Below, piece by piece: positions 1-64,000 of a DNA stretch of 64,000 bases. A program made the position numbers and the translations under genes. Source of the stretch: Turritopsis dohrnii. Taxonomy: Eukaryota; Cnidaria; Hydrozoa; Anthoathecata; Oceaniidae. The stretch spans positions 153,866 to 217,865 of the forward strand of contig BQMF02000604.1 of assembly GCA_027922465.2 (NCBI GenBank), given 5' to 3'. Every line of letters starts with the position of its first letter. Position 1 is the stretch's first letter. Below the pieces are notes generated by a model. It saw only the letters and a list, made by a program, of their open reading frames with translations. It did not search any database and was not told where the DNA came from.

Positions 1-501
1 TATGGCCTATGCCATATGGCTATAATGTGTTAGTAAAATATTGGACAATATTTTTAAAGAGATTAGGATTAAGCTAATTGTTATTCGTGATACCCAAGGT
101 ATCAGGAGTGTTAGAAACTTATCAAAGTGATAATGTGACTTTAAGTAGATAGCTGAAAATATTTTAAGCTTCACAAAACATGATCAACATAAAATGTTAC
201 GTCTCTATACTTTGATGCATATAGTTTTGTATTAAGATATCACAAACTCGTGAAAACCGTCAGGGTGTTTAACAAAGTAAATTACCAAGCAATGGTTTGA
301 ACTGTGGGTCCCTTTTTATGCTTATTGACTTTATCAAGATAAGATAGGTGTTTTGGTCTCCTTTTTCTTTTACATTTTTATGGGTCTTTTCCAAATGATT
401 TTATTGTTCAATAAGCTTTGTTTTTGTTATTAACAAAGGAAATAGGTGTGAGTAACACTTATTTATTTACTTCAATTGATTTTCTTAGATCTAAGAGTAC
501 A

Positions 502-730
502 TCTTATTTATAATAGCCAGTGTACATACCACTTTCATTTTTTAAACAGTGATAAATTTTGTTGAATTTTACAGTCAAAATCTTCTTAATTGTGGTCGTG
601 TTCTTCGTGAGGCACTTTTTTACAATTATTATATAGCATGTGCACGTTTTTTATCATCACGGGCGAACCATTGCATTGCATCCCCAGGTGATTGAAATTT
701 TCGTCACGGGGTTTGCACACCTTGATTATA
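502..730 (+). mobile_element. Helitron family, deleted fragment
   Basis: Starts A|TCTTATTTATAATAGCC like the 5' ends of the other copies, contains the shared part around GCATTGCATCCCC, then jumps to GAAATTTTCGTCACGGGG. The middle and the 3' hairpin are missing. Confidence 0.55.
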
Positions 731-925
731 TTTTTCGTCATCTTTTTTCGACATGTACTATGGATACTATCCAATGTTAGAAAACTACTCCATTGATAAG
801 TTAATAAAAATAGAAATACAATGTCACACTAAAGACAAAAAGAGTGAGCATAACTTTGTTTGAGTAATGATTTAAATTGAACTTCGTAGTCGAAGAGTTT
901 AATCTTGTCATGATTGTTATTTTAG

Positions 926-1035
926 GATTCTATTCGTGGGGATTGCCAGCCGGAGATACAGTTTACAACGGTTTTCAACTGATACCACTGAAAAAACCAA
1001 TGTTACTGTTTTCAAAGCATGCTGATTATGTTTAT
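926..1035 (+). CDS. Gene 1 exon: NIDO module, exon A (first in window)
   Basis: Acceptor TTTTAG before 926, donor GTAAGT at 1036. It encodes [10 protein letters not shown], then KPMLLFS and DYVY, the short N-terminal part of a NIDO module (usual pattern LYPFG..GD...PM.LFS....IY). The Trp in place of the usual Phe/Tyr also occurs in the gene 2 exon at 61092 (FYPWGMLAGD), which marks the two as counterparts. Phase 1 in, phase 0 out. Its exon B lies across a 4.75 kb intron. Confidence 0.8.
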
Positions 1036-4000
1036 GTAAGTAATTGTATAAATGAAAATATAAAGTATTACACAGACTGGCTCAGAGAAATTTTTTTTTA
1101 CTTTCCATTTGGCAACTCAGCCATGAGAAGACTTTTCTCCTATTAGTATATAACAAGCAAACTAATAGGGAAAACTGACATTTTTAGGGTTTAAGACTCA
1201 GAATTAGTATTCACCCTATTGAGTGCTAACAGAGCGGAATCATTCACTTCAGTCACTGGAACAAACTTGTTTATTTTCGGAATGATTTTCATCATGTTGG
1301 CTACATGTGGACAGAACACCTTTCTGATGATGAATATCATATTTTGGAGAGAGTTATATTATCTATACTTAACTTAAACAGCACAATGAGTCTTTCTTCC
1401 AAAACCATGTTTTTGGAGATGGAATGGTGAATAAATTTGGGAATAAAAGTTTATGGGTTCAAGGGCATCATATTGAAATCAATGATATTTCAGCAAAAAT
1501 ATATACAGTACACATCCGTTAATTCGAACACCCAAGGGATGAAAAATTTGTTCGAATTAGCGAATGTTCGAATTATCGGATAATTGGGAAAAATAAGAAT
1601 TCAGATTTTCTTACATCTTTCTTGCACGTCGACAATAGAAAAGTCTATTTTCAATTATAAACCTTAAGTTTTGACCGCGAAAATAAATCCACAAGATATT
1701 ATTTGAAACAACCATTTGCAAAAATTAATCCGATTAAAGTAGCTACAACCAAGTTACTTTTGAAATGCTGCTACCATTTTGTATCATATGGCTCTTGTTT
1801 GTTATTATAACAAAAAAGTACATTTTGTTTTACCGGTAAAATGTACCGGTATTTTACCAATAAATAATGTAGTATCGATAAACTAGTTATATTATCGGCA
1901 ATTACCGGTAACCAAATTGATCAATACTTTTATTGTTAAATTTACCGGTAAATCTAAATTGATCGAAATTCATTGGTAAAGTGTGAATTATAATAGTTTT
2001 TCAAACCAGAAAAGAGCAATCTTTTTGAGCTATTATGCCTAAGTTATCATTTATGTCATTTATATCATTTTTGTCCATGCAAGCTCATCATTATCATTTA
2101 TGTTATTACGTTGCCATAGCGTAATAATTATATATTTCCCCGTAGGCCGAAATATATGTTAAAACCGGCATTTCCTTCTCCTCCTTCTCCTTCTTTTCAT
2201 TCACTTTTATAGCCGCAGTTCAGTATTGCACTCTGGCCTAGCCAAGGTAGATAAGATTAGAGGCTAGTCTTCAGTAAAGTAGTACGCCATCTTTTCAGTT
2301 CAGTCAGTGTCAGTGCAGATGAGATTTTGAAGATGTTTTCTGCTAGCTTGATGATTCAGTAGATGAAACGTTAAATGATGGAAATAATTCGTTTTATTTC
2401 TTAAAAAGTTGTAAAGACTTTTGAATGAACGTGTAAAAAACAAAACAAAAATTCCAGTGCAAAGGTGAAAATTCATTCTGAATAAGCAGGCTGAAGATTT
2501 ATTTAGTATGATCATGATGTAATGTACCCCAACTGAACTGAGGAGAAAGCAAGCACGATGATGATGTACAGCATATAAAGAAGGAAACCCTTTTGGCGTG
2601 GAGAACAACCACCAGTTCAACCAGTTATGTTAATTCAAAAACAGCAAGTATATAAATATGTGATGTTGTCTATGCAATTTAAAGTTTAGAAAACCATTTA
2701 CGTATAATATTTTAATACACAGAGGATTGGAGACACATAATAATAACTTGAAAGAATCTGGTCGAGTGTACTTGGATAGTTGTTTAATCCAACAACAGAA
2801 AAATAGTTTACTATGAATGAAGTCTATGGTCATGTATACTGTTTTGATGCTGCATATCATATTTTATTTTTCAATATGTAATATAATACTTGACAATTTT
2901 TTTTACAAACAACGAACGTAAATCAGAACGCAATCCAACATGACAGACAGTCTGTAAATTAAATCAAGTCAGAACACAAACATGTGTTTTCAGCTATGTA
3001 GTGGTTTGGTTATGGACGTGTATTTTCACTACGAAAATCTGTTGTTCTTTTCCATTTTGGATTTACGAAAGTCATTTTTATCATATAATAAACAATGAGT
3101 GTGAACGCATTTTTTTGTATTTTTTGAAAAAAACTCTTCGGCCATAATTTGAAATGCTACGTACTATTTGTATTAGTAAAAATTTTGATTTCTTATGATT
3201 ATTAGTTATTTGCTTATGATGTTTACCCCAAAGTATTATACTATATATAGCTATTGAAAATGTTTATGCGGGCGTATAATTTGATAATAAACAGAATTAC
3301 GAGAAGTTTTATTATTGAGAATTTTATTTACATTTTATTTACAATTCCACTGTAGCTATTAAAACTAGGTTTAACAATTTTCTTTTCTTTTGTACAGTAA
3401 AACCACCTGTATACAAATTTGATAATATAATGTTGTAAGATAGTTTTATCTGATTTACAAAAAACAAGTGTTCTGTTTTACATTGTTTACGGTACAAAGG
3501 ATGTCAACCTTCTGCAACAATAAAGATTATACATTTGTTATGATGAATTCTTTGACACATTGATGATATATATATTCAGTTGTTTAAGGGGAAATATTAG
3601 TCGCAGTTAGGTCATATAACTTTTAGCTAAGTACCCATATAATAACCTCTCACTTTTTAACTCCTCAGCAAAAATTATATAACAAACCTTATCATTCGAC
3701 CATGAACATCTTCATTTCATTATAAGTCCAAAATAAGTTTTTTTGTGGTATTAAATTCAATTCCACCCTGATTAGTAAGGACAACATTTTTATCTGTGCA
3801 TCAGGTGGATGGTAGTTATACTGTTATTGTTTCATCATACATTTTTCTCATTGTTTTCAATGTACACGCAATAACTGGCAAAAATTTTGCAACTTTGGGG
3901 AAATATAAAGTCGCATTTTTGCGAATCTTGTTTGAAAATCATTTCACCTCTGTAGTACTTAAAAGTCATCAAAGAATTCACATCGAATGTTCAGTAATCA

Positions 4001-7000
4001 AATGTTTTTAGATTAATATGCAATGCAAAGCAAATAAACGATCTTCCTTTTTCTAGCAGCATGAAGCCAAATTTAAAGGAAAATTAAGCTTTCGATTTTC
4101 TTTTTTAATTTTGAGGATGAAAGACTTCATATATATCCTAGATGAACACCTTTTTATGTATAAAAAGTATCCCAAATGAAAAAAATTGCAAAAAACAACT
4201 GAGTTAAATTACCATTACAGCTTTCTGTTTTCAAATTCATGATGTCACAGAGCCAATTTCTTTTACTAGATGTCTGACATTCATGAAAGTTTAGTGTCTT
4301 TGGAAATTCTGAATTCTAGTTTTGAAACTGACTTAAGTGATCGTAATAAAGATTAAGAATTAAAATCGGGTGGATTGGAAAACTTGCATTTGTGCTCATG
4401 CAAGACATATTCAAAGAAATGATGATTTACGAGTGTAAATGTTGCAGAAAGGATGAGTAACACCTCTTTATTATGAAAACAAAGATACACGTTTCCGACA
4501 AGGGATCATGTTGAACAACTTAAAATAGAATTATAAGGGACGGTTTCTATTCATAGTAACTTTCGAAATAACTGATTGTGTTTTTTATCTTTAACTTAAC
4601 ACAGCTTTCAGACAACCTTCCACGTAAACCTTATGATGAAAAACTAAATGAAACCAAGTATTATTTTTATTTGAATGAAGGTGAATATTTCAAAGGAGAA
4701 CTTTTACAACTCATCAAGCCAATGTTATAATGATTTCATTTGTCTTTTCCCAAATTCACTCTTTATCAGAATATTATCTGAATGAAGTTACATAAGTCAA
4801 TAAAGATCACTGAAAACGTTGCGATATGACCTATTCAGTTAAGGGCACATTTCCACTTGTTGAAGGTGAAATATCTGTTGAATAAAAATAATTCTCAACT
4901 GACATTTTCAACTGACTTTCCCTGAGGAAAATAACAATAAAAGTTTTTGCCAAGGGATTTACCAAAATAACTAAAATAGAATTAGAGTGGACAGTTTAGT
5001 TTTATTATTGTTAAATTTCGAACTAACTGTTGTATGTTTTATTTTCAGCTGAATGAGAACTGGGTAACAAGTTGATTTTGATACACAAATGTCTGTTATT
5101 TGTAATGTATACATAAAAAGAATATATGTTACCAAAGGGCTGTTAGTAAAAGTTCCCTGTCTATTATAAATTGAATAACACAGTCTTTTCAAATGGAAGA
5201 TTTAAACCTATGAAGAAAAAAAAACCATTAATAAATTTTCGACACATCCTTTCTTTTAAAAGATGCTAATCTTTCAACCGTCTAATTCATGAGCAGGTGA
5301 TTTGTTTTGTTTCAGAGTTTAATGACGTCAATTACTTCATCATGAAGAATAAAAACAAAAATTCAGAAAGAAACACATTTGATCAACCAGCAATTAGCTA
5401 ATTTAAGACTTGACTGGGCCTTAAAAATGGCGGAATAAACAAACATAGTATAAACAAACATTAATATTTTTGAAAACATGCATCGCTGTTGATTAGCTAC
5501 TTTACCATGCGTCTCAGATGCTACCGGTAAATCACATTATATGTATTTTTTATGTTACATTACATTACCAGTAATTACCGGAAAGCTGGGAATTTACTGA
5601 TATATTACTATAATTACCGGTAATTGCTAAAAAAAATCTTAAGTTGCGCATATTGGTAGATCAAATATACTTTTTTCCCCATGAACAGTCCCATTTTATA
5701 ATTAGCAATATAATATCTGGTAACAGTTACAAGAAATCAAATTGATGATAGCTGTTTTCAAATACACTTCACTTTGTTTTATTTTTTAGGTTTCTCCATA
5801 CGGTAGCATTCTTGTGAACAAGCGTTATGATCTAAAAAGTGTTGCAGTCCCACATCCATACACAGTTCTGTCAGCTTACACAAAAAGGTTTTGTATAAAA
5901 TGTTTAAATACTGCAATTGTCTACTACAGGGAGGTTTTTGATACAAAAGTTTTGTCGAATATCAGTCTTTCTGTGCGTTCCTATTCAAATTCTACCTTTA
6001 CTGGAACACATGCGTTCATAGCAACATGGCTAAATATTGGTGTTAAACACAACATATTTCAAGCTGTCATCATCACAGATGATAGCAAAACATATGCAGT
6101 GTTGACATATGCTGTACTGCAGGAAAGTTATGCTGATGCAGCTTCATCAGATAAAGGTTGTCCAGCCTCTGCAAAAGTATTTATAGAACGGGAATACAGT
6201 TATGAATTAGAATACACATCCAATATTGGTGTGGAAGGAAGACATGTATTTATGCTGACAGGAGATTGCGATCAAGCAGGTCAGATTATAATTTTTGTAA
6301 CAATACATTCCCATTGTTCCCATTATGGCAATTTAGACTTATTACTGTATTCACAACTAAGCACTTCAAAGTAAATCCCAATTTTTTCTTATTTTCAATG
6401 AAATAAACAGTGCATGTTTTTTAAACCATCCCTTCCCTTTGGTTGTGTTTTGTCATGTCATCAAAAAGACATTGAAATGGGTACATTCTCTCACTTTATG
6501 AAACTACTACTGCAGAGTTCCAGTATTGTCTAAAATTGAAGATTGCTCTTAACTAAGTCGAAATTTTGCTTTTCACTTGAAATGTAGTATTTTATCTAAT
6601 TACAAGGTTATAATGTTAATTTTGTTTCTATTTTCTTAGAATTATATCCATTTGGTAAAAATTCAGGCGATACCATGATGAAATCTGGGAATGATATTGT
6701 GGAGCATTTAGTTCTTCAAAAGCCCATGAAGTTGTTTGCTAATCCAGCAACGGATGTTTTTGTAAGTACAATGTGATTAATTATTTAACACTAGTGTTTT
6801 GATGATTTTTTTGTTTAGCCAGGTATTATCTTTATATAATCTCAATACAATAAGGAACGCTGAACTCAAATTTGAAGCCGGACATGACCCATATTGACAA
6901 AAGTAATATAAATTTAACTTGATTTTGTACTGATTCTCATTCAATCTAAGACGTATTTACTTCTTAGATTAGTGTAAATGGCCTTATATCCATTAATAAA

Positions 7001-10000
7001 CCAATTGATGACATCAACATTGCACTACCTTATGAAGAAATTGTTTTGGTTCCTTATGGTATTGATTTGGATACAACAGCTGCTGGAAGCATTTATTATC
7101 GTGAAGACTCTACTGGAGAAATATTGTATAAAGCAAGTCAAGATGTTGAAAGATACCTTGGGTTTAGCTTAAATCTTACCAATGCTGTTATAGTTACTTA
7201 TCTTGATGTCCCGTTAAAAGAATCTCCAACTTTTAAGCATACTTTCCAAGTGGTGATTGTCTCTGATGAGACATACACCATTGCCATATTTAATTACATT
7301 CGACTTGATAGTTCAGGAGCAGTAGTTGGGTTTTCAGATGGGTTGTGTTACCATTCAAGATTTAAATCCTCTGGAACTAGTGATCAAATGACATCAGTTA
7401 CTAATGTGAATATTATTGGACGGTTCATAAAAAGAATATCCTCATATTATTGTGAAGGACAACGTCCAGGTAATTTTACCATATCATTTCTGAATGTTAC
7501 TTTGGTGAATTGAGAGCTGAGGTAAAATAGTTTTATGATAACATTTTTTTCTTATATTTTGTGAAAACTCAGTTTTTATTGCATTTTTGTCAATGCAATA
7601 ACTAAAATTCATTAAAGATATGTTCGTATTAAAGATATGTTTGTATTATGGAACACAATAAAAATCTCTCCCACAACACCAAGCTGAAAATTAGCTGCCA
7701 AAATCAAGATCAGTACCTTCCAATTGCTATTTGAATATTTTTTCTTCAATATTTTGTCCCAATTTGTTGGAAAGTTTGTGTAAATGTTGCACAAATTGTT
7801 CAAGTAAAGGTAATAGTGGTATCAATTGTTCAAGTTTGTGGCACCGTAGTGTAGTTGTTATCACTCTCGAAATTCCTGCGAGAGGTTGGGGGTCAATTCC
7901 TCTTTGTGACAATTCACCATTCGTGAGTGAATATGTCACAGCACCCAGGTCGACCCATGCCGTGTGAGGGAAACTGGGTAGATGATATATTGGTCAACCA
8001 GGAGAGCACAGACCCTTGATTTGGCCCATGCCACTCACTCAAATACTTCAGAACCTCCAACCTAATCCATGGCATCACCTGGAAAACAGATGCAATAGCA
8101 GCTCTGAAAATCGCCATCTTTTTTAAATTTCTAAATGCTAAGAGAAGTTTGTAATGTCACAAAGTAGATCAAAAAACCAGAATGAGTATTTAAAACTAAG
8201 CAATGGCCTTTTCATTGAATAGAATTTATCACAACCAAAGTATAAAACCTTAAAAGGTATCCTTTAGAAAATGACAAACATTTAGTTTTGTGCATTGATA
8301 AAGAAAAACTAAAAAGAAAAAGAAAACTGAACAAAGGAGACTTAGAAGAAATGAAATCGTTGAAGATTCTGCTAGTTTCAAATAAGTTTCCTGGCTCACA
8401 TGATTATTTACAACGACTTTTATTTTTTTAATTTTTTTTCTTTTTTTCTTTTTTTCTTCTTGTTCTCCATGAGTACAAAATATACAGTCATGTGCCCACA
8501 AGGTAGATTGTTGGGAGGCTACAAAACTATAAGTCCTGGAGATATGTGTAAATATAGTAACTAGGCTATACTAAAACAGATCAACAAAAAGACCAATAAA
8601 AACATTCCTATTTAGGCAAAAAACAGCTAAAGCAGTCCATAGATTTTCTATAAGTTAAACAGTGCTGTATAAATTTTCATAGTTAGTGATGCATTTTTTT
8701 TTTGACTCATTCAAAATTATTGAAATAGATTTATGAATCATTCATTTGAATTTAAAAGACAAAAAAGGGCAATCACTCTTACCTGTTATTCCCTGCATTC
8801 TGGTTATTCTTAGTTGATGACATCAAACACATTCTTCATTATTCATCACATTAGAGCAGAATTTCCATAAACATCATATTTTGATCAGAATCAGTATTTG
8901 AAATAAAAAGACTTTTCAAATTACTGTTCATCGTCAGTACTAAAGTAAGATGAAGTCTATTATGCGAAGTTACAAAAACGCGTTCATTTAGTTACTATGG
9001 TTACATATACATATATTTACAAGTTGAATAAAAGGCAACAAAAGCGATTGAGATGCAATTAAAAATCATTTCTAAAAAGATTAAGTATGTTGAAAGTTAC
9101 ATGTTAATTTAAAGGAGTTCTCAATAGGGATACAAAGAAAGCTTCTAAGTTCTTTTGTGTTCTTGTACAATTCGGAGTGGCTGATAAAATGGACCAATTA
9201 AATTTATGATGGAGACATTAACTTTATCTGTTTTGAAGGTTCTGAATTTCCATTTTGATTTGTTTTGTTTATTTAACCTACTCTTCACATTTCACCAACA
9301 TAAGCTTCACCACACAAACATTTACCCGGGTGAGTCAAAAAAAGTACTGGAGTTCCACCACACATATCTGTAGATTGCATAATTATGAAAGATAGTTTTA
9401 AGATAGCAAAGACACATCATTACCATGGCAGAACTTATCGTTTCACTTGATAAAATTGACCACCAACTTTAGAGAGAAATATGAATATTTACTTGTTTAT
9501 CCTACATAAAATACAAATCATCATTTTTTAATTAATAGACTAGACTTGTTTAAAAGAAAAATTAAGGTATTTTACCATCTAATAAATTCAAAACCATCTT
9601 TTCCTTTGAATTACAGTGTACCAGTAAGTAATCTATCAAAACACATGTTATCAAAATGGGAAAAACAGCTGTTAAAGTATGATTTAGATCATAATTTTGT
9701 ATACAAAAACAAATAGAAAAACATCAATAGCAATTTCAATTTCAGCCCTGACGAGGAGTTTGAAAAGCATTTGTTGATTTTAGATATGCATTTTATAAAA
9801 ATAAACATGTCTTTTTATTTCAATATTGATTATGATGGCTACTTTTTACTATTATAATCAATATTGTTTTATAATCTACATTACGATCAGAGAGTAACAA
9901 AGATGTAAAATTATTACTGTTTTACTAAAATTCACAGTAAATAGCCTGATTTGTGAAACAACAATATACTCTCTGATGTCATATGCAGCAATTATGAGAT

Positions 10001-13000
10001 GAGTTCGTTCAAATAGTGGCATGTGTTAGTAAAACGTATGCAGTTATTTTGTGTTTTTCAACTGTTTTACATTGAATTAGAAAAAGAAAATTATATTTTC
10101 GTGTTCAAAATAATTTATTTATTTTGATAAGTTGTTAATTGGCTGGAGGGAAGCTTTAAAGACTTTAGTTAGGAATTTTAAAATCTTGGGTGTAAGATGA
10201 GTCCTATGAAACTTTCTTACATTACTGTAGAATTGTGTCAATGTCAAATGACAAAAAACTACATGGATTAGACAAGTTCTTATTCCATGTATGGTATATT
10301 TTTAAAACCAAACACAGTAGCAATTTTTTTTTAAAAAATCTGTAGTCTAGATTACAAAGTTAGGTATGGAGTATAATCAAGAATATGGTGTAGAAATGGA
10401 GTAGAAAAAAGTGATTGAAACTTTTGTCAGGAATTTCACCTTTAATGCTTTAAGGCTTTAGACTAATTAATTACTTCAATTAATCTCTGCCGCAGAACGT
10501 TTTAGGTCACACAACTATGTCAACCTTTTTAGTGCCATATCCTTTTGGTGAAAAAAACGGTGACAATGTTGCATCATATGGTCTTAACACATTATACTTA
10601 GTCAACCCATTCATGTTCTTCTCCACTCCAACATGGGAAGTACAGGTAAGGAATAGCAGTAGGTGTAGTTTTTTGAGTGAAATCGAAACCCTATACAATT
10701 TTAAGGGAATAGTTTATAGAATCTAAAAGCTTTATTTACTTCTAGATTGGTGAAAGGGGATTTGTGACTGTTGATTCTTACTTTCAACAAACAATGACCT
10801 TGCAACATACTTCTGCATTTTTTGCTGTTTATGGTAAAGACTTATCCACACGCAAATATGGTTCAGTTTATTATAGAGATATATATGATCTATCTCAATT
10901 GACCACGTTCTCTCAGGATATGAAGTTGCACTACAATATTTCCTTCAACGTCTCGTATGCAATTCTTGTTACATATTATGATGTAAGATTGTTTGATACA
11001 ACAAAATACAAGCACAGCTTCCAGGCTGCATTTGTGAGTAATGGATATGATACATATGCTATTATGAAATATTTTCGACTTGATACCAATAATGCTTTGG
11101 TTGGCTTTTCTGAGCGTTTTTGTAGTGAACATACTATAATTGAACCAAGAGATAGCTGGGATTTAGAAGATACATCCAACACTGGTACCCCAGGCCAACA
11201 CGTATTTAAAGTGACATCACCTTGCAAAGAAGGAGGTATTTAAGTTTTCCTTTGTTTCCTTTAATACCAGTTCGCTCTCTAGAATTCCTATTCTTTTATA
11301 TTTTTGTTTTTTTACTGGGTACACTTCTATTAATTTTATTTCAGCCTCAATTTCTGTCACATGTTTTTTTGGATTTGTCTTTCTATTCAATCTTTTGTTT
11401 GCACTAACAGAGCTCTACCTATATGGTGAAGATGCAGATGATAAAGTCATGCTTCCTGGTGATGAATACTATGAACATTTAATTCTAAATCAATCTTTTC
11501 CGTTATTTTCATCACTTGCAAAAGATATATATGTAAGAATTCTTTTTATTTATAAAATAATGTTCCAGGGGATTTTTACATGAAGAATGACACCTTGTTT
11601 GAATAACTGAAAAACATTTAGGGGTTAAACATTAATTATGGTTTATCTGTGAATGGCATTGATGTTATAAAGTTATTTGCAAAACATATATAAATACTAG
11701 TATCTCGCGTAAAAGTTTTTTACGACTTTAATTTCCCGTTCCCGTGTGTGTACCGCATGACGAAAATTTCAATTACGGAATTGGGACTGGAAAATGTGCC
11801 CATGTTGTAGAGCTTGAAAAGCTGATCAAAAAAGTGTATGGGATCGTTTCGCTACGATCAACCGTTGCAGAGATATCGTCGATCAAAGATTTTAATGACG
11901 TCATATCCGCAGTACCAAATAAAATTTAGGCCCAAGTGTTGCGTCACCCCGTCACCCGTATCGCCGACCCTCAAAAACGTCAGTTATTCCTATTGGTTCT
12001 CGAGATATTTCCCCAAAAACGTCGCGTTCGATTGGGGATGCAATGCAATGAATCCCCCCGTGATGCGATAAAAAAAAACTGACGTCACGCCGCGTGCTAT
12101 TATATTAATCGTCAATTATCAATGGTCTAACGAAAAAATGACCACGATTAAGAAGATTTTGACCATTAAAAAAACAAAAACACAACACTCTCTAAGTTAA
12201 ATGTGTTACACACATTGCGAATTAGTATATATAGACTAGTATCTCGCGTAAAAGTTTTTTACGACTTTAATTTCGAAACGGATGTGCAAGAATCCTGCGT
12301 TACCGTGTGAGAACCCCGTGACGAAAATTTCAACTACGGAATCGGGACTGGAAAGCGTACCCATGTTGTAGAGCTTAAAAAACTGATCAAAAAAGTGTAT
12401 GGGATCGTTTCGCTACGACCAACCATTGCAGAGATATCGTTGATCAAAGATTTTGATGACGTCATAGTCGCAGTACCAAATAAAATTTGAGCCCAAATGT
12501 TGCGTCACCCGGTCACCGGTATCGCAAGCCCTAAAAAACGTCAGTTATCCCCATTGGTTCTCGAGATATTTCCCCAAAAACGTCGTGTTCGATTGGGGGG
12601 GATGCAATGCAATGGTTCCCCGTGATCATAAAAACATCTGACGTCAAATGCAAGATGCTATTATACTAATCGTGAATGTGTCTTGCGTGGTCGAACCACC
12701 GCTATTATTATTATTTATTTACTACTGATGATTGTGTGAGCATGAAACTAAACACAATATACTCTACTTGACTTATCATTTACTTCAATGTAAAAGAGCA
12801 CAACACTTATATGAAGATATCTCATAACAACTGATTGAACTTTCTACCAGTTACCGAGTCTTGGCATTCACTTTTTACTTTATTATTAATGCCTATGATA
12901 ATTGATGATATTGGATCTATAGCTAGGTACCTTTATTAAAGACATGTCTGAGGTCTATTTTCAAAATAAAGCGAAAACTATTGCATGACTAAAGTAATAT

Positions 13001-16000
13001 TGTAAATCTTCTGTTCAACATTCACAAATGCTAATCAGTTCCCACTACACCACTGCAACCTCAAAGAAAATAAATAAATGATCCTGCTGTTAATGGTGAT
13101 TTATTTCTATATAGATATATGTCAATGGTTATATATCCATCAATGAGCCAGTTTTATTGACTGGTGATAATGCAATCACAGCAGAGTATACCATCATTGC
13201 CCCTTACCTACTGGACATGGACACTACTAAAAGTGGAAAAATTTACTATCGAGAGAGTTTTGATCCCCAAACGCTTATAAAAGCTTCAAAGGACGTAAAG
13301 AAGAAGTTTCAGGAAGGATTATTTTCTGCCAAACAAGTAGTTATTGTAACGTTTGAGAACGTCCCTGCCAAAGGAGTTTATTCGTTTACACAGTCTTTCC
13401 AAATTGTTTTGGTTACAAATGGAACACTAACATTTGCCATTATTAACTACATTGATCTGAATACGCTGTCAGGTGTTACTGGTTTTTCTGAAAAGTACTG
13501 TGATATCTTTCCGTTGTCCGATGTTGGGAATGATCGCTTGACCAGAAATTCTAATGTTAATTACAAGAGTCAATATATTTTTCAGTTAACTAAGGATAAT
13601 TGTAATGGTGTTGAATCAGGTATCTTTTCAATCAGTCTATGCCAATTCCACAGATGAAACATTAGTGATAATTCAATTTATTGCAATTTTTTTCTTAAGA
13701 TCCCTATGGGTGATGCAAATTTGTTGCCAATTAAAAAGTATTTTTAATTTAGACTTGTATCCCTTTGGTGTTGCTCATGGCCATACAGAGCTTGCTGGTT
13801 ATGATAATAAAGCATTTCAGTTTAAATTGAAAAGGAACATGTTGCTGTTTTCAGAACAAACAAAATATGTAGTGGTAGTTTAGTTTTATTTCCATTTTAG
13901 CCATTGATTATCCATAATACCGTCTTTTAAAATCATCTATTGACATAACTCCAGTCAAAGTTATAAATGTTTCATTGCTTTATCCCATTTTTCAGGTTAA
14001 CACCAATGGTGTCATTGCTATCAATACTGTCTACAGTTCCAGAAAGATTTCTCTGCCATATCCGGGTACTATTTTGGCTCCCTATGGATTAGACTTTGAC
14101 ACCAGACAGGGTGGAGCCATATACTTTGGAGAAACAGAAAATAAGAACATTCTTGAAAGGGTGAATAAGGATGTGCAGCTGTTTTCAAATGAGAGTTATA
14201 ATGCTAATTATGCAATAACCATCAGTTACGTGAATGTGCCACGTTACAAAGACTCATTGAAACGATACACATTCCAAGCAGTTATTGCCAGTGACAACAA
14301 CAAAACATATGTCATTCTGAATTACAAACGGCTAGATACATCTGAAGCCACTGTAGGATATTCAGAGCCGTTTTGTGGTTGGAATTTATTTATTGCATCT
14401 GAAAACAGTTCTTTAATGTTATCCAGCTCCAATATTGGTGTTCCAGGAAGGCATGTATATTTACTAACTGCAGACAGGTGTTCTCGAAGTGGTACGTATT
14501 TTGTTGAGCTATATCCTAGAGCTAATACTATGTCTCTATTTAGAGATAAAATTCCAGTATAATAATTACTACCTGCTCAATATGTGAATTTCTACAGGTT
14601 CTTCAAAGTACTCACTTAGTGAAAATTTAGTTATCCAATATTCTTGTTACTGTCAACTATTGTATTTGGAAACATATATCTCACCTTAGAATTATACCCA
14701 TTTGGTGTCGATGTTGAAGATTCTTTGATGCCACCTGGTGATAACACTGCTGCATTATTGGAGCTTCAACAACCGATGTTACTGTTTTCAAGAAATGTTT
14801 CTAACATTTATGTATGTTGTTCTTATTTCATGAATATTGATTTTGAGTTTTTAAAACTTAAACCGAAAATCTTTGAAGGATCAAACTGTTTCTAAGTAGC
14901 AGTTGTGACACCGAAAAAAGAGCGCATGGAAAAAATCTGATACCTGTTTTCAATAACAAGTTCTGTATCCAATTCTTGGATAAAACATTGTATATGCATA
15001 TTACAAAACATAGCAATAACTGTTAGAATAGCATTTTGTTAATGGAAGTATAAAGCAGCATAAATGTGTGTAAAGTTTAACTACAAGAATACCATTCATG
15101 TTATTGTGTGGTAAAATCTCATAATTACATGTCCTGTAAACTTGCATCAGATGATGCAATCCATATTATGAAATTGTTTTTTGGGTTTTTTTCCCGATAT
15201 TTCAAATTTGTTGATAAAACTTCAATTAAGACAATTATGCTTTATATTGTTAGCCATTAGATTAATGATATAAAAGCTTCTCTAAACATGTGTTATAAAC
15301 AAATTCAAGACTTATTAAAGACGTTTTACATAAACAATGGTAACTCCTAATCTTTACAGTGCAGGTACATTGCATCTGGATAAACTTGTTACTCTATTGT
15401 TACGTTTAGAGATTCTTACTTTTTTATTCTGGAAGCAAGAACTTTACTTACAGATAAAACTGCATATAAATGATGAGTAGCAATACCTGCAGCATGCAAA
15501 AATTCCAGTTTTGCAAACAATAAATCAATGTAATGTTAATAAATCTGTTAAATAAAAAGTTGTCCCAGCACACATTAGTCAAAACAAAATATGTAACAAA
15601 CTAAAGTTCAGAATTTTCATTGTTGCCTTCAAAATATTCTGAAAAGTTGAAACTAAACATTTTCTTCTTTGTTCATCAGTTGATCTCACATGCAATGATT
15701 TCAAATTAGATCAACACTAATGGTTTAGTATCAGTCAACTGCAGTGTGCTGTCATCTATCCAGTTACCGTATTTCTGTTCTGTTGTTGCTCCTTATCACT
15801 TGGATTACGACACACAAGAAGGTGGACAGATATTTTATCGTGAAACTACCAATCAAGAGGTACTTGAGATGGCACAACTTGACATTGAAAAGTATGATTC
15901 CAATGGATTTAGACCATCTCGTGCTGTGGTTATCACATACTTTGATGTCCCTCTTAAAAAACAATCCACACAAAAGAATACATTTCAAGTGATTTTGGTG

Positions 16001-19000
16001 TCAAATAGCACTTTTACGTATGGCATCTTCAATTATGAAAACCTTGACAGTACCAATGCTGTGACAGGTTTCTCAGAGCCATTATGTTTCTGGATGACTT
16101 TCAAAACAATGTATTTTGATACGACAAGATTGAGCTACTATCTGTCTCAGACATCAAATATAGCTGTGGAAGGGAGATTCGTGTTCATTTTAACTGAATC
16201 AAATTGTGCTGATTCAGGTAATATGCTCATCTGTTCTATTATCATCTATAGAGGTTTTTACGATTTCCGATTTTACCCGAAATGCATCACGATCCGCCAT
16301 CTTGGTAGACCTTGGTAGTAAAGTAAACAGCTATCAACTGCGTACTGTGCGTGATTATAGTTTTTAAAACTCCTATAAATATGCCTACATTATGCTGTAT
16401 CGTTGGCTGTAGCAATAAACAAAGTAAAGAAGGTGATCTTAGTTTTTACCGCATACCAAAAGTTATTTTGAACCAAGGAGAGCAGATGAAATCCATCACC
16501 GAAAGAAGAAGAAATTGTTGGGTGGCAGCTATAAATCGTGGTGACATCTCATACAAGAAAAGTGATAGTTGGCGTGTTTGTGGTGTGCATTTTATTGGTG
16601 GCTCACCAGCCAATGCTTTGGACGAAACCAATCCTGATTGGGTCCCGTCACTAAAGCTGGGTTATGTAAAAAGTGACCCACAAAATAATGCATGTAGTAG
16701 TAGTAGTGCTAGTGGCTGTATAGTAGTGCTGTTAGTAGTGGTAGTAGTGTTGTTGGTCATAGTAGTCTTGCCAGGTATGAAAGGTGTATTGGTAGAAAGA
16801 AGAGGGTATTTGAAAGGGATATGGAAATAGCTGTAAAATTATCAGAGTGTAGTTTGTGCTATCACCAATTTGTGCCCCTCAGTTGTTGGAAATGAATGAA
16901 TCACCTTGGTGAAACTTATACAAACGGCTTTTTTTAAAGCCACATATGTACAAAAAACATTAATGGCATAAGCTATACAGTAGCTGGTTAATTGGATCAA
17001 AGATGTCTAAAGAAAAAAATGGCTATTTTCATAGCCCACATATTTAAAAAAAACATTATTGTGGCAATATTCTATCAGAAATCAGGTTGGTTGATGTATG
17101 CCCTGACCAGGGATTGAACCTGGATTACTTGTGGTTAACACAAGGGTCTTACCAGTTAGACGACCAGGACGTAAGTATAGTAAGTTTGAATAATAATAGT
17201 TTTTTTTACTAAAAATAAGCCAAAAGTAATGTTTTTTCATAATTGTGGCTATAAAAATAGCCGTTTTTCTTGATATTCACTCTTCCATAGAGCAAGGATA
17301 AACATATATAATCATGATACATGTGCAGTGGCATGAAGAAATCTCTCCATTATTGTTGGAAATGATCCCACAAGACACTGGTTTCTCACTCAACCTTTGA
17401 CTATGCAATACCCTTGCCCGAAGAACAATGAAAGTTTTGTTGTCAACAGTATGGTTAAATGATTGAATCTTCTGTATCCAACCAGACAAAAAACGATCAT
17501 AAGATTCCAAACTCTTGTAGTTTTTGAAATCTTGCATGCTATAGAATGGACTTTGATCAAGAACTAAATAGTTGACCATGTCGATGTATGTAATAGGAGG
17601 GAAAGTATCAGGGTCAGTACTCCATTCTCGATCAGGGATTTGGTAGGGATCTTGACTGCCAATAAGAGAAATTTTTTCTTCATATCTTTTACGAGCGGTG
17701 ACAGGCAAAGAAGAAAAATAAGATGACATGATGACAATAAGATTGAATTCGTTGAAATAATAAAACAAAAACAAATTGCAGCGTAAACGCCAGTGTTTGT
17801 TTTTATCAACGAAGCGGTAGGTCTACCAACATGGCGGATCTCCAAAATTTTTTAAAATCGCAATGCATTGTGGTCCAAATCGTAAAAACCTCTATATGCC
17901 TCAATGTGTCATTATTTCACAACTTAAGTGTGTAAAAGAAACGTTTTTGCCAAATTGCTTTGTGTCAATTTCATAGTTTTTCATAGTTTTCATCAGTAGT
18001 TTTCTGTTTGAACTGCTGGAAAATCCAGTGGTGGTAGTTCCTTCTAATCTCTTAAAGTCTCTAACAGTGAGCTAATGTTGTTTTCAGATTTTTGTTAGCA
18101 CTTTCAAGATTCCATTGATGTGTTCTTTTTTCTACATTTAGATCAGTTTCAAGAGGATGCACCTAAAGACCTCCAAGTGTCTCGCTTGGGTTACGATTTT
18201 GTTGAAATAATATGGAAGCATGAGCAAGACAACATCAACTCACATATTCGCAGTTTTCCACATCATTATGTTATTTATATAACCTCAGAGGAGGACTGGG
18301 ATTCTCGAATATATAAAATAAACTCCAGATTAGCCCGAATTGATGGTTTACAACAAAACAAAACCTATAAGATTGTGTTGTATACAGAGCGACGTGGATT
18401 GTTTTTTCTTTCTGGACATTATGCAGAATTACAGAACATCAAGGTTTTGCCGTATGGTAAGACCATTTTAGGTGGGAAACTAACAGGGATGTAGAGTTGA
18501 TTTCAAGAAATAATTTTATTGATTTGCATTAACTTAACATCGATTGTGATGTTCCATTTTTCATTTTCATTAAGGAAAACTATTACATTGTCGGTCTTCT
18601 TGAAACTGCTCTCTTTTAGAACCTATATTTGATGTTCAAGTATTACAATCTGGTTCAAAAGCATTTGTCACATGGAAAACTCCTGACCAGCTGATCCAAG
18701 ACACTGTGACATCTAACCTTCTAATCTCTTATGCAACAATCCTTGGAGATGATTCTTCTAATTTCACAACAACAATGGCCATTTGTGAGAAACGTTTCCC
18801 ATTCAATGGAGATGTTGGTTCTTTGCATAGTGTAAAGATTTCACCTGTTGTTGATGACACCAAAGGGCCAATACACAATTTGAATTACACATTCATGGAT
18901 GGTTAGTTCTTCAAATTGGTATTTCATCTGGGGAAGATTGTATATTCAATGGCTGTCAGTTTTATGTTAAAGTACTGTTAAAAGAACATTCGTAATATTA

Positions 19001-22000
19001 TGACGGTTTGAGGGAAAATCTTGGCCTAATAATTATGAGTAATTACCCTAAAAGCCATATCTTTCGATAGTTTATTCATGTTTATCAATAGTTTGAACAA
19101 ATTAGTGACAAATATCATACTTATTCGCTTTGTGTGTCACACTTTTATTTTAGAGAGTGATATATTTAGTTTTATTTTATGGTCATTGTCCTCTTATGTG
19201 CGCGTAAAACCACGTAGAGGCAAGAGACGATTATTCCAAAAGCACGTGGCATCATTTGACGTCAGTTTTTTTTATGATCATGGGGGAATCATTGCATTGC
19301 ATCCCCAATGGAACGCAACGATTTTCGGGAAATATCTCGAGAACCCAGAGGGATTGACGTTTTTTGGGGTTGGTGATGCAGGTGATGGTGTGACGAAAGT
19401 TTGGGCCTAAATACTTTTGGGTGGTGCGGCTATGACATTACAAATTCTTTGATCGGCGATATCTCTCTAACGGTTGATCGTAGCGAAACAATCCCATACA
19501 CTTTTTGGATCAGTTTTTTGAGTTCTACAACATGGGTGCACTTTCTATTTCCAATTTCGAAGTTGAAATTTTTGTCGCGGGGATCGTTCATGGGAAAGGC
19601 GAATTTGACACATCCTTTTCGAAGTTAAACTTGGTAAAAATGTTTATATCAGAGATTTTGTTTGATTTTTTATATTAATTTGTATAATAATATACAAATT
19701 ATATATTTGAATATATTTTACATTTAACTCATAATTATGTTCCATGCCATGAAGCTAAAACAGTGTATAATTCAAAGAACAGAATATTATTACATAATCA
19801 AGCGAAACCTAGGAATTTGCTTGGCACAAATTTGTCTCATTTGCTTGGCTTTCATAATGAAAAAGTATGTGTGAGTTAGTGAAAATGTATAGATAAATAT
19901 TTCCATAGATTTGCCAGTAATACTGTTAATTTGAACAAATTATTTCTAAAAAGTGTTGTTCTTTAAATTATTTCTAAAAGGTGTTTATTTATAGATATAT
20001 TTATCAAAAATTACCAAAGTTATGATTTTCCCTCAAGCCATCACATAACAATTATGTTTTAGTTCAAAGAAAGCATGAAAATTTCATTTAGATTCAGTGG
20101 ATGGCAGCAATGACAATCTCATTTTGATCACATCAATATCTTCTGTTGCGTTTGCAGCTATTTTCTCTTTGATCATTGGTTTTAAATGTTACCAAGGAAA
20201 TCAAAACAAAAAATTCAATGCATTTCTGTTGACTGGCTTACGTGCTCAGGTAATCAATATCTTGTTATCCAACATTGTTTGTTCTTTCATCTTTATTACT
20301 TCTGTTACCCTAAGGCATAAGACCTTAAGCGTAAGGTGTTTAGTGTAAGAAATAATTATTTCATAATTATTTTTTATAATATCTGTTACACATATTTCTT
20401 ATAAGAAATTAATAAAACTTAATTTTTCTAAGAACCTGTGAAAAGTTTTTATTTTATTCAGTATATTCCCTATACAAAAAACTATTATTATTTCAGTTTA
20501 CAAATTATTTTTCAATGGTTGGCAGCTGAGGCTTTTTATTGTTATTGTAGCTACATTTACATTTTGCATATTTATTTGAGTCAAAGAGTCAATAAAGAAT
20601 GATACATCTAATGGAAATTTAATCTTTTATTGCGCACACATGTCAACTGTCTTTTTGTCCATCAAAATTGTTCACTGATGTTTGAAAACTTTTTCTGTTT
20701 ACCTGGTTCTCGTTCAGTTAAACATAAAACATGCAATCAGTTATTTCGAAAATTACCATGAATAGAAACCATAATAATTCTATTTTAATTTGTTCAATGA
20801 TCCCTTTCGGAAAATGTTTATCTTTGTTTTCATAAAGATCAGGGTTTTTTCCAAGCACTTTTGGTGACTACAATTTTTCGTAGAGAAGATCGAGTTTTAC
20901 AGTCCAGGAAGCTCCGCAATTTTAGAGATTTCAATCTCCACAAACAGGCCTTGTTATGAGAGGCATGCGTAGAGGGAGTTGGAAACTAAGATGTTTAATT
21001 TCATTGAATAACACGAAAATCAGTCCTACTGGTACCACTTTCATTTTCATATACTTTCGTAAGGTGAAGAAATGAATGCATATAACAAAGGGAATTTCAA
21101 AATTACCTTAGTAATGGTGGTTGTTTTCCCTAGCACCCGGACATTTGTTGAATAATGGCCTAATTACCCACTCAAAACATGTTTTTAAATACTACGCATT
21201 GAAGAGCTAAAAAATGTATAACTGACAATGAATGATTGAGTTTCAACAACCGGTAAACGGTAATTGGAAAGTGCTTGGAAAAATCTCTGAAAGATGTATG
21301 TATGACTTCTGTAACTTTATTTCGAAAATATGTTCAGATCAAGATTGGGACACAGGATGAATGTAGGAAGAGAGAAATGAAAACATTTTAATGTGGGCTG
21401 GTTACTCTGGTTATGTAGCATTTAAGTGTAATACCCTGTCATTATGGAACTAGGTAACCTTGTGTGACAACAAGGTTGAACCTGGCTATTCCCTCCATAA
21501 ATTTTTAAAGGAATACAGGATTATACAGAAGAGAGAATGTTTTTTTTCAATAAAACGTTTTTTCTTTCGTATTCATGAAAATATTTTCAAATTTCTATGA
21601 AAACATTTTGGACTTAAAATTCTTAGGCTACCGTAAGAAAAATAAAATTACACGTAATATGCAAATGGTCCCTTTTCGCTTTCCATGTCGCAAATGTTGG
21701 CAGTCATGGCCCTTAAAAAGCAGTGAAACAGTAAGAGTTTATTTGTTGATTATAAGTTCAAAAACCTCTGCTCACTATCAGGCTCATTCTCTAGGGTTTC
21801 TTTCAATCAAAGAATTGTTTTTGTTAATGCCCCTCTTTTTGATAATTGATTTTAAAATTCAAAACTCTTTGGTCTACCAAGCCATTCTATCCAATTCAAA
21901 ATAACTTCATGTTATTATTTATTATTTGCAGCTTGATCCTGATAGAAGTATTCTAGAGCAGTGTAATAACCTACCATATGATATCAACTTTGAGTTCAAG

Positions 22001-25000
22001 CGCGAGTATGTTAGTCTTGTTCGTATATTGGGAGAAGGTGCATTTGGACAGGTGTGGATGGCAACTGCTGTTGATATTGATCAATTCCAACCCCGTAGAA
22101 AAAAACATACTGGCAACTTTTTCATTTCGTTATGTGGTGGTAGTTCAAAGAAAACAGTGGTAGCTGTGAAAACATTAAAAGGTTTTTTAGCTCATCTGTC
22201 TATTAAGCATTTTTTGTATACTAGCATACTGTTTACTCTTTCGTAAACACATTATCTTTGCCAAGTTTAATACTAATATGAGGGATGTGCTTAAATTTTT
22301 TGAATAATATTTTTTCTGTTCTGGAACATTTCATTCTACAAGATATCATTGTTAAAAGAAATAAATTTTTTTAACTGTTTAGGGAGTGCTGGTAAAAACG
22401 AGTATAGAGACTTGGCTAACGAATTGAAATTGTTAATTCATGTTGGAGAACATAGAAATGTTGTAAATCTGTTAGGTGCTTGTACCAAAAGCAGTAGTCT
22501 ACTGGTGATCTTGGAATATTGTGCATTGGGTTCACTGCTGAGCTATGTAAGGGTTAATAGAGATGACTTTCAACTGTCTTGGACTCAAGGTGAAAGCAAG
22601 AACTTGTATGAGATCACCTGGATTTGTGTTCAAGTGGCAGATGGCATGAATTTCTTACAAGGACAAAAGGTTTAAACTATGAAGTCTTTTTATTTGTTTC
22701 TAGTCTCCTGATCATGTTAAGCCTTTTGTTGATTATATGAATACTAAACATAGCAGTATAAAACTTACTTTTGAGATTGAAAATTTAGGTAGTATGTCTT
22801 TTCTAGATGTTAAAATATCCAGAGAGTTAGGTAAATTTGTTACATCTGTCTATAAAAAACCCACTTTTAGCGGTTATACACCAATTTTGCGAGTTTTATT
22901 CCTGAAAACTTTAAGCATGGGTTAATATTTGGTTTATTGTTCAGATGTTTTTCTATCTGCTTTGATTTAAGCAAATTCCATACAGAAGTCGTCAGTCTTA
23001 AGTCTATCTTGTATAAGAATGTCTATCCTAGAGGTTTTGTGGATAATTGCATTAAAAAATTTGTCGATAAATTGTTTACTGTTAAGGAATGTGTCACCAC
23101 AGTTCCCAAGAAAGAACTTCTTTTGTGTCTGCCATTTTGTGGGACCAAGTCATTAGAACTTCGCAGTAAGTTCGTCAGTATGGTTAAGTCCAATTTACAC
23201 ATGTGCAAACTTAAAGTTATTTTTAAGTCGAATAATAGACTCAGTAGCATGTTTCGTTTTAAGGGCAAAATTCCCAAAGAGTTACGCTCGCTTATTGTTT
23301 GTAGGTTTACATATGGTCGATGCAATTCGACCTATTATGGTAAGTCCAAACGGCATTACCATGTTAGAATCTGCGAGCACTTAGGGATCTCTCCTTTGAC
23401 TGGCAAAAATCTCAAATCACGCCAACAAACTGCCATTTCAGACCACATTTTACTGTGTGATCACGTACCGTCTGTCGAGGACTTTACAGTCATAGGTTCA
23501 TAATTATCTTTTAGAAATTAAAGAAAGTCTACTCATCTCTAGGGACGAACCCAAACTTAATAAGAATATCTCTTCTGTACCGTTGTATTTATTTAATCAT
23601 TAAAATATACACGGGTCATTCATCTTGTCATTGAAACTTTAACCATCATCTTATTATAATTATCCGCAAACGTGCATCCCATTTTTATTTTAGACAGTGA
23701 TAGTTTTTTCCTTAAGTTTACAGTAAAAATCTTGATTGTGGTCATATAGCGTCCGTTAGACCACGCAAAACACATTCACGATTAGTATAATAGCATGTAG
23801 CGTCATGTCAAATCTTTTTTGTCATGGCGGAACCATTACATTTTTTGGTCAGTTTTTCGAGCTCTACAGCATGGGTACATTTTCCGTTTCCAATTCTCAA
23901 ATTGAAATTATTGTCACAGGGTCCGCACACAGGCAAGGCGAATATGACATATCCTTTTTCGAAGTTAAACTCGATAAAAATTTTTACCCGGGTTACTAGT
24001 TTCAAAATAATACTGGAATGTTTTTGACTGATTTACCAGCTTAAAAAATAATTATTAGTAATAGAAAAAGAAATGTTCTATTTTTAAGGAGAAACACTTT
24101 TGTTTAGCGATACTTTTTATTTTGTATTTCATTTCAATAGAAAATATTGAAATCATAAAATCTCAGTTAAGAAACTGAATGAAATCAATTAAATGAAAAC
24201 CATTTGATTCTGGAATCAATTATTACAGATTTTCTAAGAGCATATTTCCCATTTTCTATTTTGATGTTTTGCATTCACCAACAGGCTTGATGTACCTAAT
24301 AACATCATAATAAAATTGTCTGGTAGACATGTCTATTTATCTGGGTTTCCACTTCTGTAGACTGGATTGGATTTTTTATCTACTCATACGTAGAATTGTC
24401 ATTTGAACTTTTTCAATTCTTTCTCGATCTATCTTGAATTAATTTGGACTGGATTAGTTCTGCACCAATGAAAACTTGGTATTATGTGATTTGTAATTCA
24501 TTGTGGCCGATATGCCGATATGCATATTGTAAAAATAGCAAATAGAGAAAGTTTCCAAAAACAGTTGAATAACATTAAAAGGAATCGTTGGTTAATTTTT
24601 CAAAGATGCTCTTGAACAATTCAGTTCAATCTTTTCAATATAAAACTGAATTTATATTTTGGACATCTAAGGTAAAGGCCTTGTTGTTTTTGCTTCACTA
24701 GTTTTTAATATCTATGCTTGACATTGACAATAATTTTTTGTATGAATTGATAAAAAAGCTTTTTCGAGAAATCACAAGCAATCTTCCACAGCCAATACAA
24801 TGGCACCTACTTTGGTTTAGGAAATGTTTCAATTTTTATCAACATACTTTTGGTTTCTTCTCCTTCAACAATAGCCGAACCCAAAATGTTTTCTTTATAT
24901 CTGGTAATAATTAGTAATTAGTAAATTTCTCAATCTTTACACAAAGTCAATATATATTTTTTGGAAATTATGAAGTTGAGTTCCACACTGTCTAAAGCAC

Positions 25001-28000
25001 ACATGTACATCTCAAAGATATCTGAATAATGAGCTGAATCAATTAAACAGGATGATGAATAACGATTTCACTAAATTCTAGTGCATACATCGTGATTTGG
25101 CTGCTCGAAATATCCTTCTGACTGATGATATGGTTGCAAAGATATCTGATTTTGGACTTGCTCGAGGTACTGAAAGCAAAGATTACTATAAGAAGGAAGG
25201 CGATGGCTTACTCCCTATAAAATGGATGTCTCCTGAAGCTATCCTTGAGCACAAGTATACATCAAAGAGTGATTCGTAAGTTATCAGCATATAGCTTCTA
25301 ATGTTCTTACTGATGTTTTATTAGCATCTTCATCACTATAGTTATTTGCAGTACCAATAATATTTGTGTATGTTACTTTTCAGATGGTCATTTGGTGTAA
25401 TGTTATGGGAAGTCTATTCCCTGGGACTCACTCCATACCCTGGTGTAAAGAATTCATGCATAATCAGTTATTTGAAGTCTGGCAAAAGAATGGAAAAACC
25501 AGTGGGATGTCCAGGAGAAGTTTATCAATTGATGATGCATTGTTGGTCTGCCCCTCCTGAGATGCGACCAACTTTTGCAGAGCTTAGGAATGATTTAGAT
25601 AGAGTCATTGTTACAAATGTAAGAATGCCGTTGTTCTAACACCCGGAAAGTGTTTAAGAAATGGTTGGAGAGAAAATATCCTGATATGACAATAGAAATT
25701 ATTTTGTTGTTCACCATATTAATACTTGCAATATTTTCATGTTTGAAATTTAAAGGAAAATATTGTTCAACTATCCAAATAGAATGTCTATTCTTAGCTC
25801 ACTAGAAAGCATTAGTTATCTATGGAATCATCTTTGATTTTTATTGGGACCAAGAATTGTGATAATTCTTGTTGTTCTTGAATTGATAATTATTGTTGTT
25901 TTTTGTTGTTTTTTTTGTTGAATTTTCATAGCCTGTGATTTTCTGTAGGAGAAACTCTTCAATGGTCGGTCTATGGCTAGCATTTACAAAATCAAAAGAG
26001 AAGCCTTTGATGGAAGAAAAGACAATGTTGGCATTAAGTCATTGGCTTTCCAGACTGACATCCATCCAGTTAAACATCTGAATGGTGACCAAAATGAAAA
26101 CCGGTAAGTATAATTGTTTGTAGCTCATGACTTTAATTAAAAACAAGATTCGCAAAAATGCGACTATATATTTCCCCAAAGTTGCGAAATTTTGGCCAAT
26201 TATTGTATGTAAATTGATAACCATAAGAAAAAATATTTGATTAAACAATTACAGTATAACTACCATCCACCTGATACACAGATAAAAATGTTGTCCTTAC
26301 TAATCAGGGTGGAATTGAATTTAATAAATGAAGATGTTCATGGTCAAATGATAAGGTTTGTTATATAATTTTTGCTAAAGAGTTAAAAAGTGAGAGGTTA
26401 CTACATGGCCACTTAGCTAAAAGTTGTATGACCTAAATGTGACAACTATTTCCCATTAAACAACTGCATATTATACATCATCAATGTATAAAATAATTTC
26501 ATCATAACAAAATGTATGATCTTTATTGTTGCAGAAGCTTTGCATCCTTTATACCGTAAAGAATGTAAAACATATAACACTTGTTTTTTGTAACTCAGAT
26601 AAAATCTTACAACATTATATTATCATATTTGTATACAGGTGGTTTAATGTATTAAAAAAAAAATTGTTAAACCTAATCTTAATAGCTACAGTGGAATTGT
26701 AAATAAAATGTAAATAAAATTCTCAATAATGAAACTTCTCGCAATTCTGTTTATTATTATGTATAAACATTATAGTAAAACTAGTATCCCGTGTAAAAAC
26801 ATTTTACGGGTTTTTCTGAAAGTGACATCTCAAAAATGGTGTCGAAAAATAAAATCACAGCAAGTACTTTAAACTTTAAATATAGGAGCGCAGAACAGTC
26901 GTTTTACTTGGATGGAAGATCTTAAACCCATCAAAAATTAAAATACGCGCTGTGCATCCGCTTTTTTCACTCTGTAAAATAAATTTATTGAAGATGCAAT
27001 GCAATGGTTCCCGTGATGAAAATACTTAACGTCAATATATAATACGGAAAAAAACACTTCTCACTCTTTTAATTAAAAATCTCTAGGTATTCCAGCCAAA
27101 GCATTTTTAGTTCAACACTGGAGTTATGAACAGAAAAACTTTTTAATCAGAAGATCTGAAACACATCAAAATATTCATAATAAATCTTTCACGATACGAT
27201 AGTACGATAGCAGTAGTAAAAATAAATTGTGCGTACAGGTAAACAACAAAAAGATTAAAATCGCTGTAACTGTTCATGGAATCCATACTTTAAATAAAAG
27301 CCAAACGCGAAAGTCGTAAAAGTGTCAAAATGTGAATTGTAAACAATTGCGATTTTCTTTACGAACCCAGAACGTCATGATTAAACACCATGATATTCAT
27401 TTCTTCAATCGCGTATTATTGGAAAAGTAATGACGCAGAAACCCTATTCATACTATAAGAAAAACAAAACACAAAAACAAAAAGTTCTAAAGCGTACTTA
27501 CCCTAAAAACATTAATAAATCTTCGTGCAAAACTTTCGTTGTTGTCTATTGTTTCTTGATCTCGCGAATAATCAAAAAACGATCAAATGCAATGCAATGT
27601 TTTCCCCTTATACTAATCGTAGAAAAATATTAACTGCCGTGGTCTGACACTCCATTATGAATAAGTGACCGCAAAAATGACCCGAAATTTTAAAAAGTGA
27701 AAGCGTGAAAAAAGCGGATGCACAGCGCGTATTAGTATATAGACTAGTATCCCGGGTAAAAACTTTTTACCGAACTTAACTTCGAAAAGGATGGGTCAAA
27801 ATCGCCTGTCCCGTGAACGATCCCCGTGATGAAAATTTCAATTTAGGAATTGGAAACGGAAAATGTAACCATGTTGTAGAGCTCGAAAAACTGAGCAAAA
27901 AAATGTATGGGATCGTTTCGCTACGACCAACCGTTAGAGAGATATCGCTGATCAAAGATTTTGATGACGTCATATCCGCAGTACCAAATAAAATTTAGGC

Positions 28001-31000
28001 CCAAATGATGCGTCACCCCATCACCCGTATCGCTGACCCCAAAAAACGTCAGTTTTCCCTATTGGTTCTTGAGATATTTCCCCAAAAACGTCGCGTTCGA
28101 TTGGGGATGCAATGCAATGATTCCCCGTGATCATTAAAAACTGACGTCAAATGATGCCACGTGCTTTTGGAATGATCGTGAAAAAAGTGTCTCTCGCATC
28201 TACGTGGTTTTACGCGCACATAAGAGGACGATGACCGTAAATTTAAACTAAATATATCACTCTCTAAAATAAAAGTGGGATGCACAACGCGGATTATTAT
28301 AATAAGATACTTTGGGGTAAACATCATAGGCAAATAACTAATAATCATAAGCAATCAAATGTTTTACTAACACAAATATACGTAGCATTTCAAATTAGGA
28401 CCGAAGAGTTATTTTCAAAATAGAGATGGGCTTAAAATAAAAATTTATAAAACCAAATTCAAGTATCAGAATAAACATCTCTGTTCAAAAAAATGTGTTC
28501 ACACTCATTGTTTATTATGTGATAAAAATGACCTTCATAAATCCAAAATGGAAACGAACAACAGATTTTCATAGTGAAAATACACATCCACAACCAAACC
28601 ACTACATAGCTGAAAACAGAAGTTTGCATTCTGACTTGATTTAATTTACAGACTGTCTATCATGTTGGATTGTGTTTTGATTTACGTTTGTTGTTCGTAA
28701 GAAAAATTGTCAGTATATACAGGCACTTCCATGAGACGCGTGCGATAGCGATAAAAAAATTTGCGCGTGTGATACGTTGCACGCCCAAAACTTGATACAG
28801 CACTTGTCATTTTTTCATTATTATTTGTTAGGGTTCATGTGCTGAAATGTTATTCCTTGTGGTTGTCCTTTAACTTATTTTTATGACAAGTAAAAATTCT
28901 TCTGATCTGAATTTATAATTTTTTAATCTTGCATAGGTAGTACATGCTTCGCGCACACAAGTAACATTAAGTTGGTTTTCCACTAGGCGAATAATGTGCG
29001 TTGAAAGATTTCTTTGCAATCTCATTGGTTCACCAAACCGAGAGAATATTACTGCGCCAATCAAATTGCAGAAAATCTTTCCTCATCGACATTCTTCTTC
29101 TAGTAGAAAACCGCCTTTAACAAGTAAATGGACACCCTTTCTGTGATGTAATTTCAATAAAGTGGCTTATAAAATGTTTGGTCAGTGAAACTCTTCTAAG
29201 ACGTTTGTTATTATGAGATTTCAGCTGGTCATTACCAATGACGTCAAAGTTTTTGAAAGGAATTTAAATAGATTAACGGGTAATGTACATTACATTTTTG
29301 CTTACTTATTTTAGGCACATTTTCATTTGTAAAGAACTTTATTATTAACAAAATATAACAACTGTATAATCTGTACGGTGGAGTACTGTCCTCAAAGTCA
29401 ACAAAACAACATTTTTGAGTTTTGTCGACCAAAGCTAAAAGATAGCAAAAACGAAAAACACATTCTTGATAACAGCTTGAAGAATTTACGAAACAATATC
29501 TTCAAAGTCTATATCGAAATCAGAGACGACCTAATCTGTTATCATATTTTTATACAGAACACTTAACTTTAAATTTATTTTATGAAGTGCAAAGATAAAC
29601 GGCAGTCAGTCTCTAGTGTTTGGGGTTCACTAGTTAAATTGTATCCCCGCAACTTCACTAATTGTAAACAAACTCATTGAATCTGCTGAGTAAGCTAAAT
29701 TCAACTGTATAATTCAATCTGAGCACCCTAAGAACTTCGTCTGATTAAGCGCTGTAAAGTTAAGAAAAATACTATTTCATGGAAATTAAAATCGCACGCG
29801 CAAATCAGTAAAATCAAGTTTGCGCATGCGAAGTACTGCACGGAAGAGTTTTTTCTCACGGAAGTGCCTGATATATATATACATTTTGAAAAATAAAATA
29901 TGATAAGCATCAAAACAGTATACATGACCATAGAATTCATCCATAATAAACTATGTTTCTGTTGTTGGATTAAACAACTATCCAAGTACGCTCCACCAGA
30001 TTCTCTCAAGTTATTATGTGTCTCAATCCAAAATGTGTATTAAAATTATTATACGTAAATGGTTTTCTGAACTTTATATTGTATATACGACATCACATAT
30101 TTACTTGCTGTTTTTGAATTAACGTAACTGGTTGAACTGGTGGTTGATCTCCACGTGAAAAGGGATTCCATGCTGTACATCATTATTGTGCTTTCCAGTG
30201 TTCAGTTGGGCTATACATTATATATACGTCAGGATCATACTAAATAAATCTTCAGCTTGGTTATTGAGAATGAATTTTCACCTTTGCACTGGAATCAAAG
30301 CTTCAATGGTTTGTTGTTCCAAGCATTTAATTATCAATATCATCATCATAACACATTGTTATCAACACAAAAACAAAACATACCAATGTTGGTTTTTTTG
30401 TTTGTTTGTTTTTTACACGTTCATTCAAAAATTTTTACAACTTTTTAAGAAATAAAACGATTTATTTCCATCATTTAACGTTTCATCTATTGAATTATTA
30501 AAGCTAGAAAACATTTTCAAACGTTTTCAAAATCCCATCTGCACTGACACTGACTGAAAAGATGGCGTACCACTTTACTGGAGACTAGCCTCTAATCTTA
30601 TCTACCTTAGCTAGGCCAGAGTTCAATACTGAACTGCGGCTATAAAAGTGAACGAAAAGAAGGAGGAGAAGGAGGAGAAGGAAATGCCGGTTTTAACATA
30701 TATTTCGCCCTACGGGGAAATATATAATTAAGGAATGAATATTTATTTTATTTCCTCATACATAAGTGCCATTCCATTAAAGTTGATTTTGACATTTTCT
30801 AATTCATTCATCCATTGTGTTAATATTATTGATGCATTGTTAGCATTAAAAATTTGCATTGGTTTTTATTGTTTAACATGGAAAAATATGATACTTATAC
30901 AGTAAGTCCATTTTTTTATAAAGATAAATATGCAAATGAAACCATAGCATTGCCTAGTGAAAAACTGTGCTGACAGTCCAGGAGATTTTGGTAATAAAAC

Positions 31001-34000
31001 ATTTTATACTGTTGCAAACGTTTTACAATTCTTTGAGACAGACAGACAGATGCCTTCCCATGCAAGGAGACAGGTCTCACCTATAGATGAGGATCACAAC
31101 ACCGGGTAAGGGACCTCGAAAGATATAAACTATAACTAGATGAAAAAACTAATAATAAAAACATATAAACTAGAAAACAAAATAAAACAAATTAAAAAAA
31201 TAAAGAAATATTCTAATTGGAAAAAAGTATTAAGTCAAATTTCTAATCATTTCATTCCATTCCAAACCATTTCCACCCAAAACAAACCAATTATCAACAT
31301 TTATTCCACATTTGGACATACATTTTCGAATCGAACAACCATACGTCATCTTTGGACACCCCCTGGGACGTTTGGATGCAACCCAAGAAGATAGCATCTT
31401 TCGGTGAAGACGATCCCAGCTCATCTTATTATAATAATCCGCGATTGTGCATACCACTTTTATTTTAGAGAGTGATATATTTAGTTTTAATTTACGGTCA
31501 TCGTCCTCTTATGTGCGCGTAAAACCACGTAGATGCGAGAGACACTTTTTTCACTATCATTCCAAAAGCACGTGGCATCATTTGACGTCAGTTTTTTATG
31601 ATCACGGGGAATCATTGCATTGCATCCCCAATCGAACGCGACGTTTTTGGGGAAATATCTCAAGAACCAATAGGGATAACTGACGTTTTTTAGGGTCAGC
31701 GATACGAGTGATGGGGTGACGCATCATTTGGTCCTAAAATTTATTTGGTACTGCGAATATGACGTCATCGCAATCTTTGATCAGCGATATCTCTCTAACG
31801 GTTGGTCGTAGCGAAACGACACTTTTGAGTTGCGATTCTATGATTTATTTTTTCGTCACGGGGTACGTACACGGGAATGGTGGATTTGACCTAATGTTTT
31901 CGAAGTTCAGTTCGGTAAAAAGTTTTTACCCGGGATACTAGTTCTACTTATATGACCAGACCATCTCAATTGCTGCCTCTAGATATAAGTTTCAATAGAT
32001 TTGATACCAACACGTTCAAGACGTTCAGCGGTTGAGATTTGATGTAAATATGTATGCTTTCAATGTACTTTGCAGATATTGCGGAAACAATTATGGCAAA
32101 AATTACGAATCTGCCTCAGCATAATTTTGGTCATACACCAGCATTCACTACCGTAAAGGAGAATCGGTAGAATTAACAAACGAAATATCGAACCTTTGGC
32201 ATGATTGGTAATATCAGAAGATAAACATTTTCTCAACATTCCGAAAACACCACTTGCTATTGAAATACGGGTATCCACATCTTTTTCGTCGGCACAATCA
32301 TTAGTAACAATAAATGGGTAAATAACGGTTTTTATCAATAATCACATCAGATAGGTCAACATCATCAAGGGTTTCAGGGTTTCATACATGAATATTGGTT
32401 TCGCACAGAACAATATCTCCGTTTTAAAGACCGATTTGGGATTTAAAGCACCGGTGTGAATTTCCATTCCGAAACAATCGAAGTGAATGATTATCGAAAT
32501 AGATCCTTGCTGAATATAATCTTGGCTCTCAAATATCAAAGCAGTATCATCTGCATATTCAGAGTCAGGACGTTCGAAATCTTTTCCTATTGTAGTTATT
32601 CTACGACCGGTCATTATATAATCTTTCTTGGTACAGAAGACACAAAACGGGATACCACAAGATAACTTTCAGGTTTCAATCATGCGGTAATATAAAAGGT
32701 GAAGAGCAATTGGCCCAGGATATCACCCTATTTCACACCAACGATGCTGTTGATAGTACGGGCTACATTACCAAATTTCACTGCAAAGTCAGGATGTAAA
32801 GCAAGCAAAAGATTTATCAATGTCATGGGTATTCCATATTTCTTAAGTACCTTCCACAAAGCATTTCTTGGTACGCGATTGAAAGCTTCGACCAGATCCA
32901 GGAATAATACCCAAGTCTCTAGGCCGTTCTCTCATCTTTTCTTTATGGCAGTTTTAACAGTAAACACGGAATCCATACAGCCCCTACCAGTGTACGGTGA
33001 AGGATAATGGTGATTATCCTCGTAAGCATTTGCTAAGAGCATAATTCCTCGATAGTTTTTCGGAAGATGAAAGATCTCCCTTTTTCGGTAATCCATTCAG
33101 TCTGCCAATGTTCCATTCTTTAGGTGCTGTTTTTGTTTCCCAAAAATTGGTTATAACTGATTTCAGAATCTTTACTTTTCAATTTTGAGATAGCAGTTTT
33201 TATATCTTGGGGGAATTCCATCACAATTTACAAAAACTGGTCTTTGAGAGAGAAGATCTAAGACTGTTTCATCATAATTTACATGATTTCCATAGAGTTT
33301 TTGGAAATAATCATTGAAAATGGTAGCATTTTCTTCTGGGGTTTTGCATTAACTACCGTCAGGTTTTTTCAATTGTTTTTGGGTTGCAGGTTTCACTTTT
33401 GACAGTCCTTTCTTATTTACTGTATTTGCTGGTGTATAAGTCGATATTTTCCTATGTTGATTTAGTGCTTAAAGTCGACTTATACATCTGGTCAATTTCA
33501 TCATCGTTTTATCATTATCGCTAAACTTAAAATTGTTAAAAAAATCATTCTTGCAATTGTTTTACAATCACCTTCTGTACTCTGATCTTAATCAATTAAG
33601 CAACGATGATTGATTTATTGCACACCTGTTCTGGTGCGCAGGTAAAATAAAAATAAAAATTAATGTCTCAGCAAAAAATGACCAAATATGATCCATTTTA
33701 ATTAATTCGTAAAAGACAAGGAAACTAATGCAGTTTTATGTATAACGATGTCAATATAATTATTATGCTTGAAATATGTTTAGTTGTAGAAAGTGTGAAC
33801 CTGATAAACAAAATGATACAAAGAACACAACAAATCACACAAAATAACTCAACGCACATGTTCACTCTTGTATTTTCACGCGAGTTCATGTAGATTACTT
33901 CTGCAAATTATTGATAAAATGTATGCATGACAAGTTTAGAAAACCAGTTTTCTTTGCTGCGAAAAAATTATGCACTTTCCACGTTTGATCAGATGAAAGA

Positions 34001-37000
34001 TGATCAAGTTTAGGTTCGAGTTATACACCCGGCTTAATGATCTAGCATCTATTTAAACTTTCATATATTCACTGTTCAACTTATACACTTGTTCGACCTA
34101 TACACCGGCAAATACGGTAATTTCACATTGTCCCAGGCAGTTTTGGTACCAATTGTTACATTGTTTGAGTGAGAAATATGCTTTAAGCCACCTGTTTTTT
34201 ACATTCCTTACAGCCACCTTTAATTTAGTTCATAGTGACCTTAATTTCTTTTCTGAAAAACGAGTTCTTTTATGAAGTACACAGCGCATCTATGAGAGCA
34301 TTGAAGTTTTTTTCATCAGATTTCAACCAGTCTGGTTGAGCTTTTGCACATTTGGGAAGAACATTGGTTGCTGCTTTAGACATTGATTTCAATAGCTCAG
34401 AGTATTTGCAATCTGTATTTGTATCGAAATAGTTTTTAATTTTCTTGAAGAAACTTTTGACATCTGGGTCAAGCAGCTGGGAATGGTCAAGAGCAAGCAA
34501 GAAGTCGATGGCGATAATCCTTTTTCTTTTTAAGACGTTTCATCAAGTGGAGGGTTAGGAAAGTAGCATTGTAATCACTATCTAACAAAGGTGTGGCCAT
34601 TCCAGCATTAATATGCTGGACAAACATTTCTCTGTTGAGGAATATGTGTTCAATAGACCTTTTCGGAAAATACGTCAGAGCAGATCTTACCTCGCTTTCA
34701 ACCCAAATAATAGTGGTATTTGTGTTGTTTTTGAAAAGAAATGATGCCCGAGAGGAAACCTTACACAAACTTTTTTTATGATTCTTAATTACGTAAGTAA
34801 TTAAAAACATTTGGAACGAGGCAAGATCTGCCATGACGTAATTTCCGAAAAGGTCTATTTGTGCAGCGATGGTGCAGCGATGGTGTAGTGGTTGGTACCT
34901 TTGAGTGCGACCGCTGCGACCCGTGTTCGAGTCCAGTCATGTCGTATCTCAATACACCACTCCGATGCGCTTTAAAAGCAGCGTGTCAGCCCATTAGGAG
35001 CCATCGACTGACTGCACACTGGCCTTCGGGCAAGTTAGAGCAATGCTATACGTATCTCTGGCGGTAAGTCAACCAACAGTTGCAAGTCGGCGGGCGGAAG
35101 AACCAACCATTACGGATGGAAGCCCAAGGACTAAAAACTCCCGTTACTTACTTACTTACTTACTATTTGGTGGAGATTCTTACTATGAGGATTCATCCAT
35201 GTGCCATATTTTTTCTTTTTGAAACACCAAGTCTCTTGTAAGCATCCTCCTATCGCATTTCTCCTTTTCATAACTTGACAAAACTCAATTATACAGGCAT
35301 TCGTTTTTTACACCACGTACGTTTTGTGAAATGTTATTTGTTTCATAATCAATCAGAAACAGTTTATATCATTTCACAGATCACCTTTAACATTTGTCCA
35401 TTCTGCTGGTGAGACAAAACAGCCAGTAGAGCAAAAATATTCAACATCCACCAATACAGGAGATCCAGATAGATCTACGAGAAGTACAAGCCTCTTGATG
35501 TCAAACTGCTCAGTGTATCACTCTTCTTGTTACATGTTTTTGTTTGCTTTAAGGTGTGGTGGATTACCTCCTATTGTGATAGAGGATTATCATTCACCAC
35601 CATACCTTTTATTCTTTCATTCCTTTTACTGACTTTTACTTACGACTTTCAATAAATACTATCATATGATTGGAAAATCTTTTACTGACTAGAATAGTAC
35701 ATTTTTATGTCAGTATTTATGCAGAGAGTGTTTTATTAATTAAAAGCTTTTGGCCTTACACCATCTTCAGTATAAAGCAAATTTGTGAAACCACTTTCGT
35801 ATAAAACAAGCTATTGATATGGAAATGGTTCCACAAAATTATCAACTTAGTTACACATGAACATCAAGTATAAAAAAAATTAAACACTGACGTATCCAGT
35901 GGGATTTTGATACCGCGAGTGCGGTATCGGCGCCCAAACTCAGGCGCCCAAACTCTGACTTTTCAAAAAAAAAATAACAATTTTTTTTTTAAAAAACTGC
36001 ACTCACAAAGATTCCTTCTAACATTAAACAAACTAATAAAACTTTATTAGCTTATTTACAACCTATTTTGTGCACTCTGTGACAATTAATTTTTCATTCG
36101 TCTATGGCGATGGCATCACGACGCATGCAGGTGATATTATCGAAAAAGAAAAGAAAACATTGCATTGCTTTTTGTTGCCTGTGATATATTTATTGAAAGA
36201 AACAAAACTTGCATTGTGTATTTCTTTTCGTTGCACATGTTTTTCAAGTCAATGCTTCTTTATACACAGCTCATCTTTCGTGCACGCGATAAATGCAAAT
36301 CATTTTAGTTGGCCCTGAAAAATTGACTGATGAGGATTACAAGTCATTGATCGATGCGTATAGTGGGAGTACCAATTCGCGCATTGAACTCTGATCTATT
36401 ATCACTGCAAGTTGTCTTTATTTTCGGAGTTTTTTGTTACCCTGTGCAATTAAGCTTTTCGGGAAAAGCTGATGCAGCAACACCATTTAGTATTCGAAAA
36501 ATTACACACTATTTTTACATAATTGAAATCACAAGTAGAACGAATTAGATTTTATACAGGTCATTCGAAATTCATTTGTGAAATTATGAAGTATAAAGAG
36601 AAAGGCACTCAGTCTCCTGTGTTTGGGGTTCACAGGTTAAATCGTCCCCCTTACTTCACTTTCCTTCAATACCTCTGAGAGTATACATAAGCTTGTACGT
36701 TCACATTACGATTGATTATTCCACGTCTTGGATGCCATGTACGGGCCAATTGAGCACGTTAACCTACTGTCTTCTGTAATAATTATGATACTGAATGGAA
36801 GTGAATTTTCCAGTGTAAACCACATAAAAATAAAAAATTTTCCGCCCCTCAGGCCTCACCATGGGGCCTTCGGGTGATGATGAAACAAGCAAATTTTGAA
36901 ATGAGCAAAGAGGTGTCCCCAAATAATCTCTGGATATGACACTGTTAAAACAATAAGATCTATTTACATTCAGCTTTCAGAAAGAGATGTTTTAGCATTT

Positions 37001-37978
37001 TTACATCAAAACATTTTACTTTTCTTGACACAAAGCAGTTTCAATTTTAAGATGTGTTATTAACTCAGCCCTGCTGAAAACCCTTTTCCTTCCTTGGTCC
37101 AAGGAAAGACCTTAGTTGGTTTGGCCAATAGCCTTTCAACGATTTATGCTTGTTTACTATAAGAAATTCTTCTGAATACATGTTTTTTTTTGTTGTTTTT
37201 TTTAAATCACTCGCCCCACTCAAGGCCAAAGCCACTACAAGGAGTGGGGCTACATATTCCGGAGGTTCATCACAGCATTAGTCTCCCTGAATAGGGGTGG
37301 CCATAAAATAGAGGGGGAGGGGGGTGGAGGGGGTTAAGACCCCTGAAGAAACTATGACCTGGCTGCCTCTCTCCCGAAAATTTCCAAAAAATATGAAATG
37401 TTGCAGAAGAGAAAATTAGACAGACCTCATAGCTGCTGAAGTAACTGCTCAATGGCTTTGATAAGAATGATTATTTTTCTGGATATCTCATCTTTTAAGG
37501 TTAAAATCATTTTTTAAATGTTTTTTTTTTCTCAACATTTTTTACAAGTTTTTATCAAAATCCTCTGGACCATCACATATCCATTGCATTTGCATTGTTT
37601 CAAATTGTCTTTTCCAAATTCTACTTTTTCTACGATTTTCACCTCTATGAAAAATTTAAGGTTTCCTTTTGATCTTCATACTTTTACCATTTTATCTATA
37701 CTGTTATTTGTGAAGAGCTGATTTTGTAATATTTACTTTATAATTATTTCAATTTGTATTTCAGTTATGCCATCACTGATGAGTGCAACGAATCAGATCA
37801 CAGTTATGTTACTTTGAAAAGCACAGAAGACAGTGGTGATCTTATAAATCAGACTAAAAAGAAAAGTGTTACATTCAATGAAGAGCATTCATATCTTTTC
37901 TTTGACATTGATGATGCTCAAAATGATATTTCCGATGAGCAAGGAATATGCGAGAATAATATGATTGATGAGCATTAG
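926..37978 (+). CDS. Gene 1: NIDO-repeat receptor tyrosine kinase, 5' incomplete (21 exons)
   Basis: Single-pass cell-surface receptor kinase. Order seen: six NIDO modules (exon pairs from 926 to 16217), two FN3-like exons (18142-18456, 18620-18901), a transmembrane exon (20092-20249), five kinase exons (21932-26103) and a tail exon ending in TAG at 37978. Every exon length agrees with the splice phases, giving about 1929 residues without a break, so this copy looks functional. The first exon in the window enters in phase 1 and matches the seventh module of gene 2, so roughly six modules plus a signal peptide probably lie upstream of base 1. Tyrosine phosphorylation of substrates is inferred from intact kinase motifs; the ligand is unknown. 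NIDO domains occur in nidogen, tectorin and mucin-4 type matrix proteins, so a matrix ligand is plausible. Confidence 0.85.
1036..2124. other. Intron start: pogo/Tigger-like end and TACCGGTAA-rich stretch
   Basis: First part of the 4.75 kb intron of the first module. At 1507-1600 there is a TIR-like end (CAGTACACATCCGTTAATTC, then repeated TTCGAATTA/GTTCGAA motifs) as in pogo/Tigger elements; I found no partner end. At 1835-1980 the palindrome TACCGGTA recurs several times; a second cluster lies at 5520-5640. No coding exon recognised. Confidence 0.4.
2125..3933 (+). mobile_element. Non-coding repeat with TATATTTCCCC ends, copy 1
   Basis: A 1.8 kb block that recurs in reverse complement at 26141-30730. 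Shared sequence begins TAATTATATATTTCCCC. Near the other end is GGGGAAATATA followed by a small hairpin (TCGCATTTTTGCGA) and CTTGTTT, where similarity stops. It contains CT-rich and hairpin-forming parts and small ORFs without family resemblance. It looks like a non-autonomous transposon; the class is uncertain. Confidence 0.6.
3934..5789. other. Intron remainder with internal repeat
   Basis: Two related stretches, 4470-4640 and about 4960-5080 (AAATAGAATTA...TTTCGAA.TAACTG), lie in tandem here; a third copy in reverse complement lies at about 20700-20835. The TACCGGTAA-rich stretch at 5520-5640 precedes the exon at 5790. No coding potential recognised. Confidence 0.4.
5790..6279 (+). CDS. 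Gene 1 exon: NIDO module, exon B
   Basis: Starts after TTTTTTAG and ends at GCAG|GTCAGA. It encodes the NIDO core: [23 protein letters not shown], then [18 protein letters not shown]. The usual APYGLD.DT..GG segment is replaced by a divergent [11 protein letters not shown] stretch with two extra cysteines, so the fold may differ here. Length 490 nt, phase 0 in and 1 out. Its frameshifted counterpart in gene 2 is at 61810-62290. Confidence 0.85.
6640..7469 (+). CDS. Gene 1 NIDO module (exons 6640-6761 and 6968-7469)
   Basis: Exon A encodes [11 protein letters not shown] ... LQKPMKLFA ... DVF. After a 206-base intron, exon B encodes [41 protein letters not shown] and [10 protein letters not shown]. 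This is a full canonical NIDO module. The end region ([17 protein letters not shown]) departs from the usual SNIGV.GRHVF.LT. Gene 2 has a near-copy at 63124-63888, identical over long stretches but with one base deleted. Confidence 0.88.
7838..8118 (+). mobile_element. tRNA-derived SINE
   Basis: Pol III promoter boxes: A box TAGTGTAGTTG (7847-7857) and a B box near GGTCAATTCC (7891-7900), spaced as in a tRNA. A non-tRNA body of about 200 bases follows (GTGACAATTCACCATTCGTG onward). It lies in the intron after the second module. Confidence 0.65.
8119..10532. other. Intron without recognisable feature
   Basis: AT-rich DNA with a T/K-rich low-complexity stretch around 8410-8460. I see no exon, inverted repeat pair or coding similarity. 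The CAG at 10493-10495 could be an alternative acceptor, but TTTTTAG at 10532 is in register with the NIDO exon. Confidence 0.4.
10533..11235 (+). CDS. Gene 1 NIDO module (exons 10533-10645 and 10746-11235)
   Basis: Acceptor CTTTTTAG|TG; exon A encodes [11 protein letters not shown] and [15 protein letters not shown] 100-base intron follows. Exon B encodes [42 protein letters not shown] and [18 protein letters not shown]. The PYGLD.DT segment is only weakly kept ([17 protein letters not shown]). The two late cysteines shared by most modules, after GFS and before the donor, are present and may form a disulphide. Confidence 0.87.
11411..11532 (+). CDS. Gene 1 exon: NIDO module, exon A
   Basis: Acceptor CTAACAG at 11410, donor GTAAGA at 11533. 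It encodes [23 protein letters not shown] and [12 protein letters not shown]. Phase 1 in, 0 out, 122 nt, the commonest exon A length in the locus. The following intron contains two Helitron copies in tandem. Confidence 0.85.
11697..12235 (-). mobile_element. Helitron, tandem copy 1
   Basis: On the minus strand the element ends with a perfect hairpin followed by CTAG; on the + strand this reads CTAGTATCTCGCGTAAAAG at 11697. Its 5' TC end abuts the next copy at 12235/12236 without a spacer. Interior contains TGACGTCA, GCAATGCAATG and conserved blocks but no transposase, so it is non-autonomous. Confidence 0.75.
12236..12701 (-). mobile_element. Helitron, tandem copy 2, 5' truncated
   Basis: Starts CTAGTATCTCGCG directly after copy 1 and matches it through the TTTGATGACGTCATA and AATGCAATGGTTCCCC blocks. 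Similarity is lost near the TATACTAATCG that matches an internal part of copy 1, so its 5' end is missing or rearranged. Confidence 0.65.
12702..13114. other. Intron without recognisable feature
   Basis: AT-rich DNA between the Helitron pair and the exon at 13115. Nothing recognised. Confidence 0.4.
13115..13619 (+). CDS. Gene 1 exon: NIDO module, exon B
   Basis: Begins [13 protein letters not shown] after CTATATAG, runs through [39 protein letters not shown] and [10 protein letters not shown], and ends with [12 protein letters not shown] at the GGTATC donor. It carries all NIDO landmarks except that the SNIGV.G motif reads [11 protein letters not shown]. 505 nt, phase 0 to 1. Confidence 0.86.
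13753..14491 (+). CDS. Gene 1 NIDO module (exons 13753-13874 and 13996-14491)
   Basis: The clearest module in the window. Exon A encodes [11 protein letters not shown] ... RNMLLFS ... KYVV. After 121 bases exon B encodes [62 protein letters not shown] and [19 protein letters not shown]. This matches the NIDO consensus of the nidogen/tectorin/mucin-4 families closely enough to name the domain family. Confidence 0.9.
14690..14811 (+). CDS. Gene 1 exon: NIDO module, exon A
   Basis: Encodes [18 protein letters not shown], then [12 protein letters not shown] and NIY before the GTATGT donor. 122 nt. The usual GD after YPFG is ED here, but PPGD follows. The next intron (14812-15709) has no feature I can name. 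Confidence 0.86.
14812..15709. other. Intron without recognisable feature
   Basis: AT-rich DNA separating exon A from exon B of the last NIDO module. No repeat partner or ORF with family resemblance seen. Confidence 0.4.
15710..16217 (+). CDS. Gene 1 exon: last NIDO module, exon B
   Basis: Begins [13 protein letters not shown] after CAAATTAG. It encodes [70 protein letters not shown] and ends at ATTCAG|GTAATA. This is the membrane-proximal NIDO. The intron after it holds the THAP/SWIM TIR element and leads to the FN3 exons. Confidence 0.88.
16381..16830 (+). CDS. THAP-type zinc finger protein (in transposon)
   Basis: Begins [15 protein letters not shown]2CH THAP pattern: C..GC at residues 6-10, [14 protein letters not shown] and CGVHF (C-x2-H), all within the first about 80 residues. 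THAP domains bind DNA, typically in P-element-type transposases and domesticated relatives. After the finger the frame runs into a GTA-repeat microsatellite giving a Val-rich stretch, probably not real protein; the true C-terminus may use a splice site. I chose the Met that starts the THAP core rather than the one 10 codons earlier. Confidence 0.7.
   Translation: MPTLCCIVGCSNKQSKEGDLSFYRIPKVILNQGEQMKSITERRRNCWVAAINRGDISYKKSDSWRVCGVHFIGGSPANALDETNPDWVPSLKLGYVKSDPQNNACSSSSASGCIVVLLVVVVVLLVIVVLPGMKGVLVERRGYLKGIWK
17099..17170 (-). tRNA. tRNA-like sequence (gene or SINE head)
   Basis: On the minus strand a full cloverleaf can be drawn: acceptor GTCCTGG with TCAGGGC (7 pairs, two G-U), D stem GTCT/AGAC, anticodon stem CTTGT/ACAAG around loop GTTAACC, T arm CCAGG-TTCAATC-CCTGG. 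The loop places UAA in the anticodon, read as Leu, but the variable loop is short, unlike nuclear tRNA-Leu. It is therefore more likely a tRNA-derived repeat or pseudogene. Confidence 0.55.
17277..17729 (-). CDS. SWIM-zinc-finger-like transposon protein, partial
   Basis: From [19 protein letters not shown] at 17729. Recognisable segments are [35 protein letters not shown] and [16 protein letters not shown], ending in CHCTC. These resemble invertebrate proteins that continue with a SWIM zinc finger (CxC...CxH) and often a YqaJ-like nuclease. Only the first Cys pair is reached before the frame runs out, so a downstream exon or a truncation is likely. Divergent with the THAP gene in the same element. 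Function not established. Confidence 0.6.
   Translation of the reverse strand: MSSYFSSLPVTARKRYEEKISLIGSQDPYQIPDREWSTDPDTFPPITYIDMVNYLVLDQSPFYSMQDFKNYKSLESYDRFLSGWIQKIQSFNHTVDNKTFIVLRARVLHSQRLSEKPVSCGIISNNNGEISSCHCTCIMIIYVYPCSMEE
17893..18141. other. Intron end before the FN3 exon
   Basis: Host intron sequence resuming after the TIR element. Nothing recognised. Confidence 0.4.
18142..18456 (+). CDS. Gene 1 exon: fibronectin type III domain
   Basis: Begins [17 protein letters not shown] after TACATTTAG. The FN3 pattern is visible: P.DLQV, a Trp in VEIIWK, the HYVIYITS strand, then [20 protein letters not shown]. One whole FN3 domain in one phase 1-1 exon of 315 nt, a common arrangement for shuffled extracellular domains. 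It links the NIDO stack to the membrane. Confidence 0.82.
18620..18901 (+). CDS. Gene 1 exon: second, divergent FN3-like domain
   Basis: Phase 1-1 exon of 282 nt beginning [21 protein letters not shown], which keeps the first FN3 strands and the core Trp. The second half ([11 protein letters not shown] ... [13 protein letters not shown]) is harder to align and contains one Cys. FN3-like is the best call; an unrelated juxtamembrane domain cannot be excluded. Confidence 0.7.
19115..19645 (+). mobile_element. Helitron copy with worn 3' end
   Basis: 5' end A|TCATACTTATTCGC, then CACACTTTTATTTTAGAGAG and the conserved interior. The 3' hairpin survives only partly (TTGGTAAAAATGTTTATATC) and the CTAG is lost. 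It lies in the intron between the second FN3-like exon and the transmembrane exon. Confidence 0.68.
19646..20091. other. Intron without recognisable feature
   Basis: AT-rich DNA up to the transmembrane exon. Nothing recognised. Confidence 0.4.
20092..20249 (+). CDS. Gene 1 exon: transmembrane helix and juxtamembrane segment
   Basis: Acceptor TTCATTTAG, donor CAG|GTAATC. After the acidic DSVDGSND comes a hydrophobic run of about 22 residues ([19 protein letters not shown] and on to IGF), then [10 protein letters not shown], a positive inside flank. This fixes type I topology, NIDO outside and kinase inside. Phase 1 in, 0 out. Confidence 0.85.
20250..20839. other. Intron with an inverted repeat copy
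   Basis: About 20700-20835 is the reverse complement of the repeat at 4470-4640 (GGGATCATTGAACAA, AAAATAGAATTA, TTCGAAATAACTGATTG on the minus strand). The rest is plain AT-rich intron. Confidence 0.4.
20840..21289 (-). mobile_element. MITE with CAGGG-TTTTTCCAAGCACTTT ends, copy 1
   Basis: TIRs CAGGGTTTTTTCCAAGCACT and, at the other end, AAGTGCTTGGAAAAATCTCTG. Flanked by AAAGAT on both sides (target duplication of about 6 bases). About 450 bases, no ORF. It lies in opposite orientation to the copy at 39069-39531. Confidence 0.72.
21290..21931. other. Intron without recognisable feature
   Basis: DNA before the first kinase exon. A small ORF at 21575-21904 has no family resemblance. Confidence 0.4.
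21932..22181 (+). CDS. Gene 1 exon: tyrosine kinase N-lobe, glycine loop and beta-3 lysine
   Basis: Acceptor ATTTGCAG. Encodes the juxtamembrane [16 protein letters not shown], then the glycine-rich loop GEGAFGQVW and the ATP-binding Lys in VAVKTLKG. Between them is an insert of about 25 residues ([20 protein letters not shown] onward), longer than the usual beta-2/beta-3 turn. FGFR, VEGFR and PDGFR kinases also have an insert here, but this one is basic and has one Cys. Ends in phase 1. Confidence 0.88.
22383..22669 (+). CDS. Gene 1 exon: tyrosine kinase alpha-C to alpha-E
   Basis: Acceptor TTTAG|GG. Encodes [20 protein letters not shown] (alpha-C Glu), LLGACT, hinge [19 protein letters not shown] and [14 protein letters not shown], stopping just before the catalytic loop. 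The [12 protein letters not shown] and ILEYC motifs resemble the FGFR/VEGFR/PDGFR-like receptor kinases. The kinase insert is short. 287 nt, phase 1 to 0. Confidence 0.9.
22690..23605 (+). mobile_element. Penelope-like retroelement, 5' truncated, with GIY-YIG domain
   Basis: Reading frames, with shifts, give the end of a Penelope-type reverse transcriptase ([23 protein letters not shown]), a linker ([20 protein letters not shown]) and a C-terminal GIY-YIG endonuclease-like part ([20 protein letters not shown]) ending [10 protein letters not shown]. The catalytic YVDD part is absent. At least one frameshift after SGYTP. Dead copy inside the kinase intron. Confidence 0.75.
23649..23999 (+). mobile_element. 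Helitron copy, short (351 bp)
   Basis: Complete ends: A|TCTTATTATAATTATCCGC and hairpin ATAAAAATTTTTACCCGGGT then TACTAG|T. Internally deleted relative to the 518-571 bp copies. It lies just downstream of the Penelope-like fragment. Confidence 0.78.
24000..25081. other. Intron without recognisable feature
   Basis: AT-rich DNA up to the HRD exon. Small ORFs only, none resembling a known family. Confidence 0.4.
25082..25275 (+). CDS. Gene 1 exon: catalytic and activation loops of the tyrosine kinase
   Basis: Begins [13 protein letters not shown]: catalytic Asp in HRD and the AARN signature of receptor tyrosine kinases. Then [10 protein letters not shown] (DFG Mg-binding Asp), activation-loop tyrosines in [20 protein letters not shown] and the start of the alpha-F region, SKSDS. 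All catalytic residues are present, so activity is expected. 194 nt, ends in phase 2 at GATTC|GTAAGT. Confidence 0.93.
25384..25618 (+). CDS. Gene 1 exon: tyrosine kinase C-lobe
   Basis: Continues [23 protein letters not shown], then [26 protein letters not shown] and NDLDRVIV. The usual SDVWSFG reads SDSWSFG here, a Ser in place of Val/Ile at the exon junction. HCW and RPTF close the kinase domain. 235 nt, phase 2 to 0; the donor is AAT|GTAAGA. Confidence 0.92.
25949..26103 (+). CDS. Gene 1 exon: post-kinase tail, first part
   Basis: Acceptor TTCTGTAG, donor CCG|GTAAGT. Encodes [20 protein letters not shown], then [15 protein letters not shown] and GDQNEN. No domain recognised. SIYK is the one tyrosine. 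Phase 0 to 2. The final exon is 11.66 kb away. Confidence 0.75.
26781..27743 (-). mobile_element. Helitron, long divergent copy (tandem with next)
   Basis: Begins CTAGTATCCCGTGTAAAAAC after AAAA and ends AGTATATAGA directly against the next CTAG at 27744. The interior differs from the other copies and is AT-rich, but keeps TGCAATGCAATGGTTCCC. No helicase ORF. A second subfamily or a composite. Confidence 0.65.
27744..28307 (-). mobile_element. Helitron copy, complete (564 bp)
   Basis: CTAGTATCCCGGGTAAAAAC at one end, TTATTATAATAAGA|T at the other. The hairpin GGTAAAAACTTTTTACC is perfect. Right flank TACTTTGGGGTAAAC continues the host repeat as in copy 1 (near 3222-3240). The small ORFs in it recur in all copies as shadows of the repeat. 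Confidence 0.82.
28720..29870. mobile_element. TIR element CAGGCACTTCC, 1151 bp
   Basis: Ends CAGGCACTTCCATGAG and, in reverse complement, CAGGCACTTCCGTGAG. The flanks rejoin the host repeat (CAGTATATA / ATATATATAT). Subterminal GCGCGTG motifs near both ends. No transposase ORF. The CAGGC start is compatible with hAT-type elements, but the target duplication is masked by TA repeats. Confidence 0.68.
30731..31229. other. Intron stretch, nothing recognised
   Basis: Host DNA between the large repeat and the LINE. A-rich stretch at 31140-31210 on the side of the LINE 3' end could be its tail. Confidence 0.35.
31424..31941 (+). mobile_element. Helitron copy, complete (518 bp), inserted in the LINE
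   Basis: A|TCTTATTATAATAATCCGCG ... GGTAAAAAGTTTTTACC CGGGATACTAG|T. Cutting out exactly this interval rejoins the LINE frame as [14 protein letters not shown] with no duplicated base. This defines both ends and shows insertion between A and T, as expected of Helitrons. Confidence 0.9.
33418..34119. mobile_element. TIR element TACTGTATTTGC, 702 bp, inside the LINE
   Basis: Ends TACTGTATTTGCTGGTGTAT and, reverse complemented, TACCGTATTTGCCGGTGTAT. Subterminal direct and inverted ATAAGTCGA / GTCGACTTATACA motifs. No ORF of note. MITE. Confidence 0.65.
34652..34859. mobile_element. MITE with long TIRs (AATAGACCTTTTCGGAAA)
   Basis: About 45-base imperfect inverted ends: AATAGACCTTTTCGGAAAAT at 34652 and the reverse complement of AATAGACCTTTTCGGAAATT ending at 34859, each followed by ACGTCA and AGATCTT.CCTCG. 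208 bases, so it is essentially two arms and a short loop. The minus-strand ORF across it is an artefact. Confidence 0.75.
34862..35164 (+). mobile_element. tRNA-derived SINE with TTAC-repeat tail
   Basis: A box TGGTGTAGTGG (34881-34891) and B box GTGTTCGAGTCC (34923-34934), a body of about 200 bases, then a (TTAC)n tail at 35144-35164. CTATTTG is repeated on both sides (34855-34861 and 35164-35170), a target duplication, so the insertion is complete. Confidence 0.82.
35171..37764. other. Last gene 1 intron, distal part
   Basis: Mostly AT-rich with no gene. About 36585-36670 (CAGTCTCCTGTGTTTGGGGTT) resembles 29590-29650 inside the CAGGCACTTCC element. A G-rich stretch lies at 37310-37335. 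No further exon of gene 1 recognised before 37765. Confidence 0.35.
37765..37978 (+). CDS. Gene 1 last exon: cytoplasmic tail with Tyr motifs, ends in TAG
   Basis: Acceptor GTATTTCAG. After completing CG|T (Arg) it encodes [40 protein letters not shown] and ends IDEH. The tail is acidic and has SYVTL and SYLFF tyrosines that could dock SH2 proteins or act as YxxΦ sorting signals (inference). A mutated copy lies at 47861-48050, and conservation of the Tyr region between them supports a real exon. Confidence 0.8.
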
Positions 37979-38093
37979 CAATACTTTCATTAATTTGAAC
38001 AGTACGTAATCAATTGCCCAGCTTGCAAGGTTTTCTATGGATACATCTTTTTGATAACATTACCACAAAGCTAGTGATAGCCATGTAATTGTA

Positions 38094-38099
38094 AATAAA
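38094..38099 (+). terminator. Likely polyadenylation signal of gene 1
   Basis: AATAAA about 115 bases after the TAG of gene 1. The equivalent sequence is conserved in the duplicated block near 51630, downstream of the dead copy of this exon. Confidence 0.45.
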
Positions 38100-38695
38100 G
38101 GGTGCCATTGTATTTATTTTTGAGTTTAATTTGTAGCTGCATACTTGTTCTTTCTGAAATAATGCTTTTTTCAGTTTGACTTTTACCGGAATTGATTGGA
38201 TTTTCACTTTGAATCTTTTTTATTCAGCTCTTTTGAATGCACCATGATGGGAATTGAAAGGTTTTCAATAAATTCCTATTATAACACTTGTTTTATCTTT
38301 ACTTGGAAAATATCAAAAAGAAAATTCTTGTTTTTTAAAATGAAATACCAATGTATAGATAATAAATTCAAAGTTTATTGTTCTCATTTGACATATTGTT
38401 TTGTAAATACAGTTTATGAATTTGATGAATAGCATAGAGAGTGACATTTGAAATTTTACTCATTACAATAGTCTGTGATGCTTGCAGGTGCAACAGAAAT
38501 TTAAATCAAATAATTATTTTTGAAATTATTAATTCCTGTTATTCTTTATAATTTTTCAATTAATTTTGCTGACAGGTGCAGAGGTAATAGCTAAAATGTT
38601 ACAATATTTAAGGCATAATGTTTTATCAGGAGATTCAATTGGAATAAATTTATTTGAGCAAAAAATAGGAGTTTAATCATAATTATTTAGTAATT

Positions 38696-38750
38696 ATGTA
38701 TATTATTGCCATTAATTTAATTGCAGTGATTGCTGCAGCATTTGGTGTAG
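38696..38750 (+). CDS. Signal-peptide exon (middle gene)
   Basis: ATG at 38696: MYIIAINLIAVIAAAFGV then G|GTAAGT. Hydrophobic, with small residues before the likely cleavage site just ahead of the first NIDO exon. Phase 1 donor fits the NIDO A acceptor. The gene 2 counterpart is 52538-52592. Confidence 0.65.
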
Positions 38751-39916
38751 GTAAGTGTTGAATGATGTTTCATATGTTTTCAAAAGAATGTTTTGAATAG
38801 ACATTGCAATATGAAAGGAGATATATGAAGTTGATATGGTGTGAAATATTTGTAATATCTTCATCACAACAAATGAAGGCAAGATAATTTCTGATAAACT
38901 GTGTTTTTATTGAAAAACCCTATTTAAGGGGAAGTATATCTGAATCAAGTAATTGTTTGCATCTACATTTTGGTTAGATTTTCCAATTTCAATATGAATT
39001 TACATTTTTAAAGGCCATGTTATATTCTGTGCCATTTAAATTAGTTTTTTAATTTTTATTTATAATGACAGGGATTTTTCCATGCATCTTCCAACTACCG
39101 CTTACCGTAGGTGAAACTCAACCTTGAAATGAGTTTAGAAACTCAATCCTTCATTGTCATAACATTTTTTAGCACCTTGATGCGTAGTACTTAAAGCATG
39201 TTTTGACAGAGTAAACAACAATGGAAGACATGTCACCATCTTCTGCAGGTTTTGAGCGAAACAATCATCTTAGTATAGTAGCATGAGGAACACTTATATT
39301 AATCCACGTGTATGATTGATCACACGTCTAAGACGTCTTGCATGTGTGTGGGAACGTGTGACTGCACACCTCTCATGGAAGGCCTGGATGTGGACATCAA
39401 AATCACCAAAATTTGCAGAGCGTCCGGGAGCTTTGCCCACCTACGATACCATCAAGCTCTGTCCTGGACTGTATAACTCAATCTTCTCTAAGAAAAACAG
39501 TAGTACTCAAAAGTGCTTGGAAATATCCCTGAATGAATAAATGATTATCATTCAACTGTTCTCTTGGTTTCTTGTTATAATGTTATAATTTATCAACTTC
39601 AATTTCAATCTTGATTTGATGATTGAAATCAGAGAGATTGTTTTTATCAAAATAAATTTTGGAAATTCTTTTCAAAACCTAATTTTACCAACTTCATTCC
39701 TCTCCATCAGTGTCCTAAATGTAAAATTTCAAAAAGGAATAGATTTTATGATTCCCTAGACATTTCAACTGTGTATTTTCTTAAACCTGCTTCCCTGGTT
39801 TGACATGAATTTTAGTTAGTTACTAAAGGTAAGTATCATTATGGTTATTGTTTTTTTTCAGTTATTCAGATATCATTCAGATGAAAATTTCATGTGATAT
39901 CTATTTCTTCCATTAG

Positions 39917-40035
39917 AGTTTTATCCATATGGATTCAGTTATGGTGATTCTAAAATGGATATTGAAAACAACTATGCCTTATTAAATCTTACTCAGCCAA
40001 TGTTATTGTTCTCTGTTCCATTGTCACAAGTAAAG
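39917..40035 (+). CDS. NIDO module 1, exon A (middle gene)
   Basis: EFYPYGFSYGDSKMD, YALLNLTQPMLLFS and SQVK between TTCCATTAG and GTAAAC. Intact and 119 nt, matching 53051-53169 of gene 2 at most residues. Confidence 0.68.
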
Positions 40036-40185
40036 GTAAACGAATCAAAATATTTCAAAATCAACTGCAGCCTAAACTCTGTCACATCAATAGAGTTTCA
40101 GTAGCCGTTTTAGAAATATCGAAATCTGCTATTTTCCATTTTCAGATATAAACTTCCAAATTTTTCTGTTATGAACTTTTTGCCA

Positions 40186-40505
40186 GATTCTATTGTCAAA
40201 TGATAAGAGCTTTGTTGCAAATCACTCTATTGTTACTACTTTTCTAGAGTTGCCAACTCGATATGATGGTTTTCTGAAAAATTCTTTCACTTACCAGGCC
40301 ATTCTTGCAACTAATGGTACTGCAACATATGCCATTTTGAATTATCAGCGATTGGATGAACCGAATGCAAACGTAGGTTACAAAGATGAATTTTGTGCAG
40401 AGGAGATATTTATTTCAAAGAAACGAAGATCACTGCTATCCACTTCAAACATTGGTGTCATGGGAAGGCATGTGTTTTCACTGACAAATAAGTGCATAAA
40501 GAAAG
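40186..40505 (+). pseudogene. NIDO module 1, exon B lacking its 5' half (middle gene)
   Basis: Sequence matching the gene 2 intron (CCAGATTCTATTGTC) jumps directly into the middle of exon B (NDKSFVANHSIVTTF). About 200 bases with the acceptor, the VNG segment and the YYRE segment are gone. The remainder, up to SNIGVMGRHVFSLTNKC and the GGTATT donor, is still open, so loss was probably recent. Without an acceptor this exon cannot be spliced normally. Confidence 0.75.
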
Positions 40506-41764
40506 GTATTTCTAGTGTATTTGTTATCTTCTAGTAGCAAAGGGCATGTTCATGGGTCAGTGAGTGTGGTATTGTGTAGAAGAGCTTTAAAAATGTTCGA
40601 AACAGTATGCAAGAATATAATGCTTGAATAGCTTCAGTATTCAACAATCAATTGGGTCAATTACCATTTCCAAATTGTTATTTATGACAATGATAGTACA
40701 TAAGTGCTTTTAAATTGTGTATTTCTTTAAGAAAATACATGCATAGCAAGATTAATTCTGTAACTCTCTAATAATAAAAATACACTAACCGCCAAGGCGG
40801 CGCTCGCCGCCCATATCCACTTGCTCTGTATCACTCTATCAATAAACGTCAAATTTCCTTATAAATGGCTCGTACAACTTGTGCTCAACCAGAAGCAGAT
40901 TCGAAGTCACAACCTCTGGTAAAACCAATCTTTTATCAGTGTAACAATACACTCAAAACGTAGAGAGAGAAAACTTCAACTTTTTATTAGCTTTTGTTTT
41001 AAAAAAGTTACGTACTCTAACATGGGTGCTATCAAACAGGGGGAAAATGGTTTCTCTTCTTAAAAAGTTCACACGGAGGAGAGAAAAAAGGCACGTGCTA
41101 AATGAATAAATAGAATAAAAAAACGTTCGATTAGAACGCTTAACAATTAAAAGAAGAAATTAATTTATTAAAAGAAAGGCAAAAAAAAAAAAAAAAACAT
41201 TTTGTTTTGATATGATACTCTTTTTTTACCTATCGGTTTTTAAACATTTTGATTGCTCAAAAAAAAAGTTCACCCGTCTCAGTCAAGTCAAGCAAGAGTT
41301 AGTGGCAAACCGAACATATGCTGCCACGTTCTGCCACTGCTGCTTTTTGTCCAAAATGTTTAATCAGTTAGTTTCTTTGTATTTAGTTGATGTACTGTTT
41401 TCAAAGCCAAGTCAACGTGGAATATAAAACTAACAATAATGATAAAAACAAAACACCGTTCATGATTAGAAAAACATTTCTAATTCCTAGTTAATGCATG
41501 GTTCTTATTTGGTTGAAGATGAAATGAAACAGTACAGAACTCAGAGTACAGAATTTGTTACAGAATTATTACTGCTAATCACATATTTATCTGTAGCTCT
41601 CTGGCAAATATTACTCTTACAGAAATGCAAGTGAAACCACAAATAAACAAACTAAATACTGTTTGAAAAACTGATCTACTTTTCATGATTGAACTGGTGC
41701 ATGATATGAAAATGATTGCTAATTCTCACTTATGAACATTGAATTTGACAATCAATACTATTTA
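40506..41764. other. Middle-gene intron, no gene
   Basis: Contains a GC hairpin (CCGCCAAGGCGG) at about 40790 and an A-tract at 41182-41199. 41560-41690 matches 54300-54420 of gene 2 (CAAACTAAATACT, TTGAAAAACTGAT). Confidence 0.4.
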
Positions 41765-42970
41765 TTTTTATGTTATCATGAGAAAAACTGGTTAGAAAAT
41801 TGTCCTTCTAACTTTAAGCCATTTATTATAGACGTTATGTTGACGATATTTTTGTTCTTTTTTCTTCACAAGAACACGTTTCTCTGTTCAAAAGTTATTT
41901 ATCTAGTCGCCATGCTAACATCAATTTTTCATCTGAGGAGGAAAGTGGTAATAAGATGCCTTTTCTAGATGTTAGCATTGAAAGAGTCAACAGCCAATTT
42001 GCTACTTCTGTTTATCGGAAACCCACTTTTAGCGGATTGTATACTAACTTCACTAGTTTCATTCCCATATCATATAAAATTGGTTTGGTTTCCACCTTGA
42101 TTTTTCGATGTTTTTCGATTTGTTCCAATATGTCACGCTTTCATGAAGAGCTTCTTAAGCTCAAAGAAATCTTTAAGAAAAATGGTTATCCTCTATCTCT
42201 GATTGATAAGTGTATTTGAATATTTTTTGAAAAATTATTTTCTGTATGGGAGACTATTGTTACAGTCCCCAAGAAGGATCTTATTGTTGTTATTCCTTAC
42301 CTGGGTAAACTTTCCTTGCAAACTAGATCCAGGTTGTCCAAGGTTTGTAGGGATAGTTTACCTTGCTGTAAGTTACAAGTTATTTTTAAAACTTCTGTTA
42401 GGTTATCTAGTTTTTTCAAATTCAAGGATAGAGTGAAAAAGGAGCTCTTGTCCGGAGTCGTTTATAAATTTACGTGTGGTGGCTGCAATGCTACCTATAT
42501 TGGTAAAACTAAACAACATCTCAGGGTGAGAGCTTCTGAACACTTAGGCACATCCGCACTCACTGGCAAACATGCAGTTTCTTGTAGAACGGCCATTAAG
42601 GACCATTATTGTCATGTGATCACTCTCTTTGCTTTGACTATTTCAGTATTCTCGCTTCTTCTAGTAACAATTTTCGTTTGGAATTGATGGAGAGTCTTTT
42701 AATCTCTCGGAACTGTCCTGTTTTAAATCGTAATTTAACTTCTATACCATTATTTCTTTACAGTTGAATACTCTGTATTTGCTTTATCACCTTATATGGT
42801 TATTTCTGATATTTATTATTGACACATCAAGGCGTGTTTTTTAGTATATATAGACTGAAATTGTATAAAAATATTTACTTGAAAATGCTGGCTGTGGCCA
42901 GCGAAACGTCGTAATACTTTGTTTTCCTTTTGTTATAATCAATACTATATCGGGATAAATCATACTGTTA
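41765..42970 (+). mobile_element. Penelope-like retroelement with YVDD and GIY-YIG, degenerate
   Basis: Pieces in shifted frames: WLENCPSNFKPF, RRYVDDIFVLFSS with the catalytic YVDD (about 41827-41865), MPFLDVSIER, TSVYRKPTFSGLYTNFTSFI, then VVYKFTCGGCNATYIGKTKQ (GIY-YIG domain) and LLISRNCPVLNRN. It ends with GCTGGCTGTGGCCAGCGAAA and an oligo-T. Several frameshifts. Closer to a full Penelope 3' part than the copy at 22690. Inserted in the intron of the middle gene. Confidence 0.8.
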
Positions 42971-44275
42971 ACAAGGGAAGGGAAAAATGTTCATAGGCTT
43001 TGTTATTTCCTTTTCCCTTTTACTATTTCTAATTTTGCATTTGTTGGTAACAAAGTTTGCGCATCAAAAGGAACTGATTGCCTGGTTCACATATTACTGA
43101 TGATAAATGATACAACAGTTAACTCGAAAGTCTGAGACTATAGCATCCACATTCCTACTGTTTTTTTTAGGTTGACATTATGCAAATATTTTTATACCAT
43201 ACACATTTCTAATGGAACAGCCATGTATATTTATTTGGATATACTGGAAATAAATCTTTACTTACATAATTACTTAATTTTTTCAGTAACTAATAGTTGT
43301 CTCATTCTTATACTGTTCTTATAACTGCAAATTCAATCATGATAGTTTTAGCTTGGCTGCTTGGAATGCTCTTCTATTGTTTTGTTTTCCTGATGTTTAT
43401 GATCTTTTCACTTTTAAAAAGAGCATCAATCGCTTCCTTTTGTCTTCTTAATGCTTCTATCTGTTTTTTCTTCTTTGTTTTTCCTTCTTTGTTTTTTCTT
43501 CTTTTGTGATCCCTTGTGATAAAGGAGAGGCAAATGAAACATTTTGACACCAGTGTGAACAGTCCTCTTTTGAAACAACACTCACTTAAATAAAAACATA
43601 TACTGTATCCTTAGGAATAGTCCTAGTGAACCCTTTAACCAACTTCAAATGAAAGTATTGCTTTGCATTCGATTCTCATCATACAACAGATGATTGTAAG
43701 GGATGTCCTGCAACAGTCCTGCAACAGGATGCATATTGATAGTAGCAATAAGGTTTGTTGAAATGTATAAAAATTATGTAATAATAATAACTGCTTTCAG
43801 TTTCCTTTAACAGCCTTTTGTAAACCGCTACTGCAATAACATTATTTTTTATCAAAATGTGCTGTTTTTTATCTGATGGGAATTTTGTTAATAGTCTCAA
43901 TTTTTAGTACTTCCCTATCAGAAAGACATTGTGGAGGTCATTTATTTGCACTTGTTACATTTTCATTTTATATATTTTCATTTTATATATTTTCATTTTA
44001 TATTGTTGAATGCCATCAGTATTATAAACATTTTGTTCATGTATGTCCTCTTTCACTTTTATAAAAACTTGGAAAGTTGAACGCTCACTGCTGTTTAATT
44101 GGACATTCATTTCTATTTTTTAACAACTAATCAGAAAGTTAAAATTCAAATTCAAAAATATGTATCCTTTATTCTCTGAAGCATCACATTTATTTTAGAC
44201 TTTACCAGCAAGGAATTACATATACCCAACCTATTTTTACTAATGTTTTCTGTGCTTCTTCTTTCTACTTACTAG
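42971..44275. other. Middle-gene intron with short tandem repeat
   Basis: Three units of TTTCATTTTATATA at 43961-44005. 43560-43700 matches 55430-55530 of gene 2. No coding feature. Confidence 0.4.
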
Positions 44276-44394
44276 ATTTCTGTCCGTATAGTGTTTCAGA
44301 AGGTCACAGACAATTTCAACATGACAATAATGCAGAAACCTTGGTTCTTACAAGACCAATGATGTTTTTATCAACTCCAACAAGTAAACTTTTT
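44276..44394 (+). pseudogene. NIDO module 2, exon A (middle gene), mutated
   Basis: DFCPYSVSEGHRQFQHDNNA, TRPMMFLSTPTSKLF. Splice sites and frame are intact, but the invariant YPYG is CPYS. The gene 2 counterpart (55652-55770) keeps YPYG. No exon B follows. Confidence 0.7.
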
Positions 44395-45290
44395 GTAAGT
44401 CATCACCTTCATAATAATCCCTTTTTCATTGAAAGACCTTGAAGGAACGCTAGATTTATGATTGTATAAACAAGTGGGGAACAAATTGTGAATGTTATAA
44501 AGTGAAGTCGAAACAACTGTAATTATGGTACTCTACTGTGCTTAATTAATTGCAATTTTTCAAATTTTTCACCCCCAAAATCAAATTATTATGACCCCCC
44601 CCCCCCCCCCCCCCCAACTCACAAAACACTGTTTTGTACTATATAAAGTATAACTATACAACACTTGTAATAAGAGTGCTTGCAGGAAAAAGCCAAACCT
44701 TATCTCACTTCCACAGTTTCCACCCCCACCCCCACTTTATTATCAACGCCCCCCCCCCCCCCCCCCCCCCCCTATTTTATGTAATTTTGGGAAAATTCCC
44801 TGTGGTGTATTTTATAATGCCCCCCCCCCCCCCCCCCCATTTTATAATTTTTTCCCCGGAGTACCCCCCTGCTTATTTGGAAAAAAAACTACGAAAAACC
44901 ACAAGTAAAATCCAAAAACCACAAGAAAAACAAACAACTACGAGAAGAAACCATAACTTGTGTGATTACGATTACGATTTCGCTTTTAAAAACATTGAAA
45001 CATTGAGGCTGCCTGGAAAAACGTGTTTCTTAAAAAAAAAACGTGTCGCTACACATTGTAACAGTTTTTACACAGTATCAAATATATATATATATGTTGT
45101 TTTCTAAAGTAACACAGGGTCTATTCCATCAAGGCAATTTTGAACGTTTTGGATCAACTGCTGGGAAGCAATGTACCTGTTGTGCACTTTTTTCCATTGG
45201 GTTTTCTGTAGCCAAAAATTTGGGAACATGGGATTCTACAGATGTTGATTTTGTTGTAGACAATGGGGATCTGATTTACCAAAAATTAAA
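44395..45290. other. Homopolymer-C tracts, no gene
   Basis: Long C runs at about 44597-44616, 44749-44772 and 44820-44838, separated by TTTTAT-rich DNA. They produce a false Pro-rich ORF. Run lengths are likely to vary between individuals or to be misassembled. Confidence 0.6.
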
Positions 45291-45524
45291 TACCGTATTC
45301 TCTCTCTAATAAGCCCCTAAATGTAAGTTATAAGTACAAAATCTTATTTCGTTGCCATGAAAAATACAGTTGTTAGTATTCTTTTATGATAAAAAGAAAT
45401 GCCTCGTTCACAGCTAGCATGACCATTTCAAAATTTTTTGTAAGCGCCCCTCTCTAATACGCGCCCTTCTAATTTCCAAAAATATTTTATAAGCGCCCGG
45501 GCACTTATTAGAGAGAATATGGTA
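45291..45524. mobile_element. MITE TACCGTATTCTCTCT, copy 1 (234 bp)
   Basis: TACCGTATTCTCTCTCTAAT at the left, ATTAGAGAGAATATGGTA at the right; interior has AAGCGCCCGGGCACTTAT palindromes. No ORF. Confidence 0.72.
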
Positions 45525-46892
45525 TCGACAAATATTTAGTATTTACAGACCTTCCATCTGAAATTGAAATAATATTTCTCATCTTTACTGTGGAGTTTTT
45601 ATATAGGTTTTACAGTTGTTTTATGCTTAAAGAAACTTTGAATCACTAGTTTATTTTACAGCTTTGACAGATACAGTATGTTTTGTTATTTTTATTTTTC
45701 TGTTAATCCAGTATACATTGTTTATTCTTGCTTCATATTTTGTTTTGCTTTGTTGTTATTTTATTTAAAGTTTATAAAGGTTTGTGTCCGTGCAGCTTCG
45801 CTTAGTTTTTTTTCTAATCATTTTGTTAAGTTATCTTCTGTTCAGCATTTAAGGAATATAAAAATTTAAAACTGAATTTTTTCTCTTTGTCTTCATATAG
45901 ACATATATAGTTCATATATAGTTTTGGCGCAAAAAAATGCACCAAAATAAAACTGATTAATTTACTGATTAAACATTTTGTTTATTAACTCTGAACTTTA
46001 TCATTTTGTAATTACCTTAAGTGGAGAAGTTTTGGCCCAAAAAATTGCACCAAATTTACAGTGAGCTGTACCAAATATATAAATCTTTTCTTCGAAAAAC
46101 ATATAAATAGTCTAAAATTAGTGTAAATTTTGACCAAGAAGTCCGAATTGCGCCAAATTTAAAATAATCTTGGCTGCACAAAATCAAACCTGCGCCAAAT
46201 AAATCGAATTGACTGTGCACCAAAATTTCATCATTTAGGTATTTTGCCAAACTCATATTTTCATTTGGGCAGTTTCTCTATTTGAGCCTTAAATTGAAAT
46301 TAATTTTACTTTAAAAACATAGAATGAAAAGTTTAGAAAGGGTTGTTTACTTTTAGCATTTTGCATGGAATTTTTACTCCATATTTAAGGTTTTAATACT
46401 ACTAATTTTAGATAATATGTGCGGTTCATTAGTATTTAATCCTAAATTTCAGATGTAAATATTTGCTGCTAGTTATTGTATCATACTTATATAACCATTT
46501 CATTTGTTTCGTTGTCTCTTGTCTGCTTATACCCCTGACAAACTTTTTGCATAAAAATTGACAAGTGTTGACATCTTTTGTACAATTTTTGAAACTAATG
46601 ACCATCATAACTACCATTCTACTTAACTTTTTTGACTGAAGTTTTTATATTAAGCCTGCATAAAAAATTTTCAAATTCAAAATTTTCGAACAGCAAAATA
46701 CCAATACAGACAAAATAAAAAAACCCATCAAAATATATGCTAATGGTCTTATTTTGAAAGGTCGGCATAATAATTTCAGAGACCTCTAACGCCGGCCCTA
46801 ATACCGCCACTCAAAAAATAACGCCATTTAAGGCCGGTGTAATAAGGATCGATAAGGTAAATTAAAGTTCTGAAACATTTGTAAGTTTCAAA
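45525..46892. other. Stretch with a minisatellite-like CACCAAA/CGCCAAAT motif
   Basis: Between 45926 and 46220 the phrase GCGCCAAAT or TGCACCAAAAT recurs about every 40-60 bases in both orientations. Otherwise AT-rich without a gene. Confidence 0.35.
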
Positions 46893-47348
46893 TACCGTAT
46901 TCTCTCTAATAAGCGCCTGGGCGCTTATAAAATTTTTTTAGAAATTAGGGGGGCGCTTATTAGAGAGGGGCGCTAATTGGAGAGGGGCGCTTATAAAAAC
47001 ATTTTAAAATGGTCATGCTAGCTGTGAACGAGGCATTGCTTTTTATCATTAAAGAGTAAAGACAACTGTATTTTTCATGGCAACGAAATAAGATTTTGTA
47101 CTTATAACTTAAATCTAGACATCACAAAAACATAGCCTTCCGTTTCTATTACAGAATATTCGTGTTTGGTTCAAAGTTCTAATTACCGCCCGGGCGCTTA
47201 TAAATTTCTGAGTAATGTCTAGTCACTCTATAAGCGCCCGGGCACTTATTGGAGAGGGGCGCTTATAAAAATATTTTTGACTAGAAGGGGACGCTTATTG
47301 GAGAGGGGCGCTTACTGGAGAGGGGCGCTAGTTAGAGAGAATACGGTA
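46893..47348. mobile_element. MITE TACCGTATTCTCTCT, copy 2 (456 bp)
   Basis: TACCGTATTCTCTCTAATAA and GTTAGAGAGAATACGGTA ends. Interior has repeated GAGAGGGGCGCTTAT and CGCCCGGGCGCTTATAAA units, longer than copy 1 by extra repeat units. Copies 1 and 2 share the segment GGTCATGCTAGCTGTGAACG on the + or - strand. Confidence 0.74.
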
Positions 47349-47860
47349 TGCAGGTTTTACCTTTTGGGAATGCATAGTTCAACGAATTTAGAGTTGTCAA
47401 TTTATATAAGCGTTCACCCTTCAAGATTGAACATTTTAAAGCATGACCCAGCATGGTTTGGGGGAGGTTTACCTAACCTACTTTTCTGCGAGTGAGAAGA
47501 AAAAGCATAAGCGTATTTTTCGACGCAATTCCAACACATAAATTTGTTATAATATCACATTTTATTTTAAAATTTCAAATTAAAATATCTACAAATAACC
47601 CTTAGTTTTCACGCTCCTTGGCCTGTCTCAGATGTCTACAAACTCTAGAAATGTAGAGTAAAAGTATATAATACAGTTAAAATGAAAAAACAAAGCAAAA
47701 TAAAAAACTCCTATTCTTCAGGCAATAAATAACAGTAAAGCTTTAAGTCGTGACCTGTTGCAGCCATGCGGCTTGTTAATGTTATTTATGAGAAGCTCTT
47801 TTGATCTGACAAGCTGATTTGTAATATTTCCTTTGGAACTATTTCTATTTTTTATCTCAG

Positions 47861-48050
47861 TTATGCCATCACTGATGAGTGCAACGAAACAAGTCACAGT
47901 TATGTTACTTCGAAAAGCACAGAAGATGGTGAAGGTCTTGTAAAGCAGACTGAAAAGAAAATCATTAAATCGTTCATATCTTTTTTTCAACGTTGGTGAT
48001 GCTCCAATGAGCAAGGAATATGCAAGAATAATATGATTGATGAGCATTAA
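47861..48050 (+). pseudogene. Dead copy of the gene 1 last exon
   Basis: After TTTATCTCAG it repeats [15 protein letters not shown], then loses bases near the KKSVTFNEE region, shifts frame and meets TGA (RWstop), while the DNA still matches to the final GATGAGCAT. SYVTL has become SYVTS. The preceding intron and the 3' flank (51540-51660) also match gene 1. Confidence 0.82.
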
Positions 48051-48595
48051 CAATACTTGCCATTACTTTGGTTGAAAACATTTTGGGGAGAGTCTGAAAA
48101 TGCAGCTTATTATGGATTTTTGAAGGGACTCAATTTCGTGGATTGAAGTTATTTTCAATATTTCGCAGATATATGCTTTCCTTTATGTTGTATATAGAGT
48201 TTCCGTCCTTGATAAAATTGGCATTTTTTAAGCTTCTTTTAAAACTTAAGAACCTATTATAAAGAAATCAGTTGAATTGAAAAAAAAAAGGATTCTGCAG
48301 CCTGATATTCTGATGATTAATATTTTTTCTTATACAGTATCATTTGAATCAAAAGAATAAAATAGTTTTCTCATAACAAAAGCACTTACTATTTAAAGCT
48401 TATCTATATATACTAATTCGCAATCGTGTGCAACACATTTAACTTAGAGAGTGTTGTGTTTTTTCTAAATTTACGGTCAAAATCTTCTTAATCGTGGTCA
48501 TTTTTTCGTTAGACCATTGATAATTGACGATTAGTATAATAGCGCGCGGCGTGACGTCAGTTATTTTTGTCGTATCACGCGGGATTCATTGTATT

Positions 48596-50914
48596 CCCAG
48601 TGGGCACAGGTCGTCCATCGGACGTCCAGCGGACGTACTAATTTCGTCCTAACGTCCACGTACGCTTGAAGACGTCCAATGGACGTCTATTTTAGTCCAA
48701 GGTCATCAATAGACGTCCATTCGACGTCTGAGTTTGTCTTCTATTTTTAATCTAAAAGTTAAAATTTAATTTTAAAACTCGATCGGCAGTTGTACTCAAA
48801 TCACTTGCTACACAAACATCCATCGTGTACAGTTGACTCTAATATCGAAATTTTCGTTCGAGGTAGGGAGAATTTCGGGATAGAGTGTAGTTTAGTAAAC
48901 TACAATCTAATCTATTTTTTACTTCTTTATCTCTAACTTTCTCTAACTCGAACAAATTTGCTGGTCTCTTGCGAGTTCGAGATAGAGAGAGTTCAGTTTT
49001 CGTTGGTTCAGTTTGATTATGTAGAATGTCCGTGCGAACGTTCCACGTATTGTGCGTAAACTAAAATAAAATACGGGGGTCAGAATACTAAATCTGGTCA
49101 TATAACTTGGTTTTAAACGTGATAAATATCGTGTTTTATCGTGCACAAATTTTACCTATTTTGTTTATTTGAAATTTTTTCAATTAAATTCAATATCTAA
49201 TGAAAACTTTTCTGATGAGTGAAATAGCTTTGTAAATACACCCCCGTCTAGTTTTGACGTTCGATATAAAACATTCCATCAAGATCAAGATTCTACCATC
49301 AAGATTCTACCGTTACATCAGAAGAAAACATTGGATAGGCGAACTGATAGACGAACTGCCAACAACTATTACAACATACACCATATAATGTAAGTCAATA
49401 TTCTGTGCTGTAAGCAAAAGTTCTTTGGTTGCTTTCTTTTTGTACTACAAAAAGTTTACAGAGTATGACAAACTGTGCCATCAAAAGATTTTAAAAGATT
49501 TAAACTTTACACCTCAGTAAAAGCATATCATAAATATTTTAATTAATAACCAATATGATTCTGGGCAACACATCTGTACACACACTTTAATATTGAAGTA
49601 ATCATTAACCACATGTAACAAAAATCTACTCTCTTAAAGGTCCAAAGCCAGAAGCTTACTGTCTCTCTCACTGGTCAACTCCATCTGAAGACTTGCGAAA
49701 ATATGAGCTGTTGGAAACTCTCCTGGAAATCGGATCAAAAGACGAAGCTGAACAGATGATAAATATTTCAACCACGAGGAGGAATCCGGTAAGTTGTCAT
49801 AAGTGTATGATGAATTACGTAAAGCAAATTTCTAAGGAGCATAGCTTACGTTTAAATTTCAAAATTTAGGTGAAGAAGACCATGCAGAAATCTTTGAAAA
49901 GACTTAGCCCTGTAAAAGATGATGATTCGACGGTTGAAGACAGAAACCATCAAGATGACTTACGTAATTATTCTTTTTTACTGAATACCACCTTCAATCT
50001 GTACCCAGACTTTAGCTATTACTTACTGGAGTAGAAAGCATAATTACTTTATACCAGCAGCACCAGCATAAGTTTTGTTTATATTGAACAGTGAATCTAA
50101 TTTATGATACATCTGCTTTAAAACAGGAGTGATTTTGCTTGCCTTATATTATTTATTTGTGTATCACACTTCATATATTTAGAACAAATTTCATCACTAA
50201 AAAGACTGGCTCATCTAGCCTCTGAAACACCGGCTTGTGCTGACTTTGGACACAAGTGACAGTTTATTTTCTTCACAGAATTCTCTTTCTGGTATATTAA
50301 ATTTATATATTGAGTTTCTTTGTTACCTTTACCATCTATGAGATACCAAAATCATTAATTTCTTTAAAAAAAAACGGCCTAAGGTCCTAAAAAGACGTCA
50401 TTTGGACGTCATTTGGACGTCCTTGTGCCCACTGGGTTTATGATTGACATAAGCGTGTATTATAACTGAATCATACTTTTGTATTCCAGGCGCATTGACT
50501 GAATGACATCACAAGAACGGAATCGACACGTTAATTAGTGACCTTTTGAAAAGGGAGAAAAGTAAAAGGCACATCTAGAAGATGATGAACACGAACGCGG
50601 AAAATAATGTAAATTTTTACGATTCATGATTATAATCTGTAAATACAATTTAAAAACATGGAATGGACATGCTTTTTTCAATTCTCTATTCAATCTCCAT
50701 CCTGTGAAGAGCTTTTTCTTATCCCAATGGGCGTCCTCTGGACGGTCAATTTTGTGGAAAAAACGACGTCCATACGACGTCCTCTGCAGACGTGGACGAA
50801 AAGCGTTTCATTTGGTACGTGTTTTGGACGTCCTCTGGTCGTCCAAAGTGGACGTCCTAAGGTCCTAAAAAGACGTCATTTGGACGTCATTTGGACGTCC
50901 TTGTGCCCACTGGG
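48596..50914. mobile_element. TIR element CCCAGTGGGCACA with GACGTC subterminal repeats, composite
   Basis: Left end CCCAGTGGGCACAGGTCGTC; right end GACGTCCTTGTGCCCACTGGG. An identical right end also occurs at 50436 and a left-like end (CCCAATGGGCGTCC) at 50723, so this is either two elements of 1841 and 192 bp or one that captured another. Subterminal GGACGTC units occur more than ten times. Host bases at the junction suggest a TT duplication. It carries the exons described below. Confidence 0.72.
49640..50034 (+). CDS. Two spliced coding exons inside the TIR element (unrecognised protein)
   Basis: Exon 49640-49788 (acceptor TTAAAG, donor CCG|GTAAGT) reads PKPEAYCLSHWSTPSEDLRK, YELLETLLEIGSKDEAEQMI. 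Exon from 49870 (acceptor AATTTAG) reads VKKTMQKSLKRLSPVKDDDS, TVEDRNHQDDLRNYSF and stops at 50034; a donor GTAATT at about 49964 could end it earlier. The frame is open across the junction in phase 0 and codon use looks coding. A GTAAGT at 49389 may end a 5' untranslated exon. I do not recognise the family; captured host gene or element-encoded protein are both possible. Confidence 0.5.
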
Positions 50915-51285
50915 TTGCATCCCCAATCGAACGCGACGTTTTTGGGGAAATATGTCGAGAACCAATAGCGATAACTGACGTTTTGTAGGGTCGGCAACAC
51001 GGGTGATGGGGTAACGCAACATTTGGGCCTAAATTTTATTTGGTACTGCGGCTATGACGTCATCAAAATCTTTGATTGATGATATCTCTGCAACGGTTGG
51101 TCGTAGCGAAACGATCCCATACATTTTTTTGATCAGTTTTTCGAGCTCTACAACATGGGTACACTTTCCATTTCCAATTCGGTAATTAAAATTTTCGTCA
51201 CGGGGTACACACACGGGAACGCGTCGTATTTCTGCAGATTCTTTTCGTAATTAAAGCCGTAAAAAACTTTTACGCGAGATACTAG

Positions 51286-52537
51286 TAGCACAATAAAACG
51301 AAATAATTTAACAGAGGATAATATAGTTAGTAACCTATTACATATCATCTGTTACGTCAAAAGTCACCATTATAAACATTGACATCTCTTGTACTGTAAT
51401 AATAATCTTAAGTAAAAGAAACTAATCCCCAGGGATTTATATTCAAGGTAAAAACAATTTGGATGTTTTTTTGTTTTTAATATTTTTCAATTTTCAAATT
51501 TGCACAAATTTCTCACAATAAATACAGTAGTATCAAGTCAATAAGTAGTATCAAATCGATTGCCCAGCTTGCAAGATTTTCCAAGGATAGATCTTCTTAG
51601 CAGTATCATGAGACTAGTGTTACAATTGTAAATAAAAGTTGCTAGTTGTATTTATTTTCAAGTTCGATTTGTGTTTCTAACTACATAGGTGTTCATCGTC
51701 GCCTTTCTTCCTTGTACCTCAATACACATTAGTGGTTTTAAACCTTGTATTGAGCAATTAATTTTTAAAAAAAATATCTCCTGTATCTTTAATAGTGTTT
51801 GTTTTTTCCAACATCCCTGCTAGTTGTTTCTTTTGAATTTTAACAGTCACAATACTAGTCTTAAGAATGTAATGATTGCAAAATAAACATGTTTGTCATG
51901 TTTACAAGTTCAATTTAGGTTAGATACCTTCCCTAGCGATGTTCTGTTTATTATTTTCCAACAGCCTTATTGCTCATTTCTTTTGGGGTTTTTTTGCACA
52001 TTTTAATTGTTCGTTTTATTTTTCATATTCTGTTTTCTGTCACCCCTTTGCATTCTACTTTCGGCAATGTCAACCTTTAAGCACTGTTTTGAATGCAGCA
52101 TGATTGTAAGGAATAATAATTTAGACAATGAAAAAAAAAAGGTTCTCAATATTGATAATAGTTACTGACTGTTTTGTTTGTTTTACAAGTAGTTGTGAGG
52201 GTTTACTGGATAAATATTGAAATGAAAGCTGTTGTTTTTTTTTTAAAAATGCTGATTTAATCTCATAATTTCTTCCTATAGACATATTGTTTGTAAAGTT
52301 AAAATGAATGTTTTAAAAGTTTGATGAATAAGAAGAATAAAACTTGAAATTTTATCCATTACCATATTCTGTAATGTTACAGGTGTAAGAGAAATTTAAA
52401 TGAAATAATTATTTTTTTTATAAATATTAATTTCCATTATTATTTTCTTTATAAGTGTTTATAGGTGCAGATTTAAATGTTAGAGTTCTTAAGACACAAT
52501 GTTTTAGCATATTTTTAAATTAATAGTAGTACCAAGT
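51286..52537. other. Intergenic DNA between the dead tail exon and gene 2
   Basis: 51540-51660 and 52120-52530 match 38000-38110 and 38440-38690, the stretch between gene 1 and the middle gene. This shows the duplicated block includes the intergenic space. The promoter of gene 2 must lie here, but I cannot point to it. Confidence 0.5.
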
Positions 52538-52592
52538 ATGTATATTATTGCCTTTAATTTAATGGCATTATTAGCTGTGACATTGGGTGTAG
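52538..52592 (+). CDS. Signal-peptide exon of gene 2
   Basis: ATG at 52538: MYIIAFNLMALLAVTLGV, then G|GTAAGT. Length and phase equal those of the middle-gene copy, with differences mostly between hydrophobic residues, as expected of a signal peptide. Confidence 0.72.
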
Positions 52593-53050
52593 GTAAGTTT
52601 CTAATGATATTTCTTATGTTTACAAAATGTTTGGATATTGATCATCAGTTATTGTTATTGTAGGAGAGAAATGGGTCAAACGGTTTCATTATGTAGCAAT
52701 GTTTAGTGCATTGTTTTAATTGAGTTTATTAGTCAAGTGGGTGGTTGACTTCTTCAATCTATTCAATTTCTTATTAAAAACACTTCAAAAATTATTAGTG
52801 CACTGTTAGACATGTTATAACCTCAGCAGTGTCGTGTTTTTCAACTTCAATTTTAATTTTGATTTAAATATTGAGAATTTATTTGAACTTGTATTTATCA
52901 ATATAAATTTTGGGCATTCTTTACAAAAGCTAATTCGATGGCCAAAACTAACTAAATTAACTAGACATTGCAACTATATGTTTTCTAAAACTCGCTTCTG
53001 TGAATGTTAATTAGTTAATAAAAGTTAAAATGTTCTTTTTCTTCCTATAG

Positions 53051-53879
53051 AGTTTTATCCATATGGATTAGATTATGGTGATTCTGAAATGGATAAAGAC
53101 CAAAATTATGCCTTGTTAAACCTTACGAAGCCGATGTTACTATTTTCTGTTCCTTTGACACAAGTGGAGGTAAATGAATCAACATAGTTTGATATCTACC
53201 TGAACACGTACAGGTCTTACCATAAGAATAGAACTGTAGTAGTTAAATGCCACATCTTAAACATATTTCAAGTTTCTGTAGCAGTTTTAGGAATATTGTC
53301 GCCTTTTTCAGACATAAGAATAAACTTCTTAATTGTTCTGTATTGAACCTTTTGTCAGATTCTATTTGTCTGTGTTCCAAAAAAATGTATGCTGTAATTG
53401 TCTTACTTTGCTATAGATTAAAACTGGGATGGTAAATGTAATTACAGAGCGAAGAGTAATCCTTCATATCTATAACTATTATATCAATCACAAAGGTGGT
53501 ACTGTTTTTTTTCGTGAAAGTGTGGCAAAATCAGATCTTACATTGGCAACCTCTGATGTCCAAAGATTAACTAATGACAATAGCTTTGTTGCAAATCACT
53601 CTATCATTACTACTTTTATAGAATTACCAATTTATGTTGGTTTTCTTAAAACACTCTTCACTTATCAGGCTGTTCTTGTATCTAATGGTACTGCAACATA
53701 TGTTATTTTGAATTATCAGCGATTAGATGAACCAAATGCAAAAGTAGGTTACGAGGATAAGTTTTGTGCAGAGCAGTCATTCATTTCAATGAAAAGAAGC
53801 CGATCACTTTTATCTACTTCAAACATTGGTGTGATGGGAAGGCATGTGTTTTTACTTACAAATAAGTGCAAAAAGAAAG
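53051..53879 (+). CDS. Gene 2 NIDO module 1 (exons 53051-53169 and 53417-53879)
   Basis: Exon A: EFYPYGLDYGDSEMD, LLNLTKPMLLFS, TQVE. Exon B: IKTGMVNVITERRVILHIYN, GGTVFFRE, FTYQAVLVSNGTATYVILNY, AKVGYEDKFC and TSNIGVMGRHVFLLTNKC. At 463 nt exon B is the shortest whole one; the region before GGTVFF lacks the usual PYGLD. Acceptor GCTATAG, donor GGTATT. Confidence 0.83.
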
Positions 53880-55651
53880 GTATTTCTACTGTATTTTATT
53901 ATGCTCTGAAGAGAAAAAGGTATACAATTTGATTTCTTAACATGATTGACTTTGTGGTATTGAGTGAAAGAACTTTCAAAACGTTAAAAAATTTGTCAAT
54001 AATACAATCTGATCATTCAACAATTAAATGTTCCAAAGGGAATTTCCAAATGTTTAGCATGTTAAAATCTTTAAAAATAGTTTTGAAATAGAATGGAATA
54101 CATAGAAGTTTCAAATTTGGATGTACTCTTCTTATTTATGTTGTTGTTGTTGTTGTTGTTATTGTTGTTGTTGAATACTATGCAGACATTATCAAAATAT
54201 GAGAAGTAAAATAATTAAAGTAATAATAAAATAATTGGTAATGGAATGCATGGTAATAGAATAGTTTTTAAGAGTGTGTTTGGATTAATTTATTACAGAA
54301 ATATAACCGTTGTACTCATATTTATCTGTAGCTCTATTCAGAAAATTACTCGCGAGGAAATGCAAGTGAAAAAACAAATGAACAAACTAAATACTATTTG
54401 AAAAAACTGATTTTCTTGTGACTCAACAATGACTGTACTTTTCATGATTGAACCTGTGCATGATTCCTAATTCACAGTAGCATAATGCTATCCAAGTTTA
54501 AAATGAAGCAAATGAATTTTGAATGACTTTTGAAAATATTTATGAATTATATGTAATCATGACTTTACATCTACTTTTACCATGACATGATTGCATGCTT
54601 ATAAAAACTCAACCGTAAAAAGTTTATGCTTGAACTTTATGTGCAAAGTTGAGTTCTGCTATCTGTTTCATGCAAATAAAACCATGACACAAAGAACCAT
54701 GTTAAAGACAACTGATCATAGACTTATCATGTACATTTACTAAGTCCTGAACAAAGCATGTTGTTTAATAACTACAAAACAATGACTATGTAAAAACTAC
54801 TCTGATTATTTACTGCAAAACCACTCAAAAAACAGAAGGACTTGTTACTTAAACTGCTCTGTGTCATGACGAAATATTAAATTTTATTGCTGACTGAGAA
54901 AAATTGAAAATTTCTTAAAGTTAAAGAATGCAATTTCATTTTCAATTTTCATATTAAATAAAGAGGTAATGTATTTTTTTGGCATATAAGAAATTTGAAC
55001 CTTGAAACTTGAGCCTTACAATCGTCTTAAGATTTTCTTAAGATATTAACCATTTGCGTGTCATTTTCTTGTAAACATTTTTTTTATAAGAAAAAAAAAA
55101 TGTGTAAAAAGTAAAATAATCAATCTTTGACAACTAAACTTAGAGATATCTTTAAACAACTTTTTTCTTTTTTTAAATTTGGTCTCCGTTTTTTTGTATT
55201 GTGAATTGTTGTTTTGTTTACATTTATTTTATTAATTTTTTTCTTACATCTTATTTTCAATGAAGAAAGACAATGATGATTTCAGTGACTTTTATTGGAC
55301 TTTTATAACTTCTTTTCTTATAGTAGTATTAGGATAAATAGTAAATGCTTAGAAGATAGAGGGAAGGGACAAATTAAAACATTTTGAAAACATCAGCGTG
55401 ATCAGTTCTTTTGTTAAATACTTGTGTTGATTTAAATGAAAACATACTGTATTCTTGCCCATTTGATAATGACGCCTTAAGGATGCTTCAAATGAAAGTA
55501 TTGCTGGCTATTTGAGTCTGATTGTCATGCAGCACGTGAAAATATCATGAAATCATTTAACAGACATTTTTCCTTCCGCAGCCTTTTAGAAATTTATTTT
55601 AGATTTTGTCGAAGAGCTTTTATATCATTGATATTCTTTTCCACTTACTAG
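53880..55651. other. Gene 2 intron, microsatellite
   Basis: A (GTT)n repeat at about 54139-54173, then stretches shared with the middle gene. No coding feature. Confidence 0.45.
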
Positions 55652-56738
55652 ATTTCTATCCATATGGTGTTTCAGAAGGTCACAGACAATTTCAACATGG
55701 CAATAATGCAGAAGTGTTGGTTCTTACAAGACCAATGATGTTTTTATCAAATCCAACAAATAAACTTTTTGTAAGTTGTCGCCTTGAAAATAATTTCTTT
55801 TACAATTGAATGTAATTCAAGGAAAGCAAGATTAATGATTAGGTTTGAAGTACCAATTTGAAATGTTCTGACTGACTCTAACAAGAAACATGTTTTTGAA
55901 CTCATGAACTGGACATTTCCTATAACAACCCAGACATAGGTGTTCAGTATCATTTGTTGTTTTCCTCTACATATAATTTTCAAAACATTGAGTGTGTTAA
56001 TTTGGCATGTCACAACATTTTGTCAAAAAATTTAGATCTTTGAATAAACAAATACTCCATAAATGATTTTTCAGTAATAGTATATCTGCATAAAAGTATT
56101 TCTATCTTTATAATTGCTGTCTCAGTCACATTTTTGTAGTACGTTTATGTTACAATTCTTAGATAACTGATTAATCTTTCCTTCATAGATTTCTGCTGAT
56201 GGCATCATATCTGTTGACAAATCAATTATTTTATCTGAATTGAAAGTGAATAGCAAATCTGGGAAAGTGATGGTTCCACCTATTCCAATTGCATTTAAAG
56301 CGATAATTTGTTCCCCAGCATTTGCCATTGTGAGTTATCAAGACATATTTTATTTTGAAACTCTGCAAACAAACATTACAGAAAAAGTCTCCAGAGATAT
56401 CCAAAAAATTGTGTCAACAAATTTCACAGCAAATCATGTTGTTGTGGTAACGTTTGTTAATTTGATGCTGCAAGATCATTATCATTTGAAAGATTTAACC
56501 ATTCAAATCATCATTGCCTCAGATGGAGAAAGTAGTTATGCCTTATTTGCTTACACAGCAAGACATTCAAAGTCACCCTCAAAGGTGTTTGGATTTTCTG
56601 AGGACTACTGCAATAGCTTCATATATAACGAACATGCTCTGAAACGTGCTGACAGTTTTTGGAAAGGTAGTGACCAGTATATGTTTAAGAAGGATGCTGT
56701 ACTTCTTTCTACAGAGAAATGCAGGAACTTGAGAAAAA
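55652..56738 (+). CDS. Gene 2 NIDO module 2 (exons 55652-55770 and 56189-56738)
   Basis: Exon A: DFYPYGVSEGHRQFQHGNNA, TRPMMFLSNPTNKLF. Exon B begins ISADGIISVDKSI and is the longest (550 nt). It has weak resemblance to PYGLD...YYRE but clear TIQIIIASDGESSYALFAY, GFSEDYC and a terminal Cys in STEKC. The SNIGV.GRHV motif is lost. Open throughout, so divergent rather than broken. Confidence 0.78.
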
Positions 56739-56906
56739 GTAAGTGTTTTCTATGGTTTTTCAATATTGATGAACAGAAGTCTTTGTTTCTTACAATATGG
56801 CGATGATTATTTCTCATTCTTAATAAAGGAGTTCATCTGATACAACATCTTTTGAAATGTTATTTTGGTATTGAGTTGTTGAGTGAAATCTTCTTGCTCT
56901 ATTTAG

Positions 56907-57945
56907 GTTTTTATCCATATGGTGAAATATTTGGAGATTCAACATTTGTAACATGGAATCAGTTTAGATTTGGTGGAGAATATCAAACTTTTCATCTTAA
57001 AAATCAAATGTTTATTTATCCATTTATGGTGGATACTGTCTATGTAAGTGTTTATGTTTCCGTATTGTGTATTTTTCTTTCTATATTTTGGGTTATGGGT
57101 TCTGTAGGATATTTATTATACTGTTTTTAATTGATTTTTTTATTCATTTTTATTTTTATAATTATTTAACCAAGATTACCTCTTTAGTTCCTTAAAGTAC
57201 TGTTATCAGTGAAAGCCGTAGGAAGGAGGTCTTAGAGTCCCCATTTGAGGAACAGCTTAACTAGGCAACCACCTTAAATATACTGTCTTGCTGAGTGCAT
57301 CATAGAAAGGAATGATTCAAACTGTTACAATTGCTGACATAACTTCATCCAGGATTGAACCAGCACCCTTCCTATCAGGAAACAAGCACTTTACCACAAG
57401 ACTTTAGTGCTTTCAAATTCCTTACTTTATAGATACGCTATGATGGTGTCATTTATTTTGACACTAAAGCACCTAAAAAATTTACCAATTGTGGAAAAGA
57501 TGAACAGTTTTGTTTTGAGAAAAAACATCAATTACTAATGATATCACAATCACTGACTCCAAGACTGGGAAGTATGTATTATCGGGAGATTTTAGATGAA
57601 GCGTTATTGCGAAGAGCAAGTATTGAAGTTCAGCATTACACAAGATCTTTGTTTACAGCAAAGAAGGGAATCATCATGACTTATGAAAAAGTCAAGCCTT
57701 GTGATATTTCATGTGAAGCTGTTTATCAAGTGGTGATAGTGTCAAATGAAACAGATACATTTGCCATTTTCTTTCATAAAATAAATTATGGTTGTAAGAT
57801 TGTCACGTGAACACCAAATATTATGTGCCTACACGTGAAGCAGTTATATTGGCTTCTGGCATGTTTGTTGACATAGTAAATACAAGTAATACTGGAGTTA
57901 AAGGACAATATATTCACCATTTGACTAACAAATATCACAAAGCAG
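56907..57945 (+). pseudogene. Gene 2 NIDO module 3 (exons 56907-57043 and 57433-57945), frame broken once
   Basis: Exon A (137 nt): SFYPYGEIFGDSTFV, MFIYPFMVDTVY. Exon B: IRYDGVIYFDTKAP, LGSMYYREILDEALL, AVYQVVIVSNETDTFAIFFH, then TGA at 57808-57810. The next frame continues NTKYYVPTREAVILASGM and NTSNTGVKGQYIHHLT. Keeping both parts gives the normal NIDO length, which favours a one-base loss. Alternatively a 50-base GT-AG interval (57794-57843) would restore frame while losing about 16 residues. Confidence 0.68.
57178..57412 (-). mobile_element. tRNA-derived SINE in module 3 intron
   Basis: On the minus strand: A-box-like GTGGTAAAGTGC, B box GGTTCAATCCT, then a body of about 170 bases. Different family from the SINEs at 7838 and 34862. 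No clear tail. Confidence 0.55.
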
Positions 57946-58081
57946 GTAGCCCTTCTTTATGCTCTGACTGTTTCCATAATGAACTATAAAGACTAATTCA
58001 TGTTTTCGTACAATTGATTTTATCCCTCATCAATCTTCTGTAAATTTGCACTTTGTTTCCATCAAATTACTTTCCCTATAG

Positions 58082-58886
58082 ATTTGTATCCTTATGGTAG
58101 ACAAGTGGGAGATCAAGTTGCTGATGAAAGAGAACAAAGCCCAATACATTTCCGCCTTAATGCATCTTTCATTTTGTTCAACAGTGTGGCTCAGGACATT
58201 TTTGTGAGTATTTTATGTAAACAGCAGATAATAATCACAAATCTTGCTTCTGCGATTGCCAAGTTATTTTTTCATCGAATTTATTTATTTGTTTAAGTAT
58301 GCAACATATATGAATAATTTCTCCATCACAGTTATGAATTATTTTCTTAAAATATATTATAATAGTTTCCGATATTTCTAGATTGGTGAGAATGGTGTTA
58401 TATCAATTAATAAACCAATTATTCATTTCAACTTTCACTTTCCCAATGAACACACAATATTGATACCTTATGGTTTAAACATGACTAGAAACGGAGGTGG
58501 GCTGATATATTATCGAGAATCACAGGATTCCAAACTATTGCGCCAAGCAACAAGACAAATTAACAAATTTAGTGTTGAAGAGTTCAAAGGAGCAACTAAA
58601 ATGATTATAATCACATTTACGAACTTATCTTATATAACAGCACCCAGCAGAAAACATGACTTTCAAGTAATATTGGTAACAAATTCAACATTTACATATG
58701 GCATAATGCTTCACCAGCGTTTAGATATGTATGGGGCAGTTGTTGGATTCTCTGATGGTTTTTGTACTGGGAAATGGTTGAACGATTCCATAAACAGTAG
58801 GACAATGCAATCGTCAACAAATATCGGTGAAGGAGGTGTTCATGTTGTTCCATTGACAAGTGTCACTTGTGTGCAAAATGGAACAG
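58082..58886 (+). CDS. Gene 2 NIDO module 4 (exons 58082-58203 and 58382-58886)
   Basis: Exon A: DLYPYGRQVGDQVAD, LNASFILFNSVAQDIF. Exon [83 protein letters not shown]. Complete, with a 178-base intron. Confidence 0.85.
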
Positions 58887-59138
58887 GTAAAATTACTACC
58901 AAATTTCTTTGGCATAAATATTTTTGAAAATGATTGACTGTAATAGTTATCATAAATAAGAATGATTTCAGAATGTCACTGGTTTTTCGTACATGTTTGT
59001 AATGAGTTTTTTTTTATTAAGTTAGGTTAGCAATACAAGTATGGCAAAAAATATTGTATGACTAATGAGGTTTTTAAACTGACAGAATCAGTCAATGTTT
59101 ATATTGATGCTAATGCATTAATTTCTTCAATTAATTAG

Positions 59139-59885
59139 ATCTATATTCTTGTGGGAAAGATGCTGGTGATGATGTGATACAAATATTTTTATACTAGTAA
59201 GAATGAAAAGAAGTCATCCTCAATCAGCCTTTTCTTTTTTTTTCTTCATTAACAGATGAGATATATGTAAGTAATTTAACATAATCTGATGTAATTGTAT
59301 ATTTGAGTGTAATGTAAGGAATAATCATTGAGGAAAATATCTGTGTGTTTTTAAAATTCTTTTTAGATTTCAAATGTCAGGGATAATTGGGTTGAGTGTA
59401 CATCCTCTTATATTTGATGAGTCTTTGTCAAACCCTGGTACATTTTTATACCTTTATTTTGATGGTGCACTATAATGTTGATAGTTTTTGATGCAGCCGT
59501 ATATTACAGAGAAACACTAATGTGGAAGTTCTGGAGAAAGCTAAAAGTGACGTCAATGTTTACATCTCATCGAATGACTTTGAACCTGTACATGCATTAA
59601 TCTTTACATACTTCAATACAAGAATGTATTCCAGTCAAGATAACATTTTTAGATTCAATCCAATGTATATCAAGCGGTACTTGTTTCAGATGGGAATAAA
59701 GACTTTTGCTATATTAAGCTACCCAAAACTTTATGTGACCTATAATTTTGCTGGATTTAATGAGACTTCCTGTGGAAGACAACAATTCATTAAAACTCTT
59801 GATGCAATACAGCTAACCTATACTTCAAATATTGGCATTCCTGGACGACACGTGCATTTGTTGACTGGAGATTGTAGATATAGTG
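59139..59885 (+). pseudogene. Gene 2 NIDO module 5, decayed
   Basis: Exon A remnant: DLYSCGKDAGDDV then a stop; a stray DEIY before GTAAGT at 59263. Exon B start (59369) soon stops. VYYRET is followed by a one-base shift into NVEVLEKAKSDVNVYIS, after which a long open part resumes (RYLFQMGIKTFAILSY, TYTSNIGIPGRHVHLLTGDC) with a good donor at 59886. Because modules are phase 1-1, splicing from module 4 to 6 could skip it. Confidence 0.7.
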
Positions 59886-60084
59886 GTATGATACGTATAA
59901 CCTCTTGTATGATATTTGGTTTAGTTTATTTGTGTTTGCAGGTATACCCATAAACATAATTTAAAAATAAATGTCTTTAGAAAATACTAAATATTTAATT
60001 GGAAATTTAGGGGTAGAGCGAGATATTACAGTTCATGTCTGCAGAAATAAGATAGTATATTTGCTTAATGTATCTTTGTTTCAG

Positions 60085-60770
60085 AGCTTATTCCGTTTGG
60101 GGAAGGTGTTGGTGATAAACTTATGAATGATAGCAAAAGATTTAAGAAGATGTTTTTCACAAGTCCGATGATCATTACTGGAGAGCCAAAAACACATATA
60201 TATGTATGTCTGCACATTTGCTGTGATAGCAACTGACAGTACTTTGAAACCATTTATTTTCCACGTTATTTAGATAAATGTGAATGGCTTTATATCAGAA
60301 GATTATGGAATTACAGCTCCAATCATAACAATTCCTTCACAGCACAATGTTATTGTTGCTTATAACATTGATCTAGATACAACCAATGGTGGTTTCATTT
60401 ATTATAGGGAAACTACTAACAAGGACACTTTGCAGAAGTTAAGCTCTGATATTTCAGTTGCTTTTTCTGAAGATTTTGTTTGCAAACGAGCAGTTGTAAT
60501 CAGTTATATAGACATTCTTGCTCGAGAAAACTCTACTGCAAAACATACCATGCAGTTGGTACTGGCTACAGATGAAGAAAAAACGTTTGTAGTATGGATT
60601 TATAAACAACTTGATAAGCTGGATGGTGTTGCTGGCTATTCTAAATGAATGCAAATCAAGACTCTTGAAGCTATCAACTGACAGAAATCTATTGGTAAAA
60701 GAAAGTAATGTTGGTGTACGAGGAATGTTCATTCACCGATTGAATTCAAAGAGTTGTATAGGGAAAACAA
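60085..60770 (+). pseudogene. Gene 2 NIDO module 6 (exons 60085-60203 and 60274-60770), one extra base
   Basis: Exon A: ELIPFGEGVGDKLMN, MFFTSPMIITGEPKTHIY. A 70-base intron, the shortest in the locus. Exon B: INVNGFISEDYGI, AYNIDLDTTNGGFIYYRE, HTMQLVLATDEEKTFVVWIY, VAGYSK then TGA at 60646-60648. The +1 frame continues ECKSRLLKLSTDRNLLVKES and NVGVRGMFIHRL with a Cys and a GTTAGT donor. Exon length is 2 mod 3 instead of 1, as expected of one inserted base. Confidence 0.75.
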
Positions 60771-61091
60771 GTTAGTAATAGCTTTGATTAAAAGAAGAAT
60801 CCAAGTTGTTTTGCAATACTAGTTATTTTTATTAATGTAAGTTGTCCATAGGTACAATAACCATTTCGCTATAATTGGTGTGTTTTTAATGATTATCTCA
60901 ATTGAAATTAGAACTGTTTATGTCACTGTTTCTAGTGGCTTGTGGGTGTTGTCATGTGTTCGCAGGGTCACCTGTAGATAACAGTGGTTGCATCAGAGGA
61001 CTTTCATAAGTGAAAAGATGGCCACTAATGGTACTATTGAAAATTAGTAATGTTAAAAAAAAGAAAAGAAAAACATGTGTTTTGTGTTTAG

Positions 61092-62290
61092 GATTCTATC
61101 CTTGGGGCATGCTGGCTGGAGATTCCAATTTTCACATAGCTGATGTTTTAATGCCATTAACAAAATCCATGCGTTTGTTTTTGGAAACAAGAAATTACAT
61201 CTATGTATGTCTTTTTTAATATAGTACAGTTATGATTTTGAAAGAATCAAGTAAACTTTAACTGACATTTCTGTGAAGCAAATGCTAAACTTAAATTAAA
61301 CCTGACGTGATAAATGTATTTTTAATATATGTTTTTTTTATTTGAACATTTGAACAAGTGCGACAAGCACGAAACTCATAGTTGTGTACTTTGCTTTCAA
61401 CTTTTAGTTTTGAAATATATTCATATTATGTTTTTTAGTGTATAGACGATTTATGCTGCAAGAAACGTAGTTACTCATAAAATAATTATTTCAAATATTC
61501 TCTTCCGGTCTATTATTATAACCTTTATTCAACAGAAACAAGTTTACAATGTATATAAGTTATTTCTACATAATACACATGATAATTTCTTTAAATGGAG
61601 TTCATTTCAACATTCTGAGGATAAATTGACCAAAATACATTTATTAGAAAACGTGACATTTTTTAGAATCATAAGACTATATCTTAAGTTCACATTGACA
61701 TGAACAAATTGGCTACAATAAATTGAATGTAGATACACTGAAGTTTTTGTGAAAGAAATTGTTACAATTTATAGTCTAACTGTTGTTTATTTTGTGTATT
61801 AATTTATAGGTTTCTAGCAATGGCAATATTGTCATAAATAGATTCCGGTATATTACAAGTGTGAAAATCCCACACAGATATACCATTTTGTCGCTACACA
61901 AAATCATTGTTTTAAATGTTGGAATACTACAGTTGTCTACTACAGGGAAGTTTTCGACCTAGACATTTTGTCAGATGTAAGTATTGCTGTTCAATCGTAT
62001 TCCAATTCCTCGTTTACTGGAACACATGCCATTATTGCTACATGGGTGAATGTGGGTGAGAAACCAACACATTCAGGCTGTTATAATCACAGATGACAGC
62101 AAAACTTATACAGTATTGACTTACACAAAGCTCAGAGAAAGTTATGCTGATGCAGCTTCATCAGATATTGGTTGTCCATCCTCTGCAAAAGTATTCATAG
62201 AACCAGAACGAAGTCGAACTGGAACACACATCAAATATTGGTGTGAAAGGAAGACATGTTTTTTTACTCACAGGGATTGTGATTATGCAG
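61092..62290 (+). pseudogene. Gene 2 NIDO module 7 (exons 61092-61204 and 61810-62290), several shifts
   Basis: Exon A intact: RFYPWGMLAGDSNFH, TKSMRLFLETRNYIY. Exon B begins VSSNGNIVINRFRYI but, compared with gene 1 5790-6279, shifts near 61895-61925, 62075, 62225 and 62277. Parts such as [23 protein letters not shown] and TSNIGVKGRHVF lie in different frames. Confidence 0.75.
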
Positions 62291-63123
62291 GTCAGATATA
62301 TTATTAAGGGTCGTTCATGTCATAATTTTCAGATCAGTTTTTCATTGTTAAGTGTATAGCATATTGTCTCATTGAAACAGGTCTTAGGCCCTATGCACAG
62401 TTGATAGTTTAGAGTTCATACCAATTTACTATCACCAGTAATATTAGTATTAATATTATTAATATTTCTCTGACTAGTTGGAAACCATTTTGCTGTGAAG
62501 GTGCTTGTTTTATTAAAATAATACTTAAAATAATACTCTCACGGAATGTATTCAGTTAATGCCTTTTGCTATGACAACAAAATAGTGCGTGACTCTGGGT
62601 GCAAGATCTGCAGTCGTTTATATTGTCTCGTGAGCCTGTGTATATATTTCTGCCATGGCAGAGGATGTTGATCCACTCATTGCAATACTGCCATTTTGTT
62701 TGAAGAAGTTACTGTCAAATAAATAGCATGTTTTTGTTACAACTATTCCTACCAAGGACATTAAAATGGCTTTTAGCTTTAAATTACTATTTAATTACTA
62801 CTTACTTAGCTGGTTGGTTCATTTCTACATGTGTCAATCCTTTTAGCTCATTGTTTGCTCATATAAACACATAGCCAAAAAACAATTATAGAATTTGCCT
62901 GGTGAATACAGCTGTAGCTGTTAAAACATTGCCACAAATAAATTTGCTTATTCTTGACATGATAAAATTTATTTGGCTGAACAGATAAACAGAAACATCT
63001 TTCAAGCCATGTATGTAATACCTTTCTCGTCTGATGTGTTTGGCATTCATCCTTTTCTAAATGTTATATTCTTGAAAGCTTGATCCTATAATCTAACTAG
63101 TAATAGGTATTGTTTCTTTTTAG
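62291..63123. other. Gene 2 intron, nothing recognised
   Basis: Not obviously alignable to the short intron at the same place in gene 1 (6280-6639), so it has gained sequence. No ORF or repeat partner noted. Confidence 0.35.
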
Positions 63124-63888
63124 AATTGTACCCATTTGGTAAAGATTCAGGTGATACAATCATGAACTCTGGGAATGATATTGTAGAGCATTTGGTTCTT
63201 CAAAAGCCCATGAAGTTCTTTTCTAATTCAGCCAAGGATGTTTTTGTAAGATATAATTCCAAAGTTGCAATCCAACTTTTACAAGAATTTTAAAATAAAA
63301 ATTTTTTGCATAGGTTTTTCTCATTGCCTGGATCTTTCATTTACCGGCATATGATAATATATCACTGCTATTTTTTCTCTGACGTAGGTTAGTGTAAATG
63401 GTCATATATCTGTCAATAAACCAGTCCATGATACTATTATTGTTCTACCGCATGAAGAAATTGTTTTGGTTCCGTATGGTCTTGATTTGGATACAACCGC
63501 TATGGGTAGCATTTTTTATCGTGAAGACTCTACTGGAGAAATATTGGCTAAAGCAAGTCAAGATGTTGAAAGATACTTTGGGTTTAGCTTAAATCTTACC
63601 AATGCTGTTATAGTTACTTACCTTGATGTCCCGTTAAAAGGCTCTCCATTACTTAAACATACTTTCCAAGTGGTAATTGTCTCTGATGGTATATATTCAG
63701 TCGCCATATTTAATTACATTCGACTTGATAGTTCAGGAGCAGTAGTTGGGTTTTCAATGGGTTATGCAGACATTCAAAAATTAAAGGTTCTACTCGAAGT
63801 GATGAAATGACATCATTAACTAATGTGGACATTATGGGACGATATGTAGCAAGAATATCAACTAGTTTTTGTGAGGGGTCTCGACCAG
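63124..63888 (+). pseudogene. Gene 2 NIDO module 8 (exons 63124-63245 and 63388-63888), one base deleted
   Basis: Near-copy of gene 1 6640-7469: ELYPFGKDSGD, QKPMKFFS; VSVNGHISVNKPV, VPYGLDLDTTAMGSIFYRE, AVVGFS. At about 63755 gene 1 has TCAGATGGG and gene 2 TCAATGGG; the loss of G shifts the frame to a stop near 63810. Correct-frame sequence continues to CEGSRPG and the GGTATT donor. Exon B is 501 nt, 0 mod 3 instead of 1. Confidence 0.8.
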
Positions 63889-64000
63889 GTATTCATGTTT
63901 TTAATTTTATTCAGTTCCTCAGTAGAAGAAAATTGAAAATCACCATGATCTTTTTAATAAATTTTGTAACTGTTAAAAATTCATTATCAGTTGCACACAC

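Follow-up and report, generated by a model that had tools for sequence, protein, structure and literature searches.

In proteins of the nidogen, tectorin, MUC4 and SNED1 type, NIDO domains occur together with EGF, AMOP, vWD, ZP or similar partners. The original prediction for the locus described here took one NIDO domain per protein to be the usual case, and there are exceptions: a bullfrog protein (P0127) carries nine NIDO stretches and three further frog proteins (P0129, P0130 and P0131) carry four, three and two, all without a kinase. MUC4 (NIDO, AMOP, vWD) and ErbB2 offer an example of a NIDO surface protein tied to a receptor kinase; passages in one paper link MUC4 to receptor kinase signalling (PMC5354666), and a passage in another ascribes the MUC4–ErbB2 contact to EGF domains and not to NIDO (PMC6853952). 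Passages on the Venus kinase receptors describe an invertebrate receptor tyrosine kinase family set by its unusual ectodomain (PMC3703292), in which a Venus flytrap ectodomain is joined to an insulin-receptor-like kinase (PMC4026697). Cnidarians also have FGFR/VEGFR/PDGFR-type receptors, with Ig ectodomains.

We analysed a window of 64,000 nucleotides from the hydrozoan Turritopsis dohrnii, placed by genome search at C604:153866-217865, and the gene in it that we call gene A. Its NIDO array recalls those of the amphibian proteins but is joined to a kinase, and NIDO modules and kinase lie in one chain, whereas MUC4 and ErbB2 are two proteins. Like the Venus kinase receptors, gene A has an unusual ectodomain, but its kinase is of another kind and its window part has no Pfam match to a Venus flytrap domain. 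Its kinase belongs to the neighbourhood of the cnidarian Ig-type receptors, which are separate from it in a tree without outgroup; instead of an Ig-like ectodomain, Pfam finds NIDO and a weak fn3 in the window part of gene A, and EGF, AMOP, vWD, ZP or similar partner domains have no Pfam match in that part (modules 7–12).

The original prediction knew of no described receptor kinase with a NIDO array, and we likewise found none in the open-licence PMC literature among the matches listed. In the accessible text of a sponge genome paper 'NIDO domain' occurs once (PMC10280926), and the main text of a holozoan tyrosine kinome study, as accessible, contains neither NIDO nor nidogen (PMC8662651). 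Receptor kinase families are usually distinguished by their ectodomains, and a NIDO-array ectodomain appears to be undescribed; the NIDO-RTKs look like an apparently undescribed receptor family of their own. For this proposed family we take as defining features NIDO modules, a membrane-proximal FN3-like pair, an FGFR-like kinase and a YΦxΦ tail, all of which are found in gene A. The family is an example of a receptor ectodomain assembled from symmetrical phase 1-1 NIDO modules, and it includes a tandem cluster.

Exon structure and domains of gene A

Within the window, gene A extends from 926 to 37978 on the plus strand in 21 exons, assembled from stop-to-stop frames and splice sites. All 20 introns are GT-AG, phase is retained across 20 of 20 junctions, and the model comprises a split first codon plus 1929 residues with a single, terminal stop. 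Because the splice sites were picked by hand with the reading frames visible, the phase agreement is a non-blind test of the model; its independent support is the agreement with Hydractinia proteins described below.

Position 926, where the gene had been thought to begin, is the first NIDO exon in the window. Since the first window module reads FYSWG and module 7 of the Hydractinia protein LOC130629879 (P0001) starts FSWG, six missing modules were predicted, and the window indeed truncates the gene: upstream on the same contig (C604:140188-151896) are a signal-peptide exon, identified by eye, and another six pairs of NIDO exons. A NIDO profile made from exons of the window located these modules 1–6. 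The Pfam search of the genome, which gives minimum counts, detects five of the six; module 2 was found only with the window-exon profile. The full model (C604:140188-191843) has 34 exons and encodes 3205 residues with 12 NIDO modules and a stop only at its end.

Each NIDO module is an exon pair with phase 1 at entry and exit and a phase 0 split inside, a symmetry that makes the module duplicable without breaking the frame. The window holds module 7 (926-6279; exons 926-1035 and 5790-6279), module 8 (6640-7469; 6640-6761 and 6968-7469), module 9 (10533-11235; 10533-10645 and 10746-11235), module 10 (11411-13619; 11411-11532 and 13115-13619), module 11 (13753-14491; 13753-13874 and 13996-14491) and module 12 (14690-16217; 14690-14811 and 15710-16217), all on the plus strand, as are the features that follow. 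Pfam recognizes all six stretches in the window part (PF06119; E 8.6e-119 for the whole protein, 394.7 bits where the cut-off is 25). Searched against PDB sequences, module 12 had no solved homologue at E ≤ 10; an AlphaFold model of its second exon (exon b) is mediocre (pLDDT 65), and its fold search gave 17 PDB matches at E ≤ 10 and none at E ≤ 0.001.

Two phase 1-1 exons follow. The first (18142-18456) scores 22.8 bits with the Pfam fn3 profile, under the cut-off of 25, and is 43% identical to the Hydractinia protein P0009 (LOC130630320); the second (18620-18901) is undetected by Pfam and 34% identical to P0009. We call these membrane-proximal domains FN3-like, a weak assignment that rests on the alignment of the pair with P0001 and P0009. 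The next exon (20092-20249) encodes the juxtamembrane region and, by hydropathy, the transmembrane helix, which is the single strong hydrophobic segment of the protein (best 21-residue window 2.35). The tyrosine kinase domain (21932-25618) is spread over four exons (21932-22181, 22383-22669, 25082-25275 and 25384-25618). The gene model continues with a first tail exon (25949-26103) and ends, in matching phase, with the last exon (37765-37978), which contains the rest of the tail, two YΦxΦ motifs (SYVTL and SYLFF, within HSYVTL and HSYLFF) of a class common to Hydractinia tails, and the stop; a diverged copy of this exon lies at 47862-48047. Further exons within the 11.7-kb intron that precedes the last exon could be missing from the model.

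All parts of a receptor tyrosine kinase are thus present: a signal peptide (by eye), an ectodomain, one transmembrane helix (by hydropathy) and a tyrosine kinase. The original description of six NIDO modules, FN3, a transmembrane segment and a complete kinase in about 1929 residues in phase holds, with FN3 reduced to FN3-like, and the proposed Pfam check for NIDO, FN3 and PK_Tyr returned the NIDO and kinase domains, with fn3 below the cut-off in one exon and undetected in the other. The central claim, a receptor tyrosine kinase with a NIDO-array ectodomain encoded by one gene, is borne out by the gene model, by Pfam and by single-chain Hydractinia proteins. Gene A is presumably transcribed in T. 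dohrnii.

Hydractinia relatives and the kinase domain

Of the six proteins found by a first protein search, the four best come from Hydractinia symbiolongicarpus, and three of these four carry both NIDO and a kinase. A search with the kinase found seven further NIDO kinases among the 120 matches listed, five from Hydractinia and two labelled 'lgn', which we take to denote an assembly of public reads. In Hydractinia, at least eight loci carry NIDO and a kinase, with a NIDO-only locus (LOC130629862) in addition; they lie on five contigs, and the database name of these NIDO proteins is 'uncharacterized protein'. P0001 (3107 residues) resembles gene A in having twelve modules by start motif (Pfam shows 11) whose order largely matches, regions that align with both FN3-like exons, the kinase and one tail YΦxΦ motif. 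Its identity to gene A is 38% across 98% of the searched part, and 54% for the kinase region. P0009 (1302 residues) has a kinase of the same subgroup, 62% identical to that of gene A, but two NIDO modules where gene A has twelve. Hydractinia is a laboratory animal, so the function of the NIDO array is directly testable there.

These relatives bear on whether our model has merged two adjacent genes, a secreted or anchored NIDO-array protein ending at 16217 and a receptor kinase beginning near 18142. A THAP-type element with inverted ends (16247-16266 and 17877-17896) does sit in the joining intron, and the annotation of Hydractinia LOC130629862 (P0002) consists of NIDO modules only. However, P0002 is 84% identical to residues 204–2228 of P0001 (modules 2–11) and ends there, which suggests that either the model or the gene is truncated. 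NIDO and kinase occur in a single chain in P0001, P0009 and P0013 and in the 'lgn' proteins P0010 and P0019; the latter two (1269 residues on a 4135-base contig and 1784 residues on a 5934-base contig) each consist of one open frame on a short contig and were therefore read as transcripts. Module 12 exits in phase 1 and the first FN3-like exon is entered in phase 1. Finally, a non-systematic look through frames of at least 22 residues, listed from 16964 on, revealed no signal-peptide exon ahead of the FN3-like exons, whereas such an exon precedes module 1 in each of genes A, B and C. We consider a merger of two genes very improbable, and treat gene A as one gene.

The original prediction proposed to seek the same architecture in sponge and cnidarian proteomes; the relatives found come from the hydrozoan Hydractinia. 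A wider taxon search (7995 candidates scored) found NIDO with a kinase in 3 of 23 matches, all from Hydractinia and none beyond it; this search missed four of its own six query proteins (P0010, P0011, P0012 and P0018), and its negative result for other animals therefore carries little weight. Among the 120 kinase matches listed, those from Hydra, Clytia and Nematostella are Ig-type receptors only, which suggests that the NIDO-kinase family may be restricted to some hydrozoans. Genome-wide, T. dohrnii has at least 150 NIDO exon matches (150 of the 219 candidates scored), some in long open frames; contigs with such matches include C14, C16, C37, C73, C174, C192, C152, C279 and C135 of the assembly (G000).

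The kinase domain matches PF07714 at E 2.6e-86 over profile positions 2–258 of 258. Its catalytic motifs are intact (G-loop, [21 protein letters not shown], SPE; [18 protein letters not shown]), read with the meanings usually assigned to them, and the activation loop contains a YY pair, the role of which is known from FGFRs. The receptor architecture together with the intact motifs makes an active receptor likely, and we predict kinase activity for gene A. In a PDB search FGFR1–3 make up 59 of the 60 matches listed (278–285 bits, nearly all over residues 13–319 of 320); the remaining match, which ranks first, is an EGFR entry whose score adds up two kinase copies at 161 bits apiece. By these comparisons the kinase is FGFR-like, of the FGFR/VEGFR neighbourhood.

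Among the 120 kinase matches listed, the seven NIDO proteins lead by identity (49–65%, all others at most 48%). By bit score P0007 and P0008, which lack NIDO and are 32–37% identical, come first, and P0014–P0017 outrank P0018 and P0019. Trees were built from hand-chosen tips, 10 of the 11 NIDO kinases (the truncated P0003 was omitted) and 18 Ig-type receptors from the 120 proteins listed. Without an outgroup the NIDO and Ig-type kinases are split with support of 100/100. Rooting with Eph places the Ig-type kinases within the NIDO kinases, mostly at weak nodes (30–87), and the NIDO kinases are then not monophyletic. The gene A kinase clusters with LOC130629879 and LOC130630320 in both (support 94 Eph-rooted, 84 without outgroup). 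P0018 (LOC130628517) and its 'lgn' relative P0019 lack the catalytic-loop asparagine (HRDLAART and HRDLGART) and have DLG in place of DFG; this subfamily is possibly a conserved pseudokinase.

Tandem cluster, module order and selection

The contig of the window is collinear with C2:1923.7k-2010.6k in long blocks about 93–98% identical, with large insertions between the copies, and C2 is most simply the other haplotype. On C2 the genes stand in a row: A, a remnant B with kinase fragments, C and D. In the window, gene B has a signal-peptide exon (38696-38750, plus strand, by eye; it resembles that of gene C), NIDO module 1 (39917-40495, plus strand; its first exon 39917-40035, its second truncated and starting at about 40199) and, at its end, a diverged copy of the last tail exon (47862-48047, plus strand) that is 56% identical to the gene A tail. 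Gene C, a tandem paralogue on the same strand, begins with a signal-peptide exon (52538-52592, by eye) and NIDO modules 1–8 (53051-63998), runs beyond the contig end and is continued in the C2 copy, where 12 NIDO modules (11 of 12 by Pfam alone) are followed by FN3-like, transmembrane, kinase and tail matches. Gene D on C2 has 12 NIDO modules (12 of 12 by Pfam), FN3-like domains, a transmembrane segment and the first part of the kinase, at which the examined stretch stops. Another twelve NIDO matches, at C2:2098056-2113290, hint at a further member, gene E.

Frame breaks in modules 3, 5, 6, 7 and 8 of the window copy of gene C raised the possibility of a pseudogene, which we rejected: the same exons are open in the C2 copy at 97.6–99.8% identity, so noisy sequence near the contig end is likelier. 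Modules 1, 2 and 4 are gap-free between the two copies, and module 9 of the C2 copy has a separate frame break. Many differences of one or two bases from the other copy occur at 61800-62300 and 59300-59878 (11 gaps in module 5, 7 gaps in module 7) and are probably sequence noise.

Genes A, C and D each have 12 modules, and in a tree modules of the same number group at 12 of 12 positions (support 100 at eleven, none printed at position 1). Between gene A and P0001 the same-position scores sum to 3555, against 2520 ± 166 in permutations, none of 20,000 of which reaches 3555; the best match of a module is on position for 8 of 12 and off position for 4 of 12, and module 3 is strongly diverged between the two proteins. 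In module trees of gene A and Hydractinia, five of six positions pair and module 8 of gene A groups with Hydractinia module 6, while in the exon-b tree position 12 alone is monophyletic with Hydractinia. The grouping within the cluster and the positional scores against P0001 point to twelve ordered modules as ancestral to the cluster, and probably to the genes of both species.

The original prediction proposed that NIDO copy number sets reach or specificity. Within the gene A subfamily this is not supported: since genes A, C and D all have twelve modules (and LOC130629879 twelve by motif, 11 by Pfam), the array is, as far as the gene models go, fixed and its copy number is not the subfamily's tuning device. 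A looser form of the proposal survives in the wider family, in which Pfam finds one, two and six NIDO stretches in P0011, P0009 and P0013.

For exon b, dN/dS is 0.29 between genes A and C (1787 codons) and 0.27 between A and D (1990 codons). The highest value for a single module is 0.39, or 0.44 for module 8 if the window copy of gene C is used; modules 5 and 9 of gene C contributed just 6 and 121 codons. For kinase exon K1, A against C, dN is 0.015 and dS 0.324 (83 codons); exon K2, with 3 codons, was excluded. As pairwise averages, these values indicate purifying selection in the pairs tested (A–C and A–D). Across modules dS runs from roughly 0.1 in module 12 up to 1.9 in module 3, a spread that suggests gene conversion in parts of the genes.

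The genes could also be a repertoire of allorecognition or immune receptors, arranged in tandem, evolving fast and carrying identity in the sequence differences among the copies. This would account for the row of A, remnant B, C and D (with E inferred from NIDO matches only), for the eight or more Hydractinia NIDO-kinase loci with the one NIDO-only locus, and for locus copies whose long blocks of about 93–98% identity are interrupted by large insertions. The dN/dS values, pairwise averages in which no module reaches beyond 0.39 (0.44 for module 8 when gene C is taken from the window), carry no sign of positive selection, however, and the module number is constant at 12 in A, C and D; we regard such a repertoire as unlikely. 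A broader suggestion, which we put forward tentatively and would sooner doubt than accept, is a hydrozoan class of tandem 12-site receptors in which the NIDO modules, each specialised for its position, together act as one long ruler along an ordered polymer, be it mucus, perisarc or matrix. It would unite NIDO surface protein and kinase in one chain, and gene conversion would keep the half nearest the membrane uniform, leaving the outer half to diverge from copy to copy.

Tail motifs and proposed signalling

YΦxΦ-type motifs are possible SH2 docking sites. In the nine of 11 NIDO-kinase tails that could be used (P0003 and P0011 end too early), we counted 18 such motifs with at least one per tail, against a mean of 1.7 and a maximum of 7 in shuffled tails (0 of 5000 shuffles reach 18), for a motif class that was defined post hoc, with the tails already inspected. 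An acidic residue stands at most three places before the tyrosine in 17 of the 18. With P0019 removed as near-identical to P0018, 16 motifs remain in eight tails, compared with 1.5 expected. The Ig-type control comprised 15 of 16 chosen proteins, one without an HRD motif having been dropped and one of the 15 having zero residues left; it contains four motifs, in 3 of 15 tails (shuffle mean 1.8; 308 of 3000 shuffles reach 4). Motifs able to dock SH2 proteins make a common downstream partner of the NIDO-kinase tails likely.

We are fairly confident that gene A encodes a single-pass receptor tyrosine kinase in which the twelve-NIDO array binds a partner and the kinase and tail signal. A signal peptide would export the ectodomain, with its twelve NIDO modules in fixed order and two FN3-like domains next to the membrane, and beyond one membrane-spanning helix would lie the FGFR-like kinase, its catalytic motifs intact, and a short tail. 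So long an array of ordered modules points to a ligand that is large or multivalent, most plausibly an extracellular partner (matrix, mucus or a protein of the cell surface), and binding of this partner might cluster the receptors. The original prediction had proposed a receptor that senses matrix or mucus. The clustered kinases would then trans-phosphorylate the activation-loop YY pair and after it the tail YΦxΦ tyrosines, which, once phosphorylated, could recruit SH2 proteins.

The array might instead serve as a matrix anchor of a decoy or adhesion protein, with a vestigial kinase and little signalling. Loss of the catalytic-loop asparagine in P0018 and P0019 implies that a change to the kinase is tolerated in that subfamily. 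In gene A, however, the catalytic motifs looked for are retained, the K1 exon has a dN of 0.015 against a dS of 0.324 over its 83 codons, and YΦxΦ motifs are enriched in the tails, so we judge a decoy role to be improbable and retain the signalling receptor as our reading.

The window also contains mobile elements and repeats. A transposon-like element with 20-base inverted ends (16247-17896) sits in the intron that separates NIDO module 12 from the first FN3-like exon; it includes a THAP-domain open reading frame (16327-16827, E 1.2e-10), a minus-strand frame without a Pfam match (17277-17819) and a minus-strand tRNA-Leu (TAA) call (17099-17170) that may be a tRNA-derived repeat. Two related retroelement-like fragments, possibly Penelope-like, lie in a kinase intron (22704-23500) and at 41818-42687; the latter gives a weak GIY-YIG match under the cut-off (E 0.022), and the other open reading frames scanned are without a Pfam match. 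A repeat family several hundred bases long is present in many copies in both orientations, mostly 73–91% alike, among them 11687-12677, 19112-19646, 27743-28308, 31422-31952 and 50907-51299.
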